From NCBI RefSeq assembly GCF_024362365.1, contig NZ_CP101464.1, positions 124,001-188,000 on the forward strand: 64,000 nucleotides of DNA. Direction: 5' to 3'. Shown piece by piece: positions 1-64,000 of the stretch. The notes under the pieces were generated by a model that was given only the letters and a program-made list of their open reading frames with translations, ran no database searches and was not told the DNA's origin. A program made the translations under genes and the position numbers. The stretch's first letter is position 1, and every line of letters starts with the position of its first letter. Source of the DNA: Janibacter sp. CX7 (GTDB taxonomy: Bacteria > Actinomycetota > Actinomycetes > Actinomycetales > Dermatophilaceae).

Positions 1-315
1 GAGGGCGACGACCTCCCCTTCGTGCTCGCTGACGGAGAGCAGCTCCGCCTCCCGCCCGGCCCACTCCCAGCGCGTGTCCATCGCGACCGGCCGGCTGCTG
101 CCGTCCGGGCCGACGACCGTGAGCGAAGCCCGCTCCCGGGCGCCCTTGTCGTAGCGGCCGACGAGCAGCCGGTCATCGATCCCGGTCAGGGTCACCACCC
201 GCCCCGGACCGGGGAGGTCGACCGGCTGCCACCGGCCGGCCTCCGGCGCGGGGCTCGTGCACGCGACGAGGGTCAGCGCGGTCGCCGCGACGAGACCTGC
301 GACCCACGGGCGCAC
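1..315 (-). CDS. Putative lipoprotein, partial (C-terminus beyond the window)
   Basis: The first 105 codons of a gene read from a GTG at 313-315 and run off the left edge. Residues 1-19 form a lipoprotein signal: Arg2, a hydrophobic stretch, and lipobox LVAC ending at Cys19. The rest (GRWQPVDLPGPG..., LTGIDDRLLVGRYD) looks like a beta-rich extracytoplasmic domain, possibly propeller-like. The start lies 4 nt downstream of the stop of the acetyltransferase gene, with no clear Shine-Dalgarno, so translational coupling is likely. Function unknown; the start is chosen because it gives a complete signal peptide. Confidence 0.7.
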   Translation of the reverse strand, partial: MRPWVAGLVAATALTLVACTSPAPEAGRWQPVDLPGPGRVVTLTGIDDRLLVGRYDKGARERASLTVVGPDGSSRPVAMDTRWEWAGREAELLSVSEHEGEVVAL

Positions 316-319
316 GGGA

Positions 320-787
320 TCACAGCTCGCGCAGGTAGCAGAGCATGCTGTAGTCGGCGCCCGGGTGGACGTTGACGAACCCGTGCCGCTCGTAGAAGCG
401 GCGGGTGTCCACGTCGATCTCGTCGACGTTGATGTGCAGCTCCGCGGCCCCCTTCGCCACGATGTGCTCGACCGCGGTGGTGAGCAGGAGCGTGCCGATG
501 CCCTGGTCGCGCAGCTCCGGCACGACGTAGAGCTCTTCGAGCTGGCCGAGCAGCCCGTCGTAGTAGGGCGTCGGGCGCAGCGTGAGGTAGGCGAAGCCCG
601 TTGTCGCAGCACCCTCCTCGGTCAGCAGCACGAGCACGTCGTCACGGGCCAGCAGGTGCTCGAAGCGCCCGGCGAAGTCCTCGGCGCTCGGCGTCGACAC
701 CTCGTCGAACTCGACGTTGAAGTCGTGGAGCAGCCGCCCGACGACCTCGGCGTCGGGCGGACCGGCGGGGCGGACGGTCGCGGCCAT
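320..787 (-). CDS. GNAT family N-acetyltransferase
   Basis: A 155-residue protein of typical single-domain GNAT length. Motif A, which binds the pyrophosphate of acetyl-CoA, is visible as RDQGIG at residues 93-98, preceded by the beta4 strand LEELYVVPEL. The ending FYERHGFV is the usual GNAT helix alpha4/beta7 signature. It presumably transfers an acetyl group from acetyl-CoA to an amine; the substrate cannot be read. It lies just upstream of the partial lipoprotein gene on the same strand. A CACACT hexamer 6 nt before the ATG may be a weak -10 for a leaderless transcript. Confidence 0.85.
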   Translation of the reverse strand: MAATVRPAGPPDAEVVGRLLHDFNVEFDEVSTPSAEDFAGRFEHLLARDDVLVLLTEEGAATTGFAYLTLRPTPYYDGLLGQLEELYVVPELRDQGIGTLLLTTAVEHIVAKGAAELHINVDEIDVDTRRFYERHGFVNVHPGADYSMLCYLREL

Positions 788-824
788 CCACCCAGTGTGG
801 CGCCTCCGGCCCGCCCCGTGCGGG

Positions 825-956
825 TCAGATGATCCGGCGCCCCTCGTCCTTGGCGGCGCGCCACTCCTTGTAGAAGGCGACGCAGATGACGCCGAAGATC
901 ACGGCCACGATGGCCGGCCAGACGAGGATGTAGAGGGTCAGTGCGGTGATCGACAT
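825..956 (-). CDS. Small single-pass symporter accessory protein (43 aa)
   Basis: A 43-residue protein: one hydrophobic membrane segment (about residues 5-28, with LYILVWPAIVAVIFGVI) followed by a basic, soluble tail (YKEWRAAKDEGRR). A strong GGAAGGA Shine-Dalgarno sits 7 nt before the ATG, and the ATG is 15 nt downstream of the symporter stop, so the two are co-translated from one mRNA. Very small one-helix partners of this kind are known beside sodium:solute symporters and are annotated as symporter small accessory proteins. A subunit role for the transporter at 972-2666 is inferred from position and architecture. Confidence 0.75.
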   Translation of the reverse strand: MSITALTLYILVWPAIVAVIFGVICVAFYKEWRAAKDEGRRII

Positions 957-971
957 GGTGGTCCTTCCGGG

Positions 972-2666
972 TCAGGCGCGAGCGGGCTCGAGGTCGGGGT
1001 CGTCGTCGCCGGCGGGCTGGGCGCCCGCCGCCTCGTCGTCATCGGTGAAGTCCCCGGTCCGCCGCGAGATGAGGGCGAAGTCGAAGGGCTCCTCGCGGGA
1101 GGCCAGCGACATGACGACGCAGACGATCGTCGAGACGGCATAGGCGGTGAGCGAGCCGGACAGCGCCGGGTACTGCGAGATCACCCCGATGGCGAAGGGG
1201 GCGACCCCCACCGCGAAGACGGCGCCGAGCGCGATGCCCACCCGGGCACCGAAGAAGCCGAAGGCCATCAGGCCGATGACGATGCCGGCACCGACGATGC
1301 CGACGACGTCGATGAGCAGGTCGAGTGCCCCGCTCTGCGGCAGCCAGCCGAAGCGCACCGGGAGGAAGACCGCGAAGGCGACGAGGACGGAGACGGTGAA
1401 GGCGGCGTTGGTGACCTTCGACCAGTAGAAGGAGGCGATGACGGGGAAGACGAGGCAGCCCCACATCGCGCCGACGAAGACGAGCAGGTCGAGGATGTTG
1501 AGCTCGAGGGCGGCGAAGAGCACCGCCGCGACCGTGGCGACGACCATCGTCAGGCGCCCGATGAGCAGCATCGTCGCGGGGTTGATCGTCCCCTGGCGGC
1601 GGGCGCGGTCGCCGTAGATGTCGGTCATGACGATCGACGAGAGCGCGGCCAGGTCGGAGTCGGCCGTCGAGGACAGCGACCCGATGATCATGACGAAGAA
1701 GACGACGATGAGCGGGGTCGCGAGGTGGGTCGCGGCCATCTGCGGCAGCAGGTTGTTGGGGTCGCCGCCGGCCGGGTCGATGCCGGCGTAGAGGGCGAGC
1801 ACGCCCATCATGCCGACGCCGATGATCGTCGCGCCGTAGCCGATCGTCGCGGTGACGAAGGTCGGCTTGATGAGGTCCTCGCGCACGGCGAAGAGGCGCT
1901 GGGCGATCGTCTGGTTGCCGATGGCGTAGGCGAGGACGGCGGCGATGTAGGGCGCGCCCTGGCCGAGGAAGGCCTCGGAGGAGAAGAAGCTCGACTGGTG
2001 GGCGGTGAGGTTGCCGGCGCCCTCGCGCAGCAGGTCGGGCCCACCGAGGACGAAGAAGAAGGCGGGGACGAGGACGACGACGGCCAGGAGCATGGCGACG
2101 ACCTGGGCGAAGTCGGTGAGCACCGAGGCGCGGAAGCCCGACCAGATCGTGTACATGAGCACGCCGGCCGCGATCATCAGCACGCCCTGGATGAAGCTCA
2201 TCGGCGAGAGCATCGCGATGAGCGCACCGCCGGCGATGAAGTTGGACATCAGCGAGATGACGCTGCCGAGGACGTTGGAGATCGCGAGCATCAGCTGGCT
2301 CGAGCGGCCGTGCCGCGCCCGCATGACCTCGGCGAGGGTGTGCGCGTGGGGGGCGACCGCCCGGATCCGCCGGCCGAAGGGGTAGATGAAGAGGATCATC
2401 AGCGCGCCCCAGAGCCCGTAGTGGATCGGCCCGGAGATGCCGTAGGTGTAGCCGGAGGTGACGGAGGCATACATCGACGAGGCCCAGATCCACGTCGCGG
2501 TCATCGAGGCCGCGGAGATGCCGAAGCCGATGTTGTGCCCGGCCGTCATGTACTCGTCGGCATTTTCCTCACCGCGGCTGATCTTCACCGACATGACCAT
2601 GGTCAGGCCGTAGAAGAGGGCGAGCAGCAGCACGATCGTGGCGATCCCCAGGGGTGGCGTCGACAT
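972..2666 (-). CDS. Sodium:solute symporter (SSS family), urea/DUR3-like branch
   Basis: A 564-residue polytopic membrane protein with the hydrophobic pattern of an SSS (LeuT-fold) carrier, about 13-15 segments. The early block with WIWASSMYASVTSGYTYG and SGPIHYGLWG and the later SLSSTADSDLAALSS resemble the DUR3 urea/polyamine branch; the Ser-Ser-Thr motif matches residues that bind Na+ in SSS proteins. The substrate cannot be fixed from sequence. A strong GGAAGGAAGG Shine-Dalgarno precedes the ATG. The gene is divergent from the lactate-monooxygenase-like gene (186-bp spacer) and followed by the 43-aa accessory gene. Uptake of a small organic or nitrogenous solute is inferred. Confidence 0.85.
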   Translation of the reverse strand: MSTPPLGIATIVLLLALFYGLTMVMSVKISRGEENADEYMTAGHNIGFGISAASMTATWIWASSMYASVTSGYTYGISGPIHYGLWGALMILFIYPFGRRIRAVAPHAHTLAEVMRARHGRSSQLMLAISNVLGSVISLMSNFIAGGALIAMLSPMSFIQGVLMIAAGVLMYTIWSGFRASVLTDFAQVVAMLLAVVVLVPAFFFVLGGPDLLREGAGNLTAHQSSFFSSEAFLGQGAPYIAAVLAYAIGNQTIAQRLFAVREDLIKPTFVTATIGYGATIIGVGMMGVLALYAGIDPAGGDPNNLLPQMAATHLATPLIVVFFVMIIGSLSSTADSDLAALSSIVMTDIYGDRARRQGTINPATMLLIGRLTMVVATVAAVLFAALELNILDLLVFVGAMWGCLVFPVIASFYWSKVTNAAFTVSVLVAFAVFLPVRFGWLPQSGALDLLIDVVGIVGAGIVIGLMAFGFFGARVGIALGAVFAVGVAPFAIGVISQYPALSGSLTAYAVSTIVCVVMSLASREEPFDFALISRRTGDFTDDDEAAGAQPAGDDDPDLEPARA

Positions 2667-2840
2667 GCCTTCCTTCCGATGTGGTGTTGTGCGTGGCGTT
2701 GAGCGGAAGGTAACTCGCAGGCCAACGAAGGGCTAATGATGGCAATCGCGCCCAAACCACCCCAGAAGCCCATGAGGTCAACGAAAGGTCAGGGTGCGGA
2801 CGGGGTCCTCGTTGTGGCCGATCTCACCGGTTCGGGGCCC

Positions 2841-2846
2841 TAACCT
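2841..2846 (+). promoter_or_regulatory. -10 hexamer TAACCT, leaderless start of the FMN enzyme
   Basis: TAACCT ends 6 nt before the ATG at 2853, so the transcription start should coincide with the start codon. No convincing -35 element is visible. Confidence 0.55.
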
Positions 2847-2852
2847 GCGCTC

Positions 2853-4169
2853 ATGACGACTCCCCAGCCCGCCCCCGGTCGTGCCCGCCAGGACGCGATC
2901 TACCGACCCGGTGCGCTCGGCGTGGCGCCCACCGTCCCGACGGACGTCGCCGAGCTCGAGCGTCGCGCACGAGCAGCGTTGAGCCGCAAGGCCTGGGCCT
3001 ACATCGCGGGTGGAGCCGGGGGCGGTGCGACGATGCGCGCCAACCGCGCCGCCTTCGACCGCTGGCAGGTCGTGCCGCGGATGCTGCACGCGACGACGAC
3101 GCGTGACCTGACGACGACGGTCCTGGACACCGAGCTCGCCGCACCGCTGCTCCTCGCCCCGGTCGGTGCCGCCGGGCTCGTCACCGACGACGCCGACCTG
3201 CTCATCGCGCAGGGGGCCCACGCCAGCGGCGTGCCCTACGTCTTCTCCTGCCAGGGCTGCTCGCCGATGGAGGAGACGGCGCAGGCGATGGCCGGCACCC
3301 CCTTCTGGTACCAGCTCTACTGGTCGACCGACGAGGGCCTCGTCGACTCGATGATCGGCCGGGCCGAGGCAGCCGGGGCGCAGGCGCTCGTCGTCACGCT
3401 CGACACGACCATGCTCGGCTGGCGCACCGCCGACCTCGACCTGGGGTCCCTCCCCTTCGCCCGGGGGCAGGGCATCGCCCAGTACACGTCCGACCCCCGC
3501 TTCATGCAGCTGGTCCGCGAGCGGCTCGCCGACACGGCGCGCGCCGCGCAGTCGCTCGGGATCGACCCGCGCAAGCCGCTGCAGGCGGCCCGTGCGGCGA
3601 AGGGAGGAGTCGGCACCCTGCTCTCGATGAGCCGCGAGCACCCCGGCGGCGTCCGCGACAACCTGCGCTCGCCGGAGCCGCGGGCGGCGGTCGAGACCTT
3701 CCTCGACATCTACTCCAACCCCGCGCTCTCGTGGGAGCACATCGCGACCCTGCGGGAGCGCACCCGCCTGCCCGTGGTGCTCAAGGGGATCCTCCACGAG
3801 GACGACGCGCGGCGGGCCTTCGACGCCGGCGTCGACGCCGTCGTCGTCTCCAACCATGGTGGGCGACAGGTCGATCGGTCGATCGCGGCCCTCGACGCGC
3901 TGGTCCGCGTGCGCGACGCGGTCGGGCCCGAGCCGACGGTGCTCATGGACAGCGGGGTGCGCTCCGGGGCGGACCTCTTCGTCGCGCTCGCCCTCGGCGC
4001 CGACGCCTGCCTGCTCGGCCGCCCGCACGTCTACGGCCTCGCGATCGACGGCGCCGCCGGGGTCAGCGCGGTCATCGACAACGTGCTCGCCGAGCTCGAC
4101 CTGACCATGGGTCTCGTCGGGGCCGCCACCATCGCCGACATCACCCGGGAGCTGCTCGTCGAGGCGTGA
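2853..4169 (+). CDS. FMN-dependent alpha-hydroxy-acid oxidase, lactate 2-monooxygenase-like
   Basis: A 438-residue enzyme of the glycolate oxidase/lactate dehydrogenase flavoprotein family. Key residues: Lys311 (VVLKGI, FMN N1/substrate carbanion stabilisation), catalytic His335 and Arg338 in SNHGGRQ, Tyr156 in WYQLYW, the FMN phosphate-binding DSGVRSGAD (366-374) and LGR (388-390). At over 400 residues, with the extended loop at about 190-270, it is nearer to the lactate 2-monooxygenase subgroup (lactate + O2 to acetate + CO2) than to short lactate dehydrogenases. Cytoplasmic. It stands alone, about 15 kb from the lut/permease lactate module. Other 2-hydroxy acids remain possible substrates. 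Confidence 0.85.
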   Translation: MTTPQPAPGRARQDAIYRPGALGVAPTVPTDVAELERRARAALSRKAWAYIAGGAGGGATMRANRAAFDRWQVVPRMLHATTTRDLTTTVLDTELAAPLLLAPVGAAGLVTDDADLLIAQGAHASGVPYVFSCQGCSPMEETAQAMAGTPFWYQLYWSTDEGLVDSMIGRAEAAGAQALVVTLDTTMLGWRTADLDLGSLPFARGQGIAQYTSDPRFMQLVRERLADTARAAQSLGIDPRKPLQAARAAKGGVGTLLSMSREHPGGVRDNLRSPEPRAAVETFLDIYSNPALSWEHIATLRERTRLPVVLKGILHEDDARRAFDAGVDAVVVSNHGGRQVDRSIAALDALVRVRDAVGPEPTVLMDSGVRSGADLFVALALGADACLLGRPHVYGLAIDGAAGVSAVIDNVLAELDLTMGLVGAATIADITRELLVEA

Positions 4170-4230
4170 GGGGAGTCCTCCCCCGCGTCGCTGCTTGCCG
4201 CGGTGCGCCACATGCGATGGGGTGGGGCCC

Positions 4231-5139
4231 ATGAGCCAGCCTCCGTACCCGCCACAGCAGCCGCCGCCTTCCGGGTCGGGTGAGTCACCGGGGGGCGGGC
4301 AGCCCTACGGCACCCCGCCTCCGCCCCCGGGCGCCGGTGGTCTGCCGCCCTACGGCAGCCAGCCGCCCTACGGTGGGCAGCCTGCCCACGGCGGCGGCTA
4401 CGCGGGTGGCGGGATGCCGCCAGGGCCGCCGGGAGGGGGCGGGCCGGCGCCGGTCATGGGGCCCTACAGTCCCATGGCTGCCATCGAGTACGCCTGGCGG
4501 AAGTTCACTGCCAACATCGGCCCCTTCCTCGGCATGGGGGCGATCATCACCGTGCTCTCGGTCGGAATCCCCTTTGCCTTCGGCATGGCGAGCGGAGGCG
4601 TCGAGGTCTTCAACCCCGACCCGTTGGACCCCGACGGGGTGAGCACGGCGGGCCAGCTCGGGTCCTCCCTGCTCCAGCTGAGCGGCCAGCTGATCGGCGG
4701 CGCCATCCAGTGGGTCCTCGGCGTCGCCCTCCTGCGCGGCGCCCTCGATGCCGTCGACACCGGCCGGGTCGATTTCGGGGCGATGTTCTCCCGGGTCCCG
4801 TGGGGCCAGGCGCTGCTCGCAGCGATCCTCGTCTTCCTTGCGGCCATGGTCGGCCTGCTCGCTCTGTGCGTCGGCATCGTCGTCGTGCTCTTCTTCCTCT
4901 ACTACACCAACGCCGCGGTCCTCGACGGCAAGAGCGCGACGGAGGCGATCTCGGCGAGCTTCACCTTCGTCAAGGAAAATCTCGCCGACACCTTCCTCTA
5001 CGCGCTCATCGCCATCGTCGTGATCTTCCTCGTCTCGTGCTTCACCTGCGGGATCGGCGGGATCCTGACGACCCCGCTCTTCGCCATCAGCACGGCATAC
5101 ACGTGGCGGGTTCTCCAGGGGCGACCCGTCGTCCCCTGA
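4231..5139 (+). CDS. Multipass membrane protein with Pro/Gly-rich N-terminus
   Basis: A 302-residue protein. Residues 1-75 are low-complexity and rich in Pro, Gly, Tyr and Gln (PPYPPQQPPP, PYGGQP repeats), as in many actinobacterial membrane proteins with disordered cytoplasmic tails. The rest begins AIEYAWRKFTANIGPF and holds about four to five hydrophobic segments, including a long one around VFLAAMVGLLALCVGIVVVL and one ending in the Cys pair SCFTCG. I do not recognise a catalytic motif. The start at 4231 is preferred over an in-frame upstream ATG (4195) because a GGGGTGGGG tract precedes it and the Pro-rich region then begins at once. A perfect terminator hairpin follows. Confidence 0.75.
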   Translation: MSQPPYPPQQPPPSGSGESPGGGQPYGTPPPPPGAGGLPPYGSQPPYGGQPAHGGGYAGGGMPPGPPGGGGPAPVMGPYSPMAAIEYAWRKFTANIGPFLGMGAIITVLSVGIPFAFGMASGGVEVFNPDPLDPDGVSTAGQLGSSLLQLSGQLIGGAIQWVLGVALLRGALDAVDTGRVDFGAMFSRVPWGQALLAAILVFLAAMVGLLALCVGIVVVLFFLYYTNAAVLDGKSATEAISASFTFVKENLADTFLYALIAIVVIFLVSCFTCGIGGILTTPLFAISTAYTWRVLQGRPVVP

Positions 5140-5153
5140 CCCATCCGACGCCC

Positions 5154-5194
5154 CGAAGGGGAGGTCCTGCGCTCGGCGCGGGACCTCCCCTTCG
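5154..5194 (+). terminator. Perfect 14-bp hairpin built from inverted CGAAGGGG octamers
   Basis: Arms 5154-5167 and 5181-5194 are exact inverse complements with a 13-nt loop. Each arm begins or ends with the over-represented octamer CGAAGGGG/CCCCTTCG. It lies 15 nt after the stop of the membrane protein gene. There is no U-tract, as is usual for actinobacterial hairpin terminators. Confidence 0.75.
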
Positions 5195-5245
5195 TGATGG
5201 GCCGGGTCCGGCGACGCTGTCGGCCGGACCTGTCAGGGTGAGGCC

Positions 5246-5872
5246 ATGACCGATGTGTGGGACCTCGTCCACGCCGAGCGCCGGGCGCTCGCCGACGACC
5301 TCGAGCAGCTGACCGACGAGCAGTGGCGCACGGCCTCGCTCTGCGACGGGTGGAGCGTGCACGACGTCGCGGCGCACCTCGTCGCCAACGCGCTCGCCAC
5401 CCCCTTCGGCCTCGTGCGGGGGATGGTGCGGGCACGCGGTGACTTCGAGCGGATGACCCAGGAGGGCGTCGACCGGCACCGCGGGGCGACGCCCCGCGAG
5501 ACGCTGCGCAGCCTGCGTGAGGTGGCCGGTCGGCGGACGGGACCGCCCACCCGGCTCGCCCCGCTCGAGAGCCGCCTCGTCGAGGAGGTCGTCCACGGCG
5601 AGGACATCCGGCGACCGCTCGGCATCGGGCACGACTACGCCCCCGAGGCGGTCGAGGGCGCGCTTCGCTACCAGGCGCGCACGCCCGCCGCCGTCGGCGG
5701 AGGTCGCGAGACCGTCGCGCGGGTGACGCTGCGGGCCACCGACCTCGACCTCACCCTCGGCGACGGACCCGAGGTGCGCGGGCCAGCCCTCGCCCTGCTG
5801 CTCGTGATCGCGGGGCGCGACGTGGCGATGGCGGATCTCGACGGCCCGGGGGTCGGCCTGCTCGAGGCGTGA
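5246..5872 (+). CDS. Maleylpyruvate isomerase family, mycothiol-dependent enzyme
   Basis: A 208-residue protein of the DinB-like, four-helix MDMPI fold. The N-terminal helix carries the signature WSVHDVAAHL with His39 and His44, and the second metal-binding region VVHGEDIRRPLG holds His117, Glu119 and Asp120. Together these provide the divalent-metal site that activates mycothiol in the family. Members are cytoplasmic thiol S-transferases or isomerases; the substrate here is unknown. The CAGGGT hexamer 6 nt before the ATG could be a weak -10, though GGTGAGG may also serve as a ribosome site. It is a distant relative of the gene at 39094. Confidence 0.8.
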   Translation: MTDVWDLVHAERRALADDLEQLTDEQWRTASLCDGWSVHDVAAHLVANALATPFGLVRGMVRARGDFERMTQEGVDRHRGATPRETLRSLREVAGRRTGPPTRLAPLESRLVEEVVHGEDIRRPLGIGHDYAPEAVEGALRYQARTPAAVGGGRETVARVTLRATDLDLTLGDGPEVRGPALALLLVIAGRDVAMADLDGPGVGLLEA

Positions 5873-5887
5873 CCGACCCCGAGGAGG

Positions 5888-6240
5888 TCACCGCCCGTCG
5901 GCGATGATCTTCGCGATGTTGCGCTCGGCGAGCGCGGTGATCGTCAGCGAGGGGTTGGCCGTGCCGGTGCTGCCGGGGATGCCGGCACCGTCCATGACGT
6001 AGAGCCCGGGGTGGCCCTTGATCCGGCCGTAGGCGTCGGACGCCCGGCCGATGACGGCTCCGCCGAGCGGGTGCGCCGTGAAGCTCGTCCCGACGTCGGG
6101 CACGCCGAGGACGGGCACACCCACCCCGACGCCCGCGGCCTCGGCGACCTTGTTCTGCATCTCGCGCAGCGCCTCCTCGGACGCCTTGTTGCCGTCCTCC
6201 GGCCAGTCGACGATGACGTCGTCCTTCGCCTGGTGTGGCC
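5888..6240 (-). pseudogene. C-terminal remnant of a GMC oxidoreductase (cholesterol-oxidase-like)
   Basis: Read from about 6240 down to the stop at 5888-5890, this frame gives a typical GMC C-terminus: DDVIVDWPEDGNK, then HPLGG with the conserved catalytic-region His, YGRIKGHPGLYVMDG, PGSTGTANPSLTITALAERN. Intact GMC enzymes have about 500-570 residues and begin with an FAD-binding GxGxxG fold; only about 115 residues remain here. The homology stops near 6230-6240, where a second truncated gene begins on the other strand. An ATG at 6160 could open a 90-codon frame, but that would encode an inactive C-terminal stub. Confidence 0.75.
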
Positions 6241-6457
6241 GAGTCGTGAGACGCCGCGCCCGCTCGTCGTGGCCGGGGTGGCCCTGGCGCTGTGCGTGGT
6301 CGTCGAGCTGGCCCAGCTGACCGGTCTGCCGGCGCGGGTGCCGCAGCTGCGCTGGGTGCTCGGGACGACCTTCGCCCCGGTCGACCTCCTCTGGTACGCG
6401 GTGGGCGCACTGGGCGGTGCCGGGGCGATGGTGCTCGTGGGGCGTCTGCGTCCCTGA
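6241..6457 (+). pseudogene. C-terminal remnant of a DUF2809 membrane protein
   Basis: From about 6241 to the stop at 6455-6457 the plus strand encodes RPLVVAGVALALCVVVELAQ and then VLGTTFAPVDLLWYAVGALGGA, the second half of a DUF2809-type small membrane protein: a membrane helix with Glu-Leu-Xaa-Gln, then a G-x-x-F-x-x-x-DLL-Y helix. Family members have about 120-140 residues with two more N-terminal helices, which are missing. The frame is open further upstream only because it reads antisense to the GMC remnant. Both remnants lost their 5' ends at the same junction. Confidence 0.65.
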
Positions 6458-6479
6458 GCCGACGCTTGGGCCGGCCGGA

Positions 6480-6716
6480 TCAGTCCTCCGGCAGGGCCGC
6501 GAAGGTCTGCTTCATCTCGTTGTACCAACCGAGCGCCTTGCGGGGGCGGCGCCAGCGCTTCTTCATCTCGTCGCGGGCGGGCTGGTGCGCGGCGTCGCCG
6601 GCCTTCTCCATCGCCTTGAGGTGCTGGTCCTGGGCGTTGATGACGTCGTCGTGGGTCTCGCCTCGGTGGGCGAGGTCGCAGGGGCCGCCGAGCTGCTGGC
6701 AGGTCATGGTCTTCAT
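6480..6716 (-). CDS. DUF1059 family small protein
   Basis: A 78-residue protein beginning MKTMTCQQLGGPCDLAHRG, the DUF1059 N-terminal signature with two Cys residues (6 and 13) separated by a Gly-Gly turn, followed by an amphipathic helical region rich in Lys, Arg and Trp. The ATG at 6716 is preceded by GAGAGGA at a fair distance; an ATG three codons in (MTCQQ) is an alternative. It lies 70 bp downstream of the SigJ-type sigma factor gene on the same strand, so it may be co-transcribed. Function of the family is not established. Confidence 0.8.
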   Translation of the reverse strand: MKTMTCQQLGGPCDLAHRGETHDDVINAQDQHLKAMEKAGDAAHQPARDEMKKRWRRPRKALGWYNEMKQTFAALPED

Positions 6717-6786
6717 CGGGTGATCCTCTCGTGGTGGTCTCTCGTGGTGCTGACGATCGGGGGCCTGCGGATGTGACCGGTGGGCC

Positions 6787-7626
6787 TCAGGAGCAGCGTC
6801 GGGTGTCCTCGCGCCGGGTGACGCGCTCGAGCACCTCGGGCGCGGCGCGGAAGGTGATGCCCTGCACGACGCCGTCCACGACGTCGAAGTCGAAGAGCAC
6901 CCTGGCCTCGCCACGGTGGAACCACGCGGCGCCGGGACGCTCGTCGACGAGCACGGCGAGTGCTGCGTGGGCGCTGCCGTTGAAGAACTCGGCGATCTCC
7001 CGTCGTCCGTCGACCCGCTCCGGCGTGCCGCTCGCGACGGCGGCGGCGTCGGCCGTGATCGTCGCGTCCGGTGCGAGCAGCCGCAGAAGGGAGTCGAAGT
7101 CGCCCTCGCGCGCGGCCGCCATGAAGGCGTCCACGACCTCCCAGTCGGCCCTCTCTGACCCCCGCCCCCGCACCTTCCCCCGCGCCCGCGAGGCGAGCTT
7201 GCGCGCCGCGGCGGGTGTCGTGCCGAGGATCGCGGCGATGGTCGCGAAGTCGAAGCCGAAGCTGTCGTGCAGCACGAAGGCGACCCGCTCACCGGGCGAG
7301 AGCCGGTCGATGACCGCCTGCAGCGCGACCCCGACGGTGTCGGCCATGACGACGTCGTCGGCGATGTCAGGTGCGGTCTCCGTGGGCTCGATCTCGCTGT
7401 GCGGCACCGGGGTTCGTGACTTGAGCCGGTCGAGGCACAAGCGTGTGGTCACCGTCGTGAGCCAGGCGGGCAGCGACTCGATGTCGGTGTCCGTACCGTG
7501 CAGCCGCAGCCACGCCTGCTGCACGACGTCCTCGGCCTCGGCGTGGTCACCGAGGACGCGCGTGGCCAGGCCGACGAGCCGTGGGCGCTCCGCCTCGAAG
7601 TCCTCTGCCTGCTGTGCCGGGTCCAT
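6787..7626 (-). CDS. SigJ/ECF41-like RNA polymerase sigma factor with SnoaL-like C-terminal domain
   Basis: A 279-residue protein. Region sigma-2 appears as DFEAERPRLVGLATRVLGDHAEAEDVVQQAWLRL fragments at residues 9-43, with the DVVQ promoter-melting motif; region sigma-4 as FDFATIAAILGTTPAAARKL (about 130-150). From about residue 170 an NTF2/SnoaL-like domain follows (FMAAAREGDFDSLLRLLAPD), as in ECF41/SigJ sigma factors, where it modulates activity without a separate anti-sigma factor. The ATG at 7626 follows AGAGGAG. The gene is divergent from the MBL hydrolase (96-bp spacer) and upstream of the DUF1059 gene. The target regulon is unknown. Confidence 0.88.
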   Translation of the reverse strand: MDPAQQAEDFEAERPRLVGLATRVLGDHAEAEDVVQQAWLRLHGTDTDIESLPAWLTTVTTRLCLDRLKSRTPVPHSEIEPTETAPDIADDVVMADTVGVALQAVIDRLSPGERVAFVLHDSFGFDFATIAAILGTTPAAARKLASRARGKVRGRGSERADWEVVDAFMAAAREGDFDSLLRLLAPDATITADAAAVASGTPERVDGRREIAEFFNGSAHAALAVLVDERPGAAWFHRGEARVLFDFDVVDGVVQGITFRAAPEVLERVTRREDTRRCS

Positions 7627-7710
7627 GACCGCTCCTCTCGGGTCGATGCTGTCACCGATCTGACGACGCGGGCACCACGGATGTGACCGCCCCCCTTCGC
7701 CGGGCCTGTA

Positions 7711-7716
7711 TAGCCT
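7711..7716 (+). promoter_or_regulatory. -10 hexamer TAGCCT, leaderless start of the MBL gene
   Basis: TAGCCT ends 6 nt before the ATG at 7723. It overlaps a TATAGC at 7709-7714. It sits in the divergent spacer with the sigma factor gene. Confidence 0.55.
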
Positions 7717-7722
7717 GACCGG

Positions 7723-8661
7723 ATGCGTCTGAAGCCCGGCCGACCGGACATCACCACCTACGACTCGCGCCTCGACGTCCCGGCCGCTGGGGAGGGCGCG
7801 CTGGCGGTGACCTTCATGGGCGTCTCCACGCTCCTCGTCCAGGACGGCGAGTCCGCCGTGATGACCGATGGGTTCTTCTCCCGGCCCGGTCTGCTCCAGG
7901 TGGGTCTGGGCAAGGTCGCGCCGTCCGTCGAGCGCATCGATGCCGCCCTGGACCGAGCCCTCGGCGATGCGGGCCTCGACGGGCTGGACGCGGTCGTCCC
8001 CGTCCACACGCACTACGACCACGCCCTCGACTCCGCCGTCGTCGCCGAGCGCACGGGTGCCCTGCTCGTCGGCGGCGAGTCGACGGCCAACCTGGGCGTC
8101 GGCGGAGGTCTCGACCGGGAGCGCATCCGGGTCGTCGCCTCCGGCGACTCCGTGGAGTGCGGTGCCTTCTCCCTGACCTTCGTCGCGTCGAGCCACTGCC
8201 CGCCGGATCGGTACCCGGGCGACATCGACGCCCCGGTGACCCCACCGGTCAAGGTCGGTGCCTACCGCTGCGGTGAGGCGTGGTCGATCCTGCTCACCCA
8301 CCGCAGCGGCCGGACCGCCCTGCTGCAGGGCAGCGCCGGGTACGTGCCGGGCGCGCTCGCCGGTCTCGACGCCGAGGTTGCCTACCTCGGGGTCGGGCAG
8401 CTGGGGGTGCAGCCACAGGACTACATCGAGGCCTACTGGGAGCACACGGTCCGCGCCGTGGGGGCCCGCCGGGTGGTGCTGACGCACTGGGACGACTTCT
8501 TCCGTCCCCTCGACCAGCCGCTGCGCGCCCTGCCCTACGCCGGTGATGACCTCGACGTCACGATGAGCGTTTTCGATCGCCTCGCCGACGAGGACGGCGT
8601 CGCCCTCCACCTGCCGCGGCTCTGGGAGCGCGAGGACCCGTGGGCGGGCCTCGGCGGCTGA
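7723..8661 (+). CDS. MBL-fold metallo-hydrolase
   Basis: A 312-residue protein with the metallo-beta-lactamase HxHxDH metal site at residues 95-100 (HTHYDH), a second metal-region His158 in SSHCPP, and a late His255 in LTHWDD. The opening VTFMGVSTLLVQDG and MTDGFF are the usual first strands that lead to the active site, so the enzyme is probably an intact cytoplasmic hydrolase with two divalent metals. The strands resemble UlaG-like lactonases, but the substrate is not readable. It is divergent from a SigJ-like sigma factor, which may control it. Confidence 0.82.
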   Translation: MRLKPGRPDITTYDSRLDVPAAGEGALAVTFMGVSTLLVQDGESAVMTDGFFSRPGLLQVGLGKVAPSVERIDAALDRALGDAGLDGLDAVVPVHTHYDHALDSAVVAERTGALLVGGESTANLGVGGGLDRERIRVVASGDSVECGAFSLTFVASSHCPPDRYPGDIDAPVTPPVKVGAYRCGEAWSILLTHRSGRTALLQGSAGYVPGALAGLDAEVAYLGVGQLGVQPQDYIEAYWEHTVRAVGARRVVLTHWDDFFRPLDQPLRALPYAGDDLDVTMSVFDRLADEDGVALHLPRLWEREDPWAGLGG

Positions 8662-8749
8662 CGTCGCACGGGCCAGTTGTCCACAAGCTCGCGGCGAAGT
8701 TCCTTGAATTCACAGGGCCCAGAGGGTTCCCCAGGCCTCAAGTCGAACG

Positions 8750-8755
8750 TATGAT
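8750..8755 (+). promoter_or_regulatory. -10 hexamer TATGAT, leaderless start of the HNH gene
   Basis: TATGAT, close to the consensus TATAAT, ends 6 nt before the ATG at 8762. There is no Shine-Dalgarno, which supports a leaderless transcript. Confidence 0.6.
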
Positions 8756-8761
8756 CGAAGC

Positions 8762-10354
8762 ATGTCAGAGGCGACGCAGTGGGGGGATCTGGGGCTCGTG
8801 TCGGGCCTGCGGGACTCGGTGCGCGCCCTGACGATCGCCGCCCTCGAGATGCCGGATCTGTGGCAGGCGCCCGAGGAGGAGCTGGCCGACGGGCTGGCCG
8901 CGATCGGTCGGGCCCGGGCGGTGCTCGAGGCGGCCGAGGTGGCCCTCGTGCGCGAGGGCATCTCGCGGGGTGTGCCGCAGCGGCAGTCGTGGTCGGACAC
9001 CGACTGGGTCGGGGTCAGCGAGGGCCGGTCGGCGCCGCGGCCGGCGGTGCGTCATGTGGCGTCCGTGGTGCGGGTGGCCAGGGCGGGTCTGCGGGCCGGC
9101 TCCGCGCTCGTCGACCCCACGCACGACGACGAAGGGGGCGGCGCCCCCCTTCGCCCGGAGGCACCCGAGCAGGTGGCTGGGGAGTCGGAGCCGGGAGCAG
9201 GGGAGTGGGGTGAGCGGCCGCCGCCGGCCGGCCTCGCCGGGGTGCTCGCCGACCTCGAGGGTGGCCAGCTGCCGCTCGGCAAGGCCGATCAGCTGGTGCG
9301 CTTCCACGACGGGGTGCGGCGGGTCGCCGACCCGGAGCTCCTGGAGGCGGACCTGGGGGTCCTGCTCGATGCAGCGCGTGACGAGGTCGTGCGCACCGGC
9401 CCGGGTGGGCGGATCTCGGCTCGGGTCCCGGGGCTCGACGAGCGCGGGCTGGCGACGGCGATCACGCAGACGACGCGGATGCTGCGTCCGGCCAAGGACC
9501 TCGCGGCGGATGACGAGCGGGCCAGGTCGGCGCGGTCGTTGACGAGTCACACCGATGCCAGCGGGCTGACGCGCTACAAGCTCGTGCTCGACGCCGAGGG
9601 CGCGGCGATCGTCGACGCGGCGGTGGCGGGGTTGTCGAAGCCGGTCAAGGGCCCCGACGGTGAGCGTGACCCGCGGCCCCCGGCGCGGCGCCGCGCCGAT
9701 GCCCTGGTGACGGTCGTGGGTCGTGGGGTGTCCAGCCCGGGTGAGGTGGGCACGAGCGACAAGGCGCAGGTCATGGTGACGATCTCGATGACCTCGTTGC
9801 TGACGGCCACGGACGGGACCTGCGGGGTGTGCGGGTCCCGCCGACCGGGTGGCGCCTTCGGGCCGACCGGCATGCCCTTCAGCGACACGCATCCCTTCGG
9901 TCACCGCGCGGATCTCGGCGGCTGTGGCGACGCACCCGGCTCGAAGGGGGTCGGGCTGGGTGCCGGAGGAGTCGCCGGTGGCGGTCACGCCGGCGGGGTC
10001 ACGGCCTCGGGCGCGGTGCTGTCCCCGGCGAGCGTGCGCAAGCTGGCCTGCGAGGCAGGGGTCATCCCGGTGATGCTCGGCAGTGACGGCGAGCCGCTCG
10101 AGCTGGGCCGCGCCACGCGGTTCTTCACCCCCGGGCAGAAGCGGTTGCTGTGGTTGCGGGACGGTGGCTGCACCTTCCCGGGGTGCACGATGCCCGCGCA
10201 CTGGACCGACGCGCACCACGTGCAGTACTGGTCGCTGGGTGGGCGCACGGACATCGGCAATGCGGCGCTGCTGTGCGAGCGGCACCACACCCGAGTGCAC
10301 CAGCAGGAGCTGACCTGCACGATCCGTGACGACGGGGTGACCTGGCACCTGTAG
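8762..10354 (+). CDS. DUF222 / HNH endonuclease domain protein (13E12 repeat-like family)
   Basis: A 530-residue protein: a helical DUF222 region over the first 350 residues and an HNH nuclease domain at the C-terminus (about 461-515). The HNH site is complete: zinc-type Cys470 and Cys475, His485-His486, Asn500, Cys505 and His508-His509, with a final His513. Between them (about residues 115-150 and 370-420) are low-complexity Gly/Ala/Glu-rich linkers that look fast evolving. One of them encodes an inverted pair of the CGAAGGGG octamer (about 9130-9153). These genes are often multicopy in actinobacteria and their role is not settled. Confidence 0.88.
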   Translation: MSEATQWGDLGLVSGLRDSVRALTIAALEMPDLWQAPEEELADGLAAIGRARAVLEAAEVALVREGISRGVPQRQSWSDTDWVGVSEGRSAPRPAVRHVASVVRVARAGLRAGSALVDPTHDDEGGGAPLRPEAPEQVAGESEPGAGEWGERPPPAGLAGVLADLEGGQLPLGKADQLVRFHDGVRRVADPELLEADLGVLLDAARDEVVRTGPGGRISARVPGLDERGLATAITQTTRMLRPAKDLAADDERARSARSLTSHTDASGLTRYKLVLDAEGAAIVDAAVAGLSKPVKGPDGERDPRPPARRRADALVTVVGRGVSSPGEVGTSDKAQVMVTISMTSLLTATDGTCGVCGSRRPGGAFGPTGMPFSDTHPFGHRADLGGCGDAPGSKGVGLGAGGVAGGGHAGGVTASGAVLSPASVRKLACEAGVIPVMLGSDGEPLELGRATRFFTPGQKRLLWLRDGGCTFPGCTMPAHWTDAHHVQYWSLGGRTDIGNAALLCERHHTRVHQQELTCTIRDDGVTWHL

Positions 10355-10430
10355 CCACCCCGCCCCGCGCCCGACCCCGGCCCGGGTCGGGCGCCTCCGC
10401 ACGCCCCGCGTCCGAGTTCAACAGCCAGGG

Positions 10431-10499
10431 ACGTCGCATTTTCCTTGAGGTCGTGCGAAGTCGGGGGAGGGGCGTCGCATTTCCTCAAGGTCGTGCGGC
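10431..10499. repeat. Two diverged direct copies of a 28-30 bp intergenic sequence
   Basis: ACGTCGCATTTTCCTTGAGG followed by TCGTGCG (10431-10457) recurs as GCGTCGCATTTCCTCAAGG followed by TCGTGCG (10472-10497), with a few substitutions and one length difference. They lie 3' of the HNH gene, just before the large CCCTAGGG palindrome. Function unknown. Confidence 0.65.
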
Positions 10500-10521
10500 C
10501 CGCAGCCGGAGAGGAGCGCCC

Positions 10522-10553
10522 AACTCTGCAAGACCCTAGGGTCTTGCAGAGTT
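10522..10553. repeat. Perfect 32-bp palindrome centred on CCCTAGGG (family member 1)
   Basis: Arms AACTCTGCAAGACCCT and AGGGTCTTGCAGAGTT are exact inverse complements with no loop; the pairing extends one base further each side. It lies between two convergent genes (HNH stop 10354, reductase-like stop 10574), where it could act as a bidirectional terminator. Related palindromes occur at 19242-19278, 27741-27824 (two) and 53276-53350 (two). Confidence 0.85.
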
Positions 10554-10573
10554 GTGCGCCCGGACTTGCCCGG

Positions 10574-11158
10574 CTACGCCCTTCGCTCGCAGGTGATGAC
10601 CTGCACGCCGCTGGCGAGGCCGACGACGTCGACGGTCTCGAAGAGCGTGGGGGCGAAGCCCCCGTCGAAGAGCGGGACCCCAGAGCCGATGACCGAGGGG
10701 TTGAGCTTGATGACGAGCCGGTCGATCTCCGGCAGCAGGGTGTGGGCGAGGCGGCCGCCGCCGACGAGCCAGATGCCCAGGCCGTCCTCGGCCTTGAGCT
10801 CGCGCACCCGGGCGAGCGGGTCATCGGAGACGACCTCGACAGCCGCCGCGGGCGCGGACCCGAGCGTCGTCGACACGACGAGGTGCCGCAGGTGCGGGTA
10901 GGAATCGTCGATGCCGGCCGCGAGCCCGATCTCGTAGGAGCGCCGTCCCTCGATCACCGTGTCGAAGACCCGGCCCGGCTCGGTCAGACCCATCGCCTCG
11001 CGGGCCGGTCCGGGCAGCGTCTCCGGGTAGTGGGTCGCGATGAACTCGACGAGGTCCGGCGTGACCGCCATGAAGTCCTCGCCGCTCGGGTCGCCGCCGT
11101 CCGGCCCCGCGATGAAGCCGTCGAGCGTCGCCGCGACGTAGTAGGTGAGTGTGCGCAT
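10574..11158 (-). CDS. Dihydrofolate-reductase-like (RibD C-terminal fold) protein
   Basis: A 194-residue protein of the DHFR/RibD-reductase superfamily: N-terminal strand MRTLTYYVAATLDGFIAGPD, then GRRSYEIGLAAG, and a late IWLVGGGRLAHTLLPEIDRL with the Gly-rich NADPH-binding turn. This YwjB/YyaP-like branch generally lacks proof of folate reduction, so the substrate is unknown. The start at 11158 is chosen because GGAAGGGG lies at proper distance upstream and the protein then opens on the conserved strand; an ATG 8 codons upstream is less likely. It converges on the HNH gene across the palindrome. Confidence 0.82.
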   Translation of the reverse strand: MRTLTYYVAATLDGFIAGPDGGDPSGEDFMAVTPDLVEFIATHYPETLPGPAREAMGLTEPGRVFDTVIEGRRSYEIGLAAGIDDSYPHLRHLVVSTTLGSAPAAAVEVVSDDPLARVRELKAEDGLGIWLVGGGRLAHTLLPEIDRLVIKLNPSVIGSGVPLFDGGFAPTLFETVDVVGLASGVQVITCERRA

Positions 11159-11227
11159 GGTGCCCCTTCCGTCAGGCGGCACGCTACGGGCCGAAGGGGG
11201 GTGTGTCGCAGCGAATTTCGCCCCGCC

Positions 11228-12283
11228 TCAGCGCGACGGGTCGATGATCGTCATCCCCGCGACGTTCGCCCTGTCGAAGCCCGGCAGCAGCGCCGCCGCC
11301 TCCTCGAGACCGACGACCCGCTCCACGAGGCGCTGCGGGGCGAGGTCGCCGGAGTCGATGAGCGCGAGCATCCCCGGGTAGTCGACGGCGGCCATGCCGT
11401 GGCTGCCGAGCACGTCGATCTCCCACCCGATGACCCGCGCCATCGGCACGCGCGGGTGACCGTCGACAGGCGGCAGCAGGCCGACCTGGACGTGCCGACC
11501 GCGTCGCCGCAGGCTGAGCAGCGCTGTGGCACAGGTCTGCTCGCTGCCCACGGCGTCGACGGCGACGTGCGCCCCGCCGTCGGTCAGCTCCATGACAGTG
11601 GCCTCGACATCCGTTGCCTCGCCGTGGGCGCCAACCGCGAGCACGGTGTGCTCCGCGCCGAGCTCGGCCGCGACGGCCAGCGCTGCCGGGTTGCGGTCGA
11701 CCGCGATGACCCGTGCGCCGAGCGCCCGGGCGATCATCACCGCGCTCAGCCCGACGCCGCCGGCGCCGACGACGGTGACCCATTCCCCCTTCGTCAGGCG
11801 GGCGCGGGCGACGAGGGCCCGGTAGGCGGTGGCGAAGCGGCACCCCAGACTCGCCGCGGTCGCGAAGTCCACCGACTCGGGGAGAGCCACGAGGTTGGTG
11901 TCGGCAGCGTGCAGCACCACCTGCTCGGCGAAGGACCCCCAGTGCGTGAAGCCGGGCTGCTCCTGGTCGGGGCAGACCTGCGCCTCGCCGGCCGCGCACC
12001 ACGAGCACCGGCCACAGCCGCAGACGAAGGGCACGGTCACCCGGTCGCCGACCCGCCACCGCTGCACGCCGGCACCGACCGCGCTCACGACCCCCGCGAG
12101 CTCGTGGCCCGGCACGTGCGGCCAGGTGATCCCGTCGTCGTGGCCGGCCCAGGCGTGCCAGTCGCTGCGGCAGAGCCCGGTCGCCCGCACGTCGACGACC
12201 ACCCCACCGTCAGGGGCGAAGGGGGCCGACACCTCCCTGACCTCGGGCTGGGCTCGGACCTCATCGATGACCACGGCGCGCAC
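11228..12283 (-). CDS. Zinc-dependent medium-chain alcohol dehydrogenase
   Basis: A 351-residue MDR enzyme. Catalytic zinc ligands are Cys38, His60-Glu61 (PGHE) and Cys148. The structural-zinc lobe is complete, with four Cys at 90, 93, 96 and 104. The Rossmann motif VVGAGGVG spans 171-178 and is followed by a strand ending VIAVDRN, whose acidic residue favours NAD+ over NADP+. It should oxidise a primary or secondary alcohol, or reduce the aldehyde, in the cytoplasm. It starts with GTG, and the stop lies 69 bp upstream of the reductase-like gene on the same strand. Confidence 0.88.
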   Translation of the reverse strand: MRAVVIDEVRAQPEVREVSAPFAPDGGVVVDVRATGLCRSDWHAWAGHDDGITWPHVPGHELAGVVSAVGAGVQRWRVGDRVTVPFVCGCGRCSWCAAGEAQVCPDQEQPGFTHWGSFAEQVVLHAADTNLVALPESVDFATAASLGCRFATAYRALVARARLTKGEWVTVVGAGGVGLSAVMIARALGARVIAVDRNPAALAVAAELGAEHTVLAVGAHGEATDVEATVMELTDGGAHVAVDAVGSEQTCATALLSLRRRGRHVQVGLLPPVDGHPRVPMARVIGWEIDVLGSHGMAAVDYPGMLALIDSGDLAPQRLVERVVGLEEAAALLPGFDRANVAGMTIIDPSR

Positions 12284-12319
12284 GACGCCATCGTGTCAGG
12301 CCGATGCTGCGGCGGTTGG

Positions 12320-13534
12320 TCAGGTCTGCTCGCGCAGGTACCGCCCGAAGTGCGGCACGGTGAAGGCGATCCGGCCGCGTTCGGCGGAGTAGATCAGGCC
12401 CTTCTTCAGCAGGGCGTCGCGGGCGGGGGAGAGCGACTGGGGCTTCTTGCCGAGCGAGGTGGCCACGGCCGAGGTGAGGACGGACTCGATGTCGTCGAGG
12501 CTCTCCTCCCCCTTCGCCGCGATCTCGGCAGCGACATCGGCCATCGCCTTGAGGTACTCGCGCTCGCCGGGGGTCGCGCGCTCGTAGCGCGAGCCGAAGA
12601 ACCCGACCGCCAGCTCGGACTCGGCCTCGGGGGAGGCCACGCGCACGTCCTCGGCGCGGATCGGCGACTCCGGCGCCTGGTCCCACACCGCCTTGCCGTA
12701 GGCCTGGATGAAGTAGGGGTAGCCGCCGGTCGCGTAGTACAGGGCATCGAGCGCCGCCTGCTCGTACTCGGCGAGCTCGTCGGCCGCGGGCGCGGTGAGG
12801 GCCCGGTCGGCCTCCTCGCGGGCGAGCCGGTCGATGCGCTGGTAGCGGAAGAGCCGCTCGCTGTAGGACTTGCTCGCCGACAGCACCGAGGGCAGGTGCG
12901 GTAGGCCGGCGCCGACGACGATGAGCGGCAGGCCGGTCTGGCTCATCTCGTGGCAGGCCGCGCAGATCGCCGAGATGTCCTCGGGGCCGAGGTCCTGCAT
13001 CTCGTCGATGAAGACGGCGACGCCGCGCCCCAGGTCCGCGGCCAGCCCGCCGACGTCGGTGAAGAGTTCGACGAGGTCGATCTCGATGTCGCCGGAGTCG
13101 GCGCGCCCCTTGACGGCGGGGGCGTCGATGCCGGGGTTCCAGACCTCACGCAGCTTCGTGCCGGGCTTCGCGTCGCGCTGGGCGAAGGACTTGATGACGC
13201 CGAGGACGTGCTCGACCTCCTCGGCCTGCGTGTGCCCGAGCTCGCGGACCGCCTGGTGCAGGGCGCTCGCGAGCGGCCGACGCAGCCCCTGATCGGGTCG
13301 CGCCTCGAGCTTGCCGGTGCCCCACTTCGCGCGGACGGCGGCGGAGCGCAACTGGTTGAGCAGCACGGTCTTGCCGACCCCGCGCAGGCCGGTGAGCACG
13401 AGCGAGCGCTCCGGCTTGCCCGCGACGATCCGCTTGAGCACGACGTCGAAGCGGGTCAACTGCTCGTCGCGTCCCGCGAGCTCGGGCGGACGCTGGCCGG
13501 CGCCGGGGGCGTAGGGGTTGGTGATCGGGTCCAC
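12320..13534 (-). CDS. AAA (Orc1-like, AAA_16) ATP-binding protein
   Basis: A 404-residue P-loop ATPase. Walker A is GLRGVGKT at 49-56 and Walker B is VAVFIDEMQD at 172-181, with Asp177 and Glu178. Sensor-like strands (LPLIVVGAGLPHLP, about 206-219) follow. The C-terminal 130 residues look like a winged-helix region (LSPARDALLKKGLIYSAERGRIAFTVPHF split over 360-400). The architecture matches stand-alone Orc1/Cdc6-like or STAND-related ATPases found in many actinobacteria; the cellular role is not known. The GTG start has a TACGGT hexamer 6 nt upstream. It is divergent from the malic enzyme gene. Confidence 0.82.
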   Translation of the reverse strand: MDPITNPYAPGAGQRPPELAGRDEQLTRFDVVLKRIVAGKPERSLVLTGLRGVGKTVLLNQLRSAAVRAKWGTGKLEARPDQGLRRPLASALHQAVRELGHTQAEEVEHVLGVIKSFAQRDAKPGTKLREVWNPGIDAPAVKGRADSGDIEIDLVELFTDVGGLAADLGRGVAVFIDEMQDLGPEDISAICAACHEMSQTGLPLIVVGAGLPHLPSVLSASKSYSERLFRYQRIDRLAREEADRALTAPAADELAEYEQAALDALYYATGGYPYFIQAYGKAVWDQAPESPIRAEDVRVASPEAESELAVGFFGSRYERATPGEREYLKAMADVAAEIAAKGEESLDDIESVLTSAVATSLGKKPQSLSPARDALLKKGLIYSAERGRIAFTVPHFGRYLREQT

Positions 13535-13540
13535 GATGGG

Positions 13541-13546
13541 ACCGTA
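13541..13546 (-). promoter_or_regulatory. -10 hexamer TACGGT, leaderless start of the AAA gene
   Basis: On the minus strand TACGGT ends 6 nt before the GTG at 13534; no Shine-Dalgarno is visible. Confidence 0.5.
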
Positions 13547-13558
13547 TCCACCTGTCTA

Positions 13559-13613
13559 GGCGAAGGGGGATATCTCGGCAGATTCGCGAATCGGCGCGTC
13601 GCCCCCCCTTCGT
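13559..13613. repeat. Inverted CGAAGGGGG pair in a divergent promoter region
   Basis: GGCGAAGGGGG (13559-13569) and CCCCCTTCG (about 13603-13612) face each other around a GATTCGCGAATC palindrome, between the AAA gene and the malic enzyme gene. It could be an operator or simply another instance of the octamer family. A short direct repeat, ACGTCTA, follows at about 13623-13640. Confidence 0.5.
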
Positions 13614-13699
13614 CCCGATCGTGACGTCTACGGACGTCTAGACCGCCGCCGATAAGGACCGATCGACGAGCATCGTCGCGCCGGTGAGACACTGCTCAC

Positions 13700-15175
13700 A
13701 TGCCCGCAGCAACCCCTTCGTCGTACTCCATCACCATCCGCCTGCACACCTCGCCCGACTACGCCGTCGTCGGCCGCATCGCCACCGCGATCGCCGAGCA
13801 GGGCGGCATCGTCACCGCCGTCGACATCGCCGACTCGCGCCACGACCGTCTCGTCATCGACGCCACGTGCTCGGGCTTCGACGTCAACCACACCGACGAC
13901 CTCGTCGAGGCCGTCGAGGCGATCGACGGGGTCAAGGTGCACAAGGTCTCCGACCGCACCTTCCTGCTCCACCTCGGCGGCAAGATCGAGGTCCGCTCCA
14001 AGGTCGCGCTCAAGACCCGTGACGACCTCTCGATGGCCTACACGCCCGGCGTCGGCCGCGTCTCGAGCGCCATCGCCAAGCACCCCGAGGACGCCCGCCG
14101 CCTGACGGTCAAGGGCAACAGCGTCGCGGTCGTCACCGACGGCTCGGCCGTCCTCGGCCTGGGCAACATCGGCCCCGAGGCCGCGATGCCGGTCATGGAG
14201 GGCAAGGCCGCGCTCTTCAAGCAGTTCGCCGGCATCGACGCCTGGCCGATCTGCCTCGCCTCGCAGGACACCGAGGAGATCATCCGCGCCGTCGAGATGA
14301 TCGCCCCCGGATTCGGTGGCATCAACCTCGAGGACATCGCCGCCCCGCGGTGCTTCGAGATCGAGCGCCGGCTGCGCGAGAGCCTCGACATCCCGGTCTT
14401 CCACGACGACCAGCACGGCACCGCGATCGTCGTCCTCGCCGCGCTGCGCAATGCGCTGCGGGTCGTCGACAAGTGGCTCGAGCAGGTGCGCATCGTCGTC
14501 TCCGGTGGCGGCGCCGCCGGCTCGGCGATCGTCACCCTGCTGCTCGCCGCCGGCGCCAAGGACGTCGTCGTCTACGACCGCGAGGGACTGCTCTCCTCCG
14601 ACGACGAGTCCCTGACCGGCGCCAAGCGCGAGCTCGCCGAGCGGACGAACCCGCGCAAGGTCCGCGGTGACCTCGCCGACGGGCTGCAGGGCGCGGACGT
14701 CTTCATCGGTGTCTCGGCGCCCAACCTGCTCAAGGCCGAGTGGATCCGCGACAACATGGCCGACGACGCGATCGTCTTCGCCCTGGCCAACCCCGACCCG
14801 GAGATCGACCCGGCCGAGGCCGCGAAGTACGCCAAGGTCGTCGCCTCCGGCCGCAGCGACTACCCCAACCAGATCAACAACGTGCTCGCCTTCCCGGGCG
14901 TCTTCCGCGGGCTGCTCGACGCCCACGCCGAGGACGTGTCGATCGAGATGCTCATCCGCGCCGCCGACGCGATCGCGGCGGTGGTCAAGGACGAGGAGAT
15001 CAACCCCTCCTACATCATCCCGAGCGTCTTCCACCCCGACGTCGCCGACACCGTGGCCGTCGCCATCGCCGGCGAGGGCAAGACCTCGGCCGGCGCCACC
15101 GGCCCCATCAAGGTCGGCTCGCGCTCCACCGCCGCCCCCGTCGACGAGACCGGCACGCTGCCCCAGGTCCGCTGA
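13700..15175 (+). CDS. NAD(P)-dependent malic enzyme with N-terminal ACT domain
   Basis: A 491-residue enzyme. Residues 8-85 form an ACT-type regulatory domain ([19 protein letters not shown]). The malic enzyme part has the catalytic Tyr114 in [15 protein letters not shown] at 151-159, Lys169 in MEGKAALF, the metal-ligand block [23 protein letters not shown], and the Rossmann turn SGGGAAGSA. It decarboxylates malate to pyruvate, linking the TCA cycle with the lactate/pyruvate pool used by the lactate module a few kb away. The ACT domain suggests amino-acid allostery, by analogy. No strong ribosome site precedes the ATG. Confidence 0.93.
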
Positions 15176-15515
15176 CCACGGCCCCGGTCTCGAGGCTCGC
15201 TGACGCTCGCACCTCAACCCACGGGTGATGTGCGAGCGGCGGCCCGGGGTCTCGCTGACCACCAGCGCAGGACGAAGGGGATGTCGGCGCACATCAAGCC
15301 GAAGTCCGTCGGACCGACGTGACGTGCGGACGGACGAAGGGACTTCGGCGGGCGCCGGCGTCCCCCTTGGTCCGGAGCGGGGGAGTGCGGGTGGCATCCC
15401 CTTCGTCCGGAGCGGGGAGAGGCGCCGGCGTCCCCCTTCGTCCGGAGCGGCCCTTCGAGACGGCCGCGGGCGGCCTCCTCAGGGACCGGAGTCAGCGAGT
15501 GGCAGGCTTGGCCAC
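15176..15515. other. 340-bp intergenic region rich in repeats, no gene
   Basis: No coding frame here has coding-like third positions or a plausible start. It holds two ordered sequences resembling dispersed actinobacterial intergenic elements (15186-15220 and 15451-15487), a 10-bp hairpin (15298-15307 with 15340-15349), and three copies of a CCCTTCGTCCGGAGCGG block. It separates the malic enzyme from the fructosamine-kinase-like gene. Confidence 0.7.
15351..15450 (+). repeat. 30-bp direct repeat (two copies) plus a partial third
   Basis: GGCGCCGGCGTCCCCCTT followed by a variable base and GTCCGGAGCGG occurs at 15351-15380 and 15421-15450 with a single mismatch. A shorter copy sharing CCCCTTCGTCCGGAGCGGG lies between them at about 15398-15416. 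All contain the CCCCTTCG octamer or a one-base variant. Confidence 0.8.
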
Positions 15516-16295
15516 GTGAAGCCTCCCCGCACCTATCGCAAGGACACCTCGGCAGCCCCGCGCGGCTACTCCTCCTGGGAGGCGGCCGGGCTGCTGTGGC
15601 TCGCGGAGGCGCAGGAGCAGGGCGGTGCCCGCATCGCGCAGCTGCAGGACGTCGACCTCGACCACATCGACCTGCTGCAGTACGACGCGGGTCCGTCGAC
15701 GAACCTCCATGCCGACGGCCTCGGGGTGGCGCTCGCGGCGATGCACGCGGCGGGGGCGCCGGCCTTCGGGGCGCCGCCAGCGCGGTGGACGAGCCACGGT
15801 TTCGTCGGCCCGGCCGACTCCCCGCTGCCGATGCCGCTGCAGCCCACCGAGCGCTGGGGCGAGTTCTTCGGCGAGCAGCGCATCCGCCACATGCTGCAGC
15901 TCGGCCGCGCGCAGGGCCTGTGGGAGGACGACAGCACCCTCTTCGAGCGGGTCGCCGACCGGCTCGTGTCAGGCGAGTTCGACGACGGCCGGCCGCCGGC
16001 CCGCCTGCACGGCGACCTCTGGGCGGGCAACATCATCTGGACCCGCGAGGGGCCCGTCCTCATCGACCCGGCCGCGCACGGCGGTCACGCCGAGACCGAC
16101 CTGGCGATGCTGCTGCTCTTCACCGCGCCGCACATCGCCCGCATCATCGCGGCCTACGACGAGGCCGCCCCGCTCGCCGACGGCTGGCAGGAGCGGGTCG
16201 GCCTGCACCAGCTCTTCCCGGTCATGGTCCACGCCGTCGTCTTCGGCGGCGACTACGTGCGCCAAAGCGTGGAGATGGCCCGGGCCTACGCCTGA
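15516..16295 (+). CDS. Fructosamine kinase family / phosphotransferase-like protein
   Basis: A 259-residue protein of the fructosamine-3-kinase/aminoglycoside phosphotransferase fold. It opens FRKD-like (YRKDTSAAPRGYSSWEAAGLLWLAEA), then LGVALAAMHAAGAPAFGAPP, the catalytic loop HGDLWAGNIIW with its Asp and Asn, and the metal-binding LIDPAAHGGHAETDLAML. Family enzymes phosphorylate protein- or small-molecule-bound ketosamines for deglycation; the real substrate here is unknown. The start is a GTG at 15516, which gives a full-length protein; the longer frame upstream runs through the repeat-rich spacer and is not credible. A perfect hairpin terminator follows. Confidence 0.82.
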   Translation: MKPPRTYRKDTSAAPRGYSSWEAAGLLWLAEAQEQGGARIAQLQDVDLDHIDLLQYDAGPSTNLHADGLGVALAAMHAAGAPAFGAPPARWTSHGFVGPADSPLPMPLQPTERWGEFFGEQRIRHMLQLGRAQGLWEDDSTLFERVADRLVSGEFDDGRPPARLHGDLWAGNIIWTREGPVLIDPAAHGGHAETDLAMLLLFTAPHIARIIAAYDEAAPLADGWQERVGLHQLFPVMVHAVVFGGDYVRQSVEMARAYA

Positions 16296-16303
16296 CCGGA
16301 CCT

Positions 16304-16329
16304 GACGAAGGGGGATGACCCCCTTCGTC
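16304..16329 (+). terminator. Perfect 11-bp hairpin from inverted GACGAAGGGGG
   Basis: GACGAAGGGGG (16304-16314), loop ATGA, and CCCCCTTCGTC (16319-16329) pair exactly, 9 nt after the stop of the phosphotransferase-like gene. It is another terminator built from the CGAAGGGG octamer. Confidence 0.8.
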
Positions 16330-16367
16330 TCGGGGAGATCGGGGCAGACCCGGACGTCTCGGATCCC

Positions 16368-16373
16368 TAGGTT
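16368..16373 (+). promoter_or_regulatory. -10 hexamer TAGGTT for the two-component operon
   Basis: TAGGTT ends 7 nt before the GTG at 16381, in a spacer without a Shine-Dalgarno. This supports the GTG over the longer frame that begins at 16315. Confidence 0.5.
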
Positions 16374-16380
16374 GGATGCC

Positions 16381-17667
16381 GTGACCACCCAGACCATCAC
16401 CCCGCCCCTCGAGCGGCTGTCCCTCCCGCGGCGCTGGCTCGCCGGCTGGGGGAGCGTGCTGCTCCTCCTGACGAGCACCGTGACGTCGATCGGCGCGATG
16501 CTGCTCGTCACCCTCGTGCTCGTCTCCGTCGCGCTCATCACCGCCGGCGGCGTCGGGATCCTGCTGCTCGTGCCGCTCGTGTGGCTCTGCGGCGTCCTCG
16601 GGCACGCGGAGCGGCACCGGATCATCGCGCTGACCGGGCGTCAGGTGCACCCGCCGGCGCGGCGGGCGCAGCCGCTGTGGCGGCGGCTCTTCTTCGACGT
16701 GCACTCGTGGCGCAGCACCGCGTACTTCGCGCTGCACGCGCTGTGGGGCAGCTTCATGGGCTGGCTCACGCTGGCGGTCCTCACCCAGGCGCTCCTGCTG
16801 CTCTTCGTGCCGCTGCTCGGCAGCCGCCTGCCCGACAGCGGGATCTCGGTCTTCGGGTGGATCCCCGTCGACGGGGTCATCGGTCTGGCCAGCGCCTGGA
16901 CCATCGCCCTCGTCACCCTCGTCGTCATCCCGCTGGTCGCCCACGGGCTCACCTCGGTCGACGTCATGCTCGCCCGCTGGCTCCTCGGGCGCGACGAGCG
17001 CAAGGTCGTCGAGCACCTCACCGCCCGCGTCGACACCCTCAGCGAGTCGCGCCGCGAGGCCGTCGACTCCGTCGAGGCCGAGCGTCGTCGCATCGAGCGC
17101 GACCTGCACGACGGGCCGCAGCAGCGGATGGTCGCGATCGCGATGACCCTCGGCATGGCCAAGGAGGCGATCGACCGTGACCCCGCGGCGGCCGCCGAGC
17201 TCGTCGACGAGGCGCACCGCAGCGCCAAGGAGGCCATCGTCGAGATGCGCCACGTCGCCCGCGGCATCGTGCCCCCGATCCTCGCCGACCGCGGGCTCGA
17301 GGCTGCCCTGCCCGCCCTGGCCGCCCGCTCCGCCGTGCCCGCCTCCGTCGAGGTGCACGAGGTCGGCCGGGTCGACCCGACGACCGAGGCGATCGCCTAC
17401 TTCGTCGTCAGCGAGGCCCTGACCAATGTCGCGAAGCACTCCCGCGCCGAGCACGCCCGCGTCGTCGTGACGAAGGACGAGCAGCACCTCGTCGCCACGG
17501 TCACCGACGACGGCCGCGGCGGTGCCGACCCCTCCCGCGGCACCGGCCTGACCGGCCTGCGGCAGCGCGTGAGCGCCGTCGACGGCACCCTCGAGGTCAC
17601 CTCCCCGACCGGGGGACCGACCACCCTGACCGCAACCCTCCCCCTTCGCCCCGGACGGAGCCTGTGA
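16381..17667 (+). CDS. Sensor histidine kinase (HisKA_3 type)
   Basis: A 428-residue membrane kinase. An N-terminal sensor with four hydrophobic segments (about 25-75 and 118-190) is followed by a coiled coil and the HisKA_3 dimerisation helix, ERRRIERDLHDGPQQR, with phospho-acceptor His243. The HATPase_c domain shows the N-box SEALTNVAKHS and the G-boxes VTDDGRGG and GTGLTGL. It should autophosphorylate on His243 and pass phosphate to Asp66 of the adjacent response regulator. The sensor region resembles those of NarX/DesK-type kinases paired with DUF4097 proteins in actinobacteria. Its stop overlaps the regulator start by one nucleotide (TGATGA). Confidence 0.92.
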   Translation: MTTQTITPPLERLSLPRRWLAGWGSVLLLLTSTVTSIGAMLLVTLVLVSVALITAGGVGILLLVPLVWLCGVLGHAERHRIIALTGRQVHPPARRAQPLWRRLFFDVHSWRSTAYFALHALWGSFMGWLTLAVLTQALLLLFVPLLGSRLPDSGISVFGWIPVDGVIGLASAWTIALVTLVVIPLVAHGLTSVDVMLARWLLGRDERKVVEHLTARVDTLSESRREAVDSVEAERRRIERDLHDGPQQRMVAIAMTLGMAKEAIDRDPAAAAELVDEAHRSAKEAIVEMRHVARGIVPPILADRGLEAALPALAARSAVPASVEVHEVGRVDPTTEAIAYFVVSEALTNVAKHSRAEHARVVVTKDEQHLVATVTDDGRGGADPSRGTGLTGLRQRVSAVDGTLEVTSPTGGPTTLTATLPLRPGRSL

Positions 17668-18359
17668 TGACCGAGCCGACCACGACCCAGCCCGACGAGA
17701 CCCCCGCGACCCGCGTGGTCCTCGCCGAGGACTCGGTCCTGCTGCGCGACGGGATCGTGCGCCTGCTGACCTCGGCCGGCTTCGACGTGGCGGCCGCGTG
17801 CCCCGACGCCGAGACCTTCGTCGCCGCCGTCGACGAGCACCGGCCCGACCTCGTGGTCGTCGACGTGCGGATGCCCCCGACCTTCACCTCCGAGGGGATC
17901 GTCGCGGCGCTCGCGGTGCGCGACAAGCACCCCGAGACCGCCGTCATGGTCCTGTCGCAGTACGTCGAGGAGCAGTACGCCACCGAGCTCGTCGCGGCGA
18001 GGTCGAAGGGGGTCGGGTACCTCCTCAAGGACCGCGTCGCCGACACGAGCGACTTCATCGGCGCGCTGCGCGACGTCGCCGCCGGCGGCACGGTGCTCGA
18101 CCCCGAGGTCGTCACCCAGCTGCTCACGCGGGCCCGGCACGCCGACCCGCTGGCCGCGCTCACGCCGCGAGAGAGGGACGTCCTCGGGCTCATGGCCCAG
18201 GGCCGGACCAACTCCGCGATCGGCAAGGAGCTCTACATCTCCGACGGGGCCGTGGAGAAGCACGTGACCTCGATCTTCACCAAGCTCGACCTGCCGCCGG
18301 CAGAGGGTGACCACCGCCGGGTGCTCGCCGTCCTGCGCTGGCTCGACCAGGAGGACTGA
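17667..18359 (+). CDS. NarL/LuxR-type response regulator
   Basis: A 230-residue regulator. The receiver domain shows acidic pocket Glu21-Asp22, phospho-acceptor Asp66 in VVVDVRMP, the conserved Ser in VLSQYVEEQYA and the Lys in YLLKDRV. The C-terminal LuxR HTH covers about 165-225 (LTPRERDVLGLMAQGRTNSAIG, then GAVEKHVTSIFTKLDL). The kinase upstream overlaps the start by one base. It presumably controls its own operon, including the downstream DUF4097 gene, and possibly others. Start ATG 17667 is preferred to the GTG one codon earlier. Confidence 0.92.
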   Translation: MTEPTTTQPDETPATRVVLAEDSVLLRDGIVRLLTSAGFDVAAACPDAETFVAAVDEHRPDLVVVDVRMPPTFTSEGIVAALAVRDKHPETAVMVLSQYVEEQYATELVAARSKGVGYLLKDRVADTSDFIGALRDVAAGGTVLDPEVVTQLLTRARHADPLAALTPRERDVLGLMAQGRTNSAIGKELYISDGAVEKHVTSIFTKLDLPPAEGDHRRVLAVLRWLDQED

Positions 18360-18363
18360 GACG

Positions 18364-19212
18364 ATGACGACCACCCCGCTGCCGCCCCGACCGGGCGAGC
18401 CCACCGACCCCGAGCTGCGCGATCGCTATCGCACCGACGCCTCGCGCGAGCGTGAGGCGCGTCGGGCCGAGACGGTCCGCCTCGCGGCGGAGCCGCGCCC
18501 CTCGCGCACTCCCGTCGGCCCGATCCGGGTCCTCGCGCTGCTCGTCGCCGTCGTGCTCGTCGTCGTGGCAGGTCTGAGCCTCGTCGGCCCCATGCTCAAG
18601 CAGTCGGCCACCTCCGACCAGCGCATCACCGCCGCCGGCTCCCTCGAGATCAACGCCCAGGTCGGTGACGTCCGGGTGCGCGCGGCCGAGCCCGGCGAGA
18701 CGCCGCACGTCACGACGACCCGCACCTGGGGGCTGTGGGAACCGCGCACCAGCGTGCGCACGAGCGGCGACACCACGCGGCTGTCCTCGTCGTGCACCGG
18801 GCCGGCGATCGGCACGGTCTGCGAGGTCGACTGGCTCGTCGTCGTGCCGGCCGACACCGAGGTCGACATCGAGCAGGGCGTCGGCGCGGTGAGCGTGGAG
18901 GGCATGACCCGCGACGTGGACGTCGAGGTCGGCGTCGGTGACGTGACCGTCGCCGAGGCCGAGGGCGAGCACCTGAGCGTCGACATCGGCGTCGGGGCGC
19001 TCGACTACGAAGCCGTCGAGCCGCCCCGGACGGTCGAGGCGAGCGTCGGCGTCGGCGAGCTCGTCGTGCGGGTTCCCGACACCGTGGGCTACCGGGTCGC
19101 GACCTCCAGCGGCTCCACCGAGGTCGCCAACTCCATCGGCAGCGACCCGTCCGCGAGCCGCCGGATCACGCTGGACAACGGCGTCGGGGCGATCAGGGTC
19201 GACCCGAGCTGA
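18364..19212 (+). CDS. DUF4097 beta-repeat membrane-anchored protein
   Basis: A 282-residue protein with a cytoplasmic Arg/Glu-rich N-terminus, one membrane segment at about 58-82 (VLALLVAVVLVVVAGLSLV), and an outward-facing region of repeated short beta units, each close to V-x-V-x-x-G-V-G-x-(V/L)-x-V. This is the DUF4097 right-handed repeat. The start at 18364 follows GGAGG in the response regulator stop region, 4 nt after that stop. It is the last gene of the kinase-regulator operon, so it is probably an envelope output or signal modulator of that system; direct function is unknown. Confidence 0.82.
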   Translation: MTTTPLPPRPGEPTDPELRDRYRTDASREREARRAETVRLAAEPRPSRTPVGPIRVLALLVAVVLVVVAGLSLVGPMLKQSATSDQRITAAGSLEINAQVGDVRVRAAEPGETPHVTTTRTWGLWEPRTSVRTSGDTTRLSSSCTGPAIGTVCEVDWLVVVPADTEVDIEQGVGAVSVEGMTRDVDVEVGVGDVTVAEAEGEHLSVDIGVGALDYEAVEPPRTVEASVGVGELVVRVPDTVGYRVATSSGSTEVANSIGSDPSASRRITLDNGVGAIRVDPS

Positions 19213-19241
19213 GCCTGCGCCCCGCGCAGCCGAGCGCTGCC

Positions 19242-19278
19242 CCCAACTCCGCAGACCCTGGGGTCTTGCGGAGTTGGG
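19242..19278. repeat. CCCTAGGG-family palindrome, diverged member, between convergent genes
   Basis: CCCAACTCCGCAGACCC and GGGTCTTGCGGAGTTGGG pair almost perfectly, with one unpaired base and a centre that has changed from CTAG to CTGG. It lies 29 nt after the DUF4097 stop and 55 nt before the lutC stop, a convergent junction, and may be a bidirectional terminator. A nearby GGACCTTGGGGTCC and three AGGTGC units follow. Confidence 0.75.
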
Positions 19279-19332
19279 CGCGCAGGACCTTGGGGTCCTG
19301 GTGCAGGTGCAGGTGCAAGGGCGCGGCCCGGA

Positions 19333-19977
19333 TCAGCCCTCGACGAGCAGGACGACCAGGTTGCGCGGGCCGTGGACGCCCTCGACCCGCTGCAGCTCGA
19401 TGTCGCTCGTGGCGCTCGGCCCGCTGATCCAGGTCAGCGGCCGGGCGTCACCGGCGTCGGGCCGCAGCCGGGCCACCGCATCGGGCACGTCCTGCACGAC
19501 CTGGTCCGCGCGCACGACGCACACGTGGGTGTCGGGCACGAGGGTGAGCGCCCGCCGGCCCTGGTCCGCGCGGTGGTCGAGCACGATCGTCCCGGTGACC
19601 GCGATGCCCAGGGCCGCCGCGGTGACGACGCCGTCCGTGGCGTCGAGGTCCGCGTGCGTGCGGGTCTGCGACTCACGTCGCACCTCGGCGACCTCGGCCA
19701 CGGCGTCGACCCACGTGGGCTCCAGGCCCTCGGGGACGACGACGCTGCCGCAGCCGCGCTCGCGCAGGGCGGCCGTGATGGCCACGGCCACCCCGTCGGG
19801 GCCGACCCGGACGACGTCGGCCCGGTAGTCCTCGACCGTCTCGACGAACTGCGTCAGCCCGTCGGCGCCGACCGCACCGCTGCCGGTCAGCGGCTCGCGG
19901 GGGGTCGCGCCGGCCGACGTGGTGACGTCGGTGGTCGCGTCGCGGACCCGGCGCAGGATCTCCTCGCGTGCACTCAT
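19333..19977 (-). CDS. lutC: LutC-type lactate utilisation protein (LUD domain)
   Basis: A 214-residue LUD-domain protein. The Gly-rich core TDGVVTAAALGIAVTGTIVLD and the ending PLTWISGPSATSDIELQ-RVEGVHGPR are diagnostic. LutC acts with LutA and LutB in oxidation of L-lactate to pyruvate in the cytoplasm, with electrons passed to the respiratory chain. The start overlaps the lutB stop by 4 nt (ATGA), and it is the last gene of permease-lutA-lutB-lutC. It faces the convergent DUF4097 gene across a palindrome. Confidence 0.92.
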   Translation of the reverse strand: MSAREEILRRVRDATTDVTTSAGATPREPLTGSGAVGADGLTQFVETVEDYRADVVRVGPDGVAVAITAALRERGCGSVVVPEGLEPTWVDAVAEVAEVRRESQTRTHADLDATDGVVTAAALGIAVTGTIVLDHRADQGRRALTLVPDTHVCVVRADQVVQDVPDAVARLRPDAGDARPLTWISGPSATSDIELQRVEGVHGPRNLVVLLVEG

Positions 19978-21440
19978 CGGTCATCGCCTCTCTCGCGAGC
20001 CCACCACTGGCGGAAGCTCTCGGTGGGTGGGGTGGGGACGTCGCGCGCACTGGTCCACGCGCCGAGGCCAGGCAGTGATCGGATCGTCCGGTCGCCGACG
20101 ACCCGGCCGACGAGGCTCGAGGCCCGCTGGGCGCCGGCGAGCCGCTTGGGGTCGGAGAGCACCCACGCCGCGGCCTTCATGGCCGCGCTCTCGGCGGCGT
20201 GGCCCTCCTCGGTGACCCGCCCGCGCAGCTCGACGAGCAGCTCGGGGATGTTGATCCGCACCGGGCACGCGTCGAAGCAGGCGCCGCACAGGCTCGAGGC
20301 ATAGGGCAGCGACTGGTCGACCGCGCTGCTGGTGCCGCGCAGCTGCGGGTTGAGCACCGCGCCGATCGGACCCGGGTAGACGGAGCCGTAGGCGTGGCCG
20401 CCGGTGCGCTCGTAGACCGGGCAGACGTTGAGGCAGGCCGAGCAGCGGATGCAGCGCAGCGCCTCACGGCCGACGGTGTCGGCGAGGACGTGGCTGCGCC
20501 CGTTGTCGAGGAGGATCACGTGCACGTCCTGCGGGCCGTCGCCGTCATGGGCGCCGGTCCACATCGTCGTGTAGGGGTTCATCCGCTCGCCGGTGCTCGA
20601 CCGGGGGAGGAGCTGCATCATCGGCGCGAGGTCGTCCCACGTCGGCAGGACCTTTTCGATGCCCACGACGGAGATGAGCGTCTCGGGCAGGGTCAGGCAC
20701 ATCCGGCCGTTGCCCTCGGACTCGACGACGACGAGGGTGCCGGTGTCGGCGATGGCGAAGTTGGCGCCGGAGATGCCGACCCTGGCCCGCAGGAACTTCT
20801 CGCGCAGGTGCAGGCGCGCGGCCTCGGCCAGGCGTGCCGGGTCCTGGGTGAGGTCGTCAGGGGCGGGGCGGCCCACCTTGGCCATCTCACGCAGGAAGAT
20901 CTCGCGGATCTCGTTGCGGTTGCGGTGGATCGCGGGGACGAGGATGTGGCTGGGGCGGTCGTGCCCGAGCTGGACGATGAGCTCGGCGAGGTCGGTCTCC
21001 CACGCGTGGACGCCGGCCTCCTCGAGGGCCTCGTTGAGCTCGATCTCCTGGGTCGCCATCGACTTGACCTTGACGACCTCGTCGACCTCCTTGGCCCGCG
21101 CGATCTCCAGCGCGATCCGGTTGGCCTCGACGGCGTCACGCGCCCAGTGGACCGTGGCCCCCTGCGCGACGAGCGACTCCTCGAGCTGCTCGAGGTAGTC
21201 GGCCAGGTGGGTCAGCGCCTCGTCCTTGGCGTCGGCGCCGGCAACCCTCAGGGCCTCCCACTCGGGGAGCTCGTCGACCACCGCGGCCCGCTTGTCGCGG
21301 ATCGTGTGGGTCGCGTGGCGCAGGTTCTTGCGCTGCTGGGTGTTGTCGAGCGCCTCACGGGCGGCCTCGGGGAAGGCCGGCATGCCGATGAAGGTGGACG
21401 AGGTCTGCTGGACCGGTCCGCCTCGTGCCTGCGTGCTCAT
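19974..21440 (-). CDS. lutB: LutB-type iron-sulfur lactate utilisation protein
   Basis: A 488-residue protein: LUD domain (about 75-310, with VGISGANFAIADTGTLVVVESEGN), then a ferredoxin-like pair of 4Fe-4S clusters, first ligands Cys330, 333, 336 and 340, second group Cys385, 388 and 392. This is the usual LutB order. It is the iron-sulfur component of the LutABC lactate oxidase complex. The ATG at 21440 overlaps the lutA stop by 4 nt (ATGA); longer frames upstream only read through lutA. Regulation should follow the operon promoter at the divergent LldR-like gene. Confidence 0.93.
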   Translation of the reverse strand: MSTQARGGPVQQTSSTFIGMPAFPEAAREALDNTQQRKNLRHATHTIRDKRAAVVDELPEWEALRVAGADAKDEALTHLADYLEQLEESLVAQGATVHWARDAVEANRIALEIARAKEVDEVVKVKSMATQEIELNEALEEAGVHAWETDLAELIVQLGHDRPSHILVPAIHRNRNEIREIFLREMAKVGRPAPDDLTQDPARLAEAARLHLREKFLRARVGISGANFAIADTGTLVVVESEGNGRMCLTLPETLISVVGIEKVLPTWDDLAPMMQLLPRSSTGERMNPYTTMWTGAHDGDGPQDVHVILLDNGRSHVLADTVGREALRCIRCSACLNVCPVYERTGGHAYGSVYPGPIGAVLNPQLRGTSSAVDQSLPYASSLCGACFDACPVRINIPELLVELRGRVTEEGHAAESAAMKAAAWVLSDPKRLAGAQRASSLVGRVVGDRTIRSLPGLGAWTSARDVPTPPTESFRQWWARERGDDR

Positions 21441-22201
21441 GCGGGGTCCTCCTCGGTGCTGGCCAGGATCTCCGCCAGGTGCATCTGCCGGACCCCCGAC
21501 CGCTGCCGGTCGAGCATCCCGCCGATGTGGGCCAGGCAGGAGTTGTCGCTCGCGACGACGACCTCGGCGTCGGTCGAGCGGATGTTGCGGCACTTGTCGG
21601 CGCCCATCGCGACGGAGACGTCCGCGTTCTTCACCGCAAAGGTCCCGCCGAAGCCGCAGCACTCCGTGTCGCCAGGCAGGTCGACGAGCTCGAGCCCGCG
21701 GACCGCGCGCAGCAGCTGCAGCGGCTTGTCGCCGACCCGCAGCATGCGCAGCGAGTGGCAGGTCGGGTGGTAGGTGACCCGGTGGGGGAAGTACGCCCCG
21801 ACATCGGTCACGCCGAGCACGTCGACGAGGAACTCGGACAGCTCGTGGACCCTGGGCGTCACCTCCTGCACCCGGCCGAGCAGCCGCTCCTCACCGGCCT
21901 GCCGGGCGATCGTCGCGTGCTGCTCGCGCACCGAGCCGACGCACGAGCCCGACGGCGCCACGACGGCGTCGTAGCCCTCGAAGACGTCGGCGAAGCGCTG
22001 CACCATCGGCACGGCGTTGCGGCCGTAGCCGGTGTTGGTGAGCACCTGGCCGCAGCAGGCCTGCTCCATGGGGAACTCGACCCGGACCCCGAGCCGCTCG
22101 AGCAGGCGCACGGTCGCCTTGGGCGTGCCCGGCCACATCGTGTCGTTGAAGCAGGTGGCGAAGAGGGCGACCTTGAGGTCGGTGCGGGCCGGCGCGGTCA
22201 C
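21437..22201 (-). CDS. lutA: LutA-type CCG-domain Fe-S oxidoreductase
   Basis: A 254-residue protein with the two Cys-Cys-Gly (DUF224) motifs, Cys49-Cys50-Gly51 and Cys180-Cys181-Gly182, that bind the non-cubane Fe-S clusters of LutA, GlcF and HdrB. The N-terminus KVALFATCFND is typical of LutA, as is the length of about 240-250. The start is a GTG at 22201 that overlaps the permease stop by 4 nt (GTGA). Another in-frame GTG lies 4 codons upstream, and neither has a strong ribosome site, so coupling to the permease is likely. Confidence 0.9.
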   Translation of the reverse strand: MTAPARTDLKVALFATCFNDTMWPGTPKATVRLLERLGVRVEFPMEQACCGQVLTNTGYGRNAVPMVQRFADVFEGYDAVVAPSGSCVGSVREQHATIARQAGEERLLGRVQEVTPRVHELSEFLVDVLGVTDVGAYFPHRVTYHPTCHSLRMLRVGDKPLQLLRAVRGLELVDLPGDTECCGFGGTFAVKNADVSVAMGADKCRNIRSTDAEVVVASDNSCLAHIGGMLDRQRSGVRQMHLAEILASTEEDPA

Positions 22202-23928
22202 GGGAGCATCCACGACAGGACTGTCGACTGCAGGCCGACGATGAGGCACATGACGACGATGAGTCCGATGCTCCAGGGGAGCACCTTGCGCAGGATGGCG
22301 GACTCCTGGCCGACGAGACCGACGGCCGTGGCCGCGATCGTGAGGTTCTGCGGGCTGATCATCTTGCCGACGACTCCTCCGGAGGTGTTGGCCGCGACGA
22401 GCAGGGTCGGGTCGATCCCCGCCCGCTCGGCGGCGCTCTGCTGCAGGGTGGCGAAGAGCGCGTTGGCGCTCGTGTCCGAGCCGGTGACCGCCGTGCCGAG
22501 CCACCCGAGCAAGGGGCTGAGGAAGGCGAAGGCGGTTCCGGTCCCGGCGATCCAGGCGCCGATGGTGATCGTCTGCCCGGAGAGGTTCATGACGTAGGCG
22601 AGGGCGAGGACCGAGGCGACGGTGACGAAGGCCCAGCGCATCTTCACCGCGGTCTCCTTCATCTCGGCGGCCAGGCCGGAAAAGCCGATCCCGTAGGCCA
22701 GGGCCACGACGACGGCGCAGGCGAGGAGCATGGTGCCGGGGGAGGAGAGCCAGGAGAAGGAGTAGGTCGCCGAGGCGTTGACGCTGCCGTCGTGGGTGAG
22801 CACCTCACCGGCCAGACCGGGCCAGGGGATCTTGACGTTGGTCCCCGTGAGCCAGGTGTCGACGGCCGGCACGAGCTTGGCGATCGAGAAGACGGCGACG
22901 ACGAGGACGTAGGGGAACATCGCCCAGGCGATGCGGCGCGGCGTGAGGGCGCGGGCCTGGGAGTCGAGCTCCTCGGGCGTGATCTGGTAGGCGTCGGCCG
23001 ACCCGCCGCCGGTCGTAGGGCCGTCGGCCCCGGCGAGCGCGAACTGCTGTTCCCGTTCGACCTGGAGCGACTCGGTGGCCTCGTCACCGCCGGTCGGCTG
23101 CCAGGTCCGCAGGAAGGCGACGGCGACGGCGAGCGAGACGAGGGAGGCGATGATGTCGGTCATCTCGACCGAGATCCACGTCGCCGAGACCCACTGGGTG
23201 CTGGCGAAGGCGAGGCCGATGACGACGGCGGCCGGCCAGGTCTGGCGGACCCCCCTTCGCCCGTCGACCATGAAGACGAGGAGCAGCGGGACGAAGATGG
23301 CGATGATCGGTGCCTGGTGGCCGACGTAGGCACCGATCTCCTCGTAGGGGATGCCGGTGAGGTTGCCGGCGGTGAGGATCGGGATGGCGATCGCCCCGAA
23401 GGCGACCGGGGCGGTGTTGGCCAGCAGCACGACCGTGGCGGCGCGAAGGGGGGCGAAGCCCACCGCCATGAGCATGACGCCGGTGATGGCCACGGGGGCG
23501 CCGAAGCCGGCGAGGGCCTCGAGGAGCGCGCCGAAGCAGAAGGCGATGATGATCGCCTGGATCCGCGGGTCGTCGGAGATGAGCCGGAAGGTCGCGCGCA
23601 GGTCCTCGAAGTGACCCGAGCGCACCGTGACCTCGTAGAGGACGATCGCGGTGAAGACGATCCACATGATGGGGAAGAGGCCGAAGACGGCGCCCTCGGT
23701 CGCCGCGAGCGCGGCGAGGTGGGCTGGCATCCCGAAGAAGACGACCGCCACGAGGATCGCGACCGCCACGGCGGTCAGGCCGGCCCAGTGCGCCTTCCAC
23801 TTCAGCAGGCCGAGGGTGACGAAGATCGTCACCAGCGGCACGAGGGCCACGAGGGCTGAGACGGTGAGGCTGTCGAGCACCGGAGCGATCTCCGGTGTGA
23901 AGTCCATCGGTACGGCGGTGGGGGTCAT
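22198..23928 (-). CDS. L-lactate permease (LctP/LldP family)
   Basis: A 576-residue polytopic carrier of the lactate permease family. Signatures include FGALLEALAGFGAPVAITGV near residue 130, GNLTGIPYEEIG, and the late ANTSGGVVGKMISPQNLTIA. About 13-14 hydrophobic segments span the inner membrane, with a soluble loop near 290-360. It should import lactate with protons to feed LutABC, whose genes follow with 4-nt overlaps. GGAG lies 8-11 nt upstream of the chosen ATG; in-frame codons upstream fall in the operator region and are not credible. Confidence 0.92.
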   Translation of the reverse strand: MTPTAVPMDFTPEIAPVLDSLTVSALVALVPLVTIFVTLGLLKWKAHWAGLTAVAVAILVAVVFFGMPAHLAALAATEGAVFGLFPIMWIVFTAIVLYEVTVRSGHFEDLRATFRLISDDPRIQAIIIAFCFGALLEALAGFGAPVAITGVMLMAVGFAPLRAATVVLLANTAPVAFGAIAIPILTAGNLTGIPYEEIGAYVGHQAPIIAIFVPLLLVFMVDGRRGVRQTWPAAVVIGLAFASTQWVSATWISVEMTDIIASLVSLAVAVAFLRTWQPTGGDEATESLQVEREQQFALAGADGPTTGGGSADAYQITPEELDSQARALTPRRIAWAMFPYVLVVAVFSIAKLVPAVDTWLTGTNVKIPWPGLAGEVLTHDGSVNASATYSFSWLSSPGTMLLACAVVVALAYGIGFSGLAAEMKETAVKMRWAFVTVASVLALAYVMNLSGQTITIGAWIAGTGTAFAFLSPLLGWLGTAVTGSDTSANALFATLQQSAAERAGIDPTLLVAANTSGGVVGKMISPQNLTIAATAVGLVGQESAILRKVLPWSIGLIVVMCLIVGLQSTVLSWMLP

Positions 23929-23969
23929 CGGGGCTCCGGGTGCACGTCGTCGGGCGGGAGGATCGACAT

Positions 23970-23984
23970 AATGGTCGGACCATT
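23970..23984. promoter_or_regulatory. Operator 1 of the lactate operon (perfect 15-bp palindrome)
   Basis: AATGGTCGGACCATT is a perfect odd-centred palindrome about 42 bp upstream of the permease start. The ATGGTC-N-GACCAT core is of the type bound by GntR/FadR-subfamily lactate regulators such as LldR and PdhR (consensus near TGGT-N-ACCA). Two further copies follow at 24026 and 24050. Confidence 0.75.
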
Positions 23985-24025
23985 GTGTCGAGCATTGACC
24001 GTAGACCCGGTAAGGCCATCCCGTC

Positions 24026-24040
24026 AATGGTCGGACCAAA
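24026..24040. promoter_or_regulatory. Operator 2 of the lactate operon
   Basis: AATGGTCGGACCAAA keeps the ATGGTC-G-GACCA core and loses only the last AT symmetry. It is centred about 56 bp from operator 1. Confidence 0.7.
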
Positions 24041-24049
24041 AGAACCGAT

Positions 24050-24064
24050 AATGGTCCGACCACT
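24050..24064. promoter_or_regulatory. Operator 3 of the lactate operon
   Basis: AATGGTCCGACCACT keeps the ATGGTC-C-GACCA core. It is 24 bp (about two helical turns) from operator 2, and about 40-50 bp upstream of the regulator start, so it could mediate autoregulation. Confidence 0.7.
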
Positions 24065-24101
24065 TCTCCCGGCCGCCGCGAGGCCGTGCCATCCTGTGCT
24101 C

Positions 24102-24830
24102 GTGATCGAAGATCCCAGCCCCGCGAGGCCCGGAGCGGGCCTCAAGGCCTACGAGGTCGTGCTCGCGTGGGTCGACGAGCGCATCCTCGACGGTCGGCTG
24201 CGGGTCGGCGACACCCTGCCGGCGGAGCGCGAGCTGGCCCGGATGCTCGACGTGGGTCGTGCTGCGGTGCGCGAGGCGGTACGCACGCTCGAGGCCCAGG
24301 GGGTCGTGCGTTCGTCGGTCGGGGCCGGTGGCGCCGGCGGGACGATGATCACCGCCGTGCCCAGCGGCGCCCTCGCCCGTCTGCTGCGCCTGCACGTGGC
24401 GCTCGCCAACTTCCCGCTGCCCGACGTGCTCGAGGTGCGGGTGGCTCTCGAGACGGTGAGCGTGCGCCTCGCCGCGGCCCACGCGACACCGGAGCAGCTG
24501 GCCGAGATGACCCGCCTGCTCGACCTCATGGAGACCCCGGGGATCGACCGGGAGCGGTTCAACGACCACGACACCGCCTTCCACGTCGCGCTCGCCGAGG
24601 CCGCGGGCAACCAGCTGGCTCGCGACGTCACCGCAGCCATCCGGGAGTCGATGCGACTGCCGATCCTCGACGCCTTCCGCACCGTCGGCGACTGGGACGA
24701 GGTCGCCGACAAGCTGCGGGCGGACCACCGGCGGATCCACACGGCGATCGCGGCCGGCGACGGTGATCTCGCGGCGGCGGCCACGGAGGAGCACATCCGC
24801 TCGGCCTGGCGGCTGATCGCCACCGACTGA
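24102..24830 (+). CDS. GntR family (FadR/LldR-like, FCD domain) transcriptional regulator
   Basis: A 242-residue protein. N-terminal winged helix: DERILDGRLRVGDTLPAERE, then LARMLDVGRAAVREAVRTLE, the GntR recognition helix. C-terminal FCD effector domain: DVLEVRVALETVSVRLAA with the typical Arg, then HDTAFHVALAEAAGN and DHRRIHTAI with the His residues that bind metal and carboxylate. Divergence from the lactate permease operon, and three ATGGTC-N-GACCA sites between them, point to an LldR-type repressor relieved by lactate. The start is GTG 24102, just after CATCCT at 24090-24095, a weak -10 at leaderless distance. Longer frames run through the operators. Confidence 0.88.
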   Translation: MIEDPSPARPGAGLKAYEVVLAWVDERILDGRLRVGDTLPAERELARMLDVGRAAVREAVRTLEAQGVVRSSVGAGGAGGTMITAVPSGALARLLRLHVALANFPLPDVLEVRVALETVSVRLAAAHATPEQLAEMTRLLDLMETPGIDRERFNDHDTAFHVALAEAAGNQLARDVTAAIRESMRLPILDAFRTVGDWDEVADKLRADHRRIHTAIAAGDGDLAAAATEEHIRSAWRLIATD

Positions 24831-24833
24831 CGG

Positions 24834-25694
24834 CTACTTGAGGAACTTGCTCGTCCGCCGGTCGGCGAGCGGCTTGCCGCCGGTCTGACAGGTGGCGCAG
24901 TACTGCAGCGACCGGTCGGCGAAGCTCACCTCGCGCACGACGTCACCGCACACGGGGCAGGCCTCGCCAGTGCGTCCGTGGACCCGCATCCCGGCCCGCT
25001 TGGCGTCCTTGAGTTCCTTCGCCGGCTTGCCCGAGGCAGCCGCGACGGCGTCGGTCAGGGTCGAGCGCAGGGCCTGGTAGAGCGTGTCCACCTGCTCGTC
25101 GGTCAGGGTCGACGCCTTGGCGAAGGGAGACAGCTTTGCCACGTGCAGGACCTCGTCGGAGTAGGCATTGCCCACCCCCGCGATGACCGACTGGTCGCGC
25201 AGCACGCCCTTGATCTGGGCGGAGCGGCCGGCGAGCAGCTCGCCGAAGGCCTCGCGGGTGAAGTCGTCGGTGAGCGGGTCGGGTCCCAAGCTCGCGATGC
25301 CCGGCACGGCCTGCACGTCGCGCACGAGGTAGGCGGCGAGGCTCTTCTTCGTGCCGGCCTCGGTGACGTCGAAGCCCGAGCCGTCGACGAGCCGCACCCG
25401 CAGCGCGATGGGTGACTTGCCGGGCCGCAGCACGGTGCGCGGCAACTCCTCGGACCAGCGGACCCAGCCGGCGCGGGCGAGGTGCAGCACGAGGTGGATG
25501 CCGTCGCAGTCGATGTCGATCCACTTGCCGTGGCGGGTCACCCCGTCGACGGGCGCGCCGGCGAGGGCCTGCGGTGGCGGGTCGAAGGTCTTGAGCACGG
25601 AGAAGGACGCGAGCTCCAGCGACTCGACCGCCAGCCCGGCCATCCGCTCGCCGAGGAAGTCGACGAGCCCTTGGACCTCCGGCAGTTCAGGCAC
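24834..25694 (-). CDS. Fpg/Nei family DNA glycosylase (AP lyase)
   Basis: A 286-residue DNA repair enzyme. After the start comes Pro2, the catalytic nucleophile, and Glu3 (PELPEV). Lys57 in RHGKWI is the usual beta-lyase lysine. The H2TH helix is IAGVGNAYSDEVL (171-183). The C-terminal zinc finger is complete, with Cys246, 249, 266 and 269. It removes oxidised bases and cuts the abasic site. The GTG start at 25694 is fixed by the need for Pro2; longer frames upstream overlap the APP1-type gene. Its first codons overlap that gene's end by 8 bp. Confidence 0.92.
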   Translation of the reverse strand: MPELPEVQGLVDFLGERMAGLAVESLELASFSVLKTFDPPPQALAGAPVDGVTRHGKWIDIDCDGIHLVLHLARAGWVRWSEELPRTVLRPGKSPIALRVRLVDGSGFDVTEAGTKKSLAAYLVRDVQAVPGIASLGPDPLTDDFTREAFGELLAGRSAQIKGVLRDQSVIAGVGNAYSDEVLHVAKLSPFAKASTLTDEQVDTLYQALRSTLTDAVAAASGKPAKELKDAKRAGMRVHGRTGEACPVCGDVVREVSFADRSLQYCATCQTGGKPLADRRTSKFLK

Positions 25695-26754
25695 CGGCCC
25701 GCTCCGTCCCGAGGGCCTCGCGCATCTGCTCGAGCATCGTCCAGCCGTCGTTGGCTCGGCAGATCGGCAGCTCGACGCCGACGTGCTGCTCGAAGTCGTC
25801 GGTCGAGATCGGGGTGAAGTGGCTGAGCAGCTGCTCCGTCGTCGACAGCACACGGATCCCGATGGCGCGCACCCGCTCGGGCAGCTGCTCGGCGAACTCG
25901 CCGTAGAGGCTCGGGTCGTGCTGGCCGTCGTCGCCGATGAGCACCCAGCGCACCTCGGGCAGCTCCCGCGCGAGCCGGTGCAGCGCGGCGCGCTTGTGGT
26001 CCTGCCCGGAGCGGAACCAGCCGGTGTTCGTCGGCCCCCAGTCGGTCATGAGCATCGGTCCGAGCGGGTAGCCGGCGCGGCGCAGGAAGCGGGTGAGGGC
26101 GGGCACGAGGTTCCACGCGCCGGTCGAGACGTAGACGATCGGCGCGCCCGGGTGCTCGGCGAGCAGCTCGCGGTACATCGTCGCCATGCCGGGCACGGCG
26201 CGGCGGGTGCCCTCGTGGCGGAAGAAGGTGTTCCACGCCGCGATGAAGGGTCGCGGCATCGTCGTCGTGATGATCGTGTCGTCGATGTCGGAGACGATGC
26301 CGAAGGTCTCGCCCGGCGCGACGACGAAGACCGCCGCCGTCGTGTCCGCCGCGCGCGGCGAGGAGATGCTCAGGTCGTGCCAGCCGGGCTCGAGCCCGTG
26401 GTCCGTGATCGTCAGGTCGAGCAGCCCGGAGCGGTCGACCCGGGTGCGGAACTCGCGCTCGCCGATCGTCACGGTGACCGGCTCACCCGCCGCCGGGGTG
26501 GTGAAGAAGACGCGCCACCCCCTTCGCTCGTTGTCGGCGGTGCGCAGCTCCAGCCACGTGGCGCGGGCGTCGGCGGCGGCCGGGGCGTAGGGGCGTCGGG
26601 TCATGAGGACCCGGCCGAGGACGCGGATGCGGTCGGTGCTGCCGTAGCCGGTGTGGGCGAGCACGCGGGTGCCCCAGCCCCGGCGGCGCATGGCACCGGC
26701 CACCTGGCGGTTCCAGGCGTCCTCGAAGATCGCGGCTGCGTGCGGTCGCGGCAT
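25687..26754 (-). CDS. APP1-type phosphatidate phosphatase domain protein (DUF2183)
   Basis: A 355-residue protein. The C-terminal half carries the HAD-like DxDxT motif as DIDDT at 156-160 (VSDIDDTIITTTM), followed by VYVSTGAWN, which holds the motif II Ser/Thr, and WVLIGDDGQHD, motif III/IV. This is the APP1 catalytic block of fungal and bacterial phosphatidate phosphatases. The N-terminal half is a beta-rich region (TVTIGEREFRTRVD). It may dephosphorylate phosphatidate or a related substrate; location is probably cytoplasmic or peripheral. TAGGCT lies 7 nt before the ATG, so the mRNA may be leaderless. It probably co-transcribes with the glycosylase gene. Confidence 0.83.
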   Translation of the reverse strand: MPRPHAAAIFEDAWNRQVAGAMRRRGWGTRVLAHTGYGSTDRIRVLGRVLMTRRPYAPAAADARATWLELRTADNERRGWRVFFTTPAAGEPVTVTIGEREFRTRVDRSGLLDLTITDHGLEPGWHDLSISSPRAADTTAAVFVVAPGETFGIVSDIDDTIITTTMPRPFIAAWNTFFRHEGTRRAVPGMATMYRELLAEHPGAPIVYVSTGAWNLVPALTRFLRRAGYPLGPMLMTDWGPTNTGWFRSGQDHKRAALHRLARELPEVRWVLIGDDGQHDPSLYGEFAEQLPERVRAIGIRVLSTTEQLLSHFTPISTDDFEQHVGVELPICRANDGWTMLEQMREALGTERAGA

Positions 26755-26761
26755 GTGGCCG

Positions 26762-26767
26762 AGCCTA
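26762..26767 (-). promoter_or_regulatory. -10 hexamer TAGGCT upstream of the APP1-type gene
   Basis: On the minus strand TAGGCT ends 7 nt before the ATG at 26754, with no ribosome site between. Confidence 0.5.
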
Positions 26768-26843
26768 GTGGTCGGTCGGCGACGATCGTCGCCGCACCGG
26801 GGCCTCTCTGGCAGAGTGACGCCCGGCGAAGGGAGTGCACGCG

Positions 26844-28136
26844 GTGGCTGTGCAGGTGGCGGGGGACGAGGTGGTGGACCTCGTGACGATGGGGTGCGCG
26901 TGGACCCTCGACCTGTCGGCGCTGCCCGCGGCTGCCGCCGCCGAGATGCGCGCCCGCTGGGGGCGCTGCGCCGAGCTCGCGGCCGACCCGACGACCTTGC
27001 TCCTCGACGACCAGCCGCAGATGCTGCGCGTCGGGCTGGCCGGCGACGGGACGGGAGCCACGGTCGTCGCCAGTGACCTCGAGCGCCTGCCCTATGTCCT
27101 CTCGCGGGAGATCACCCGGCTCGGCCTGACCCGGCTGCGGGGCCGCGTGACCCTGCTGCACGCCGCGGCGCTCGCCGACCCCGACGGGCGCGCGGTCGTG
27201 CTCGTCGCCCCCTCCGGAGGGGGCAAGTCGACGGCCACGCGGGTCCTCGGGGAGCGGCTGGGCTATGTCACCGACGAGTCGGTCGTGCTGCTCGCCGACG
27301 GGCGGATCGCGCCGCACCCCAAGCCCCCTTCGCTCGTCATCGACCCGGCCGACCGGTGGCACAAGGCGGAGCCGTCGCCGGACGAGTCGGGTCTGGGCCC
27401 GACCCCGCCCTCGCCCACGATCGCCGCCCTGCTCACCCTCGCCCGCGACCCCGCGGTGACCTCCTCGCGGATCGAGCCCGTCGGGCTCGTCGACCAGCTG
27501 CTCGCCGTGCTCCCGGAGACCTCGTCGACGTGGTGGCTCGACGACGGCCTCGACCGCCTCGCCCGCGCCGTGACCGCCGGCGGCGCCCCCGCCCGGCTCG
27601 TCTACGCCGAGGTCGACACCTGCCACGAGCTCGTCGCCGAGCACCTGGCGCAGGCCGCTCCCGTCGAGCCGACCTGGGAGCACCTGCCCCCGCGCCCGCA
27701 GGAGCGCCTGCCCCGCGACGAGGTGCCTCCGACCGCCCCCAGAACGTCGCAGGACCCTAGGGTTTTGCGCAGTTCGGACGACAGAACGTCGCAAAACCCT
27801 AGGGATTTGCGCAGTTTGGACGACGGGGAGTCCCCGGCGCCCCGGGATATGGAGTTGCCCCGGGACCTGGAGCCGGAGGGGGCGGCCAGGGTCGTCCGGG
27901 CGCCGTGGTCGGACGCGATCGCCTGCGACGGCGAGGTGCTCGTGCTCGCCGGGGCACGCCCCCTTCGTCTGGCCGGTCCGGGAGCCGTGGTCTGGCGGGC
28001 GGCGCGCGAGCCGGTCACCGTCGCCGAGCTCACCACCACCGTCGTCGCGGAGCTCGGCGACCACCCCGAGGCCGAGCAGATCGTGGCCGCGGCGGTGGCC
28101 GACCTGGTCGACCACGGGGCGCTCCGCCGGGCCTGA
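26844..28136 (+). CDS. HPr kinase-like P-loop protein with C-terminal PqqD-like domain
   Basis: A 430-residue protein. The P-loop APSGGGKST at 122-130 and its setting (LTLLHAAAL-type strand before, YVTDESVVLL after) are those of HprK-like ATPases that occur with peptide-modification and radical-SAM genes. The last 60 residues (LAGPGAVVWRAAREP, then AAAVADLVDHGAL) look like a PqqD domain, which binds precursor peptides. Between them, residues 300-327 are two tandem 14-residue units encoded by an in-frame copy pair of the CCCTAGGG palindrome. No precursor peptide or modifying enzyme is nearby. GAAGGGAG lies 8 nt before the chosen GTG; two other GTG codons are possible starts. Confidence 0.75.
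   Translation: MAVQVAGDEVVDLVTMGCAWTLDLSALPAAAAAEMRARWGRCAELAADPTTLLLDDQPQMLRVGLAGDGTGATVVASDLERLPYVLSREITRLGLTRLRGRVTLLHAAALADPDGRAVVLVAPSGGGKSTATRVLGERLGYVTDESVVLLADGRIAPHPKPPSLVIDPADRWHKAEPSPDESGLGPTPPSPTIAALLTLARDPAVTSSRIEPVGLVDQLLAVLPETSSTWWLDDGLDRLARAVTAGGAPARLVYAEVDTCHELVAEHLAQAAPVEPTWEHLPPRPQERLPRDEVPPTAPRTSQDPRVLRSSDDRTSQNPRDLRSLDDGESPAPRDMELPRDLEPEGAARVVRAPWSDAIACDGEVLVLAGARPLRLAGPGAVVWRAAREPVTVAELTTTVVAELGDHPEAEQIVAAAVADLVDHGALRRA
27741..27824 (+). repeat. Two in-frame 42-bp tandem copies of the CCCTAGGG palindrome inside a gene
   Basis: Copies at 27741-27782 and 27783-27824 are exactly 42 bp (14 codons) each and abut. Both begin AGAACGTCGC, contain ACCCTAGGG at the centre, and end GACGAC. 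They encode R-T-S-Q-(D/N)-P-R-(V/D)-L-R-S-(S/L)-D-D. Left and right arms are partly self-complementary (GTCGCA.../...TTGCGCAGTT), like the intergenic members. The copies sit in the linker between the HprK-like and PqqD-like domains. Confidence 0.85.
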
Positions 28137-28156
28137 CCGGCCTCGGCCGCGGGCGT

Positions 28157-28162
28157 TACGGT
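28157..28162 (+). promoter_or_regulatory. -10 hexamer TACGGT, leaderless start
   Basis: TACGGT ends 6 nt before the ATG at 28169. It could also serve as a promoter inside the tail of the upstream transcript. Confidence 0.5.
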
Positions 28163-28168
28163 GAGGAC

Positions 28169-28486
28169 ATGATCTTCATCGTCGTGAAGTACCGCACCAA
28201 GCCCGAGTACACCGAGCAGTGGCCGCAGCTCGTCCGCGAGTTCACCGAGGCGACGCGCGCCGAGCCGGGCAACATCTTCTTCGAGTGGAGCAAGAGCATC
28301 GAGGCCGAGGACGAGTGGGTCCTCGTCGAGGCCTTCCAGGACGACGCCGGCGAGGCGCACGTGACGAGCGACCACTTCGCCAAGGGCCTGGAGGCCATGC
28401 GCCCGGCCCTCGCCGAGACGCCCAAGATCGTCAGCCGCACCGTCGAGGGCTCCGGCTGGGACGAGATGGGCGAGCTGCAGGTCTGA
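28169..28486 (+). CDS. Antibiotic biosynthesis monooxygenase (putative quinol monooxygenase) family protein
   Basis: A 105-residue ABM-domain protein, a dimeric ferredoxin-like alpha/beta fold. It opens MIFIVVKYRTKPEYTEQWPQL, then GNIFFEWSKSIEAEDEWVLVEAF, then HVTSDHFAKGLEAM, with the conserved His pair of this family around residues 70-75. Members act as cofactor-less monooxygenases or heme-degrading proteins, or have unknown roles. The ATG at 28169 is the natural start; a longer frame upstream reads across the previous gene. A very strong hairpin follows. Confidence 0.83.
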   Translation: MIFIVVKYRTKPEYTEQWPQLVREFTEATRAEPGNIFFEWSKSIEAEDEWVLVEAFQDDAGEAHVTSDHFAKGLEAMRPALAETPKIVSRTVEGSGWDEMGELQV

Positions 28487-28495
28487 CCGAGCACG

Positions 28496-28542
28496 CGAAG
28501 GGAGCGCCCGTCACCTCGTGCAGGTGACGGGCGCTCCCTTCG
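28496..28542 (+). terminator. Perfect 21-bp hairpin with CGAAGGGA/TCCCTTCG ends
   Basis: Arms 28496-28516 and 28522-28542 are exact inverse complements around a 5-nt loop (CGTGC). It follows the monooxygenase-like gene by 10 nt and lies before the convergent arsC-like gene, so it should stop transcription in both directions. Confidence 0.85.
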
Positions 28543-28571
28543 TCATGTGGGTCGTGGTGCGAGACCGACCG

Positions 28572-28928
28572 TCAGCCCTCGACGAAGGGCGCGACCCGGT
28601 CCTTGGGCCGGCCGATGATCGCCCGGTCGCCCTTGACGACCACCGGGCGCTGCATGAGGCGCGGGTGCTCGACGAGGACGGCGACGACCTGGTCGACCGT
28701 CGCGACGTCGGCGTCGGTCAGGCCCTGGTCCTTGAAGAAGGAGTCGCGGCGCACGAGGTCGGTCGGCTCGTCCTCGAGCTTGCCGATGAGCTCGCGCAGC
28801 GCGGCCTCGTCGAGGGGCTGCTTGAGGTACTGGTGCACCTCGGCATCCACCCCGGCGCCCTCGATCGTCTCGACGGCGGCGCGGGAGGTCGAGCACTTCG
28901 GGTTGTGCAGCACGGTGACATCGCTCAT
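28572..28928 (-). CDS. arsC: Arsenate reductase (ArsC/Spx thioredoxin-fold family)
   Basis: A 118-residue protein of the glutaredoxin-linked ArsC branch. The catalytic Cys12 lies in NPKCSTSR, followed by the ArsC-typical Arg pattern (RPVVVKGDRAIIGRP near residues 94-108) and LMQRP. The enzyme reduces arsenate to arsenite with a thiol partner; some relatives are Spx-like regulators. TAGGTT 6 nt upstream suggests a leaderless message. No other ars genes are seen nearby, though the next gene downstream is a BASS-family transporter, the same family as some arsenite carriers. Confidence 0.88.
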   Translation of the reverse strand: MSDVTVLHNPKCSTSRAAVETIEGAGVDAEVHQYLKQPLDEAALRELIGKLEDEPTDLVRRDSFFKDQGLTDADVATVDQVVAVLVEHPRLMQRPVVVKGDRAIIGRPKDRVAPFVEG

Positions 28929-28934
28929 GGGGTC

Positions 28935-28940
28935 AACCTA
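28935..28940 (-). promoter_or_regulatory. -10 hexamer TAGGTT, leaderless start of arsC-like gene
   Basis: On the minus strand TAGGTT ends 6 nt before the ATG at 28928. Confidence 0.5.
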
Positions 28941-29816
28941 GACGGCCGGGACGACAGCCCGCTCGGGCATGCGGTTGAGGGCGATGCCGAAGGCGAAGCC
29001 GAAGATGTTCATGACGATCGAGTAGACGGCGGCGGGGATGGCGATCTCGGTGCTGCCCATGACGCTCAGGGCGAGGGTCATCGCGAGCGTCGTGTTGTGG
29101 ATGCCGACCTCGAAGGCGGTGGCCACGCCCTGCGGACGGCTCAGCCGCAGCAGTCGGGCGACGACATAGCCCAGCGTGAGGGAGAGTCCGCACAGCAGCG
29201 CGACGACCACGCCTGCGGACTGCGCGTAGTCGACGACGTTGTCCCGCTCGGCGACGATCGCGCCGATGGCGACGAGCACGAGGAAGACGATGGCGAAGAT
29301 GCGGATCGGTCGCTCAGCGCGCTCCGCGATCGTGGGCCGCGCCGAGCGGATCCACATGCCGATGGCGACCGGGACGAGCACGACGGCGACGACGCTGGCG
29401 AACTTGCCGAGCTGCACACCCACCCCTTCGCTGCCCGCGTCGAAGTGGTTGACCGCCCACCCCGTGATGAGGGGGAGGGTGACGATGCACAGGATCGAGT
29501 TGAGCGCCGTCAGCGTGATGTTGAGCGCGACGTCGCCGCGGAAGAGGTAGCTGAACATGCCGGCCGTCGTCCCGCCCGGGGCCGCGGCCAGGAGCATGAC
29601 ACCGACGGCGAGCAGCGGGTCGAGGTCGAAGAGCCGGATGAGCCCGTAGGCGAGCACGGGCAGGAAGAGCATCTGCAGCCCCAAGGCCACGACGACCGCT
29701 CGCGGGGCCTCCCGCACCCGGGTGAAGTCGGCCCGGGTGAGCGACAGCCCGAGTCCGAGCATGACGATGCCGATGGCGATGGGGAGCCCGATGGTCAGGG
29801 CCGGCGACTGGTCCAT
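28938..29816 (-). CDS. Bile acid:sodium symporter (BASS) family protein
   Basis: A 292-residue membrane protein with about nine to ten hydrophobic segments. The family blocks are visible: AAPGGTTAGMFSYLFRGDVALN with the conserved Pro-Gly-Gly and Asn, and EVGIHNTTLAMTLAL, which carries the E-x-G-x-x-N sodium-binding signature. It should import or export an organic anion with Na+. The ATG lies 6 nt after TAACCT. Bile acids are not a likely natural substrate; the family also carries keto acids and arsenite. The arsC-like gene is directly downstream on the same strand, 9 nt away. Confidence 0.85.
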   Translation of the reverse strand: MDQSPALTIGLPIAIGIVMLGLGLSLTRADFTRVREAPRAVVVALGLQMLFLPVLAYGLIRLFDLDPLLAVGVMLLAAAPGGTTAGMFSYLFRGDVALNITLTALNSILCIVTLPLITGWAVNHFDAGSEGVGVQLGKFASVVAVVLVPVAIGMWIRSARPTIAERAERPIRIFAIVFLVLVAIGAIVAERDNVVDYAQSAGVVVALLCGLSLTLGYVVARLLRLSRPQGVATAFEVGIHNTTLAMTLALSVMGSTEIAIPAAVYSIVMNIFGFAFGIALNRMPERAVVPAV

Positions 29817-29822
29817 GACGAG

Positions 29823-29828
29823 AGGTTA
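29823..29828 (-). promoter_or_regulatory. -10 hexamer TAACCT, leaderless start of the BASS gene
   Basis: On the minus strand TAACCT ends 6 nt before the ATG at 29816. Confidence 0.5.
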
Positions 29829-29832
29829 CCCG

Positions 29833-30746
29833 TCAGTAGTCGTAGTCCACCACCACTGCCGCGTGGTCGCTCACCCGCTCCGGACCGCTCGCCGGGCGGT
29901 CCGTGCCGGCGGTGATCGCGCGCTTCGCCAGGCCGGGGGTGGCGAGGTGGTAGTCGATCCGCCAGCCGGTGTCGCGCTCGAAGGCGCCGCCCATCCACGA
30001 CCACCAGGACATCGGGCCGGTCGTGTCGGGGTGCGTGCGCCGCACGACGTCGACGAGGGTGCGCGGCGAGACGATCGAGTCGAACCACTCGCGCTCCTCG
30101 GGCAGGAAGCCCTCGGACTTCTGGTTGGAGCGCCAGTTGGTGACGTCGAGCTGCGTGTGCGCGACGTTGAGGTCGCCGAGCAGGAGGAACTCGCGCCCAG
30201 CCGCCCGTGCCGCCTTGCGGGAGCGGTCGAGCTGGCGGGCGAAGGAGGCGAGGAAGCCCATCTTGCGCTCGTACTTCGCCCCACCGTCGGGCGCCTCGCG
30301 CCCGCCGGGCTTCTGCAGGTGGGCCGGCAGCCCTCCCTTCGGCAGGTACAACGAGGCCACGGTGAGCGGCTGGTCTGCGAGGTCCACCTCGACGTACCTC
30401 CCCTCGGAGGCGAAGGGGGACAACCCGCGCGCCATCGTGCCCGGCGGGGACGGCTCGGTGTGCACGTGCTCCTCGCCGGGGGCACGCATGAGGACCTCGC
30501 CGTCCCAGGTGCGCACGGCCGCGGGACGGGTGCGGGTGAGCACGGCGACGCCGTTGCGGCCGGCGATCTGGCCCGGCTCGTAGGTCAGGTGGTGGTCACC
30601 GAAGACGCCGGAGGGCAGCTGGCCGGGCGGGCAGCGGACCTCTTGGAGCGCGACGACATCGGGCTCGCGCTCGGCGAGCCATGCCTCGAAGCCCCGCCGC
30701 TGCGCCGCCCGGATGCCGTTGACGTTGAAGGTGGCGACGCGCAGGG

Positions 30747-30750
<4 letters not shown>
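29833..30750 (-). CDS. xthA: Exodeoxyribonuclease III (AP endonuclease, XthA family)
   Basis: A 305-residue ExoIII/Ape-like nuclease: opening RVATFNVNGIRAA with the metal-coordinating Asn, LQEVRCP with the catalytic Glu, FLLLGDLNVAH with Asp and Asn, RIDYHLATPGL, and the terminal SDHAAVVVDYDY with the catalytic Asp-His. It cuts AP sites and acts 3' to 5' on DNA. The GTG start overlaps the stop of the upstream acetyltransferase gene by 4 nt (GTGA). Longer frames run through that gene and are rejected. Confidence 0.93.
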
Positions 30751-32524
<1,774 letters not shown>

Positions 32525-32553
32525 TCCCGCTCCTCCACCACCTCCACCACAAA

Positions 32554-32588
32554 CTGTGGCTGGCCACACCTCGAGTGGTCAGCCACAG
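32554..32588 (+). terminator. 14-bp hairpin downstream of glutamate dehydrogenase
   Basis: CTGTGGCTGGCCAC (32554-32567) pairs with GTGGTCAGCCACAG (32575-32588) with a single mismatch, loop of 7 nt. It lies 30 nt after the gdhA stop and in front of the convergent gene at 32651. A third GAGCTGTGGCTGG unit follows at about 32610. Confidence 0.6.
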
Positions 32589-32650
32589 CTCGTGGTGCAG
32601 CCGGCGATACGAGCTGTGGCTGGCTGTTCGCGCATGGACGGGCTTGCGGC

Positions 32651-32911
32651 TCACGTGCACCCGCAGGAGTCACAGCAGTCATGGTCCTCGAGGTGCACCA
32701 GATCGAAGGGGGTCCCGAGACACAGCCGGACCATCCCCGCGGCATGGATGCTCGTGCAGATCTCGAAGCCCCCGCTCTCGTGGAGGCGCAGCAGTTCCGT
32801 CGCCGTGAGCATGGCACTCGCCTCGAGCGGGCTGAGCTCGGGTGAGTAGAGGCGGGCGCGCAGTTTCGTGAGCTCGGCGGTGTGGTCAGGGCGCTGGGTG
32901 TGTCGGGTCAT
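32651..32911 (-). CDS. Small hypothetical protein with Cys-rich C-terminus
   Basis: An 86-residue frame with no family I recognise. It ends HDCCDSCGCT, four Cys in eight residues, an arrangement suited to metal binding or a labile Fe-S or copper site. The middle (LSPLEASAMLTATELLRLHESGGF) is predicted helical. GGTGGCGGA precedes the ATG. It lies between gdhA, convergent, and the unknown gene at 32943. Coding third positions look reasonable, but expression is not proved. Confidence 0.55.
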   Translation of the reverse strand: MTRHTQRPDHTAELTKLRARLYSPELSPLEASAMLTATELLRLHESGGFEICTSIHAAGMVRLCLGTPFDLVHLEDHDCCDSCGCT

Positions 32912-32942
32912 TCCGCCACCCTGAGCTGCGCCGAAGGGGGTG

Positions 32943-33530
32943 TCAGCTCCCGCCGTCGGGTCGTAGCTGACCTGCAGCTTCCAAACTCAGCCAGCCGTAT
33001 CCGAAGACGTGGGCCGACAGGACATCGACCTCTCGCCGTGGCGTGCCGAAGAAGGCTCCGATCCGGTTCAGGACGCGCGGGTAGGGCTTCTCCCGGCCCC
33101 CGCCGGTCCGGGTCCAATTGGAGTTGGGCACGACGAGGAAGAGGTGCTGCACGTCCTGCGCGATGTGCGCCTTCCACATGTCCTTGAGGTCGTGGTTGTT
33201 GTTGAGAGTGCCACCACGCTCGACCTCGGCCATGACCCCGCGACCGGGTGACAGTGAGTAGACGAAATCGGGCCGGGCGTGAGTGACGATCCCATCCTGC
33301 CGAGTGAGCACGACCTCCTGCGCGAAGCCCAACTCGTCCGTGAGGATCTCCGCGACAATGTCCTGGATGTCCTTGCTCGGCGCATTGACGACGTGCGCCT
33401 GATTGATGGCGGCCTCGCGCTCGGCGAGCTCGTCGCGCAGGTGGTCGGCGAGCATGGCGACGGGCTCGACCTCACGACGCTCGTCGTCGTCCAAGCTGCT
33501 GCGCGCGAAGGAGCGCATCTCGATCGGCAT
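32943..33530 (-). CDS. Hypothetical protein, possible PD-(D/E)xK-like fold
   Basis: A 195-residue protein with no secure family match. The N-terminal 45 residues are helical and charged. The core reads HARPDFVYSLSPGRGVMAEVERG with Asp88 and, 13 residues on, Glu102-x-Glu104. The spacing is like a PD-(D/E)xK nuclease core in which the Lys is replaced, and the strand HLFLVVPNSN follows at a suitable distance. This is a weak structural guess. The start ATG 33530 (MPIEMRSF) is preferred; an upstream GTG at 33563 is possible. No partner methylase or target gene is adjacent. Confidence 0.5.
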   Translation of the reverse strand: MPIEMRSFARSSLDDDERREVEPVAMLADHLRDELAEREAAINQAHVVNAPSKDIQDIVAEILTDELGFAQEVVLTRQDGIVTHARPDFVYSLSPGRGVMAEVERGGTLNNNHDLKDMWKAHIAQDVQHLFLVVPNSNWTRTGGGREKPYPRVLNRIGAFFGTPRREVDVLSAHVFGYGWLSLEAAGQLRPDGGS

Positions 33531-33588
33531 GTCCGCAGCTTGGCAGCTGCCGACGACACCCACGGTCGGGCGCCACCCCCTTCGCCGC

Positions 33589-33594
33589 TACACT
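33589..33594 (+). promoter_or_regulatory. -10 hexamer TACACT for the DEAD-box helicase gene
   Basis: TACACT would place transcription start near 33600-33602, about 115 nt upstream of the ATG at 33716. The transcript then begins inside the hairpin at 33599-33639. Confidence 0.45.
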
Positions 33595-33598
33595 CGAC

Positions 33599-33639
33599 GA
33601 AGCAGCCGTTCAGTTCTGCAGCGAGCTGCTTCTCCTTTT
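33599..33639 (+). promoter_or_regulatory. Hairpin plus U-run at the 5' end of the helicase mRNA
   Basis: GAAGCAGC (33599-33606) pairs with GCTGCTTC (33625-33632), enclosing 18 nt that include a short CTGCAG palindrome, and is followed at once by TCCTTTT. It looks like an intrinsic terminator or attenuator placed just after the probable transcription start. The region is less GC-rich than its surroundings. Confidence 0.5.
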
Positions 33640-33715
33640 GCAACGATGCCATCGCGCCGCGAGCGTCCCCTGCCCAGCAGCAGGCATGACCCGCGCCGGG
33701 CAGAACCGAAGCATC

Positions 33716-35287
33716 ATGACTCCGTCTGGAGCACCTCTTTTCGTGACGACCACGACCTTCGCCGACCTCGGCGTGCCCACCTCCCTGACCTCCGTCCTGG
33801 AGCAGCAGGGCATCATCACCCCGACCCCGATCCAGGCGGCGACGCTGCCGGACTCCCTCGCCGGCCGTGACGTGCTCGGCCGCGGGCGCACGGGCTCGGG
33901 CAAGACCTACGCCTTCCTCCTGCCGCTCGTCGCCCGCCTCGTCGAGTCGGGCACGCGGCGCCAGACCAAGCGCCCCCGCGCGCTGATCCTCGCCCCCACC
34001 CGCGAGCTCGCGACCCAGATCGAGGACTCGCTCACCCCGCTCGCGCAGGCCGTCGGCCTGCGCAGCCGCACCGTCTTCGGCGGCGTGGGCCAGAACCCGC
34101 AGGTCAAGGCCATCGCCGCGGGCGTCGACGTCGTCGTCGCCTGCCCGGGCCGCCTCGAGGACCTCATGGGCCAGGGTCACGTCGACCTGTCGGCCATCGA
34201 GGTGACGATCCTCGATGAGGCCGACCACATGGCCGACCTGGGCTTCCTCCCGGGCGTCAAGCGCATCCTCGACAAGACCCCGCGCGGCAGCCAGCGGATG
34301 CTCTTCTCCGCGACCCTCGACGGCGCGATCAACCAGATCGTCAAGCGCTACCTCGAGCAGCCGGTGACCCACGAGGCCGACTCGGCCCAGTCGCCGGTCG
34401 CGAAGATGACCCACCACGTCCTGCACATCAGCAGCAACGACCACCTGCCGGTCCTCACCGACCTCGTGGCCGCGCCGGGCCGCAAGGTCGTCTTCACCCG
34501 CACCAAGCACCGCGCCAAGAAGATGGCCCGCCAGCTCAACGCCGCCGGTGTCCCCGCGGTCGAGCTGCACGGCAACCTCAGCCAGAACGCGCGCACCCGC
34601 ACGATGGAGGCCTTCCACTCGGGCACCGCGCAGACCCTCGTCGCCACCGACATCGCCGCCCGCGGCATCCACGTCGACGACGTCTCGCTCGTCATCCACG
34701 CCGACCCGCCGGTCGAGCACAAGGCCTACCTCCACCGCTCCGGTCGCACCGCGCGCGCCGGCGCCGAGGGCACGGTCGTCACGCTCATGACCGACGATCA
34801 GGTCCGCGACGTCCGCGACCTCACCCGCAAGGCCGGCATCAAGCCGACGACCACCCGCGTCGGCGTCGGCCACGAGCTCCTCGCCGAGCTCGCCCCGGGC
34901 GAGCGCACCTTCCCCGGTCCCTTCGTCGTCGAGGCTCCTGCCCAGCAGGGCAACGGCCGGGCGAAGGGAGGCAACCGCGGCGGTGGTCGAGGTGGCCAGG
35001 GTGGCCGAGGCGGTCAGGGCGGGCGCAGCTCGCAGGGCCGTGGCGGCTCCGGCGGCCAGGCATCCGGCCGCGGTGAGCGCGGCGGCGCCGGGCGCAACCG
35101 CAACGGTGGCGGTCAGGGCGGTGGCTCCGGCCGCGGCCAGGGCGGCCAGTCGCGCAGCGGTGGCAGCCAGGGCAACGGCGGCGGTCTGCGTCGCGGGGGT
35201 CAGGGCGGCAACCGCCAGGGCGCCTCGCGCGGCGGCAGCGTCGTCGCCTTCTCCTCGAGCAGCACCGGTCGCAGCGGTCGCCGCTGA
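33716..35287 (+). CDS. DEAD-box RNA helicase with long RGG/Gly-rich tail
   Basis: A 523-residue helicase. Motif Q is TPTPIQ, motif I (Walker A) RTGSGKT at 58-64, motif II DEAD at 167-170, motif III SAT at 198-200, then the second RecA lobe with motifs IV-VI, DIAARG and HRSGRTARAG. After about residue 410 there is a roughly 100-residue low-complexity tail of Gly, Arg, Gln and Ser (GGRGGQGGRGGQ units), typical of RNA-binding RhlE/DeaD-like helicases that may phase separate. It unwinds structured RNA, probably in ribosome assembly or cold adaptation. Start ATG 33716; the leader upstream carries a hairpin. Confidence 0.9.
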   Translation: MTPSGAPLFVTTTTFADLGVPTSLTSVLEQQGIITPTPIQAATLPDSLAGRDVLGRGRTGSGKTYAFLLPLVARLVESGTRRQTKRPRALILAPTRELATQIEDSLTPLAQAVGLRSRTVFGGVGQNPQVKAIAAGVDVVVACPGRLEDLMGQGHVDLSAIEVTILDEADHMADLGFLPGVKRILDKTPRGSQRMLFSATLDGAINQIVKRYLEQPVTHEADSAQSPVAKMTHHVLHISSNDHLPVLTDLVAAPGRKVVFTRTKHRAKKMARQLNAAGVPAVELHGNLSQNARTRTMEAFHSGTAQTLVATDIAARGIHVDDVSLVIHADPPVEHKAYLHRSGRTARAGAEGTVVTLMTDDQVRDVRDLTRKAGIKPTTTRVGVGHELLAELAPGERTFPGPFVVEAPAQQGNGRAKGGNRGGGRGGQGGRGGQGGRSSQGRGGSGGQASGRGERGGAGRNRNGGGQGGGSGRGQGGQSRSGGSQGNGGGLRRGGQGGNRQGASRGGSVVAFSSSSTGRSGRR

Positions 35288-35327
35288 CGGGAGCTTCCTC
35301 CCTTCGCCGGCCTGACCGGTCGCGAGT

Positions 35328-35367
35328 CAAAGACACCCCGCGTCTCCACGGACGCGGGGTGTCTTTG
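35328..35367 (+). terminator. Perfect 17-bp hairpin downstream of the helicase gene
   Basis: CAAAGACACCCCGCGTC (35328-35344), 6-nt loop, GACGCGGGGTGTCTTTG (35351-35367). It follows the helicase stop by 40 nt and sits 37 nt before the convergent thioesterase stop, so it should be bidirectional. It has a TTTG end rather than a long U-tract. Confidence 0.85.
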
Positions 35368-35404
35368 TCCCACGGCGGCCCGGCCGCAGATCGCGCGCGG
35401 CTCC

Positions 35405-36187
35405 CTAGCCGAAGACCGCGACCGTCTGCCGGCTGATCGCGACGAGCCGCCCGTCCGGGTGCCAGACGCGGGCGTCGGTGTGCCCGTAGCCGCCACCGGC
35501 GACATCGGTGCGCACGGCGTAGGGCCAGTGCGCGTCGGGCTCGGCCGTGACGTCGTCGACGATCTCGAGGGTCCACGTCATGCTGCTGCCCGGCTTCAGC
35601 TCCGACAGCATCTGCACGACGGCCGGGGGCCAGCAGTCGACGAGGGTGACGAAGTGCCGGATGTCGAAGGTCGGCGGCGCCTGCCGGAAGCGCATCCACC
35701 CGTCCATGTGCGAGGTGCTCGCGCCGGAGTAGGGGAAGCCGCCGTCGGCCAGCCGCATGTCGAGGTGCTGGAAGAAGTCGGGCGTCATGCCGGCGATGTG
35801 GGGGAAGGGCTCGATCGTCTCGGGCGCCGCCATCTGCGGTGCCTCGGCGGTCGGCGCCACGCTGATCGCCGACTCGCGCGGCGCGCCGAAGGCGCCGAGC
35901 GCGACGGCCACCGGGGCACCCTCCTGCCGCAGGGTCGCCAGGACCTGGGTGGCGCTCTTGCCCGACCGCAGCACCTCGACCTCGGCCTGCGCCGCTCCGG
36001 GAGCCACCGGCGCGACGAAGTTGACGGTCAGGCTGCGCAACGATGCCGCCTGCGGCACGTGCGGCTGCATCGCCGAGACGAGCAGCCCGCCGACGAGCCC
36101 GCCGAAGGTCGCGCGGCCCTGCCCCCAACCCTCCTCGACGTGGACGTCGCCGGTCGCGGCCTGGTCGAGCATCTCCTGCAGATCCAT
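35405..36187 (-). CDS. Acyl-CoA thioesterase (TesB/double hot-dog family)
   Basis: A 260-residue protein with two hot-dog lobes. The first carries FGGLVGGLLVSAMQP and SLTVNFVAPV; the second, about residue 165 on, has WMRFRQAP, ...LVDCWPPA and WTLEIVDDV, with the Asp and Gln/Thr expected of a TesB-like active site. It hydrolyses acyl-CoA to free fatty acid and CoA. The ATG at 36187 has TAGGCT 6 nt upstream. It faces the helicase gene across the strong terminator. Confidence 0.85.
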   Translation of the reverse strand: MDLQEMLDQAATGDVHVEEGWGQGRATFGGLVGGLLVSAMQPHVPQAASLRSLTVNFVAPVAPGAAQAEVEVLRSGKSATQVLATLRQEGAPVAVALGAFGAPRESAISVAPTAEAPQMAAPETIEPFPHIAGMTPDFFQHLDMRLADGGFPYSGASTSHMDGWMRFRQAPPTFDIRHFVTLVDCWPPAVVQMLSELKPGSSMTWTLEIVDDVTAEPDAHWPYAVRTDVAGGGYGHTDARVWHPDGRLVAISRQTVAVFG

Positions 36188-36193
36188 GCGGTC

Positions 36194-36199
36194 AGCCTA
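36194..36199 (-). promoter_or_regulatory. -10 hexamer TAGGCT, leaderless start of the thioesterase
   Basis: On the minus strand TAGGCT ends 6 nt before the ATG at 36187. Confidence 0.5.
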
Positions 36200-36241
36200 T
36201 GGAGGGGAGCCCTCCCCATCGCAGCCGGCCTGCCGCCTCCG

Positions 36242-36247
36242 TAGGGT
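36242..36247 (+). promoter_or_regulatory. -10 hexamer TAGGGT for WXG100-metallopeptidase copy 1
   Basis: TAGGGT lies about 55 nt before the ATG at 36298. Copy 1 is leadered and has GAAGGGGAGG as ribosome site, unlike copy 2. Confidence 0.4.
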
Positions 36248-36297
36248 CGGTGACACAGGGCTGCACAGGGCGACGGCCCGGCGACGAAGGGGAGGAC

Positions 36298-37383
36298 ATG
36301 GCACCGGTCAGCGAAGGCGCCGACACCACGCGACTCGACCAGATCGCGGGTGGTCTGCGCGCCAACGCCCATGCGACCCGCACCGTGGGGGTGACCGGCA
36401 GCCAGCTCGTGACCGTCCTCGCGGAGTCGTGGATGGGCCCGGACATGGAGCACTTCGCCGCCGAGTGGAGCGCGGCCCGGCCCAGGATCGACGCCGCCGC
36501 CGACATGCTCAGCCGCCTCGAGCAGGAGCTGCAGCGCCAGGCCGCCGACCAGGAGCGGACGAGCAGCCGCTTGGGTGGCGGAGGCGGCGCGGGCTCGGGC
36601 GGTCCGGGGCCCAGCAGCGCCGCGACCGACGGCTCTCCCGAGCCGCACCGTAACGGCGACGGTCCCATGGAGCGCCCGGGCAGCGTGTTCGACCGGATGA
36701 GAGGTGTTCTCGAGAGCGTGGGGCTGTGGGGCGACGACCCGGTGAGGGAGGTCCCCGAGGACAAGCGACCCGACGACCCCGGCGTCGACGGCGTCACCCT
36801 CCCCGCGGGAGCCGACCCCGACGACCCCCTGGTCCAGGAGCTGATGGCCTCGCCGCGTGGCCGCGAGACCCTCCAGTGGATGACGGACAACGACGTCACG
36901 CTGGCCCCGGCCGAGGGCTCGGGCACCTACTACGACCCCGAGAGCAACACGATGTACATCGCGAGCTCGGCGGACGGCTCGTCGGCGATCCACGAGGCGA
37001 GCCACGCCCAGTGGGATGCCGAGGGCACTCGTGCGGACGCGACCAAGGTGTCGCAGGAGGACTACGTCCGCAGCCAGATCGACAACGAGGTCGACGCCAC
37101 GACGGAGGGCATCTACTACGACAAGGAGATGCGCATGCGTGGCTACCCGATCGAGCGGTCCACCACCGAGGTCAACTACGACACGGCTTACACCGAGGCG
37201 ATCGACGCGGGCAAGACGCCCGAGGAGGCCGACGCCGCGGGGCGCGAGCGGGTGCGTGAGATGTTCGTGGCGGGCGAGGACGGAGCCGTCGAGTTCGAGA
37301 CCTCGACCACCGGTGAGGGCTACGAGGAGTACTACGCCGACCAGTGGCAGGACGTCCGCGAGGAGGCCGGCGAGGGCGGCTGA
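36298..37383 (+). CDS. WXG100-like N-domain fused to a putative HExxH metallopeptidase (copy 1)
   Basis: A 361-residue protein without a signal peptide. Residues 8-90 form two helices with W-x-G (Trp45-Met46-Gly47) at the turn, the ESAT-6/WXG100 hallmark. A Gly/Ser/Pro linker (about 92-125) follows, then a C-terminal domain with HEASH (232-236), a canonical HExxH, and Glu264 in IDNEV, a possible third zinc ligand 28 residues on. The ending GEGYEEYYADQW is acidic. WXG100 domains usually direct secretion by type VII/ESX systems; such machinery is not in this window. It is a paralogue of 52259-53209. A secreted protease or toxin is inferred only. GAAGGGGAGG precedes the ATG. Confidence 0.75.
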   Translation: MAPVSEGADTTRLDQIAGGLRANAHATRTVGVTGSQLVTVLAESWMGPDMEHFAAEWSAARPRIDAAADMLSRLEQELQRQAADQERTSSRLGGGGGAGSGGPGPSSAATDGSPEPHRNGDGPMERPGSVFDRMRGVLESVGLWGDDPVREVPEDKRPDDPGVDGVTLPAGADPDDPLVQELMASPRGRETLQWMTDNDVTLAPAEGSGTYYDPESNTMYIASSADGSSAIHEASHAQWDAEGTRADATKVSQEDYVRSQIDNEVDATTEGIYYDKEMRMRGYPIERSTTEVNYDTAYTEAIDAGKTPEEADAAGRERVREMFVAGEDGAVEFETSTTGEGYEEYYADQWQDVREEAGEGG

Positions 37384-37389
37384 TCGTCG

Positions 37390-38232
37390 TCATCCCTGCT
37401 GCCGCAGGATCGCCCGGTACCCCTCGCGATAGGTCGGGTACCGCAGCTCGACCCCCGTCGCCCGCAGGCGCGCGTTGAGCAGGCGCCGGCCCGTCGGCTC
37501 GAGCATCCCGGTGGACTCGGGCCGCGGGACCCCCAGCTCGTCGGCCACGAGGTCGCGCACGTCGCCGGCGAGCGCCGGCTCGTCGTCGGTGCCGACGTAG
37601 AGGTCTGCCGGGTCCGCGGCCATCGTCAGCAGGTGGGTGATCACGGCGGCGGCGTCCTCGCGGTGGATCCGGTTGGTCCAGCGCCCGGGGTCGGGGTTGT
37701 CGCCGGCCTGCACCCGCTGCACGAGCCGGCTGCCGGGCCGCCCGTAGAGACCGCTGAGGCGCAGCACCGTGCCGTGGGGGAGGGCCGCGTGGAAGAGCGC
37801 CTCCGACTCGAGCAGGATCTGCGGCCGATCCGCCTGTGGCGCAACGGCGGTCGTCTCGTCGAGCTCTCCCTCGAGGTCGCCGTAGACGCTCGTCGACGAC
37901 ACGAGCACGGCCCGTCGAGGAGTGCCGGCCCGAAGCACCGCGTCCAGGCCTCGCCGCACCGCCTCGACATAGGTGGTGCGATAACCGGCCGGATCGCGCC
38001 GGTCGGGGGTCATCGTGATGACGAGCAGGTCCGCCGGCAGGTCGGGTACGGCCCCGGCCACCAGGTCAGCGGCCACGCCGCGGATGTGCGGCGGCAGGGC
38101 CGCGACGGTGCGACGCACCCCGGTGACGTCCACCCCCTTCGCATGGAGCGCGGTGCCGACGCGGATCCCGAGATCACCGCATCCCAGCAGCACAGCGCGA
38201 AGGGGGGAGCTGTCCGGTCGGTCCGTGGTCAC
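37390..38232 (-). CDS. NAD-dependent epimerase/dehydratase (atypical SDR, YeeZ-like)
   Basis: A 280-residue extended/atypical SDR. It opens RAVLLGCGDLGIRVG, the G-x-G-x-x-G dinucleotide motif, then SSTSVYGD, the Ser/Tyr region with Tyr, and LRLSGLYGRPG with a final nucleotide-sugar-like tail. YeeZ-type members have unknown substrates. The GTG start has GATAAT 6 nt upstream. It lies between WXG100 copy 1 (convergent, 6 bp apart) and the lipoprotein partner (same strand), and so separates that putative pair. Confidence 0.8.
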   Translation of the reverse strand: MTTDRPDSSPLRAVLLGCGDLGIRVGTALHAKGVDVTGVRRTVAALPPHIRGVAADLVAGAVPDLPADLLVITMTPDRRDPAGYRTTYVEAVRRGLDAVLRAGTPRRAVLVSSTSVYGDLEGELDETTAVAPQADRPQILLESEALFHAALPHGTVLRLSGLYGRPGSRLVQRVQAGDNPDPGRWTNRIHREDAAAVITHLLTMAADPADLYVGTDDEPALAGDVRDLVADELGVPRPESTGMLEPTGRRLLNARLRATGVELRYPTYREGYRAILRQQG

Positions 38233-38238
38233 CGCCCG

Positions 38239-38244
38239 ATTATC
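38239..38244 (-). promoter_or_regulatory. -10 hexamer GATAAT, leaderless start of the SDR gene
   Basis: On the minus strand GATAAT ends 6 nt before the GTG at 38232. It is one base from consensus TATAAT. Confidence 0.5.
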
Positions 38245-38261
38245 CCACCCGGGCGCCGGCC

Positions 38262-38993
38262 CTACCGGGCGATCGGGACGGGCAGGTCGCGCTCGACGAC
38301 CTCGGGGGTGTCCGTGATGGACCCGTCGGTCGCCACCCGGACGTCGTGGCGGACGAGGTCACCGTCGGTGACGGTCCACAGCCGCACCTCCCACGGCCCC
38401 TGACCGGTGGCCTTCGCGGGGGTGACGTCGTGGTCGCGGGTGATGGCGGCGATGCGGTCGGTCTGCTCGGGCGAGGGCTTCGGCAGGAAGCGGATGTCGT
38501 CGACGGCCTCGATGCGGGTGTAGCCCTTCGTCATGTCGCGGGTGGCGTCCGCGTGGACCGTGGCGAGCTCGACGGCCTGGTCGGCGCTGGTCACCTGCGC
38601 GCCCTCGGCCACCCGGCTCCACCGCTCGGGGAAGCCGCTGAGGACGACGACCTCGCTCCCTTCGCCCTTGACCCCGATGAACCATCGCTGCGGGTGCGCG
38701 CCCCCGCGGCTGAGCACGTCGACGACCTGCCAGTCAGCGAGTGCCGCCGCATCGACCGGGGTCGCGGTGGTGCCCTCCGCCCGCACCGCACGGGCGATCG
38801 ACGGGCTCACGTCCTCCAACGCCGTGGCGATCTGGTCCTTCATGTCCGTGCCTCCTGGGCTCGTGCTGCTCTGGGCTGTCGTGCTGGTGGTGCTCGTGGG
38901 GGCATCCGCCCCGCAGGCCGTCAACGCCACGGCGAGGGCGAGGCCCGCCAGGACGCGGTGTGCTCGGGCGGGGGCGGGGGGCAGTGTCAGCAT
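38262..38993 (-). CDS. Lipoprotein paralogue of the WXG100-partner protein (copy 1 partner)
   Basis: A 243-residue protein with a lipoprotein signal: basic residues, a hydrophobic stretch, and lipobox LTAC ending at Cys27, then a Ser/Thr-rich linker. The domain from about residue 85 is shared with the protein at 51681-52262: W-x-V-V-D-V-x-x-R-G-A-H-P-x-R-W-F, EVVVLSGFPERW, SADQAVELAT-HADATRDM-KG, PWEVRLWTVTDGDLV, and the ending LPVPIAR. I do not recognise the domain. In copy 2 this partner is coupled to a WXG100-metallopeptidase gene, so here it probably serves the copy 1 protein about 0.9 kb away. Membrane-outside placement would suit an immunity protein; that is inference. Confidence 0.75.
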   Translation of the reverse strand: MLTLPPAPARAHRVLAGLALAVALTACGADAPTSTTSTTAQSSTSPGGTDMKDQIATALEDVSPSIARAVRAEGTTATPVDAAALADWQVVDVLSRGGAHPQRWFIGVKGEGSEVVVLSGFPERWSRVAEGAQVTSADQAVELATVHADATRDMTKGYTRIEAVDDIRFLPKPSPEQTDRIAAITRDHDVTPAKATGQGPWEVRLWTVTDGDLVRHDVRVATDGSITDTPEVVERDLPVPIAR

Positions 38994-39081
38994 GGTGCGT
39001 GGACGCTATCTCGACCCCCGTGACGTCGACGTACGAGCCGGGGCGGGCCCCGGTCGATGGGGAGGTCTCCCCGTCGGCCCC

Positions 39082-39087
39082 TAGGGT
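39082..39087 (+). promoter_or_regulatory. -10 hexamer TAGGGT, leaderless start
   Basis: TAGGGT ends 6 nt before the ATG at 39094. Confidence 0.55.
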
Positions 39088-39093
39088 GAGGCC

Positions 39094-39894
39094 ATGACGC
39101 GACCTGACCCGCTCGACCTCTGGGAGCAGGCATCCCAGGACCTCCTCGCCGTCCTGCGCGACCTCGGCGACGACGACTGGGACCGGCCGGCGCTGCCGGG
39201 CTGGACCGTCCAGGACGTGCTCGCCCACCTCGCGCACCTCGAGTCCGAGGCGGCGGGCATGCCGCAGCCTGACGGCGGGCGCGTGGACGTCGAGGCGGCG
39301 GCCAACCAACCGATGCCCACGGACATCACCGAGGCGGGCGTCGTCGCGCGCCGTGGGCGCTCTGCCGCAACGCTGCTCGACGAGTTCGAGAACGCGTGTG
39401 CCCGTCGCCAGGAGGCGCTCGCCGGCCTCGACCTGTCCGACCCCAAGGCGCTGGCGCCCGGCTTCGCCGGTGAGCTCGGGTGGGACCTCGGCACCTGGCT
39501 GCGCAACCGCCCGATCGACCTGTGGGTGCACGAGCAGGACATCCGCCGGGCGACCGGCCGCGCCCTGACGACGACCGGCGTCGGGGCCGCGCACGTCGCC
39601 GGCATCATGACGCGCGCCTTCCCCGTGGCGCTGCGCCGGCTGCCCGTCGGCACCGCCGTCGTCGCCGAGATCTCCGGCCCGCAGGGCCGGGTGCTCGCTG
39701 CCCGGGTCGGCGACGACGGGAGGGCTGCTCCCTTCGACCCGAGCGAAGGGAGCGACGTCACCCTCGCGATGGACGACGCCACGTGGCTGCTGCTCACCGG
39801 CGGCCGGATCGACCCGGAGCAGGCGGACGTGCAGGTCACCGGCGACGAGGGCATCGCGCAGGTCGTCCTCGGGCGGCTCAACGTCACGCCCTGA
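39094..39894 (+). CDS. Maleylpyruvate isomerase family, mycothiol-dependent enzyme
   Basis: A 266-residue MDMPI-fold protein. Early motif LPGWTVQDVLAHLAHLE, with His residues at 43 and 46, and the second metal region IDLWVHEQDIRRATG with His, Glu and Asp are present. A longer C-terminal SCP2-like domain (about 170-260, with LLTGGRIDPEQADVQVTGD) is typical of this subgroup. It presumably uses mycothiol for an isomerisation or S-transfer. The ATG lies 6 nt after TAGGGT. The domain order differs slightly from the shorter relative at 5246-5872. Confidence 0.82.
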   Translation: MTRPDPLDLWEQASQDLLAVLRDLGDDDWDRPALPGWTVQDVLAHLAHLESEAAGMPQPDGGRVDVEAAANQPMPTDITEAGVVARRGRSAATLLDEFENACARRQEALAGLDLSDPKALAPGFAGELGWDLGTWLRNRPIDLWVHEQDIRRATGRALTTTGVGAAHVAGIMTRAFPVALRRLPVGTAVVAEISGPQGRVLAARVGDDGRAAPFDPSEGSDVTLAMDDATWLLLTGGRIDPEQADVQVTGDEGIAQVVLGRLNVTP

Positions 39895-39901
39895 CCGGGC
39901 G

Positions 39902-39907
39902 TAGCGT
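39902..39907 (+). promoter_or_regulatory. -10 hexamer TAGCGT, leaderless start of the aldo/keto reductase
   Basis: TAGCGT ends 7 nt before the ATG at 39915. Confidence 0.5.
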
Positions 39908-39914
39908 GAGCCGC

Positions 39915-40925
39915 ATGGAGTACCGATACCTCGGCAAGAGTGGTCTCAAGATCAGCGAGATCGCGTACGGCAACTGGCTCACCCACGGCTCGCAGGTCGA
40001 GGCCGACGCCGCGACCGCCTGCGTGCGCGCGGCCCTCGACCACGGCATCTCGACCTTCGACACCGCCGACGTCTACGCCAACACCAAGGCGGAGAGCGTC
40101 CTCGGCGAAGCCCTCAAGGGCGAGCGCCGCGAGTCGCTCGAGATCCTCACCAAGGTCTACTGGCCGACCGGCCCTGGCGGGCACAACGACTCCGGCCTGT
40201 CCGCGAAGCACATCCGCGAGTCGATCGACGGCTCGCTGCGCCGGCTGCAGACCGACTACGTCGACCTCTACCAGGCGCACCGCTTCGACACCGAGACGCC
40301 GCTCGAGGAGACGATGCAGGCCTTCGCCGACGTCGTGCGGCAGGGCAAGGCGCTCTACATCGGCGTCAGCGAGTGGACGGCCGAGCAGATCCGCGAGGGC
40401 CACCGCCTGGCAAGCGAGCTCGGCATCCGCCTCATCTCGAGCCAGCCGCAGTACTCGATGATCTGGCGGGTCATCGAGGGCGAGGTCGTCCCGACCTGCG
40501 AGGAGCTCGGCCTCTCGCAGATCGTGTGGAGCCCGATCGCCCAGGGCGTCCTCACCGGCAAGTACCAGCCCGGTCAGCCCCTGCCCGAAGGGAGCCGCGC
40601 CGCCCACGAGGAGGTCGGCGGCTCCATCGCGGGCCGGGTCCAGGACGACGCCCTGCTCACCGCGGTCCAGGGGCTGCGGCCGATCGCCGACGAGGTCGGC
40701 CTGTCGATGGCCCAGCTCGCCGTCGCGTGGGTGCTGCAGAACTCCAACGTCGCTGCCGCGATCATCGGCGCCTCGCGACCGGAGCAGGTGGAGGAAAACG
40801 TCGCCGCGTCCGGCGTGACGCTCGAGCCGCAGGTCCTGGCGCAGATCGATGCCGTCCTCGGCGAGCACGTCGAGCGCGACGCCGGCCTGACCGAGGCCAA
40901 CGCGCCCAAGCGTCGCCCGAGCTGA
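39915..40925 (+). CDS. Aldo/keto reductase (KCAB-like)
   Basis: A 336-residue TIM-barrel oxidoreductase. It opens YRYLGKSGLKISEIAYG; the AKR tetrad is Asp and Tyr in FDTADVYANTKAE, a Lys in LEILTKVYW, and a His in YQAHRFD. The C-terminal NADPH-binding region is AAIIGASRPEQVEENV. The pattern SSQPQYSMI and the VEGEVVPTCEELG-like region place it with the potassium-channel beta/YghZ-like AKR group. It reduces aldehydes or ketones with NADPH in the cytoplasm. Confidence 0.9.
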   Translation: MEYRYLGKSGLKISEIAYGNWLTHGSQVEADAATACVRAALDHGISTFDTADVYANTKAESVLGEALKGERRESLEILTKVYWPTGPGGHNDSGLSAKHIRESIDGSLRRLQTDYVDLYQAHRFDTETPLEETMQAFADVVRQGKALYIGVSEWTAEQIREGHRLASELGIRLISSQPQYSMIWRVIEGEVVPTCEELGLSQIVWSPIAQGVLTGKYQPGQPLPEGSRAAHEEVGGSIAGRVQDDALLTAVQGLRPIADEVGLSMAQLAVAWVLQNSNVAAAIIGASRPEQVEENVAASGVTLEPQVLAQIDAVLGEHVERDAGLTEANAPKRRPS

Positions 40926-40943
40926 CCGCGGGGGCGGCCGGGC

Positions 40944-41453
40944 TCACCCCTGCCCGGCCGCCCACTCCCGCACCCGCGCCGCCGACTCCTCGTCGGACAG
41001 GTCCTCGACGCGGGTCATGACGGCCCAGCGCAGCCCGTGCGGGTCGCGGATCGAGGCGAAGCGGTCGCCGGAGACGAAGTCGGCGAGCGGCTCCCGGATC
41101 GTCGCGCCCGCGGCCTGCGCCTCGGCGACCACGGCGTCGACGTCGGGCACGTAGAGCGCGATCGAGGAGCAGACGACGTCGTCCTCGTGGGGTGCGACGA
41201 GACCGAAGTCCGGCATCGGGTCGGAGATCTGCAGCCGGCCCCGCCCGAAGTCGAGCGTCGCGTGCGCGACGAGAGTCCCTCCCTTCCCGTCCGGCATGTG
41301 CGTCACGTCGACCGTGCGCGCGCCGAAGACCCGCTCGTACCACGCGATCGCGCCCTGCGCGTCCTGCACGGTGTGGAAGGGGGTCAAGCTGGTGAACCCG
41401 TGCGGCACGCCGTGGTCGGTGTGCTGGCCGGTCGCTGCGGTGGTGGTGTCCAT
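40944..41453 (-). CDS. VOC family protein (glyoxalase/PhnB-like)
   Basis: A 169-residue protein with one vicinal-oxygen-chelate domain. It reads LTPFHTVQDAQGAIAWYERVFGA with an N-terminal metal-site residue, then DFGRGRLQISDP, and VDAVVAEAQAAGATI, with DRFASIRDPHGLRWAV near the end. The tail is acidic. Members are metal-dependent lyases, dioxygenases or resistance proteins. The ATG lies 7 nt after TAGCGT, and it is divergent from the AraC-type regulator at 41532, whose likely target it is. Confidence 0.83.
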   Translation of the reverse strand: MDTTTAATGQHTDHGVPHGFTSLTPFHTVQDAQGAIAWYERVFGARTVDVTHMPDGKGGTLVAHATLDFGRGRLQISDPMPDFGLVAPHEDDVVCSSIALYVPDVDAVVAEAQAAGATIREPLADFVSGDRFASIRDPHGLRWAVMTRVEDLSDEESAARVREWAAGQG

Positions 41454-41460
41454 GGGTACG

Positions 41461-41466
41461 ACGCTA
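41461..41466 (-). promoter_or_regulatory. -10 hexamer TAGCGT, leaderless start of the VOC gene
   Basis: On the minus strand TAGCGT ends 7 nt before the ATG at 41453. It lies back to back with TACGCT at 41520. Confidence 0.5.
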
Positions 41467-41519
41467 GGCAGCCCGAGGGCGGGACGCTTGAAGATCTGCG
41501 CCAACCTCGTGGGTGCCCC

Positions 41520-41525
41520 TACGCT
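41520..41525 (+). promoter_or_regulatory. -10 hexamer TACGCT, leaderless start of the AraC regulator
   Basis: TACGCT ends 6 nt before the GTG at 41532; no ribosome site is visible. Confidence 0.5.
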
Positions 41526-41531
41526 CGGCCC

Positions 41532-42344
41532 GTGAGCGAGGCGATCCCGCGCAAGGGCCAGCTGCGTCCGGACGCCCGGGCGCCGGTCTCCCGGATCCTC
41601 CCGACGGCGGAGGGAGAGCCCCTCGCGCGGTGGTTCTGGGTGCCGGAGTGGGACCTGCCGGAGGGGGCGGTGCACGAGGCGCTGACGCTGCCCTTCCCTG
41701 CGTGCCAGCTCGTCGTCGAGGCCGATGCGGTGCGGGTGTACGGCCCGGTCTCCCGGGCCTGGCGGCGCGACCTCACCGGGCGCGGCTGGGCCGTGGGCGC
41801 CCTGCTGCGTCCGGGGGCGGCCCATGCGCTCGTCGGCGACGTGGGCACGCTGCGGGACCGCGACACCGAGACGAAGGGGGCGACCCGCCTCCACGCGGAC
41901 GTCACCCGGGTCATGGACGGCCCGGGCGACGCGGACGAACGGCACACCGCCGCAGCGCGGCTGCTCGAGGTCTGGCTCGCCACGCAGGTGGGGGCGGCGG
42001 TGGCCGCGGATCCCGACGCGGTCCCGGCCCGGCGTCTCGTCGAGCTGGCCGACAGCGACCCCTCCCTGCTGCGGGTCGACGACCTCGCCGCGCGACTGGG
42101 TGCGTCCGTGCGCACCCTGCAGCGCTTGGCGAGCACGCACGTCGGGATGAGCCCGGGGGAGATCATCCGTCGCCGCCGGCTGCAGGAGGCGGCCGAGCGC
42201 GTCCGTGAGGAGCCGGGAGCCGACCTGTCGACGATCGCCGCGGACCTCGGCTACGCCGACCACGCCCACCTCACACGCGAGTTCGGCAGGATGCTCGGCT
42301 TCACCCCGACCGGGTACCGCGCCGGGGGCACTGAGTCACACTGA
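41532..42344 (+). CDS. AraC family transcriptional regulator
   Basis: A 270-residue regulator. N-terminal cupin-like sensor with DUF6597-type pattern (ARWFWVPEWDLPEG, then TLPFPACQLVVEADAVRVYG). The C-terminal double HTH is at about 180-262: LRVDDLAARLGASVRTLQRLASTHVGMSPGE in parts, then LSTIAADLGYADHAHLTREFGRMLGFTPTGYR, the AraC second HTH signature. It is divergent from the VOC gene and probably controls it. The GTG start lies just after TACGCT. A perfect hairpin overlaps the stop codon. Confidence 0.87.
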   Translation: MSEAIPRKGQLRPDARAPVSRILPTAEGEPLARWFWVPEWDLPEGAVHEALTLPFPACQLVVEADAVRVYGPVSRAWRRDLTGRGWAVGALLRPGAAHALVGDVGTLRDRDTETKGATRLHADVTRVMDGPGDADERHTAAARLLEVWLATQVGAAVAADPDAVPARRLVELADSDPSLLRVDDLAARLGASVRTLQRLASTHVGMSPGEIIRRRRLQEAAERVREEPGADLSTIAADLGYADHAHLTREFGRMLGFTPTGYRAGGTESH

Positions 42345-42351
42345 CTCAGTG
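42329..42351 (+). terminator. 10-bp hairpin overlapping the AraC stop codon
   Basis: CACTGAGTCA (42329-42338), loop CAC, TGACTCAGTG (42342-42351), a perfect stem. The TGA stop of the AraC gene lies within the right arm. It may be a terminator or a stability element. Confidence 0.55.
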
Positions 42352-42391
42352 TCCGGACCGCTGGGTCGCGGCACAGCCCGGCCCGGGAATG

Positions 42392-42443
42392 GCCAGTCGA
42401 AGAAGGAGCGCGACATCCAGGTCGCGGATCTTCTTCGACTGGC
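42392..42443 (+). terminator. Long hairpin before the ICMT-family gene
   Basis: GCCAGTCGAAGAA (42392-42404) and TTCTTCGACTGGC (42431-42443) pair exactly, 13 bp. An inner stem GCGAC/GTCGC encloses ATCCAG. No U-tract follows. It separates the AraC gene from the methyltransferase-like gene and could be a terminator or regulatory RNA element. Confidence 0.5.
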
Positions 42444-42499
42444 GGAGGGGGTGAGGTCCTCGTCATCATCGGGGCCTGTCCACGGAGGGCCGACGCGAC

Positions 42500-42505
42500 T
42501 ACCGT
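42500..42505 (+). promoter_or_regulatory. -10 hexamer TACCGT, leaderless start
   Basis: TACCGT ends 6 nt before the ATG at 42512. Confidence 0.5.
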
Positions 42506-42511
42506 TGGTGC

Positions 42512-42961
42512 ATGGAGCCCCTCTCGATCCTGCGCTCGCCACCCGTCGTCGGGCTGGCCTCGCTCGCGGCGCAACGCCTGCTGAGCCGGGGGTCGTCCAC
42601 GTCACCTGCCACGTCGCTCCTCGGGGCGGCGGTCGCGGTGGCCGGCCTGGGGGTCGCCGCCGCCGGCATCCGCGAGATCCGCGCCGCGGGCACGACCCTC
42701 GACCCGACCCGCCCGGCCGACGCGAGCAAGGTCGTGCGCCAGGGCATCTATCGCTACTCCCGCAACCCGATCTACCTCGGTGACGCCCTGCTGCTCGCCG
42801 GCTACGCGATCCACCGCCGCGACCTGCTCGCCATCCTGCCGGTGGCCGGGTTCGTCGGGGTCATCGACACCTTCCAGGTCTCGGCCGAGGAGGAGGCGCT
42901 GCGCGACCGATTCGGCTCGACCTACGGCGACTACGTGGCGAGCGTGCGGCGCTGGTTGTGA
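42512..42961 (+). CDS. Isoprenylcysteine carboxyl methyltransferase (ICMT/PEMT-like) family protein
   Basis: A 149-residue integral membrane protein. Three or four hydrophobic segments surround the family core VVRQGIYRYSRNPIYLGDALLLAGYA, the SAM-binding R-x-P-x-Y region of ICMT/PEMT methyltransferases, then FQVSAEEEALRDRFGSTYGDY. Bacterial members probably methylate small thiols, phenols or lipid headgroups; the substrate is unknown. It stands alone, with TACCGT 6 nt before the ATG. Confidence 0.85.
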   Translation: MEPLSILRSPPVVGLASLAAQRLLSRGSSTSPATSLLGAAVAVAGLGVAAAGIREIRAAGTTLDPTRPADASKVVRQGIYRYSRNPIYLGDALLLAGYAIHRRDLLAILPVAGFVGVIDTFQVSAEEEALRDRFGSTYGDYVASVRRWL

Positions 42962-43025
42962 CCTTGGGCGCCGGCCCGCGCCCGCGTCTGCCCGCGCCCG
43001 TGAGCCGGCCCGCGCCCGGGGCGGC

Positions 43026-43828
43026 TCACGCCAACTGCTGGCCCGAGGTCGCCTGCGTGGCCCGGTCGTGCAGGTCGACGAGCACGGCGGCGTCTCCGTC
43101 CGGGCGTGACCGGTCACCGACAGCAGCTCGCAGACGGCACGGTGGGCGCAACCCCGCTCGTAGTCCCTGAGCCACTTCTCCGCGATCCGCTGGGCGTCAC
43201 CGAGGTAGGGCCAGCTCGCACGGATCCTCGGCATGCCGACCCGGTGGGGCTTCGGCGTCAGCCGGGCCCGCGAGGTCTCGTGCAGTCCGCACAGCCGCAC
43301 GTAGAGATCGTCCGAGCCGAGGTCGACGGGGGCCGTCAGGTCGGGAGGCCCGCTCGCCAGCCCGGTGATGATGACGCGCAGGCCGGCTGCGGTGCGATAG
43401 GTGCGCACACCGAGGTCGGGGTGCGCGGCCGCCCACCGGGCGATGCGCTCGAGCGCAGGGCGGGGGTCGGGCTGCCCGGTGCGAAACAGCTTGCGCTGAG
43501 GCGGCAGGTCGACGTCGGCCACGAGCAGGACGTCGGTGTTGAGCACCTCGACACCCATCCGGTTGCGCGTCACGGCCCCGATCAGTGCACCGTCGGCGCC
43601 GCGTACCTCGTGGAGGACCTCCTCGCGCACGGGCGTGCGGGGGTAGTAGTCGAAGCCGGCCCGCCCGCGGGTCAGCTGGTCGACGGCCGCGGCGAGCCGG
43701 TGCTGCGCGCGCATGGCCGCGTCGGCGGCCGACTCCGCCGACCACCCCCAGATGCGAAGGGGGAAGCGCCGCCCCTCGTGCTCGACCTCGGCGCTCGCGA
43801 ACTGCCAGTGCTGGGGGAGGGGTCGCAC
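43026..43828 (-). pseudogene. Unknown protein gene with a single frameshift near 43100
   Basis: Read from a GTG at 43828, the first frame gives a coherent basic protein (YPRTPVREEVLHEVRGADG, VLNTDVLLVADVDLPPQ, YRTAAGLRVIITG, TPKPHRVGMPRIRASW, ERGCAHRAVCELLSVTGHA), with high third-position GC down to about 43103. Past that point this frame becomes poor, while the frame one base over reads DGDAAVLVDLHDRATQATSG and stops at 43026. One extra base in the GGG run at about 43100-43103 restores a 267-residue protein. It is either a true frameshift or a sequence error. Family unknown; VADVDLP and YRTAAGLRVIIT faintly recall archaeo-eukaryotic-type primase motifs. Confidence 0.55.
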
Positions 43829-43848
43829 GCGCCCGAGTCTGCCGGAGG

Positions 43849-44640
43849 TCAGTCCGACTGGTCGGCCAAGCCGGCCCGGCCGAGCCACGGGCCGGTGAGC
43901 TCGGCGACCGACTGGGTGAGCGCCTTTTGCAGCAGCGGGCCGAAGGTCACCCGGCGCACCCCCGCGTCGCGCAGCTCCTGCAGGGACCCCGAGGGGGCGC
44001 CGTCGACGGGGTGGGCGGTGACGTTGAGCGGCAGCGAGGTCGCCTCCATGAGGGTGGCGAGGGTGGCCGCGTCGGGGATCTTCACCGGGTAGACGCAGCG
44101 GGCCCCGGCCTCCTCGCACGCCCGGATGCGGGTGATCGCCTCGGCGACCGGGTCGGGGAAACGGTCGGTGCCGTGGAGCAGCGCGTCGGTGCGCGCGTTG
44201 ATGACGAGCTCGATGTCGGCCTCGTCGGCGGCCTGGCGCAGCGCCCCGATGTAGTCGGCGTGCTCGGCAACCTCGCGCACCCGGTCCTGCGAGTGCACGG
44301 TGTCCTCGACGTTGATGCCCACCGCGCCGGCGTCGAGGACCCGCTCGACGAGCTCGGCGGCGGGGGTGTCGTAACCGGACTCGACGTCGGCGCTCACCGG
44401 CACGCGCACGGCCGAGCAGATCCGACGGATGCCGTCGAGCGCGTCGTCCAGGGTCATGCCCTCGCCGTCCTGCTGCCCGCGCGAGTCAGCGAGTGGGTGG
44501 CTGCCGATGGTCAGGGCGGGGAAGCCCGCGTCGACGACCGCACGCGCGGACCACACGTCCCAGACCGTGGGCAGGACGAGGGTCTCGTCGGTGTGGTGCA
44601 GGCGGAGGAGGTCGCTGGCCAGGCTCTTGAGATCGCTCAT
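43849..44640 (-). CDS. Isocitrate lyase/PEP mutase superfamily protein
   Basis: A 263-residue TIM-barrel protein. It opens LVLPTVWDVWSARAVVDAGFPA, then VPVSADVESGYD with the Asp and Glu that bind Mg2+, GAVGINVEDT, and VINARTDALL. This is the PEP mutase/methylisocitrate-lyase-like branch, where the substrate and reaction vary (2-methylisocitrate, oxaloacetate or phosphonopyruvate). It does not carry the KKCGH motif of true isocitrate lyase. GGAG lies close to the ATG. It is followed by the LuxR remnant upstream and the frameshifted gene downstream. Confidence 0.82.
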   Translation of the reverse strand: MSDLKSLASDLLRLHHTDETLVLPTVWDVWSARAVVDAGFPALTIGSHPLADSRGQQDGEGMTLDDALDGIRRICSAVRVPVSADVESGYDTPAAELVERVLDAGAVGINVEDTVHSQDRVREVAEHADYIGALRQAADEADIELVINARTDALLHGTDRFPDPVAEAITRIRACEEAGARCVYPVKIPDAATLATLMEATSLPLNVTAHPVDGAPSGSLQELRDAGVRRVTFGPLLQKALTQSVAELTGPWLGRAGLADQSD

Positions 44641-44679
44641 GGCTCCACCCTCCCAACTGGCGAAGGGGGCGACAAGGCC

Positions 44680-44798
44680 TCAGCCGATCAGGCCGGCGTC
44701 CCGGGCGAGCGAGACGGCCTCGCCGCGCGTCGCGGCGCCCGGCTCGGCACGGAGCGCCCGAGGTGGGCCCCGACATCGGTCAGGTGCGCTGTCGGGTG
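44680..44798 (-). pseudogene. Remnant of a LuxR-type HTH C-terminus
   Basis: The minus strand encodes EPGAATRGEAVSLARDAGLIG ending at the stop 44680-44682, the usual last helix of a LuxR/NarL HTH domain (compare ...RAEAVARALELGLI). Directly before it, but in a different frame, HLTDVGAHLG matches the recognition helix. A frame change and a stop separate them, and no further upstream part of a response regulator is present. It is a decayed fragment of about 40 codons. Confidence 0.6.
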
Positions 44799-44883
44799 CC
44801 TCAGATCCGCGGGCCCCGTTTCGACACGAGTGGAGCGGGTAGTCAGCCGACGAAGACCGCCCCGAGAGCACAAGGAGCGCACG

Positions 44884-45357
44884 ATGAGCGAGACCGAGAT
44901 CGAGACCGTCGCCACGATCATGCGGGAGACGAGGATCGCCGTCCTCACCCACGTCGAGGACGGACGTCTGGTGTCGGTGCCGATGGGCACCCAAGACCTC
45001 GACGACCCGGGCACCATCCACTTCATCACTGAGGCCGACACCGACAAGGTGCGGGCGATCGCGGCCCACCCCGAGGTCAACATCGCGTATGCCACGGACG
45101 ACGGCTGGGTGAGCGTCAGCGGCACGGCCCGTCGCAACGACGACCGGGAGTTGCTCGGGCGGCTGTGGGACGCGTCGGCCGGTGCCTTCATGGAGGGCGG
45201 CCCTGATGACCCGAACAGCACCCTGATCACGGTCACGGCCGACACCGCGCGCTACTGGACCTCGCCCGGCACCGTGGCGACGGTCGTCCAGATGGCCAAG
45301 GGACTCGTCAGCGACGGGCGGCCCGACCTCGGCGACACCGGCACCGTCAGCCTCTGA
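44884..45357 (+). CDS. Pyridoxamine 5'-phosphate oxidase family (general stress protein 26-like)
   Basis: A 157-residue split-beta-barrel protein. It opens MRETRIAVLTHVEDGRLVS, then VRAIAAHPEVNIAYA and DGWVSVSGTARR, and RYWTSP near the end. This is the pattern of the GSP26 branch of PNPOx-like flavin-binding proteins, known from stress responses. It probably binds FMN and may act as a weak oxidoreductase. The ATG has AAGGAG 7-8 nt upstream. It stands alone next to the LuxR remnant. Confidence 0.82.
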   Translation: MSETEIETVATIMRETRIAVLTHVEDGRLVSVPMGTQDLDDPGTIHFITEADTDKVRAIAAHPEVNIAYATDDGWVSVSGTARRNDDRELLGRLWDASAGAFMEGGPDDPNSTLITVTADTARYWTSPGTVATVVQMAKGLVSDGRPDLGDTGTVSL

Positions 45358-45430
45358 GCGACGCCGCGTCCCCGGCGTGTCGCGCCGCCCCCACGCGGTG
45401 CCACGACGCGCGCTCGTCGGGGGATGCGTG

Positions 45431-45436
45431 TAGCGT
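45431..45436 (+). promoter_or_regulatory. -10 hexamer TAGCGT for the egt operon
   Basis: TAGCGT lies 71 nt before the ATG at 45508, so a leader of about 65 nt is expected. The leader includes GGAGG as ribosome site. Confidence 0.45.
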
Positions 45437-45507
45437 CGAACCCGTCCGAAGCTCCACTTGCCCGGTGCCCGACGGTGGTCGTCAACCTCCGTCGCATGGA
45501 GGACAGC

Positions 45508-46758
45508 ATGACCACGACCTCTCCCCGATCAGACCTCGCCGCATTGACCGAGCGGTTCCTCGCCGTCAGGGCACGGACCGACCGGCTCACCCGGGACCTC
45601 GGTCCCGAGGACCAGACGCCGCAGTCGATGACCGAGGCCAGCCCGACGAAGTGGCACCGAGCCCACACCACGTGGTTCTTCGAGGAGTTCGTCCTCGGTG
45701 CCGACCCTGCCTACCGACCGCGCGACCCCGCCTTCCGCTATCTCTTCAACAGCTATTACGAGGCCGTGGGGGAGCGTCACCCCCGCGCCGCGCGCGGACA
45801 CGTGACCCGCCCGGGCGTCGCCGAGGTCGCGGCCTACCGCCAGGACGTCGAGGAGCAGCTCGTCGCCCGGCTCGAGGACGGGACCCTCGACGAGGCGCTG
45901 CTCGACCTCGTCGAGCTCGGCTGCCACCACGAGGAGCAGCACCAGGAGCTGCTCCTCATGGACGTCAAGCACCTCCTCTCGGGCAATGTCCTCCAGCCGG
46001 TCTACGTCGAGCGGGCGCCCGACCCCGACCCCGCGGCCGACCCCCTCCCGCAGCGCTGGACGCACGTGCCCGGTGGGGTCACGCACATCGGAGACGACGG
46101 CAGCGGCTTCGCCTTCGACAACGAGCGCCCGCGTCACCGGGTGTGGCTCGACGACGTCGAGGTCGGCACCCGCCAGGTGACCAACGCCGAGTGGGTCCGG
46201 TTCATCGACGACGGCGGCTACGCCCGCCCTGACCTGTGGCTCTCCGACGGGTGGGCGACCCTGCAGGCCACGGGGTGGGACGCGCCCGGCTACTGGCGCC
46301 GGGACGACGACCACGGCTGGACGACCTTCACCCTGTCGGGACGCCGTCCAGTGGTGGCCGCCGAGCCGGTGTGTCACATCTCCTTCTTCGAGGCCGATGC
46401 CTTCGCCCGGTGGGCGGGCCACCGCCTGCCCACCGAGCAGGAGTGGGAGGCCCGCGCCGTGAGCGGTCACCAGACGCACGGCGGTCTGCTCGACCCCGAG
46501 CGCTGCCACCCCGGGCCGGCGGCCGAGGTCACCTTCGGCGACGTCTGGGAGTGGACGGCGAGCGCGTACCTGCCGTACCCGGGATTCGAGACGGCCCCGG
46601 GCGCCGTGGGCGAGTACAACGGCAAGTTCATGAACGACCAGCACGTCCTGCGGGGAGCCTCCGCGGTGACCCCGCCGGACCACCCGCGCACGACCTACCG
46701 CAACTTCTTCCCGGCCGCGTCCCGGTGGGCCTTCTCCGGACTGCGACTCGCCCGGTGA
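45508..46758 (+). CDS. egtB: Ergothioneine biosynthesis iron sulfoxide synthase EgtB
   Basis: A 416-residue protein with the two EgtB domains. N-terminal DinB-like helical bundle: His53 (RAHTTWF) and the pair His141-x3-His145 (HHEEQHQE) supply the three iron ligands. The C-terminal FGE/sulfatase-like domain begins about residue 200 (TNAEWVRFIDDGGYARPDLW, ISFFEADAFARWAGHRLPTEQEWE, WEWTASAYLPYPGF). It joins hercynine with gamma-glutamylcysteine or cysteine and oxygen to give the sulfoxide. GGAGGACAGC precedes the ATG at 45508; upstream frames are not translated. Its stop overlaps the egtD start by 4 nt. Confidence 0.93.
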   Translation: MTTTSPRSDLAALTERFLAVRARTDRLTRDLGPEDQTPQSMTEASPTKWHRAHTTWFFEEFVLGADPAYRPRDPAFRYLFNSYYEAVGERHPRAARGHVTRPGVAEVAAYRQDVEEQLVARLEDGTLDEALLDLVELGCHHEEQHQELLLMDVKHLLSGNVLQPVYVERAPDPDPAADPLPQRWTHVPGGVTHIGDDGSGFAFDNERPRHRVWLDDVEVGTRQVTNAEWVRFIDDGGYARPDLWLSDGWATLQATGWDAPGYWRRDDDHGWTTFTLSGRRPVVAAEPVCHISFFEADAFARWAGHRLPTEQEWEARAVSGHQTHGGLLDPERCHPGPAAEVTFGDVWEWTASAYLPYPGFETAPGAVGEYNGKFMNDQHVLRGASAVTPPDHPRTTYRNFFPAASRWAFSGLRLAR

Positions 46759-47711
46759 GCCGCGCCGAGCTCGAGGCCGACCTCCGCTCCGGCCTCTGGT
46801 CGCAGCCGGCGACCCTGCCGCCACGCTGGTTCTACGACGAGCGGGGCTCCCGCCTCTTCGACGAGATCACCACCCTGCCCGAGTACTACCCGACGCGTGC
46901 CGAGCAGGAGATCCTCACCCACCGCAGCGGCGAGATCATCGCGCTGAGCGCCGCGCGGAGCCTGCACGAGCTGGGGGCGGGCACGGCGACCAAGACCCGT
47001 GAGCTGCTCGACGCCCTCACCGCGCAGGGGCGGCCGGCGCTCTACGCGCCGCTCGACATCAGCAAGGAGGTCCTGCTCGAGGCCGCCGACCGTCTGCGCA
47101 CGGACTACCCGGCCCTGAACGTCGAGCCGGCGGTCGCCGACTTCCACCACCTGCCACCGCTGTCGGGGGAGCCCGGTGAACGTCTGCTCGTCTTCCTCGG
47201 CGGCACGATCGGCAACTTCGAGGAGGACGAGCGCTCCGGATTCCTCGACATGGTGCACGCGGCCCTCGCCCCCGGTGACCACCTGCTCCTCGGAGCCGAC
47301 CTCGTCAAGGACCCGGACCGGCTCGTCGCGGCCTACGACGACGGGGCAGGCGTGACCGCGCGCTTCAACCTCAACCTCGTCGACGTCATCACCCGCACCA
47401 CGCCGGTCACGGGTCTGTCCCGCGACGACCTCGTCCACGAGGCCGCGTGGGACGACCGCGCCTCGCGCATCGAGATGCGGCTGCGTGCGGTGCGTGACAT
47501 CACGGCCGACTTCACCGGGATCGGTCGCACGTGGCGCCTGGCGAAGGGGGAGCACCTGCGGACCGAGATCTCGCGCAAGTTCGACCTCGGCCTGCTCCGT
47601 GACGAGCTGACCGAGCACGGCTTCGAGCCGGTGACGAGCTGGACCGACGCGGTTGACGACTTCTCGCTGACCCTCGCCCGGGTCGCCGGCCGTGACGACG
47701 GCACGCCGTGA
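46755..47711 (+). CDS. egtD: Histidine N-alpha-methyltransferase EgtD
   Basis: A 318-residue SAM-dependent enzyme. It opens PRWFYDERGSRLFDEITTLPEYYPTRAE in parts, the EgtD N-terminal signature; SAM motif I is ELGAGTATKTRELLDAL, then APLDISKEVL, FLGGTIGNF and LLLGADLVKD. It converts histidine to hercynine, the substrate of EgtB. The GTG overlaps the egtB stop (GTGA). The next gene overlaps it in the same way. There is no egtA, egtC or egtE nearby; the pathway may use cysteine directly, or the other genes are elsewhere. Confidence 0.93.
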   Translation: MSRAELEADLRSGLWSQPATLPPRWFYDERGSRLFDEITTLPEYYPTRAEQEILTHRSGEIIALSAARSLHELGAGTATKTRELLDALTAQGRPALYAPLDISKEVLLEAADRLRTDYPALNVEPAVADFHHLPPLSGEPGERLLVFLGGTIGNFEEDERSGFLDMVHAALAPGDHLLLGADLVKDPDRLVAAYDDGAGVTARFNLNLVDVITRTTPVTGLSRDDLVHEAAWDDRASRIEMRLRAVRDITADFTGIGRTWRLAKGEHLRTEISRKFDLGLLRDELTEHGFEPVTSWTDAVDDFSLTLARVAGRDDGTP

Positions 47712-48331
47712 CCCGCACCCTCCTCGAGCGCTTCCACGGGCGCATCCTCGGGGCGGGCAGCAGCAGCGGGCTGCGGCTGGTGGTCGGCGACTGGTGGGAC
47801 TCGCCCCTCGGGGCCTTCACCGATGTCATGGTCGCGACGCCTGACGACCGTCGGGTCCTGCTGGCGCCGGACGACGAGGTCGCTCAGTACGTCGCCGCCA
47901 CGTACTCCTTCGACGAGGTCCGGGTCGGCCCGGTTGCCCTGCAGGTCGACGATGACGTGTGGCGCCTCGACGCAGGCCCGTTGCGGTGCACGATCGGTCT
48001 GGGAGGGCGCACGGCCCTCGGCCTGGTCCTGCGAACCGTGCCCGAGCGGGTGGGGCGCAGCCGCGCCTTCGCGCATCTCGCCGACCCCATCGCGCGGCGG
48101 CTGCTTCCGGGGGTGCGCACCGTCGGCAGCGCCGGCGGTGGGCGGCGCGAGTACTACGGGGCGCACGACCAGCGGCAGGTGACGTCGCTGTCCGGCACCT
48201 GGTCGGGCCAGTCCATCGGCGGCCTCACCCCGGTCACGCCGCCGCCACGATTCGGCTTCAGCTCCACGCCCGCGTCACCCAGCCTGACGCGGGTGACGAC
48301 GACCGTCGAGCGAGGCGTCGACGCGGACTGA
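47708..48331 (+). CDS. Hypothetical protein translationally coupled to egtBD
   Basis: A 207-residue protein of unknown family. Features: FHGRILGAGSSSGLRLVVGDWWDSPLG in parts, then VMVATPDDRRVLLAP and YVAATYSFDEVRV. It reads as a mixed alpha/beta protein with a polar, Ser/Thr-rich tail. The GTG start overlaps the egtD stop by 4 nt (GTGA), so it is the third cistron of the ergothioneine operon. A role in ergothioneine export, storage or use is possible by context only. I do not recognise it. Confidence 0.7.
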   Translation: MTRTLLERFHGRILGAGSSSGLRLVVGDWWDSPLGAFTDVMVATPDDRRVLLAPDDEVAQYVAATYSFDEVRVGPVALQVDDDVWRLDAGPLRCTIGLGGRTALGLVLRTVPERVGRSRAFAHLADPIARRLLPGVRTVGSAGGGRREYYGAHDQRQVTSLSGTWSGQSIGGLTPVTPPPRFGFSSTPASPSLTRVTTTVERGVDAD

Positions 48332-48379
48332 CGAGCGCAGTCGGGGCAGCGTGATGCCCGACCCGGCGAGCAGCTCGCC

Positions 48380-49726
48380 TCAGGTCGCCTCGTCGTAGCG
48401 CGCCAGGGCCTCGAGCCGCTCCTCCGCGTGGTCGACGATCCGCTCCGGGTAGTCGTGCGCGTACCCGTCGTCGTGCTTCCACGGCTCGTGCGCTGCGGCG
48501 CCCTCGAGATGGGCCAGCTCCGGCACCCACCGGCGCACGTACGCACCGTCGGGGTCGAAGCGCTTGCCCTGCGTGACGGGGTTGAAGACACGGAAGTACG
48601 GGGACGCGTCCGTGCCGGTGCCGGCGACCCACTGCCAGCCGTGGTTGTTGGACGCGAGGTCCCCGTCGACGAGGTGCTCGAGGAAGTGCCGCGCGCCGAC
48701 GGGCCACCACACGTGCAGGTCCTTGGTGAGGAAGCTCGCCGTGGCCATCCGCACCCGGTTGTGCATCCATCCCTCGCCGAGCAGCTGGCGCATGCCGGCA
48801 TCGACGATCGGGTAACCGGTGCGCCCCTCGCGCCACGCCTCGATGGCGTCTTGCGGTTCGTCGTAGCGAAGGGGGAGTGGCCGCAGGTCCTGCCACGCGG
48901 AGTCCGGGTTGGCCCAGAGCACGTCGGCGTAGAACTCCCGCCAGGCGAGCTCCGTGCGGTAGGTCTGCGCCCCGTCGCCGCGCTCGCCGCGCAGGTCGTG
49001 GAGGAGCTGGCGGGGATGGACGACCCCGAGGTGCAGGTCGGCGGACATGCGCGAGGTCCCCTCGACCGCCGGGAGGTCGCGATCGTGGTCGTAGTCGGCC
49101 AGCGCCTCGTCGCGGAAGCGCACCCAGCGCCGCCGGGCGGCGTCCTCGCCCGCGGTCGGCAGGTCGATCGGGCACTCGCGGGCCGCCTTGTCGAGCATCG
49201 CCTCGACCCGGCCGTCGGTGTCGGCCTCGATCCACTCGACCCCACGCGGCGCACTCGTCGGCTCGTCCCAGCCGTGCTCGCGCCACGCGGTGGCGAAGGG
49301 GTGAAGACCTTGAAGGGGTGCCTCCTTCGTCCGCACCGTGCCGGGGTCGACGGCAAAGGGCGAGCCGGTGGCCACACCCTCGACGCCGATCTCGCGCAGC
49401 GCGGCGACGACACGACGATCGCGCTCGACGCCGCCGGGCTCGTTCTCCCGGCTGACGTGGACCGAGGTGGCCCCGACCTCGCGGGCGACGCGCGGCACGA
49501 CCTCGGCCGGGTCGCCGAGCCGGATCACGAGGCGACCGTCGAGGGAGGCGTCAAGTGCTCGCAGGGTGGCGGCCAGCCACGCGGTCTTCGCCGCACCGGC
49601 CGGCCCCCACATCGTCGGGTCGATGACGAAGAGGGGGAGCACCGCACCGCGTGAGGCGGCTTCCCGCAGGGCTGGGTGGTCGCGCAGGCGCAGGTCCCGG
49701 CGGAACCACATGAGTGAGGGCGCCAT
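48380..49726 (-). CDS. phr: Deoxyribodipyrimidine photolyase (cryptochrome/photolyase family)
   Basis: A 448-residue DNA photolyase. N-terminal alpha/beta domain: LMWFRRDLRLRDHPAL and VLPLFVIDP. C-terminal FAD domain: TELAWREFYADVLWANPDSAW, RTGYPIVDAGMRQL, EGWMHNRVRMATASFLTKDL and NNHGWQWVAGTGTDASPYFRVFNP in parts, with the Trp and Asn of the electron path. It repairs cyclobutane pyrimidine dimers with blue light. The ATG overlaps the upstream oxidoreductase stop by one nucleotide (TGATG). It is the last gene of ohrR-ohr-oxidoreductase-phr. Confidence 0.92.
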   Translation of the reverse strand: MAPSLMWFRRDLRLRDHPALREAASRGAVLPLFVIDPTMWGPAGAAKTAWLAATLRALDASLDGRLVIRLGDPAEVVPRVAREVGATSVHVSRENEPGGVERDRRVVAALREIGVEGVATGSPFAVDPGTVRTKEAPLQGLHPFATAWREHGWDEPTSAPRGVEWIEADTDGRVEAMLDKAARECPIDLPTAGEDAARRRWVRFRDEALADYDHDRDLPAVEGTSRMSADLHLGVVHPRQLLHDLRGERGDGAQTYRTELAWREFYADVLWANPDSAWQDLRPLPLRYDEPQDAIEAWREGRTGYPIVDAGMRQLLGEGWMHNRVRMATASFLTKDLHVWWPVGARHFLEHLVDGDLASNNHGWQWVAGTGTDASPYFRVFNPVTQGKRFDPDGAYVRRWVPELAHLEGAAAHEPWKHDDGYAHDYPERIVDHAEERLEALARYDEAT

Positions 49727-50736
49727 CAGAGACGGACGAGCATCTTGCCCATGTTGGCACCGTCGAGCAGGTCCATGAAGGCCTGCGGGGCGGCGTCGAG
49801 ACCGTCGCGGAAGGTCTCGTCCGAACGCAGCCGCCCCTCGGCGAGCCACTGGGGCGCCCGGGAGTGGTACTCGGCGACGAGCTCGGGGTACTGACCGACG
49901 ACGAAGCCGCGCAGGGTCAGTCCCTTGCCGATGGCGAGGGCCAGGTTGCGGGGTGCGGCGGGCGGCTCGGTCGAGTTGTACTGCGAGATCGCCCCGCACA
50001 TCGCGACCCGACCGAAGGTCGACAGCGCGCCGATCGCGGCCTCGAGGTGCTCGCCGCCGACGTTGTCGAAGTAGACGTCGATGCCGTCGGGCGCGACCGA
50101 GGCCAGCCCCTCGGCGACGGGACCGTCGCGGTAGCTGAAGCCCGCGTCGTAACCCAGCTCGAGCACGCGAGCGACCTTGTCGGCCGAGCCGGCGGAGCCG
50201 ACGACCCGGCCGGCGCCCAGCGCCTTGGCGATCTGGCCGGCGGCCTGCCCGACGGCGCCGGCCGCGCCGGAGACGAAGACGGTGTCGCCCTCGCGCATGC
50301 CGGCCACGGCGGTCAGCCCGACGTAGGCCGTCAGGCCGGTGAGGCCGAGGACGCCGAGATAGGTCGAGGCGGGCGCGGCGTCGGTGTCGACGACCCGCAC
50401 GGACTTCGCCGGGAGCACCGCGTGCTCGCGCCAGCCGAGGCCGTGCAGCACGTGCTGGCCCACGGCGACGTCGTCGGAGCGGGAGGCTATGACCTCGCCG
50501 ACGGCGCCGCCGTCGAGCGGGGCGTCGATCTCGAAGGGGGCGACGTAGGACTTCACGTCGTTCATCCGACCGCGCATGTAGGGGTCGACCGACATGACGA
50601 CATTGCGCACGAGGACCTCGCCGTCGGCGAGCTGCGGCAGCTCGACGGTCTCGAGGCGGAAGTCGTCGGCGCTCGGTGCACCCTGGGGGCGCGCGGCGAG
50701 GACGATCTGGCGGGTGGTGGTGGGGGTGCTGGTCAC
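49726..50736 (-). CDS. NADP-dependent oxidoreductase (MDR, CurA-like)
   Basis: A 336-residue MDR without zinc ligands. Features: RMNDVKSYVAPFEIDAPLDGGAVGEV, then LTGLTAYVGLTAVAGM, the nucleotide fold VFVSGAAGAVGQAAGQIAKALG, and YFDNVGGEHLEAAIG. This is the CurA/leukotriene-B4-dehydrogenase-like subfamily that reduces alpha,beta-unsaturated carbonyls with NADPH. That fits the peroxide context: it lies 5 nt after ohr. The GTG start follows GAGG. It overlaps the photolyase gene by one base. Confidence 0.85.
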   Translation of the reverse strand: MTSTPTTTRQIVLAARPQGAPSADDFRLETVELPQLADGEVLVRNVVMSVDPYMRGRMNDVKSYVAPFEIDAPLDGGAVGEVIASRSDDVAVGQHVLHGLGWREHAVLPAKSVRVVDTDAAPASTYLGVLGLTGLTAYVGLTAVAGMREGDTVFVSGAAGAVGQAAGQIAKALGAGRVVGSAGSADKVARVLELGYDAGFSYRDGPVAEGLASVAPDGIDVYFDNVGGEHLEAAIGALSTFGRVAMCGAISQYNSTEPPAAPRNLALAIGKGLTLRGFVVGQYPELVAEYHSRAPQWLAEGRLRSDETFRDGLDAAPQAFMDLLDGANMGKMLVRL

Positions 50737-50741
50737 GCGCC

Positions 50742-51164
50742 TCAGTCCTGGACGACCGTGACGGTCACGTCGATGTTGCCGCGGGTGGCGTTGGAGTAGG
50801 GGCAGACCTGGTGGGCCTGGTCCGCGAGCTGCTGGGCGGCCTCGGCGTCGAGGTGCGGCAGGGTGACCTCGAGCTCGACGGCCAGCTGGTAGCCGCCGCC
50901 CTCCTTGGGGCCGATGTGCACGCGCGAGCCGACGGCGGAGTCGGCGACGTCGACCTTGCCGGCGCGGGCCACGGCCTGCAGCGCCGAGTGGAAGCACGCG
51001 GCGTAGCCGACGGCGAAGAGCTGCTCGGGGTTGGTCCCCTCGCCCGACCCGCCCATCTCCTGGGGGATCGCGAGGTCGAGGTCGAGGCGGCCGTCGCTGG
51101 TGCGGCCGTGCCCGTCGCGGCCGGCGCCGGTGGCGAGGGCCTCTGCGGTGTAGAGAGTCTTCAT
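50742..51164 (-). CDS. ohr: Organic hydroperoxide resistance protein (Ohr, OsmC family)
   Basis: A 140-residue OsmC-fold peroxidase. Catalytic Cys57 lies in YAACFHSAL and resolving Cys121 in VCPYSNATRGN, the Ohr signatures. It reduces organic peroxides with a lipoyl or thiol partner in the cytoplasm. The MarR-type ohrR gene is directly upstream, and the start ATG 51164 (MKTLYT) follows AAGGAG by 7 nt; an ATG two codons earlier overlaps the ohrR stop. An OhrR repressor at the two palindromes upstream should control both genes. Confidence 0.93.
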   Translation of the reverse strand: MKTLYTAEALATGAGRDGHGRTSDGRLDLDLAIPQEMGGSGEGTNPEQLFAVGYAACFHSALQAVARAGKVDVADSAVGSRVHIGPKEGGGYQLAVELEVTLPHLDAEAAQQLADQAHQVCPYSNATRGNIDVTVTVVQD

Positions 51165-51166
51165 CG

Positions 51167-51622
51167 TCATGCTCCTTGGGTGGGGGTGGGGGTGGGAGTG
51201 CCGACGGATGCGCAGAACCTCTGGGCCAGGCGACGCAGGGTCGCCAGCTCCTCGGGCTCCATGTCGACGGCGTCGTACAGGCGGCGCTGGATCGCCGCGA
51301 CCTGCGTCTCGAGGTCCCGACCGGCGGTGGTCAGGTGGATCGTCACGCGGCGGGCGTCCTCCCCTTCGCGACGGCGCTCGACGAGACCGCTCGCCGACAT
51401 GCGCTTGAGAAGGGGGGAGAGCGTCCCGCTGTCGAGGTGCAGCGCCTCGCCGAGCTCGGTGACGGTGCGGCCGTCGCGCTCCCACAGGGCGAGGAGGGTG
51501 ACGTACTGGGTGTACGTCAGCCCGATCTCGGCGAGGCCGTCGCGGTAGGCCGCGGTCGCCGAGCGCGACGCCGAGTAGAGGGCGAAGCAGATCTGCTGGT
51601 CGAGCTGGTGGTCCGTCTGCAC
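51167..51622 (-). CDS. ohrR: MarR family peroxide-sensing repressor OhrR
   Basis: A 151-residue MarR-family regulator. Cys12, the peroxide-sensing residue of OhrR, lies in QICFALYSASR; Tyr residues follow. The winged helix spans about 48-95 (TVTELGEALHLDSGTLSPLLKRM), with the wing GEDARRVTIHLT. When Cys12 is oxidised the repressor should release the operators at 51632-51658. The GTG start is fixed by the conserved opening DHQLDQQICFALY. It leads the ohr-oxidoreductase-phr operon. Confidence 0.92.
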   Translation of the reverse strand: MQTDHQLDQQICFALYSASRSATAAYRDGLAEIGLTYTQYVTLLALWERDGRTVTELGEALHLDSGTLSPLLKRMSASGLVERRREGEDARRVTIHLTTAGRDLETQVAAIQRRLYDAVDMEPEELATLRRLAQRFCASVGTPTPTPTQGA

Positions 51623-51631
51623 CTCTGAAGC

Positions 51632-51661
51632 ATTGCACGCAATTGGTTTGCGCGCAATCTA
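51632..51661 (-). promoter_or_regulatory. ohrR promoter with tandem OhrR-type palindromes
   Basis: ATTGCACGCAAT (51632-51643) and TTTGCGCGCAAT (51647-51658) are two near-perfect 12-bp palindromes with centres 15 bp apart. TAGATT on the minus strand (51656-51661) is a plausible -10, so the operators lie just downstream of it and across the transcription start. This is where OhrR would bind to repress its own operon. Confidence 0.7.
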
Positions 51662-51680
51662 TTCGGGCGGATCGAGGTGT

Positions 51681-52262
51681 TCAGCGCGCGATCGGCACCG
51701 GCAGGCCGGCGAGCTCGACGCCGGTCCGCTCGGTCACCGCGCCGTCCGGCGCCACGGTCACCTCGTGGAGCACGAGGTCGCCGTCGGTGACCGACCACAG
51801 CCGCACCTGCCAGGGCCCGTCACCCGCGACCCGGGGCGGCTCGGCGAGCGCGCGCACCTGCTCCCTCGCCTCGTCGACCTGCTGCCGGGCGTCCGCCCCG
51901 GTGGCGGGGCGGAGGCGCAGGTCATCGGCAGAGGTCAGGAGCTGCCACCCCTTCGCCATGTCACGGGTGGCATCGGCCCGCGCGGTCGCCAGCTCGAGCG
52001 CCTCGTCGGCGGAGCCCACCCGGGTGCCGTCGATCTGCGCCCAGCGCTCGGGATGGCCGCTCAGCACGACGACGCGGCCGTCGTCGGCGACGGCGACGAA
52101 CCACCGGGCCGGGTGCGATGCGCCGCGCCAGACGACGTCGAGCAGGCGCCACCCGCGCAGCGCCGCCACGGGCACGGGACGCAGACGGGTCCTGGCGTCG
52201 GTGACGACCGACGCCAGCATCGGCTCGTCCGTCGTCGTCGAGATGGTCGCGATGTCGGTCAT
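51681..52262 (-). CDS. Unknown partner protein of WXG100-metallopeptidase copy 2
   Basis: A 193-residue protein without signal peptide, so probably cytoplasmic. From residue 35 on it shares a domain with the lipoprotein at 38262-38993: W-R-L-L-D-V-V-W-R-G-A-S-H-P-A-R-W-F, VVVLSGHPERW, SADEALELAT-RADATRDM-KG, PWQVRLWSVTDGDLV and the ending LPVPIAR. The ATG overlaps the stop of the WXG100-metallopeptidase gene by 4 nt (ATGA), so the two are made together. No family is recognised. Immunity protein, chaperone or cofactor are all possible. Confidence 0.72.
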   Translation of the reverse strand: MTDIATISTTTDEPMLASVVTDARTRLRPVPVAALRGWRLLDVVWRGASHPARWFVAVADDGRVVVLSGHPERWAQIDGTRVGSADEALELATARADATRDMAKGWQLLTSADDLRLRPATGADARQQVDEAREQVRALAEPPRVAGDGPWQVRLWSVTDGDLVLHEVTVAPDGAVTERTGVELAGLPVPIAR

Positions 52263-53209
52263 GAGTTGTCCTCGTCCCACTGCTCGCCGTAGTAGTCCAT
52301 GTAGGTCTCGTCGCCGTCGCCCGTCGACGGGGAGTAGTAGCCGCTCTCGAAGAGCTCGCGGATCGCGGCGCGCCCGGCGGCGTCGGCCTCCTCGGGGGTC
52401 GCGCCGGCGGCGACGGCCTCGTCGTGGGCCACGAGGTAGTTGGTGATGTGCTGCTCGTCGGTCGACAGCGAGCTCTCGCCGTCGGCCGCCTGGTAGTAGT
52501 AGGCCTCCTGGGTCATCGCCTCGACCTCGCCGTCGATCTGCGCCGTGACGTACTCGTCGCGGGTGACCTCGGTGGTCTCGACGGTCAGGCCCTCGATGTC
52601 CGAGCGGGCGTGGCTCGCCTCGTGGATGAGCGACCACTCGTCGGCCGTCGAACCGAGGACGATGACGTCGGTGCCGGGGTTGTAGAAGGTGCCGCCGTTG
52701 CCGCCCACGACGACCTCGATGCCCTCGTCGGCGAGCCACTGCAGCAGCTCGCGGCCCTGCTCCGTCTGCATCAGCTCGGGCACACCGGGGTCGTCCGGGT
52801 CGAGCCCCTCGGGCAGCTCCGCGCCGGGGGAGCGGGCGATCTTGGTCATGCCGTGCCCCGGCTTGGTGTCCGTGTCGCCGTCCCCGGTGGCGGGCTCGGG
52901 GCTCACGCCCGGGGCGAAGGGGGCGCCCCCCGGCCTTGTCGTGCTCACCTCGTCCTGGTCCCCGGCCTGTCGCCGCAGGTCGCCGGCGAAGCCGTCGAGC
53001 CGGCTCGCGAGGTCGTCGACGACCCGGCTGGCGCCGGCCCAGCCGTGCGCGAAGTGCTCGACGTCGGGGCCCTGCCAGGCGTCGCCGAGCACCGCCAGCA
53101 GCCGGCTGCCCGTGGTGCCGACGTCGCGCACGTCCTCAGCGCACCGCCCGAGCTGGGCGGCGATCTCGTGCAGGCGCGCGGTGTCAGCGCCGTGGGTCAC
53201 CGGACTCAT
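52259..53209 (-). CDS. WXG100-like N-domain fused to a putative HExxH metallopeptidase (copy 2)
   Basis: A 316-residue protein, paralogous to 36298-37383. The WXG100-type N-domain has Trp45-Gln46-Gly47 at the same position as copy 1. After a shorter linker comes the domain with HEASH (196-200) and Glu228 in IDGEV, again 28 residues after the last His of the motif. The ending YYSPSTGDGDETYMDYYGEQW matches the acidic, Tyr-rich tail of copy 1. The ATG lies 6 nt after TAGGCT, so the mRNA may be leaderless. The partner gene overlaps its stop. A zinc protease or toxin exported by an ESX-like system is a hypothesis. Confidence 0.75.
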   Translation of the reverse strand: MSPVTHGADTARLHEIAAQLGRCAEDVRDVGTTGSRLLAVLGDAWQGPDVEHFAHGWAGASRVVDDLASRLDGFAGDLRRQAGDQDEVSTTRPGGAPFAPGVSPEPATGDGDTDTKPGHGMTKIARSPGAELPEGLDPDDPGVPELMQTEQGRELLQWLADEGIEVVVGGNGGTFYNPGTDVIVLGSTADEWSLIHEASHARSDIEGLTVETTEVTRDEYVTAQIDGEVEAMTQEAYYYQAADGESSLSTDEQHITNYLVAHDEAVAAGATPEEADAAGRAAIRELFESGYYSPSTGDGDETYMDYYGEQWDEDNS

Positions 53210-53215
53210 GGTCGG

Positions 53216-53221
53216 AGCCTA
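53216..53221 (-). promoter_or_regulatory. -10 hexamer TAGGCT, leaderless start of WXG100 copy 2
   Basis: On the minus strand TAGGCT ends 6 nt before the ATG at 53209. Confidence 0.5.
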
Positions 53222-53275
53222 GGGAATCCGCCGCGCTGACGGCAGGGGGAGCGCTCCCCACGCCGTCCGGCCCCC

Positions 53276-53309
53276 GAACTTCGCAAAACCCTAGGGTCTT
53301 GCGAAGTTC
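53276..53309. repeat. CCCTAGGG-family palindrome (copy A of the pair)
   Basis: GAACTTCGCAAAACCC and GGGTCTTGCGAAGTTC flank the central TA with one mismatch between the arms. It lies 3' of the DUF2126 gene and 5' of WXG100 copy 2. Confidence 0.8.
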
Positions 53310-53319
53310 CCCCCGGCCC

Positions 53320-53350
53320 ACTCCGCAGGACCCTAGGGTTTTGCAGAGTT
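53320..53350. repeat. CCCTAGGG-family palindrome (copy B of the pair)
   Basis: ACTCCGCAGGACCCTAGGGT with the right arm TTTGCAGAGTT, a more diverged palindrome with about three mismatches. It is 10 nt from copy A and is followed by CGAAGGGG. Confidence 0.75.
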
Positions 53351-53394
53351 CGAAGGGGAGATCGGCGCCGGCTGCCGGCGGGCTCCCCGCGTGC

Positions 53395-56300
53395 TCAGGC
53401 CTGGTCGTCGGGAGCGCCCACGGTCTCCTGCACCGGGCCCTCCGCCGTGATCTCGACGACCGGCTCACCGTCGACCGGTGGCATGCCCGGGTCGACCGCC
53501 TCGGTCGGCGGGGTGGCGAACTCGTCCTCGGTGCCCGGCTGTCGGTCCGTGCCGGGGAAGCGGCGCAGGTCGAGCGTCACGGGGAAATCGGTGACGGCCG
53601 GGCCGAAGCCCGTCATCGGGTCGGGCAGTGCCGCCAGGTCGACCGGGCCGGGGGTGTGACCACTCGCGACGAAGCGCGCCGCCCGGCGCGACTCCGCGGA
53701 CGCGGCGTTGACCGGGAAGGTGTCGTAGGCGACGCCGCCCGGGTGGGTCACGTGGTAGGTGAACCCGCCGAGGGAGCGGCCGGTCCACCGGTCGACGAGG
53801 TCGAAGACGAGCGGACCGTGGACCCCGATCGTCGGGTGCAGCGCCGAGGGCGGCGCCCAGGCGCGGTAGCGGACGCCGCCGACGAAGGCGCCGGAGCTCC
53901 CCTTCGCCCCGACGGGACCGCCCCAGCCCTGCTCGGCGACGGGGACCATGGGCACGGGCACGCCGTTGCACGTCACGACGTGCCGGCCCTCGACGAGGCC
54001 GACGGCGCGGACCTGGACCTTTTCGACCGAGGAGTCGACGTAGCGGGCGGTGCCGAACTGGCTGACCTCCTCGCCGAGGACGTGCCACGGCTCGATCGCG
54101 GTGCGCAGCTCGAGCTCGACGCCGGCGATCGTCGTGTCCCCCAGCCGCGGGAAGCGGAACTCGAGGAAGGCGTCGAACCACGCCGGGTCGATGCGTCCGG
54201 CCCCGGCCCGCTCCAGGTAGCGGTTGACGTCGTCGAGGACGTCGCGCAGGTCGGCGGCGACGAAGGCCGGCAGCAGGTAGCGGTCGTGCAGCCGGGTGCC
54301 CCACTGCACGAGCGGGCCCGTGTAGGGCTCGGCCCAGAAGCGCGCGACGAGTGCGCGCACGAGCAGCGCCTGCAGCAGCGCCATCCGCGGGTGCGGCGGC
54401 ATCTCGAAGCCCCGCATCTCGAGCAGCCCGAGCCGCCCGCGCTCGGAGCCGGGCGCGAAGAGCTTGTCGATGCAGAACTCCGACCGGTGCGTGTTGCCCG
54501 TGATGTCGGTGAGCAGGTGGCGCAGCAGCCGGTCGGCGAGCCACGGGCGCGTGTCGCGCTTGGGCCGCAAGGTCTCGTCGAGCGGCTCGGTGACGTCGGA
54601 CTCGACGTGCTCCATCGCGATGACGTGGTCGAGCTGCGCGAAGGCGATCTCGAGCTCGTAGAGCGTGTCGGCGCGGCCCTCGTCGACGCGCGGCGCCTGC
54701 GAGGTCGGGCCGATGAAGCGCCCGGAGAAGAGATAGCTCAGGGCCGGGTGGTGCTGCCAGTAGGTGACGAGCGAGCGCAGCAGGTCGGGTCGACGCAGCA
54801 GCGGGCTGTCGGCGGCCGTCGGTCCGCCGAGCGTCAGGTGGTTGCCGCCGCCGGTGCCGGTGTGCGCGCCGTCGAGTTCGAACTTCTCCGTCGACAGGTG
54901 GATCTGGCGCGCGTGCTCGTAGAGGCCCTCGGTCTGCTCGACGAGCTCGGCCCACGAGGCGGTCGGCGCGACGTTGACCTCGATGACGCCGGGGTCGGGC
55001 GTCACCGACATCGTGCGGACCCGGTCGTCGCCCGGCAGCGGGTAGCCCTCGAGGACGACCGCGTGGCCGGTCTCGACCGCGGCGCCCTCGACGGCGCCGA
55101 CGAGCTCGAGGGCGTCCTCGAGGTGCGACACCGGCGGCAGGAAGACGAAGAGGTGCCCGTCGCGGTGCTGCACGGCCAGGGCGGTGCGCGGCGACTCGTC
55201 GATCGGCAGCACCCGGGCGGGTGCGGCATCGCTGGCCGGCAGCGTCGTCGGGTCGAGGGCGGGCAGCGCTCCGCGCGGGTCGAAGGGGGACCGCTCCGGC
55301 TGGTCGGGGCCCTCCGTCCAGGCGATCGAGGACAACGGCAGCCGCAGACCGGCGGGCGAGTCGCCGGGCACGAGGGCGAGGAAGCCGCGGCGGGTGCGCC
55401 ACGTCGTCGTCGCCCAGCCCTCGCCGTCGGGGGCGGGGAAGACCGGCAGCACCCAGGCGGCCGGGGTGTCGAGGTCGACCTGCTCGTCGACCCGCGCGAC
55501 GACGGCCGCGCGGTGCTCGGCGTCGGCGGCGTCCTCGCTGTCGGGGGCGACGTCCCCGGCGGAGGGGCCGTCGCCGTGGGGCAGGCGGGCCTCGGTGACG
55601 ACCTGCTGCAGCGGGTCCTCGACGGCGGCGACGAGCTGCTCGGGCGGGATGCCTAGCCGCCGGGCGATGCCGAGCGCGAGGTCGCGGGCGGCGCCCGCGG
55701 CCTCCGGCGAGCCGGACTCCGCGCGCGCCTCGCCCCAGGGGTCGTCGAGCAGCTCCTGCGCGCGCCACAGCGGCTCGCCGTCGGTGCGCTCGCTCAGGCC
55801 GATCTGCCAGCGGGGGAGCGGTTCGCCGGGGTACCACTTGCCCTGGCCGTGGTGGCGCAGGGTGCCGGGCCCGGAGAGGCGCCGGGCGAGGGCCATGGCG
55901 AGCTCGCGCTTCTCCTCCCCGTCGGCGGCGGTGTGCCACTGCGGGTCCTTGGTCCCGCCGGCCGCGACGAAGGTCGGCTCGCCACCCATCGTCAGGCGCA
56001 CGTCGCCCTCGACGAGCAGCCGGTCGACAGCCTCGCCGAGCTCGGTGATCCGGTCCCACTGCTCCTGGCTCACCGGCTTGGTGACGCGTGGGTCCTCGGC
56101 AAACCGGGTCACCGTGTTGCTGAAGTCGAAGCTCACCTGCGTCGGGGCGGTCGCGCCGCTGATCGGTGCGGCGGAGGCCGGGTGCGGGGTGCACGACAGC
56201 GGGATGTGCCCCTCGCCGCAGAGCAGGCCGGAGGTCGCGTCGAGGCCGATCCAGCCGGCGCCGGGGACGTAGACCTCGGCCCAGGCGTGCAGGTCGGTGA

Positions 56301-57036
56301 AGTCCTGCGCCGGGCCGTTGAGGCTGTCGTCGCCGACGGCGCTGAGGTCGGCGGTCAGCTGCACGAGGTAGCCGGAGACGAAGCGGGCGGCGAGGCCGAG
56401 CTGCCGCAGCGCGGAGACGAGCAGCCAGGCGGAGTCGCGGCAGGAGCCGATGCCCCGCTCGAGGGTGTGCTGCGGGGTCTGCACGCCGGCCTCGAGACGC
56501 ACCGTGTAGTCGACGCTCTCGCGCACGGCGCGGTTGAGGCCGACGATGAAGTCGACGATCGGGGTGCCTTCGCCGACCTGCGCGTCGCGTGGCCCGGTGA
56601 GCAGGCCGGGCAGTACCTGCTCGAGCCACGCGCTCACCTCGGGGGCCGGGCCGCTGCCCTCCGCGCCGTCGTCGACGGGGCGCAGGTAGGGCGCGAGGTC
56701 CTCGCGCAGCTGCTCCGGGTAGGCGAAGGGGAAGGTCGCGGCCCAGTCCTCGACGAAGAAGTCGAAGGGGTTGATGACCGTCATGTCGGCGGTGAGGTCG
56801 ACGGTGATCTCGAGGCGGGAGACCTTGTCGGGGAAGACGACTCGGGCCAGCCAGTTGCCGAAGGGGTCCTGCTGCCAGTTGAGGAAGTGCTCGGGCGGGT
56901 CGATGCGCAGCGAGTAGCTCGGGATCGGCGTGCGCGAGTGCGGCGCCGGCCGCAGCCGGATCGTGTGCGGGTAGACGTGGACGGGCTCGGCGAACTCGTA
57001 GGCCGTGCGGTGCTCGAGGGCCACTCGGATGGTCAC
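53395..57036 (-). CDS. DUF2126 protein with N-terminal transglutaminase-like domain
   Basis: A 1213-residue protein. The N-terminal transglutaminase-like core has Cys199 ([12 protein letters not shown]), His250 ([10 protein letters not shown]) and Asp266 ([10 protein letters not shown]), preceded by the beta region LEHRTAYEF. From about 350 on comes DUF2126, with [13 protein letters not shown] and [17 protein letters not shown]. Such fusions are common in proteobacteria and actinobacteria and may process peptides or crosslinks; substrate unknown. The GTG start at 57036 with TAGAGT 7 nt upstream fits the usual (M)[10 protein letters not shown] opening; six codons upstream are rejected. It ends just before the palindrome pair. 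Confidence 0.88.
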
Positions 57037-57043
57037 CCTCACC

Positions 57044-57049
57044 ACTCTA
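57044..57049 (-). promoter_or_regulatory. -10 hexamer TAGAGT, leaderless start of the DUF2126 gene
   Basis: On the minus strand TAGAGT ends 7 nt before the GTG at 57036. It supports a separate promoter after the lipoprotein array. Confidence 0.5.
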
Positions 57050-57076
57050 GGCACGCCGAGGGTGCCTGGGCGGGGA

Positions 57077-57835
57077 CTACCGGGCGAGTCTCGAGATGAT
57101 GTCCTCCGCGTGGCGCTCGAGGGTGGTCATGTCGCTCGCCTCGTCCGTGCTCGTCTGGGTGAGCGTGATGAGGCTGTGCCCGACGCGGACGACGAGGTAG
57201 TCGGCGTAGATGCGCGTCTGCCGCCCGCCGATCTCCCCGAAGGTCGTGATCCGCACCGCGAAGGTCTGGTCGCCGAGCGTCGCGGTGGTCCGCGGCTCGG
57301 CGAGCAGCCGCAGGTCGATCGGCCCGGCCTCGTCCCGCCCGGTGAGCGAGAAGGAGTCGCACCCGGCGAGGGCGGCCCCGGCCTGGTCGAGCAGGGTCGC
57401 GCCGACCGGGCGCGAGTGCGACTCGATCCGCACGTTGTGCGCCTGGAGCCCGGTGCCCTTGCCCTGGGTCCACCCGCGGGTGACCGCGACGGTCCGCGAC
57501 CGCTTGAAGTTGGTGGCGTACCAGCCGAGGCGCAGCACGTCGATGCAGGGCTTCGGGTCGGTCTTGCGGTACTGCGCGCTCGGCTCGGGCCCGGGCTTCG
57601 CGCTGCGCGGCAGCCCGGCGAGGGCGGCCTCGGCCTGGGCCTCGTCGAGCTGTCGGCCGGCTCGCTCGAGGCGCGGGTCGGTCGTCGGCGACGAGGTGAC
57701 CGGCTCGGGCGTGGGCACCGGCGTCGGGGCGGTGGCCGAGGGCGAGGAGGCGAAGGGGAGGTCCCCGCACCCCGTGAGGAGCACGAGCGAGGTGGCCAGG
57801 CAGGTGAGACCGCGCGCCACCCGGCGCCCGGTCAC
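57077..57835 (-). CDS. Lipoprotein, PknH-like sensor-domain array member 5
   Basis: A 252-residue lipoprotein: lipobox LLTGC near residue 23, Ser/Thr/Pro-rich linker, then an extracytoplasmic domain. Shared array features: a mid-protein Cys (PCIDVLRLG), a second Cys (GCDSFSL), LGDQTFAVRI, and ADYLVVRVGHSLITL. The helix DEAQAEAALAGLP is like that of the other members. The GTG start overlaps the previous gene's stop by 4 nt. It is the last of five consecutive paralogues; function unknown, probably ligand binding or sensing at the envelope. Confidence 0.78.
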   Translation of the reverse strand: MTGRRVARGLTCLATSLVLLTGCGDLPFASSPSATAPTPVPTPEPVTSSPTTDPRLERAGRQLDEAQAEAALAGLPRSAKPGPEPSAQYRKTDPKPCIDVLRLGWYATNFKRSRTVAVTRGWTQGKGTGLQAHNVRIESHSRPVGATLLDQAGAALAGCDSFSLTGRDEAGPIDLRLLAEPRTTATLGDQTFAVRITTFGEIGGRQTRIYADYLVVRVGHSLITLTQTSTDEASDMTTLERHAEDIISRLAR

Positions 57836-58611
57836 GGCTCGAGCCCGTCGACGGCCGCGCGGGCGGCGGACTCGGTGACCTCGGTGTCGGGGGTGGTGCC
57901 GTAGGCACCGTTGGCGACCGAGACGGTGTTGTGCCCGACCTTGACGACGACGTAGTCCATCGACAGCGTCTCGAAGGTCTGCCGGGCGGTGAGGCGGTAG
58001 GCGATGGTCCGGTCGCCGAGCGTGGGGAAGGTCAGCGGCGTCGCCTCGTAGGTCGTCCAGTTGCCCGTGTCGGTCTGCTTCACCTCGAAGCTCGAGCAGT
58101 CGCTGACCCGCGCCCCGGCCTCGTCGAAGAGGCCCGTCGGGTAGGGGTCGCCGAAGGAGTAGAGCCACATCCCCAGGTGGCGGCGCGTCCCGGGAGGAGC
58201 GGGGTTGTCGGCGCGGCGGAAGTTGGCCTGCACCCGCGCCTTCTCCGTCCGACGCACCTCGTCCCAGCCGGGACCCTTCTGGATCAGGGCGGCGCAGCTC
58301 GAGGGCTCGACCTCGTCGGCCTGCGTCTCGAAGATCGTCGCGACCTCGTCGTCGACCCAGCCCGACCCGAGGTCACCGGCCGACGGCAGGGCGGCGCGCA
58401 GACCCCCTTCGTCCATGACCCGTCCGGCGCCGGTGAGGGTCCCGGGGTCCTCGTCCACCGATGACGCGGTCGACGCCGGAGAGGAGGACGGTGACTCGCT
58501 GCTCGACACGGTGACCGTCTCGGTCGCCGTGCTGCCGACACCGGGGACCAGGCCGCACCCGGGCAGGAGCGCCACGGCGGCGGCGAGGGCCAGCCCCCGG
58601 GCCCGGGTCAC
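57832..58611 (-). CDS. Lipoprotein, PknH-like sensor-domain array member 4
   Basis: A 259-residue lipoprotein: hydrophobic signal and lipobox LLPGC, then a TETVTVSSSE linker. Conserved Cys in SSCAALI and in DCSSFEV, LGDRTIAYRL, and DYVVVKVGHNTVSV. It carries LRAALPSAGDLGSGW, the L-P-x-x-x-x-x-x-W region shared by the group. GTG start overlaps the stop of member 3 by 4 nt, and its stop overlaps member 5. Function unknown. Confidence 0.78.
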   Translation of the reverse strand: MTRARGLALAAAVALLPGCGLVPGVGSTATETVTVSSSESPSSSPASTASSVDEDPGTLTGAGRVMDEGGLRAALPSAGDLGSGWVDDEVATIFETQADEVEPSSCAALIQKGPGWDEVRRTEKARVQANFRRADNPAPPGTRRHLGMWLYSFGDPYPTGLFDEAGARVSDCSSFEVKQTDTGNWTTYEATPLTFPTLGDRTIAYRLTARQTFETLSMDYVVVKVGHNTVSVANGAYGTTPDTEVTESAARAAVDGLEP

Positions 58612-59330
58612 AGCGCCTCGAGCTCGGCGACAGTGGCGCCCACGAGCTGCTCGACGGCCTCGCTGCGATAGGTCGAGGCCTCGCCGGCGCTCTGCACGAC
58701 GTGGACCCGGTTGTTGCCGAGGGAGGCGCTCGCGACCTGCACGACGCCCCCGCCGAAGGGATCGCCCTCGGTGGTGTTCTGCACCCGGATGGACCACGTG
58801 CGGTCGCCGGCGGGCTGGAGCGAGACGGGGTCGAGCTTCCAGTCGGTCGTGCCGTAGCGGTCGATGATCTTGAAGGTCGAGCACCGGCTCAGGGCCTGGC
58901 CGGCGTCGTCGAAGAGTGCCTCGGGCACCGGCTCGTCGTAGCTGGTGACCTTGACCGACAGGACACCGCGGCCGTTCTCGCCGACATAGGACTTCTCCGC
59001 GCTCGCGACCTTGTGCTCCTCGAGGTCGTCGGCCGTCGTGCCCTGCAGGCGCACGTCGTCGCAGACCGCGGGATAGGTCGTCGAGTCGGGGTCGGGTCCC
59101 TCGGACTCCGAGGTGTCGAGGGTGAATCCCGAGGGCGGCTGGTCGTCCGCGGGCAGCACCGACCGCAGCTGCTCCTCGGTGAGCTGGCCGCGCCCGCCGG
59201 CCTCGGCCGTCGTCGAGCTCGACGGGGTGTCGCGGCCGAGGGTCGGCACGCACCCCGCGGTCAGGGCCAGAGCGGCGATGCCCACGACGGCCGGGGTCGT
59301 GGCGGCCCGGCGGGGCGCGCGGACGCTCAC
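58608..59330 (-). CDS. Lipoprotein, PknH-like sensor-domain array member 3
   Basis: A 240-residue lipoprotein with signal ending LTAGC. Conserved region: LTEEQLRSVLPADDQPPSGF, Cys in AVCDDVRLQ, second Cys in SRCSTFKI, the strand DRTWSIRV, and NRVHVVQSAG in place of the usual VGHN motif. This is the most diverged member. GTG start overlaps the stop of member 2 by 4 nt. Function unknown. Confidence 0.76.
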   Translation of the reverse strand: MSVRAPRRAATTPAVVGIAALALTAGCVPTLGRDTPSSSTTAEAGGRGQLTEEQLRSVLPADDQPPSGFTLDTSESEGPDPDSTTYPAVCDDVRLQGTTADDLEEHKVASAEKSYVGENGRGVLSVKVTSYDEPVPEALFDDAGQALSRCSTFKIIDRYGTTDWKLDPVSLQPAGDRTWSIRVQNTTEGDPFGGGVVQVASASLGNNRVHVVQSAGEASTYRSEAVEQLVGATVAELEAL

Positions 59331-60061
59331 TTCAGGTCCTCGAGGACGCCCTGGGCATAGGTCTCGAGGATCTCCTCGTTGTTGGCGCGGAACCCGGTGA
59401 GCATGCGCACGTTGACGAGGTTGTGGCCGCTGCGCACCCACAGGTAGTCGATGGCCAGGTCGCTGTCGCGGTTGCCGATGCGCACGGCGAAGCTGCGGTC
59501 GCCGAGGGCCGGCGTGGTGATGTGCGTCGCCGTCCACGTGCCCTTGCTGGCGCCCGGCTCGGTCGCGGAGGTGAAGTCCGAGCAGGTGGCCAGGGCGGCG
59601 CCGGCCTCGTCGAAGAAGCGCGTGGGGAAGGCCTCGTCGTAGGTCCACAGGGCGATCGAGATGCTCGGCGGCGGCGTGCCGCCGGCCTTGCGGGTGTAGC
59701 GCACGCCGGCGCCCTCGCTGCGGTGCTCCTCGCGCCAGTCGCGGACGTCCGGCGCGTCGAGGTAGACCGCGAGGCACTCCGTCGGGTCGGCGACCCGCTT
59801 GCTGTGGACGGCGGCGTCGAAGCCTCCGGGGTCCTTGACGAAGCCCTTGGGCGCCTCGTCGGTCGACGGCAGCGCGGCCTTGATCTGCCGCGGGGTGAGC
59901 TCCTGCTGCTCGGGCGCGTCAGCGGTCTCGGCCTCCCGGGTGCTCGTGACGGTCACCGTCGACGGCTCGGCCGGGGGCGGCGCGTCGTCACCCCCGCACG
60001 CGGCGAGGGTGAGGGCCGTGATCACGGCGAGGGCGAAGGGGGCGGCGCGGCGCGTCGTCAT
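59327..60061 (-). CDS. Lipoprotein, PknH-like sensor-domain array member 2
   Basis: A 244-residue lipoprotein with signal ALAVITALTLAAC. Common blocks: STVTVTSTRE, LTPRQIKAALPSTDEAPKGF, Cys in TECLAVYLD, second Cys in ATCSDFTS, LGDRSFAVRIGNRDSDLAIDYLWVR in parts and GHNLVNVRML. ATG start overlaps the stop of member 1 by 4 nt (ATGA). Confidence 0.78.
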   Translation of the reverse strand: MTTRRAAPFALAVITALTLAACGGDDAPPPAEPSTVTVTSTREAETADAPEQQELTPRQIKAALPSTDEAPKGFVKDPGGFDAAVHSKRVADPTECLAVYLDAPDVRDWREEHRSEGAGVRYTRKAGGTPPPSISIALWTYDEAFPTRFFDEAGAALATCSDFTSATEPGASKGTWTATHITTPALGDRSFAVRIGNRDSDLAIDYLWVRSGHNLVNVRMLTGFRANNEEILETYAQGVLEDLK

Positions 60062-60798
60062 GTGGCCTTCTTCAGGTCGTCGAGGACGCCCTGCGCGTAC
60101 CTCGTCATCAGCTTGCCGTCGTAGCTCTTCTCGCGGCTGAGCACCAGGACGGTGATGACATTGTGCCCGCTGCGCACGTAGAGCCGGTCGACGGAGTGGT
60201 CGAACTCCCGGCTGCGGATCCGCACGCCGAAGGTGCGGTCGCCGAGCTGCGGGACGGTGATCGCGGTGGCCCCGTCCTTGCTCTCGCCGACGCTGCGCGA
60301 CTGGGTGTACGAGTCGCAGCCGGTGACCTCCTCGCCCGCGTCGTCGTAGAGGGAGAGCGGGTAGGGCTCGTCGAAGGACTGGACGTAGGTCGCGATGATC
60401 AGCCCGCCGTCGGCCTGGTTCTGGCTGAAGCGCGCCTGCTCGTGGACCGTGCGGTGGTCGTCGGTGAAGGTCCGGGCCTCGGGACTGTCGAAGAGGATGC
60501 TCGCGCACCCGGGCGGGTCGTAGGTCGACTTGTGGTTGCCGAAGGTCGAGGTGTCGACGTGCCAGGTCTTGTCCGGCATGTCGGCGAGGGTCGGCAGGGC
60601 CTTGCGGGCCGTCGCCTTGTCGATCTCCTGCTGCTCCGGCAGGTCGAGGGCCTCGCCGACCTCGGTGGTCACGGTCACCGTGCCGGGGTCCGGGGGCTGG
60701 GTCGACTCGTCGCCGCACCCGGCGAGAGGCAGGATGGCCGCGACGGCGAAGGCGGCCGCGAGACGACGGTGGTGTGTGGCGAGCATCGCCGTCAGCAT
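60058..60798 (-). CDS. Lipoprotein, PknH-like sensor-domain array member 1
   Basis: A 246-residue lipoprotein with lipobox LAGC near residue 28, then DESTQPPDPGTVTVTTEVGE. Conserved: ATARKALPTLADMPDKTW, Cys in PGCASILFD, second Cys in TGCDSYTQ, LGDRTFGVRI, and DRLYVRSGHNVITVLVLS. It is first of the array and should have the promoter; an ATG four codons in (60786) is a possible start. Divergent from the Tat-lipoprotein gene at 60879. Confidence 0.78.
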   Translation of the reverse strand: MLTAMLATHHRRLAAAFAVAAILPLAGCGDESTQPPDPGTVTVTTEVGEALDLPEQQEIDKATARKALPTLADMPDKTWHVDTSTFGNHKSTYDPPGCASILFDSPEARTFTDDHRTVHEQARFSQNQADGGLIIATYVQSFDEPYPLSLYDDAGEEVTGCDSYTQSRSVGESKDGATAITVPQLGDRTFGVRIRSREFDHSVDRLYVRSGHNVITVLVLSREKSYDGKLMTRYAQGVLDDLKKAT

Positions 60799-60844
60799 CC
60801 CACGCAGGGGCCGCTCCGGCGCGCCCGGCGCGGGCCGCGGACCG

Positions 60845-60850
60845 TATCCT
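60845..60850 (+). promoter_or_regulatory. -10 hexamer TATCCT for the Tat-lipoprotein gene
   Basis: TATCCT lies 28 nt before the GTG at 60879 and would give a leader of about 20 nt that includes GGGAGGG. Confidence 0.45.
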
Positions 60851-60878
60851 CGGGGCGAGACGACCCCGGGAGGGACCA

Positions 60879-61709
60879 GTGGAGCAGATCTCCAGGCGCA
60901 CGCTGCTCGCCGCGATCGGCACGGTCGGCACGACCGCCGTCGCCGGCTGCGCGGACGACTCCGAGCCCGTCGACATCGCCTCGACGTACCGCGTCGGCGG
61001 GGACGGTGGCTCGGGGAGCGACACCGGGAGTGGCTCCGGCTCCCCCTCCGACAGCGCGAGCCCCACCGACTCCGCCCTCCAGACGGTGGAGCTCGACCCC
61101 CCGGACACCCTGCGCGGCCGCTGGGCGGCGATCGCGGCGGTGTGGACGGCGGCCGAGGTCTCCGACGACGGGTCCGGTCCCCGCGCCACGAACGGCGACT
61201 GGGAGTACTCGATGGAGCTCGGCGAGTGGGCGCACCTGCTGCGCTACAGCGACGGTCGGGCGCTCCTCGTCGGCCAGTCCAACCCCGACGTGATCCGCTC
61301 CGTCGCCGACGAGAAGAAGATGCGCAAGGCGCTCACCGCGGGGGCCCCGAGGTGGTGGAACGACTTCGACGAGCTGCTGCCGAGCAATGCCTCGGTCGGC
61401 TTCGTCCTGGGGTGGGACCGCAAGCGCTGGCAGCGGGTCTCGGGCGTGCCCAGCGAGGGCGGCTTCGACAAGATGACCTTCTACCCCCGCGACGACGACA
61501 CGACGATCGAGTGGCTGCTCCTGTGGGGGCAGGAGGGCGAGAGCGACCACTCCAGCGCGCTGCGCTCCGCCGCCTCGGCCGTCATCAAGGCGGGCACCCG
61601 GGTCAACATGTCGCAGCTGCAGCGGCTCGGCCCCGGCATGCAGGCCGACCAGCTCAAGGACGCCGTCGCGGCCGCGAAGGCCTTCGAGGGCAAGGGCCGC
61701 CGCCGCTGA
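60879..61709 (+). CDS. Twin-arginine lipoprotein of unknown function
   Basis: A 276-residue protein. The signal has SRRTLLAAIG, a Tat motif (Ser5-Arg6-Arg7-Thr8-Leu9), and ends in lipobox VAGC at Cys24. It is therefore exported folded and lipid anchored. A Gly/Ser-rich linker (about 42-58) precedes a compact domain: GRWAAIAAVWTAAEV, DWEYSMELGEWAHLLRYSDG, and NPDVIRSVADEKKMRKAL. No family is recognised. The Tat export suggests it folds or binds a cofactor before export. GGGAGGG lies before the GTG. Confidence 0.7.
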   Translation: MEQISRRTLLAAIGTVGTTAVAGCADDSEPVDIASTYRVGGDGGSGSDTGSGSGSPSDSASPTDSALQTVELDPPDTLRGRWAAIAAVWTAAEVSDDGSGPRATNGDWEYSMELGEWAHLLRYSDGRALLVGQSNPDVIRSVADEKKMRKALTAGAPRWWNDFDELLPSNASVGFVLGWDRKRWQRVSGVPSEGGFDKMTFYPRDDDTTIEWLLLWGQEGESDHSSALRSAASAVIKAGTRVNMSQLQRLGPGMQADQLKDAVAAAKAFEGKGRRR

Positions 61710-61746
61710 ACCGAGCCCGCCCGCGGAGGTGGGGACCCCCCCTTCG

Positions 61747-62409
61747 TCAGGCGTGCGGCTGCCAGGTGCAGACGCAGGCGAGGTTGCCGTCGGCGTCCGC
61801 CAGCACCCACCACGACGGGGCGTACTCGTCCGTGACGAGCCGGCCGCCGGCCGCGACGACCGCGTCGACGCGGGCCCGTGCCTCGTCGTGGGGGACGTAG
61901 ACGTCGATGTGCAGCCGCCCCCGGTCGTCGCGAGGCTCGCTCGTCTGGAACCAGATGGTCGGCATCTGGCCGTCGGGCGAAGGGAGCGTGTCCGGGTCCC
62001 CCTTCGCCGGCTCGTGGCCGGTCAGGGCGGTCCAGAAGGGCCGGATCCGGTCCGCGTCGGCCGTGTCGATGCCGACGGTCAGCGAGGCGCCGACCTCGGG
62101 CTGCGGGCTCGCACCGCGGTCGGAGGCGATCCGGCTGATCTCGCCGGCGAGCGAGATGTCGCGGTCGGTGATGCCGCCGGCGTCGTGGCTGACGAGCGCC
62201 AGCCCGACCCAGCCCCACCGCAGGTCGATGTCGGGGTGGTGGTCGGCCTCCTCGGCGACCTTGGCGATCTCGTTGACGAGGGCGAGGGACTCCTCGAAGC
62301 CCTTGGTGCGCAAGCGGGTTCGCAACATGCCGTTGACCTCGCGCCAGTCGCGTGGCGCCCGGTCGGCGACCTGGGAGCTGGTCAGGGTCTGCAGGGCGTC
62401 GTCGCTCAT
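61747..62409 (-). CDS. 4a-hydroxytetrahydrobiopterin dehydratase-VOC fusion protein
   Basis: A 220-residue fusion. The N-terminal half is PCD/DCoH-like: EEADHHPDIDLRWGWVGLALVSHDAGGIT, with the His-His-Pro motif (57-59) and the later His75. The C-terminal half from about residue 108 is a VOC-type domain (VGIDTADADRIRPFWTALTGHEP, then GRLHIDVYVPHDEARARV). Both active-site patterns look intact, but the substrate is unknown. TAACGT on the minus strand lies 7 nt before the ATG. The divergent partner is the HAD-PlsC gene. Confidence 0.82.
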   Translation of the reverse strand: MSDDALQTLTSSQVADRAPRDWREVNGMLRTRLRTKGFEESLALVNEIAKVAEEADHHPDIDLRWGWVGLALVSHDAGGITDRDISLAGEISRIASDRGASPQPEVGASLTVGIDTADADRIRPFWTALTGHEPAKGDPDTLPSPDGQMPTIWFQTSEPRDDRGRLHIDVYVPHDEARARVDAVVAAGGRLVTDEYAPSWWVLADADGNLACVCTWQPHA

Positions 62410-62416
62410 GTGACCC

Positions 62417-62422
62417 ACGTTA
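62417..62422 (-). promoter_or_regulatory. -10 hexamer TAACGT, leaderless start of the PCD-VOC gene
   Basis: On the minus strand TAACGT ends 7 nt before the ATG at 62409. Its opposite number for the plus strand is TAGCCT at 62459. Confidence 0.5.
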
Positions 62423-62458
62423 GGCCCTCGAGGTGTTCCCGGCAGGCCCCCGCGTGGA

Positions 62459-62464
62459 TAGCCT
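62459..62464 (+). promoter_or_regulatory. -10 hexamer TAGCCT, leaderless start of the HAD-PlsC gene
   Basis: TAGCCT ends 7 nt before the ATG at 62472. Confidence 0.5.
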
Positions 62465-62471
62465 CGCGAGC

Positions 62472-63926
62472 ATGACGGCCGCCGCATTCTTCGACCTCGA
62501 CCGCACCCTGCTGCCCAAGGCCTCCGGCCCGGCGCTGTCGGCCGCCATGCGCGACACCGGCGTGGTCTCCGCACGGATGCCGGGGGAGGCGCTGCTCTTC
62601 GGCTACTTCAACCTCCTCGGCGAGTCCCTCGGCTCGATCGCGCTCGCCCGCCAGGCGGTGCTCGTGGCCAAGGGCAAGCCCGCCGACGCCTTCGACGAGG
62701 CGGCCCAGCTGGCCGCCGACATCCTCGAGCCGATGGTCGGACCCTTCGCCCGCATGCTCATCGAGGAGCACCACGAGGCCGGGCGCCACGTCGTGCTCGC
62801 CACGACCACCCCCGAGCACCTCGTCCTGCCCCTCGCCGAGCGGCTCGGCATCGACTATGTCATCGCCACCCGCTACGAGGTCGGCGACGACGGCTGCTTC
62901 ACCGGGCGCAACGACGGGCACTTCGTGTGGTCGATGGGCAAGATCGCGGCGGTGCGCGACTTCGCCGAGGAGGAGGGCATCGACCTCGACGCGTCCTTCG
63001 CCTACTCCGACTCGATCTACGACGCGCCGCTGCTGCGGGCCGTCGGCAACCCCGGTGCGGTCAACCCCGACCCGCGGCTGCACGCCCTGGCCGTCGCCGC
63101 CCGCTGGCCGGTGCTGCACTTCGACACCTCGCCCGGGGTGATGAAGCTGCCGGTCATCGGCATGGAGCTGCAGCGCGCCATCGCCCTGCTCTCGCGGCCC
63201 GAGGTCTTCCCGTACGCGAAGTTCACCGTCCGCGGCGCGGAGAACATCCCGGCCGACGGGCCGGCGATCCTCGTGGGCAACCACCGCTCCTACTTCGATC
63301 TCGTCGCGATGGCGGTCGCCTTCCGCCGCACCCCGCGCTCGGCGCGCTTCCTGGGCAAGAAGGAGCTCTTCGACGTGCCCGGTCTGGGGACGATCTTCCG
63401 TGCCGGCGGCGGCATCAGCGTCGACCGTCGGCAGGACGACCCCGACAGCCCCGACGCCTTCGCCTCGGCCGTGCGGGCCCTCCGCGGCGGCGAGCTCGTC
63501 GCGATGATGCCCGAGGGGACGATCCCGCGGGGCATCCACTTCTTCGAGCCGGGCATGCGCGGCTTCCCGGGCGCCGCCCGCCTGGCCCACCTCACCGAGG
63601 TGCCGGTCATCCCCTTCGCCATCACCGGGACCGAGAAGGTCTGGCCGCGCAGCTCCAGGGTGCCGCGGATGCTCACCAACCCGCTGACCCGGCCCGAGGT
63701 GACGGTGACCTTCGGCGAGCCGGTCGACCTGAAGTACCGGTCGGTGCCGCGCGACATGGAACGGATCCTCGAGGCGATCACCGAGATGCTGCCCGACGAC
63801 GTCCGCGAGCCGGCCCGACCGACCCTCGCCGAGATGGCCCTGACCTACCCCGACGGCGTCGTGCCCGACGAGGACCGCTGGTACGCCGTCGACGGCGCCG
63901 ACGCGCAGGTCGAGTACGGCGAGTAG
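62472..63926 (+). CDS. HAD-IB phosphatase fused to a 1-acylglycerol-3-phosphate acyltransferase (PlsC)
   Basis: A 484-residue bifunctional protein. The HAD domain has DxDxT as Asp8-Asp10 (FFDLDRTLL), ATTTPEHLV, and SFAYSDSIYDAPLL (Asp residues of motif IV). From about residue 245 comes the PlsC domain with NHRSYFD (H-x4-D) near residue 277 and PEGTIPRG. It may acylate lysophosphatidate and hydrolyse a phosphate on the same or a related lipid, at the inner face of the membrane. Such fusions are common in actinobacteria. The start ATG lies 7 nt after TAGCCT. Confidence 0.9.
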   Translation: MTAAAFFDLDRTLLPKASGPALSAAMRDTGVVSARMPGEALLFGYFNLLGESLGSIALARQAVLVAKGKPADAFDEAAQLAADILEPMVGPFARMLIEEHHEAGRHVVLATTTPEHLVLPLAERLGIDYVIATRYEVGDDGCFTGRNDGHFVWSMGKIAAVRDFAEEEGIDLDASFAYSDSIYDAPLLRAVGNPGAVNPDPRLHALAVAARWPVLHFDTSPGVMKLPVIGMELQRAIALLSRPEVFPYAKFTVRGAENIPADGPAILVGNHRSYFDLVAMAVAFRRTPRSARFLGKKELFDVPGLGTIFRAGGGISVDRRQDDPDSPDAFASAVRALRGGELVAMMPEGTIPRGIHFFEPGMRGFPGAARLAHLTEVPVIPFAITGTEKVWPRSSRVPRMLTNPLTRPEVTVTFGEPVDLKYRSVPRDMERILEAITEMLPDDVREPARPTLAEMALTYPDGVVPDEDRWYAVDGADAQVEYGE

Positions 63927-64000
63927 GGCCCGGTCCGGCCGGTGTCGCGCCCGGCCAGGGCGCCCGGCTCGAGCTGCTGGCTCGTGCGGGCAGCGGCCGC
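63927..64000. other. Terminal 74 bp, no gene recognised
   Basis: GC-rich sequence after the HAD-PlsC stop, running to the window edge. I see no start codon with coding pattern; it may be the edge of a neighbouring gene. Confidence 0.4.

Follow-up and report, generated by a model that had tools for sequence, protein, structure and literature searches.

What do two related proteins of the soil bacterium Janibacter sp. CX7 do, each joining a WXG100-like N-terminal domain to a C-terminal domain with an HExxH motif, and what is the role of the partner gene found near each? A further question is whether the two copies of this arrangement are one cassette duplicated. We refer to the whole stretch of 64,000 nucleotides that was analysed as the window, to the motif-bearing proteins as TOX and to their partners as IMM.

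Gene content of the locus

36298-37383, plus strand: TOX1, 361 aa; WXG100-like N-domain (W45-x-G47), linker and C-terminal HEASH...E264 peptidase domain
36802..37353, plus strand: TOX1 catalytic domain, extent from alignment
37390-38232, minus strand: SDR-like gene between TOX1 and IMM1
38262-38993, minus strand: IMM1, 243 aa; lipoprotein form of the partner
51681-52262, minus strand: IMM2, 193 aa; cytosolic form of the partner
52259-53209, minus strand: TOX2, 316 aa; WXG100-like N-domain and HEASH...E228 peptidase domain
52262..52813, minus strand: TOX2 catalytic domain, extent from alignment

The four reading frames lie where an earlier note on this DNA had placed them, and its description of their motifs was reproduced. 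W-x-G stands at residues 45-47 of TOX1 and TOX2 alike; HEASH occupies residues 232-236 of TOX1 and 196-200 of TOX2, and Glu 264 and Glu 228, respectively, lie 28 residues past the last His. In copy 2, TOX2 and IMM2 are both on the minus strand and overlap by 4 nt (ATGA); in copy 1, TOX1 and IMM1 are about 0.9 kb apart, with the SDR-like gene inside the gap. The proposed kinships also hold: TOX1 is related to TOX2 (38% identity over 354 columns, E 1e-69) and IMM1 to IMM2 (48% over 184 columns, E 2e-50). Searches of the same genome at E 0.1 returned no partner beyond IMM1 and IMM2, and no match to the peptidase half of TOX1 beyond TOX1 and TOX2. Gene calls were made with a small home-made codon-usage program and not taken from annotation.

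The probable peptidase domain

HExxH and the Glu 28 residues downstream are kept in all 37 aligned domains; the alignment left out the degenerate copy of G175, the broken ones of G002.C21 and G421, and toxin-domain matches of the distant family f35 that were not retrieved at length. The His and Glu residues on which the earlier note had based its reading are thus conserved in homologues, and to a degree that is more than chance. The domain is probably a zinc peptidase with the downstream Glu as third ligand; we take it to be of the gluzincin type.

Comparison with profiles gave matches below the family thresholds. PF15640 (Tox-MPTase4) scores 16.8 bits with TOX1 (E 0.0066) and 12.8 bits with TOX2, short of the Pfam cut-off of 25. 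PF20573 (DUF6782, a putative metallopeptidase family) has no match in the window proteins at E 1; at the same E it matches seven of the 22 members of the domain alignment (best E 2.2e-10), and a Planctomycetota relative reaches 26.8 bits against it, the cut-off being 27. The name DUF6782 was not found in open-licence full texts, and among solved structures there is no credible relative of TOX1, of the TOX domain profile or of the partner profile. The TOX domain of the Planctomycetota relative, the sole query used for this purpose, had no plasmid match.

The zincin domains Tox-MPTase1-5 of polymorphic toxins (Zhang et al. 2012, PMC3482391) resemble TOX in placing an HExxH domain in exported modular proteins, with WXG among the leaders. 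They differ in that the table of that survey gives no immunity protein for them, whereas TOX has a linked partner (PMC3482391).

Linkage of the putative toxin and its partner

The earlier note asked whether the two genes are neighbours more often than chance, and they are, by far: the partner directly adjoins the toxin at 16 of 20 toxin genes in 147 related genomes, and in f35 (200 genomes) a toxin domain lies within 1.5 kb of 14 of 19 partners. The remaining four toxin genes of the 147-genome search lack an adjoining partner; in G001, a single-contig genome that is 99% complete, there is a toxin and no partner at E 1e-3. Counted from the toxin side, f35 has 29 toxin-domain matches, of which 23 retain HExxH. 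A partner lies within 1.5 kb of 15 of the 29, and each of these 15 belongs to the 23; the other 14 include eight that keep the motif, one at a contig end. Rows dropped from these counts are weak partner matches in G070, G101, G005 and G014 (147-genome search) and G521 (f35), the toxin row G052:C1 (E 3e-4) and three toxin rows of the broken second copy of G002.C21.

The tree of the toxins is congruent with that of the partners (Mantel r 0.76 for 31 pairs and 0.83 for 12 Janibacter pairs; p 5e-5), in a test that ignores shared genome history, leaves out the G015 pair (almost identical to G012) and omits G004 and G052 from the Janibacter subset. One alternative is an effector aimed at protists or other eukaryotic cells, its partner shielding the producer's own proteins. 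Zincin effectors that act on eukaryotic cells are known (PMC3482391), but a partner that is dedicated to the toxin, inherited with it and in some cases duplicated is a requirement of antibacterial toxins, and we regard a eukaryotic target as very improbable.

In other bacteria, relatives of the TOX domain are found behind a pilin-like segment, and one partner family serves WXG, pilin-type and signal-less toxins. Flp pilin-led polymorphic toxins, described as ADP-ribosyl cyclase toxins (PMC12605009), are similar to these relatives in their leader and differ in the toxin domain (PMC12605009). There are also partners without a toxin within reach: two in G319 and one each in G243, G573, G535 and G538b.

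Cytosolic and exported partners

The N-terminus of IMM1 is a hydrophobic signal ending in a lipobox Cys (LTAC), ...LAGLALAVALTAC; IMM2 has neither signal nor lipobox. An export signal is present in 25 of 42 partners (a lipobox or, in one, a Sec-like signal seen by eye), the location classes being assigned by simple motif and hydrophobicity rules and the Planctomycetota signal peptide by eye. Partners are exported at all nine pilin-type toxin loci and signal-less at all five signal-less toxin loci; the WXG-type loci have six cytosolic partners, seven lipoproteins and one locus with both. Partner location therefore tracks the toxin export signal among the relatives with other leaders, with no such tracking in the window's own WXG group. 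Three genomes of a single genus supply all the signal-less toxins, so that few independent events lie behind the correlation. The locus with both forms (G002.C4) has a single toxin between a lipoprotein partner and a cytosolic one, and these two partners are sisters in the tree.

The earlier note proposed an immunity protein or a chaperone. Immunity is the better supported of the two, because 25 of the 42 partners carry an export signal. IMM2, cytosolic and overlapping TOX2 by 4 nt, has the features that a dedicated secretion chaperone or targeting factor may show, but exported partners could not reach a cytosolic substrate before export. The same partner family, moreover, goes with toxins of all three leader types and occurs where no toxin is in reach (the six orphans listed above), and a chaperone role is in our view quite unlikely.

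Other identities were considered for the partner. A Pfam scan of 23 partners found no Imm family; it returned 17 families, each in a single member, with a best E of 0.025. A match to LpqN was rejected because, in IMM1 as in the partner profile, it covered the signal region only. Anti-phage defence was likewise set aside: PADLOC gave no match to the four proteins at E 0.1.

An upstream palindrome

36204..36217, no strand: palindrome GGGGAGCCCTCCCC, 80 nt upstream of the TOX1 start
39059..39072, no strand: palindrome GGGGAGGTCTCCCC, kept within the IMM1 leader
53246..53259, no strand: palindrome GGGGAGCGCTCCCC, 36 nt upstream of the TOX2 start

The palindrome GGGGAGNNCTCCCC has 21 copies in the genome, compared with 2 for the control. 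It lies 36-80 nt upstream of all 18 WXG-type toxin genes tested (15 exact, three with one mismatch); the starts of G012b and G002.C4 were placed roughly, and G004, whose frame is without a WXG leader, was left out. It is also found upstream of most other WXG effectors of the same genome and of the esx pair at one EssC-type locus. About half of the 21 copies are near genes that are not known to be linked to type VII secretion; MoxR, SPFH and further non-toxin genes are among the neighbours.

A role of the palindrome as a general ESX operator was rejected: matches to EccC_b exceeded the cut-off in nine genomes, and at six of the eight loci examined (G098 was left out) it is absent, allowing one mismatch: G016, G017, G024, G101, G001 and G095. 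At the EccC_b locus of G032 it precedes, at a distance of 71 nt, a 359-aa gene that follows EccC; at that of G028 it is present with no fitting gene. It is absent from six type-2 EssC loci (the CX7 genome, G003, G005, G007, G013 and G014), and was not found in G025, whose type-1 EssC is distant (42%) and which also carries a WXG100 gene. In f35, 196,507 bp of toxin loci contain no exact copy.

WXG leaders and the secretion locus

The WXG100 profile PF06013 matches TOX2 with 23.1 bits (E 9e-5) and TOX1 with 14.9 bits (E 0.033), both under the Pfam cut-off of 27.3. The CX7 genome places WXG-type leaders on varied C-terminal domains: a calpain-like protease, which is a clear match (E 1.5e-31), a lipase-like domain at the cut-off, and a weak glycine zipper; further WXG proteins carry other HExxH motifs (zincins that are weak or recognized by motif only).

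A type-1 EssC locus is present in all ten toxin-bearing Janibacter genomes, its relatives being 81-89% identical. Over 16 Janibacter genomes the toxin is found only where this locus is found; one (G006) has the locus without a toxin and five have neither a close type-1 EssC locus nor a toxin, a count that ignores the relatedness of the genomes. Type-1 EssC was not found in G003, G007, G013 or G014 among the matches listed (down to about E 1e-12, with part of the first-look candidates scored). The expected co-occurrence with ESX/EccC-type genes is thus seen, in the form of toxins that go with one EssC-type locus and share its promoter palindrome.

History of the two copies

The earlier note called the arrangement a duplicated two-gene cassette, and this was not supported: the toxin clade of TOX1 and the partner clade of IMM1 do not correspond (AU test, p = 1e-5, for a clade chosen after tree inspection). 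For copy 1, a duplicated cassette opened by the SDR gene was rejected on this difference in history. Copy 2 (TOX2-IMM2) is an inherited pair.

In relatives, the IMM1 orthologue is in an operon with a different toxin, and IMM1 is about 70% identical to the partners behind a different toxin in G008, G009 and G012. The region upstream of IMM1 is as follows:

38994..39093, minus strand: IMM1 leader, part of which aligns with the MPI-TOX leader of relatives and its end with their TOX-IMM spacer

To judge from this alignment, the leader seems to be what was left behind when a toxin gene was deleted; shuffles of leader sequence preserved base composition only. At the TOX1 and IMM1 sites, neither gene is present in eight of the nine further Janibacter genomes examined.

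Such empty sites also bear on whether TOX might be a housekeeping peptidase that is secreted and has its own dedicated inhibitor, serving the producer's own envelope or nutrition and not antagonism. Motif-intact toxin genes without an adjacent partner are tolerated (G001, G010.C1), and the palindrome's non-toxin neighbours, MoxR and SPFH among them, would suit such a role. Against it, the toxin is patchy in its presence (10 of 16 Janibacter genomes have it), sites flanked by conserved genes can be empty, and some partners are orphans; between the window and G011, moreover, TOX1 is 69% identical, compared with 84-99% for the genes from the helicase to the one at 43849. Patchy presence, empty sites, orphan partners and divergence faster than that of most neighbours fit conflict genes better, and we consider a housekeeping role unlikely. 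In the same comparison, two flanking genes further left are also low, at 69 and 74%.

Proposed function and significance

The explanation that we favour, with moderate confidence, is that of type VII polymorphic toxins and a new immunity family under a shared operator. What the analysis shows directly is that the sequences are conserved, that the genes are linked and co-occur, that the clades agree, which types of signal are present and where the palindromes lie; secretion, catalysis, toxicity, binding and the regulator are inferred. TOX1 and TOX2 would be effectors of the FHA-FtsK (EssC-like) type VII secretion system, with the WXG100 hairpin as export signal. Their zinc peptidase would damage unprotected cells, and the IMM proteins would be dedicated immunity proteins that bind and block it, the cytosolic form (IMM2) translated together with the toxin and the lipoprotein form (IMM1) outside the membrane. 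TOX2-IMM2 would be an intact toxin-immunity pair; in copy 1, the toxin proper to IMM1 may have been lost and the immunity gene kept, TOX1 being carried separately. A putative transcription factor reading GGGGAGNNCTCCCC probably switches the toxins, the esx genes and other WXG effectors together.

Two described systems are comparable, both likened to TOX-IMM by description. TslA-TilA of Bacillota is a type VII lipase toxin with a lipoprotein immunity protein (PMC10730906); there too the toxin is neutralized outside the membrane by a lipoprotein and the number of immunity genes varies, but the toxin is a lipase with reversed domain order and has two small helical partner proteins (PMC10730906). 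TelC of Streptococcus acts outside the membrane, and its immunity protein TipC has an N-terminal transmembrane domain and paralogues (PMC6193138); TelC differs from TOX in being an LXG toxin and a lipid II phosphatase (PMC6193138).

A wider reading, to which we give a little less than an even chance, makes GGGGAGNNCTCCCC the operator that controls a regulon reserved for type VII effectors and conserved across families of Micrococcales, so that reading it would list much of a genome's arsenal. Within this arsenal, IMM would be a new family of immunity proteins whose place shifts, from cytosol to outer membrane face or back, to where the one peptidase has to be met; the peptidase itself would be passed among type VII, pilin-type and signal-less carriers. 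The explanation favoured above, if true, would supply a partner family for a Tox-MPTase-like peptidase, Tox-MPTase1-5 being without immunity proteins in the table of the reference survey (PMC3482391). It would also offer a natural experiment on the site of neutralization, in which a single family occupies two compartments and one locus has both forms. The palindrome would allow type VII effectors of Janibacter and its relatives to be sought with a simple sequence test, and would make the switching-on of the arsenal directly testable.

The window proteins and their catalytic motif

The earlier note had described, from the sequence alone, two WXG100 proteins with an HEASH motif, each with a partner protein. 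The re-read frames and alignments bore out its observations on genes, motifs and shared domains of both copies in every detail. The window spans C1:124001-188000 of a genome of 3.23 Mb in a single contig. The genes concerned are:

36298-37383 (+), TOX1, WXG100-HEASH protein, copy 1
38262-38993 (-), IMM1, partner and candidate immunity protein, copy 1
51681-52262 (-), IMM2, partner and candidate immunity protein, copy 2
52259-53209 (-), TOX2, WXG100-HEASH protein, copy 2

In a Pfam scan, the N-domains of TOX1 and TOX2 are WXG100-like with scores under the cut-off, and their C-domains weakly match Tox-MPTase4. A lipoprotein signal is present on IMM1 and absent from IMM2. Conservation of the His and Glu residues, on which the zinc-peptidase reading of the note depended, is complete in 37 aligned domains: neither the H, E and H of HExxH nor the Glu 28 residues further on varies. 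In alignment A3, including a degenerate copy from genome G175 that lacks HExxH and lies inside a giant frame, the Glu is invariant and HExxH almost so. That frame (L117, G175:C114) is open for about 12,000 codons. In the window, a series of probable lipoprotein genes (57077-60798, -) lies past the large gene adjoining copy 2.

Linkage and co-inheritance of toxin and partner

Among 147 related genomes, the TOX2 catalytic domain found matches in 12 and IMM2 in 15 (11 once four weak rows were removed). The 24 toxin rows, less three rows of one broken copy and one chance match, represent 20 genes. The partner immediately adjoins 16 of these, in agreement with the proposal that the two families are neighbours; the other four are TOX1 of the window, TOX1 of G011, and the genes of G001 and G010.C1. 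In a class-wide sample of 394 genomes the domain was found in 4 and the partner in 5: they lie side by side in G502, from another family (f35), and in G319 and G243 partners are present with no toxin found nearby.

In f35, a distant family sampled by 200 genomes, the partner profile gave 20 rows in 16 genomes; one was removed, and of the 19 counted, 14 lie within 1.5 kb of a toxin domain, one has a broken toxin domain and four have none within that distance, one of them at a contig end. The reverse search gave 29 toxin rows in 17 genomes. HExxH is intact in 23, with a partner within 1.5 kb in 15; none of the six rows without HExxH has one. Four partner-less toxins (G644, G613, G523 and G671; L185-L188) have an N-terminal half of another kind, and a small helical gene lies near two of them. 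Broken copies of toxin or toxin leader occur at L070 (G002.C21), L076 (G004) and L151 (G421), the last with a shortened partner.

Searching genome contigs for a single short peptide pattern yielded 12 loci, ten from Janibacter, one from a Micrococcales MAG and one from a Planctomycetota MAG. The last encodes a Flp-pilin-like leader (E 1.4e-5, under the cut-off), the peptidase domain and a partner that probably carries a signal peptide.

Toxin and partner are correlated in Mantel tests (r = 0.76 for 31 pairs, 0.83 for 12 Janibacter pairs and 0.86 for 14 f35 pairs), each with p = 5e-5, the lowest value possible with 20,000 permutations. TOX2 and IMM2 fall into matching four-member clades. These comparisons indicate that the pairs are inherited together.

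Location of the partner

Location classes were assigned by lipobox and hydrophobicity rules. Toxins with a pilin-type leader have an exported partner in 9/9 loci (8 with a lipobox, 1 Sec-like by eye), and signal-less toxins a signal-less partner in 5/5 loci, which belong to three genomes of a single genus; the exact probability of this association is 0.0005, relatedness ignored. For WXG-type toxins the partner is cytosolic in six and a lipoprotein in seven, with one of each in G002.C4, where a single toxin is flanked by both; the tree places the two partners as sister sequences with long branches. G538a, G595, G004 and the Micrococcales MAG stand outside the leader classes. Flp-pilin leaders on toxins (PMC12605009) and, for type VII systems, immunity by lipoproteins (PMC10730906) have been described before.

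Type VII secretion locus and a palindromic motif

EssC-like (FHA-FtsK) loci are of two kinds. At the type-1 locus of L080, two WXG100 genes accompany an FHA-FtsK protein of 1465 aa. The co-occurrence with EssC raised in the earlier note is seen in Janibacter: all ten toxin-bearing genomes have a type-1 locus (relatives 81-89% identical), including G004, whose toxin has no in-frame WXG leader. Type 1 is also present in G006. A distant version (41%) occurs in G005; G003, G007, G013 and G014 have type 2 only, among the matches listed and loci read. The toxin was not found in these last five or in G006. The chance of this split among 16 Janibacter genomes is 0.0014, relatedness ignored. An ESX cluster is tabulated for Janibacter sp. 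HTCC2649 in one paper.

Comparison of leaders revealed the palindrome GGGGAGNNCTCCCC. The window holds four exact copies (0.87 expected in shuffles with up to one mismatch), three of them at TOX1, TOX2 and IMM1. The fourth (4170-4183) lies directly behind a gene ending at 4169, about 290 nt ahead of a DUF7847 membrane-protein gene. We take the form of the palindrome to resemble the boxes of LuxR/NarL-type regulators; among open-licence texts, four variants of it were found in no paper.

The whole genome has 21 palindromes, against 2 for the reversed pattern. Ten of 11 genes with a TOX1-like WXG domain, or their operons, have one at most about 110 nt upstream, the exception being C1:2986196; none was found at two further WXG100 matches (C1:346740 and 2260423). 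The remaining ten copies lie near, for example, a CdiI_2 immunity family gene (335 nt), Imm33-like, MoxR, SPFH and DUF genes. At the CdiI_2 site (L223:909-2205, G000:C1 about 2226408-2227704) there are two similar genes, the one scanned matching the CdiI_2 family, with no toxin gene recognised alongside.

All 18 WXG-type toxin genes compared, from Janibacter and from G052 (the J. melonis record), have the palindrome 36-80 nt upstream (15 exact, 3 with one mismatch); exact copies occur in 66/5000 random 250-nt windows of our own loci, themselves rich in WXG genes. No palindrome lies upstream of the pilin-type toxin of G051. In the type-1 loci of the ten genomes and G006, an exact palindrome precedes each WXG100 (esx) pair by 103-113 nt. 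The palindrome precedes EssC-adjacent WXG100 genes in G006, G008, G012, G096 and G099, the last two from other families. G005 has a one-mismatch form ahead of a 95-aa gene behind EssC, and G025 (EssC 42%, WXG100 gene present) has none at the locus.

History of copy 1

The layout of copy 1 is explained by synteny with relatives. The conserved order is helicase, thioesterase, SDR, MPI (the gene at 39094) and AKR, in our own labels. Between MPI and SDR, G008, G009 and G012 carry a toxin-lipoprotein pair and the window carries IMM1 only. TOX1 lies between thioesterase and SDR, as do its counterparts in G011 and G010. Both sites lack either gene in 8 of nine further genomes; in the ninth, G001, the region is not syntenic.

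Alignment of the IMM1 leader to the MPI-TOX leaders of G009, G012 and G008 was equalled by 0, 0 and 4 of 1000 shuffles; for the leader end including the start codon against the TOX-IMM spacer, the numbers were 2, 8 and 10. In the trees, TOX1 is sister to TOX1 of G011, and IMM1 falls in a group with partners from G008, G009b and G012b; the toxins of those three loci make up a clade to which TOX1 does not belong (AU p = 1e-5, the group having been chosen after the tree was seen). The parsimonious reading is that a toxin was lost from the IMM1 site, where promoter and immunity gene would have been retained; gain of the partner alone would be a less economical alternative. 

Relation to polymorphic toxin systems

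Behind the WXG leader, the genome of the window encodes a clear calpain domain, and lipase-like, glycine-zipper and further HExxH domains with weak support or by motif alone. Two more WXG proteins with HExxH (HEMRH, HETRH; L083:4003-5453 and 15384-17839, G000:C1 about 3092002-3093452 and 3103383-3105838) each have a DUF4919 partner; one pair overlaps and the other is split by a GNAT/Nudix-like gene in opposite orientation, mirroring the window layout. Similar-looking proteins of about 155 aa, possibly chaperones, lie beside WXG effector or esx genes (L084:5537-6001, L088:3424-4387, L242:9085-9567); the three scanned match no Pfam family at E 0.01. No paper naming DUF6782 was found among open-licence texts. 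In a 2012 survey, Tox-MPTase1-5 appear without immunity proteins (PMC3482391).

Taken together, the TOX/IMM pairs and the other WXG proteins have the features of a polymorphic toxin system: different C-terminal domains share one kind of export leader, toxin and partner are linked and inherited together, some partners occur without a toxin, and the genes are patchily distributed and diverge fast.
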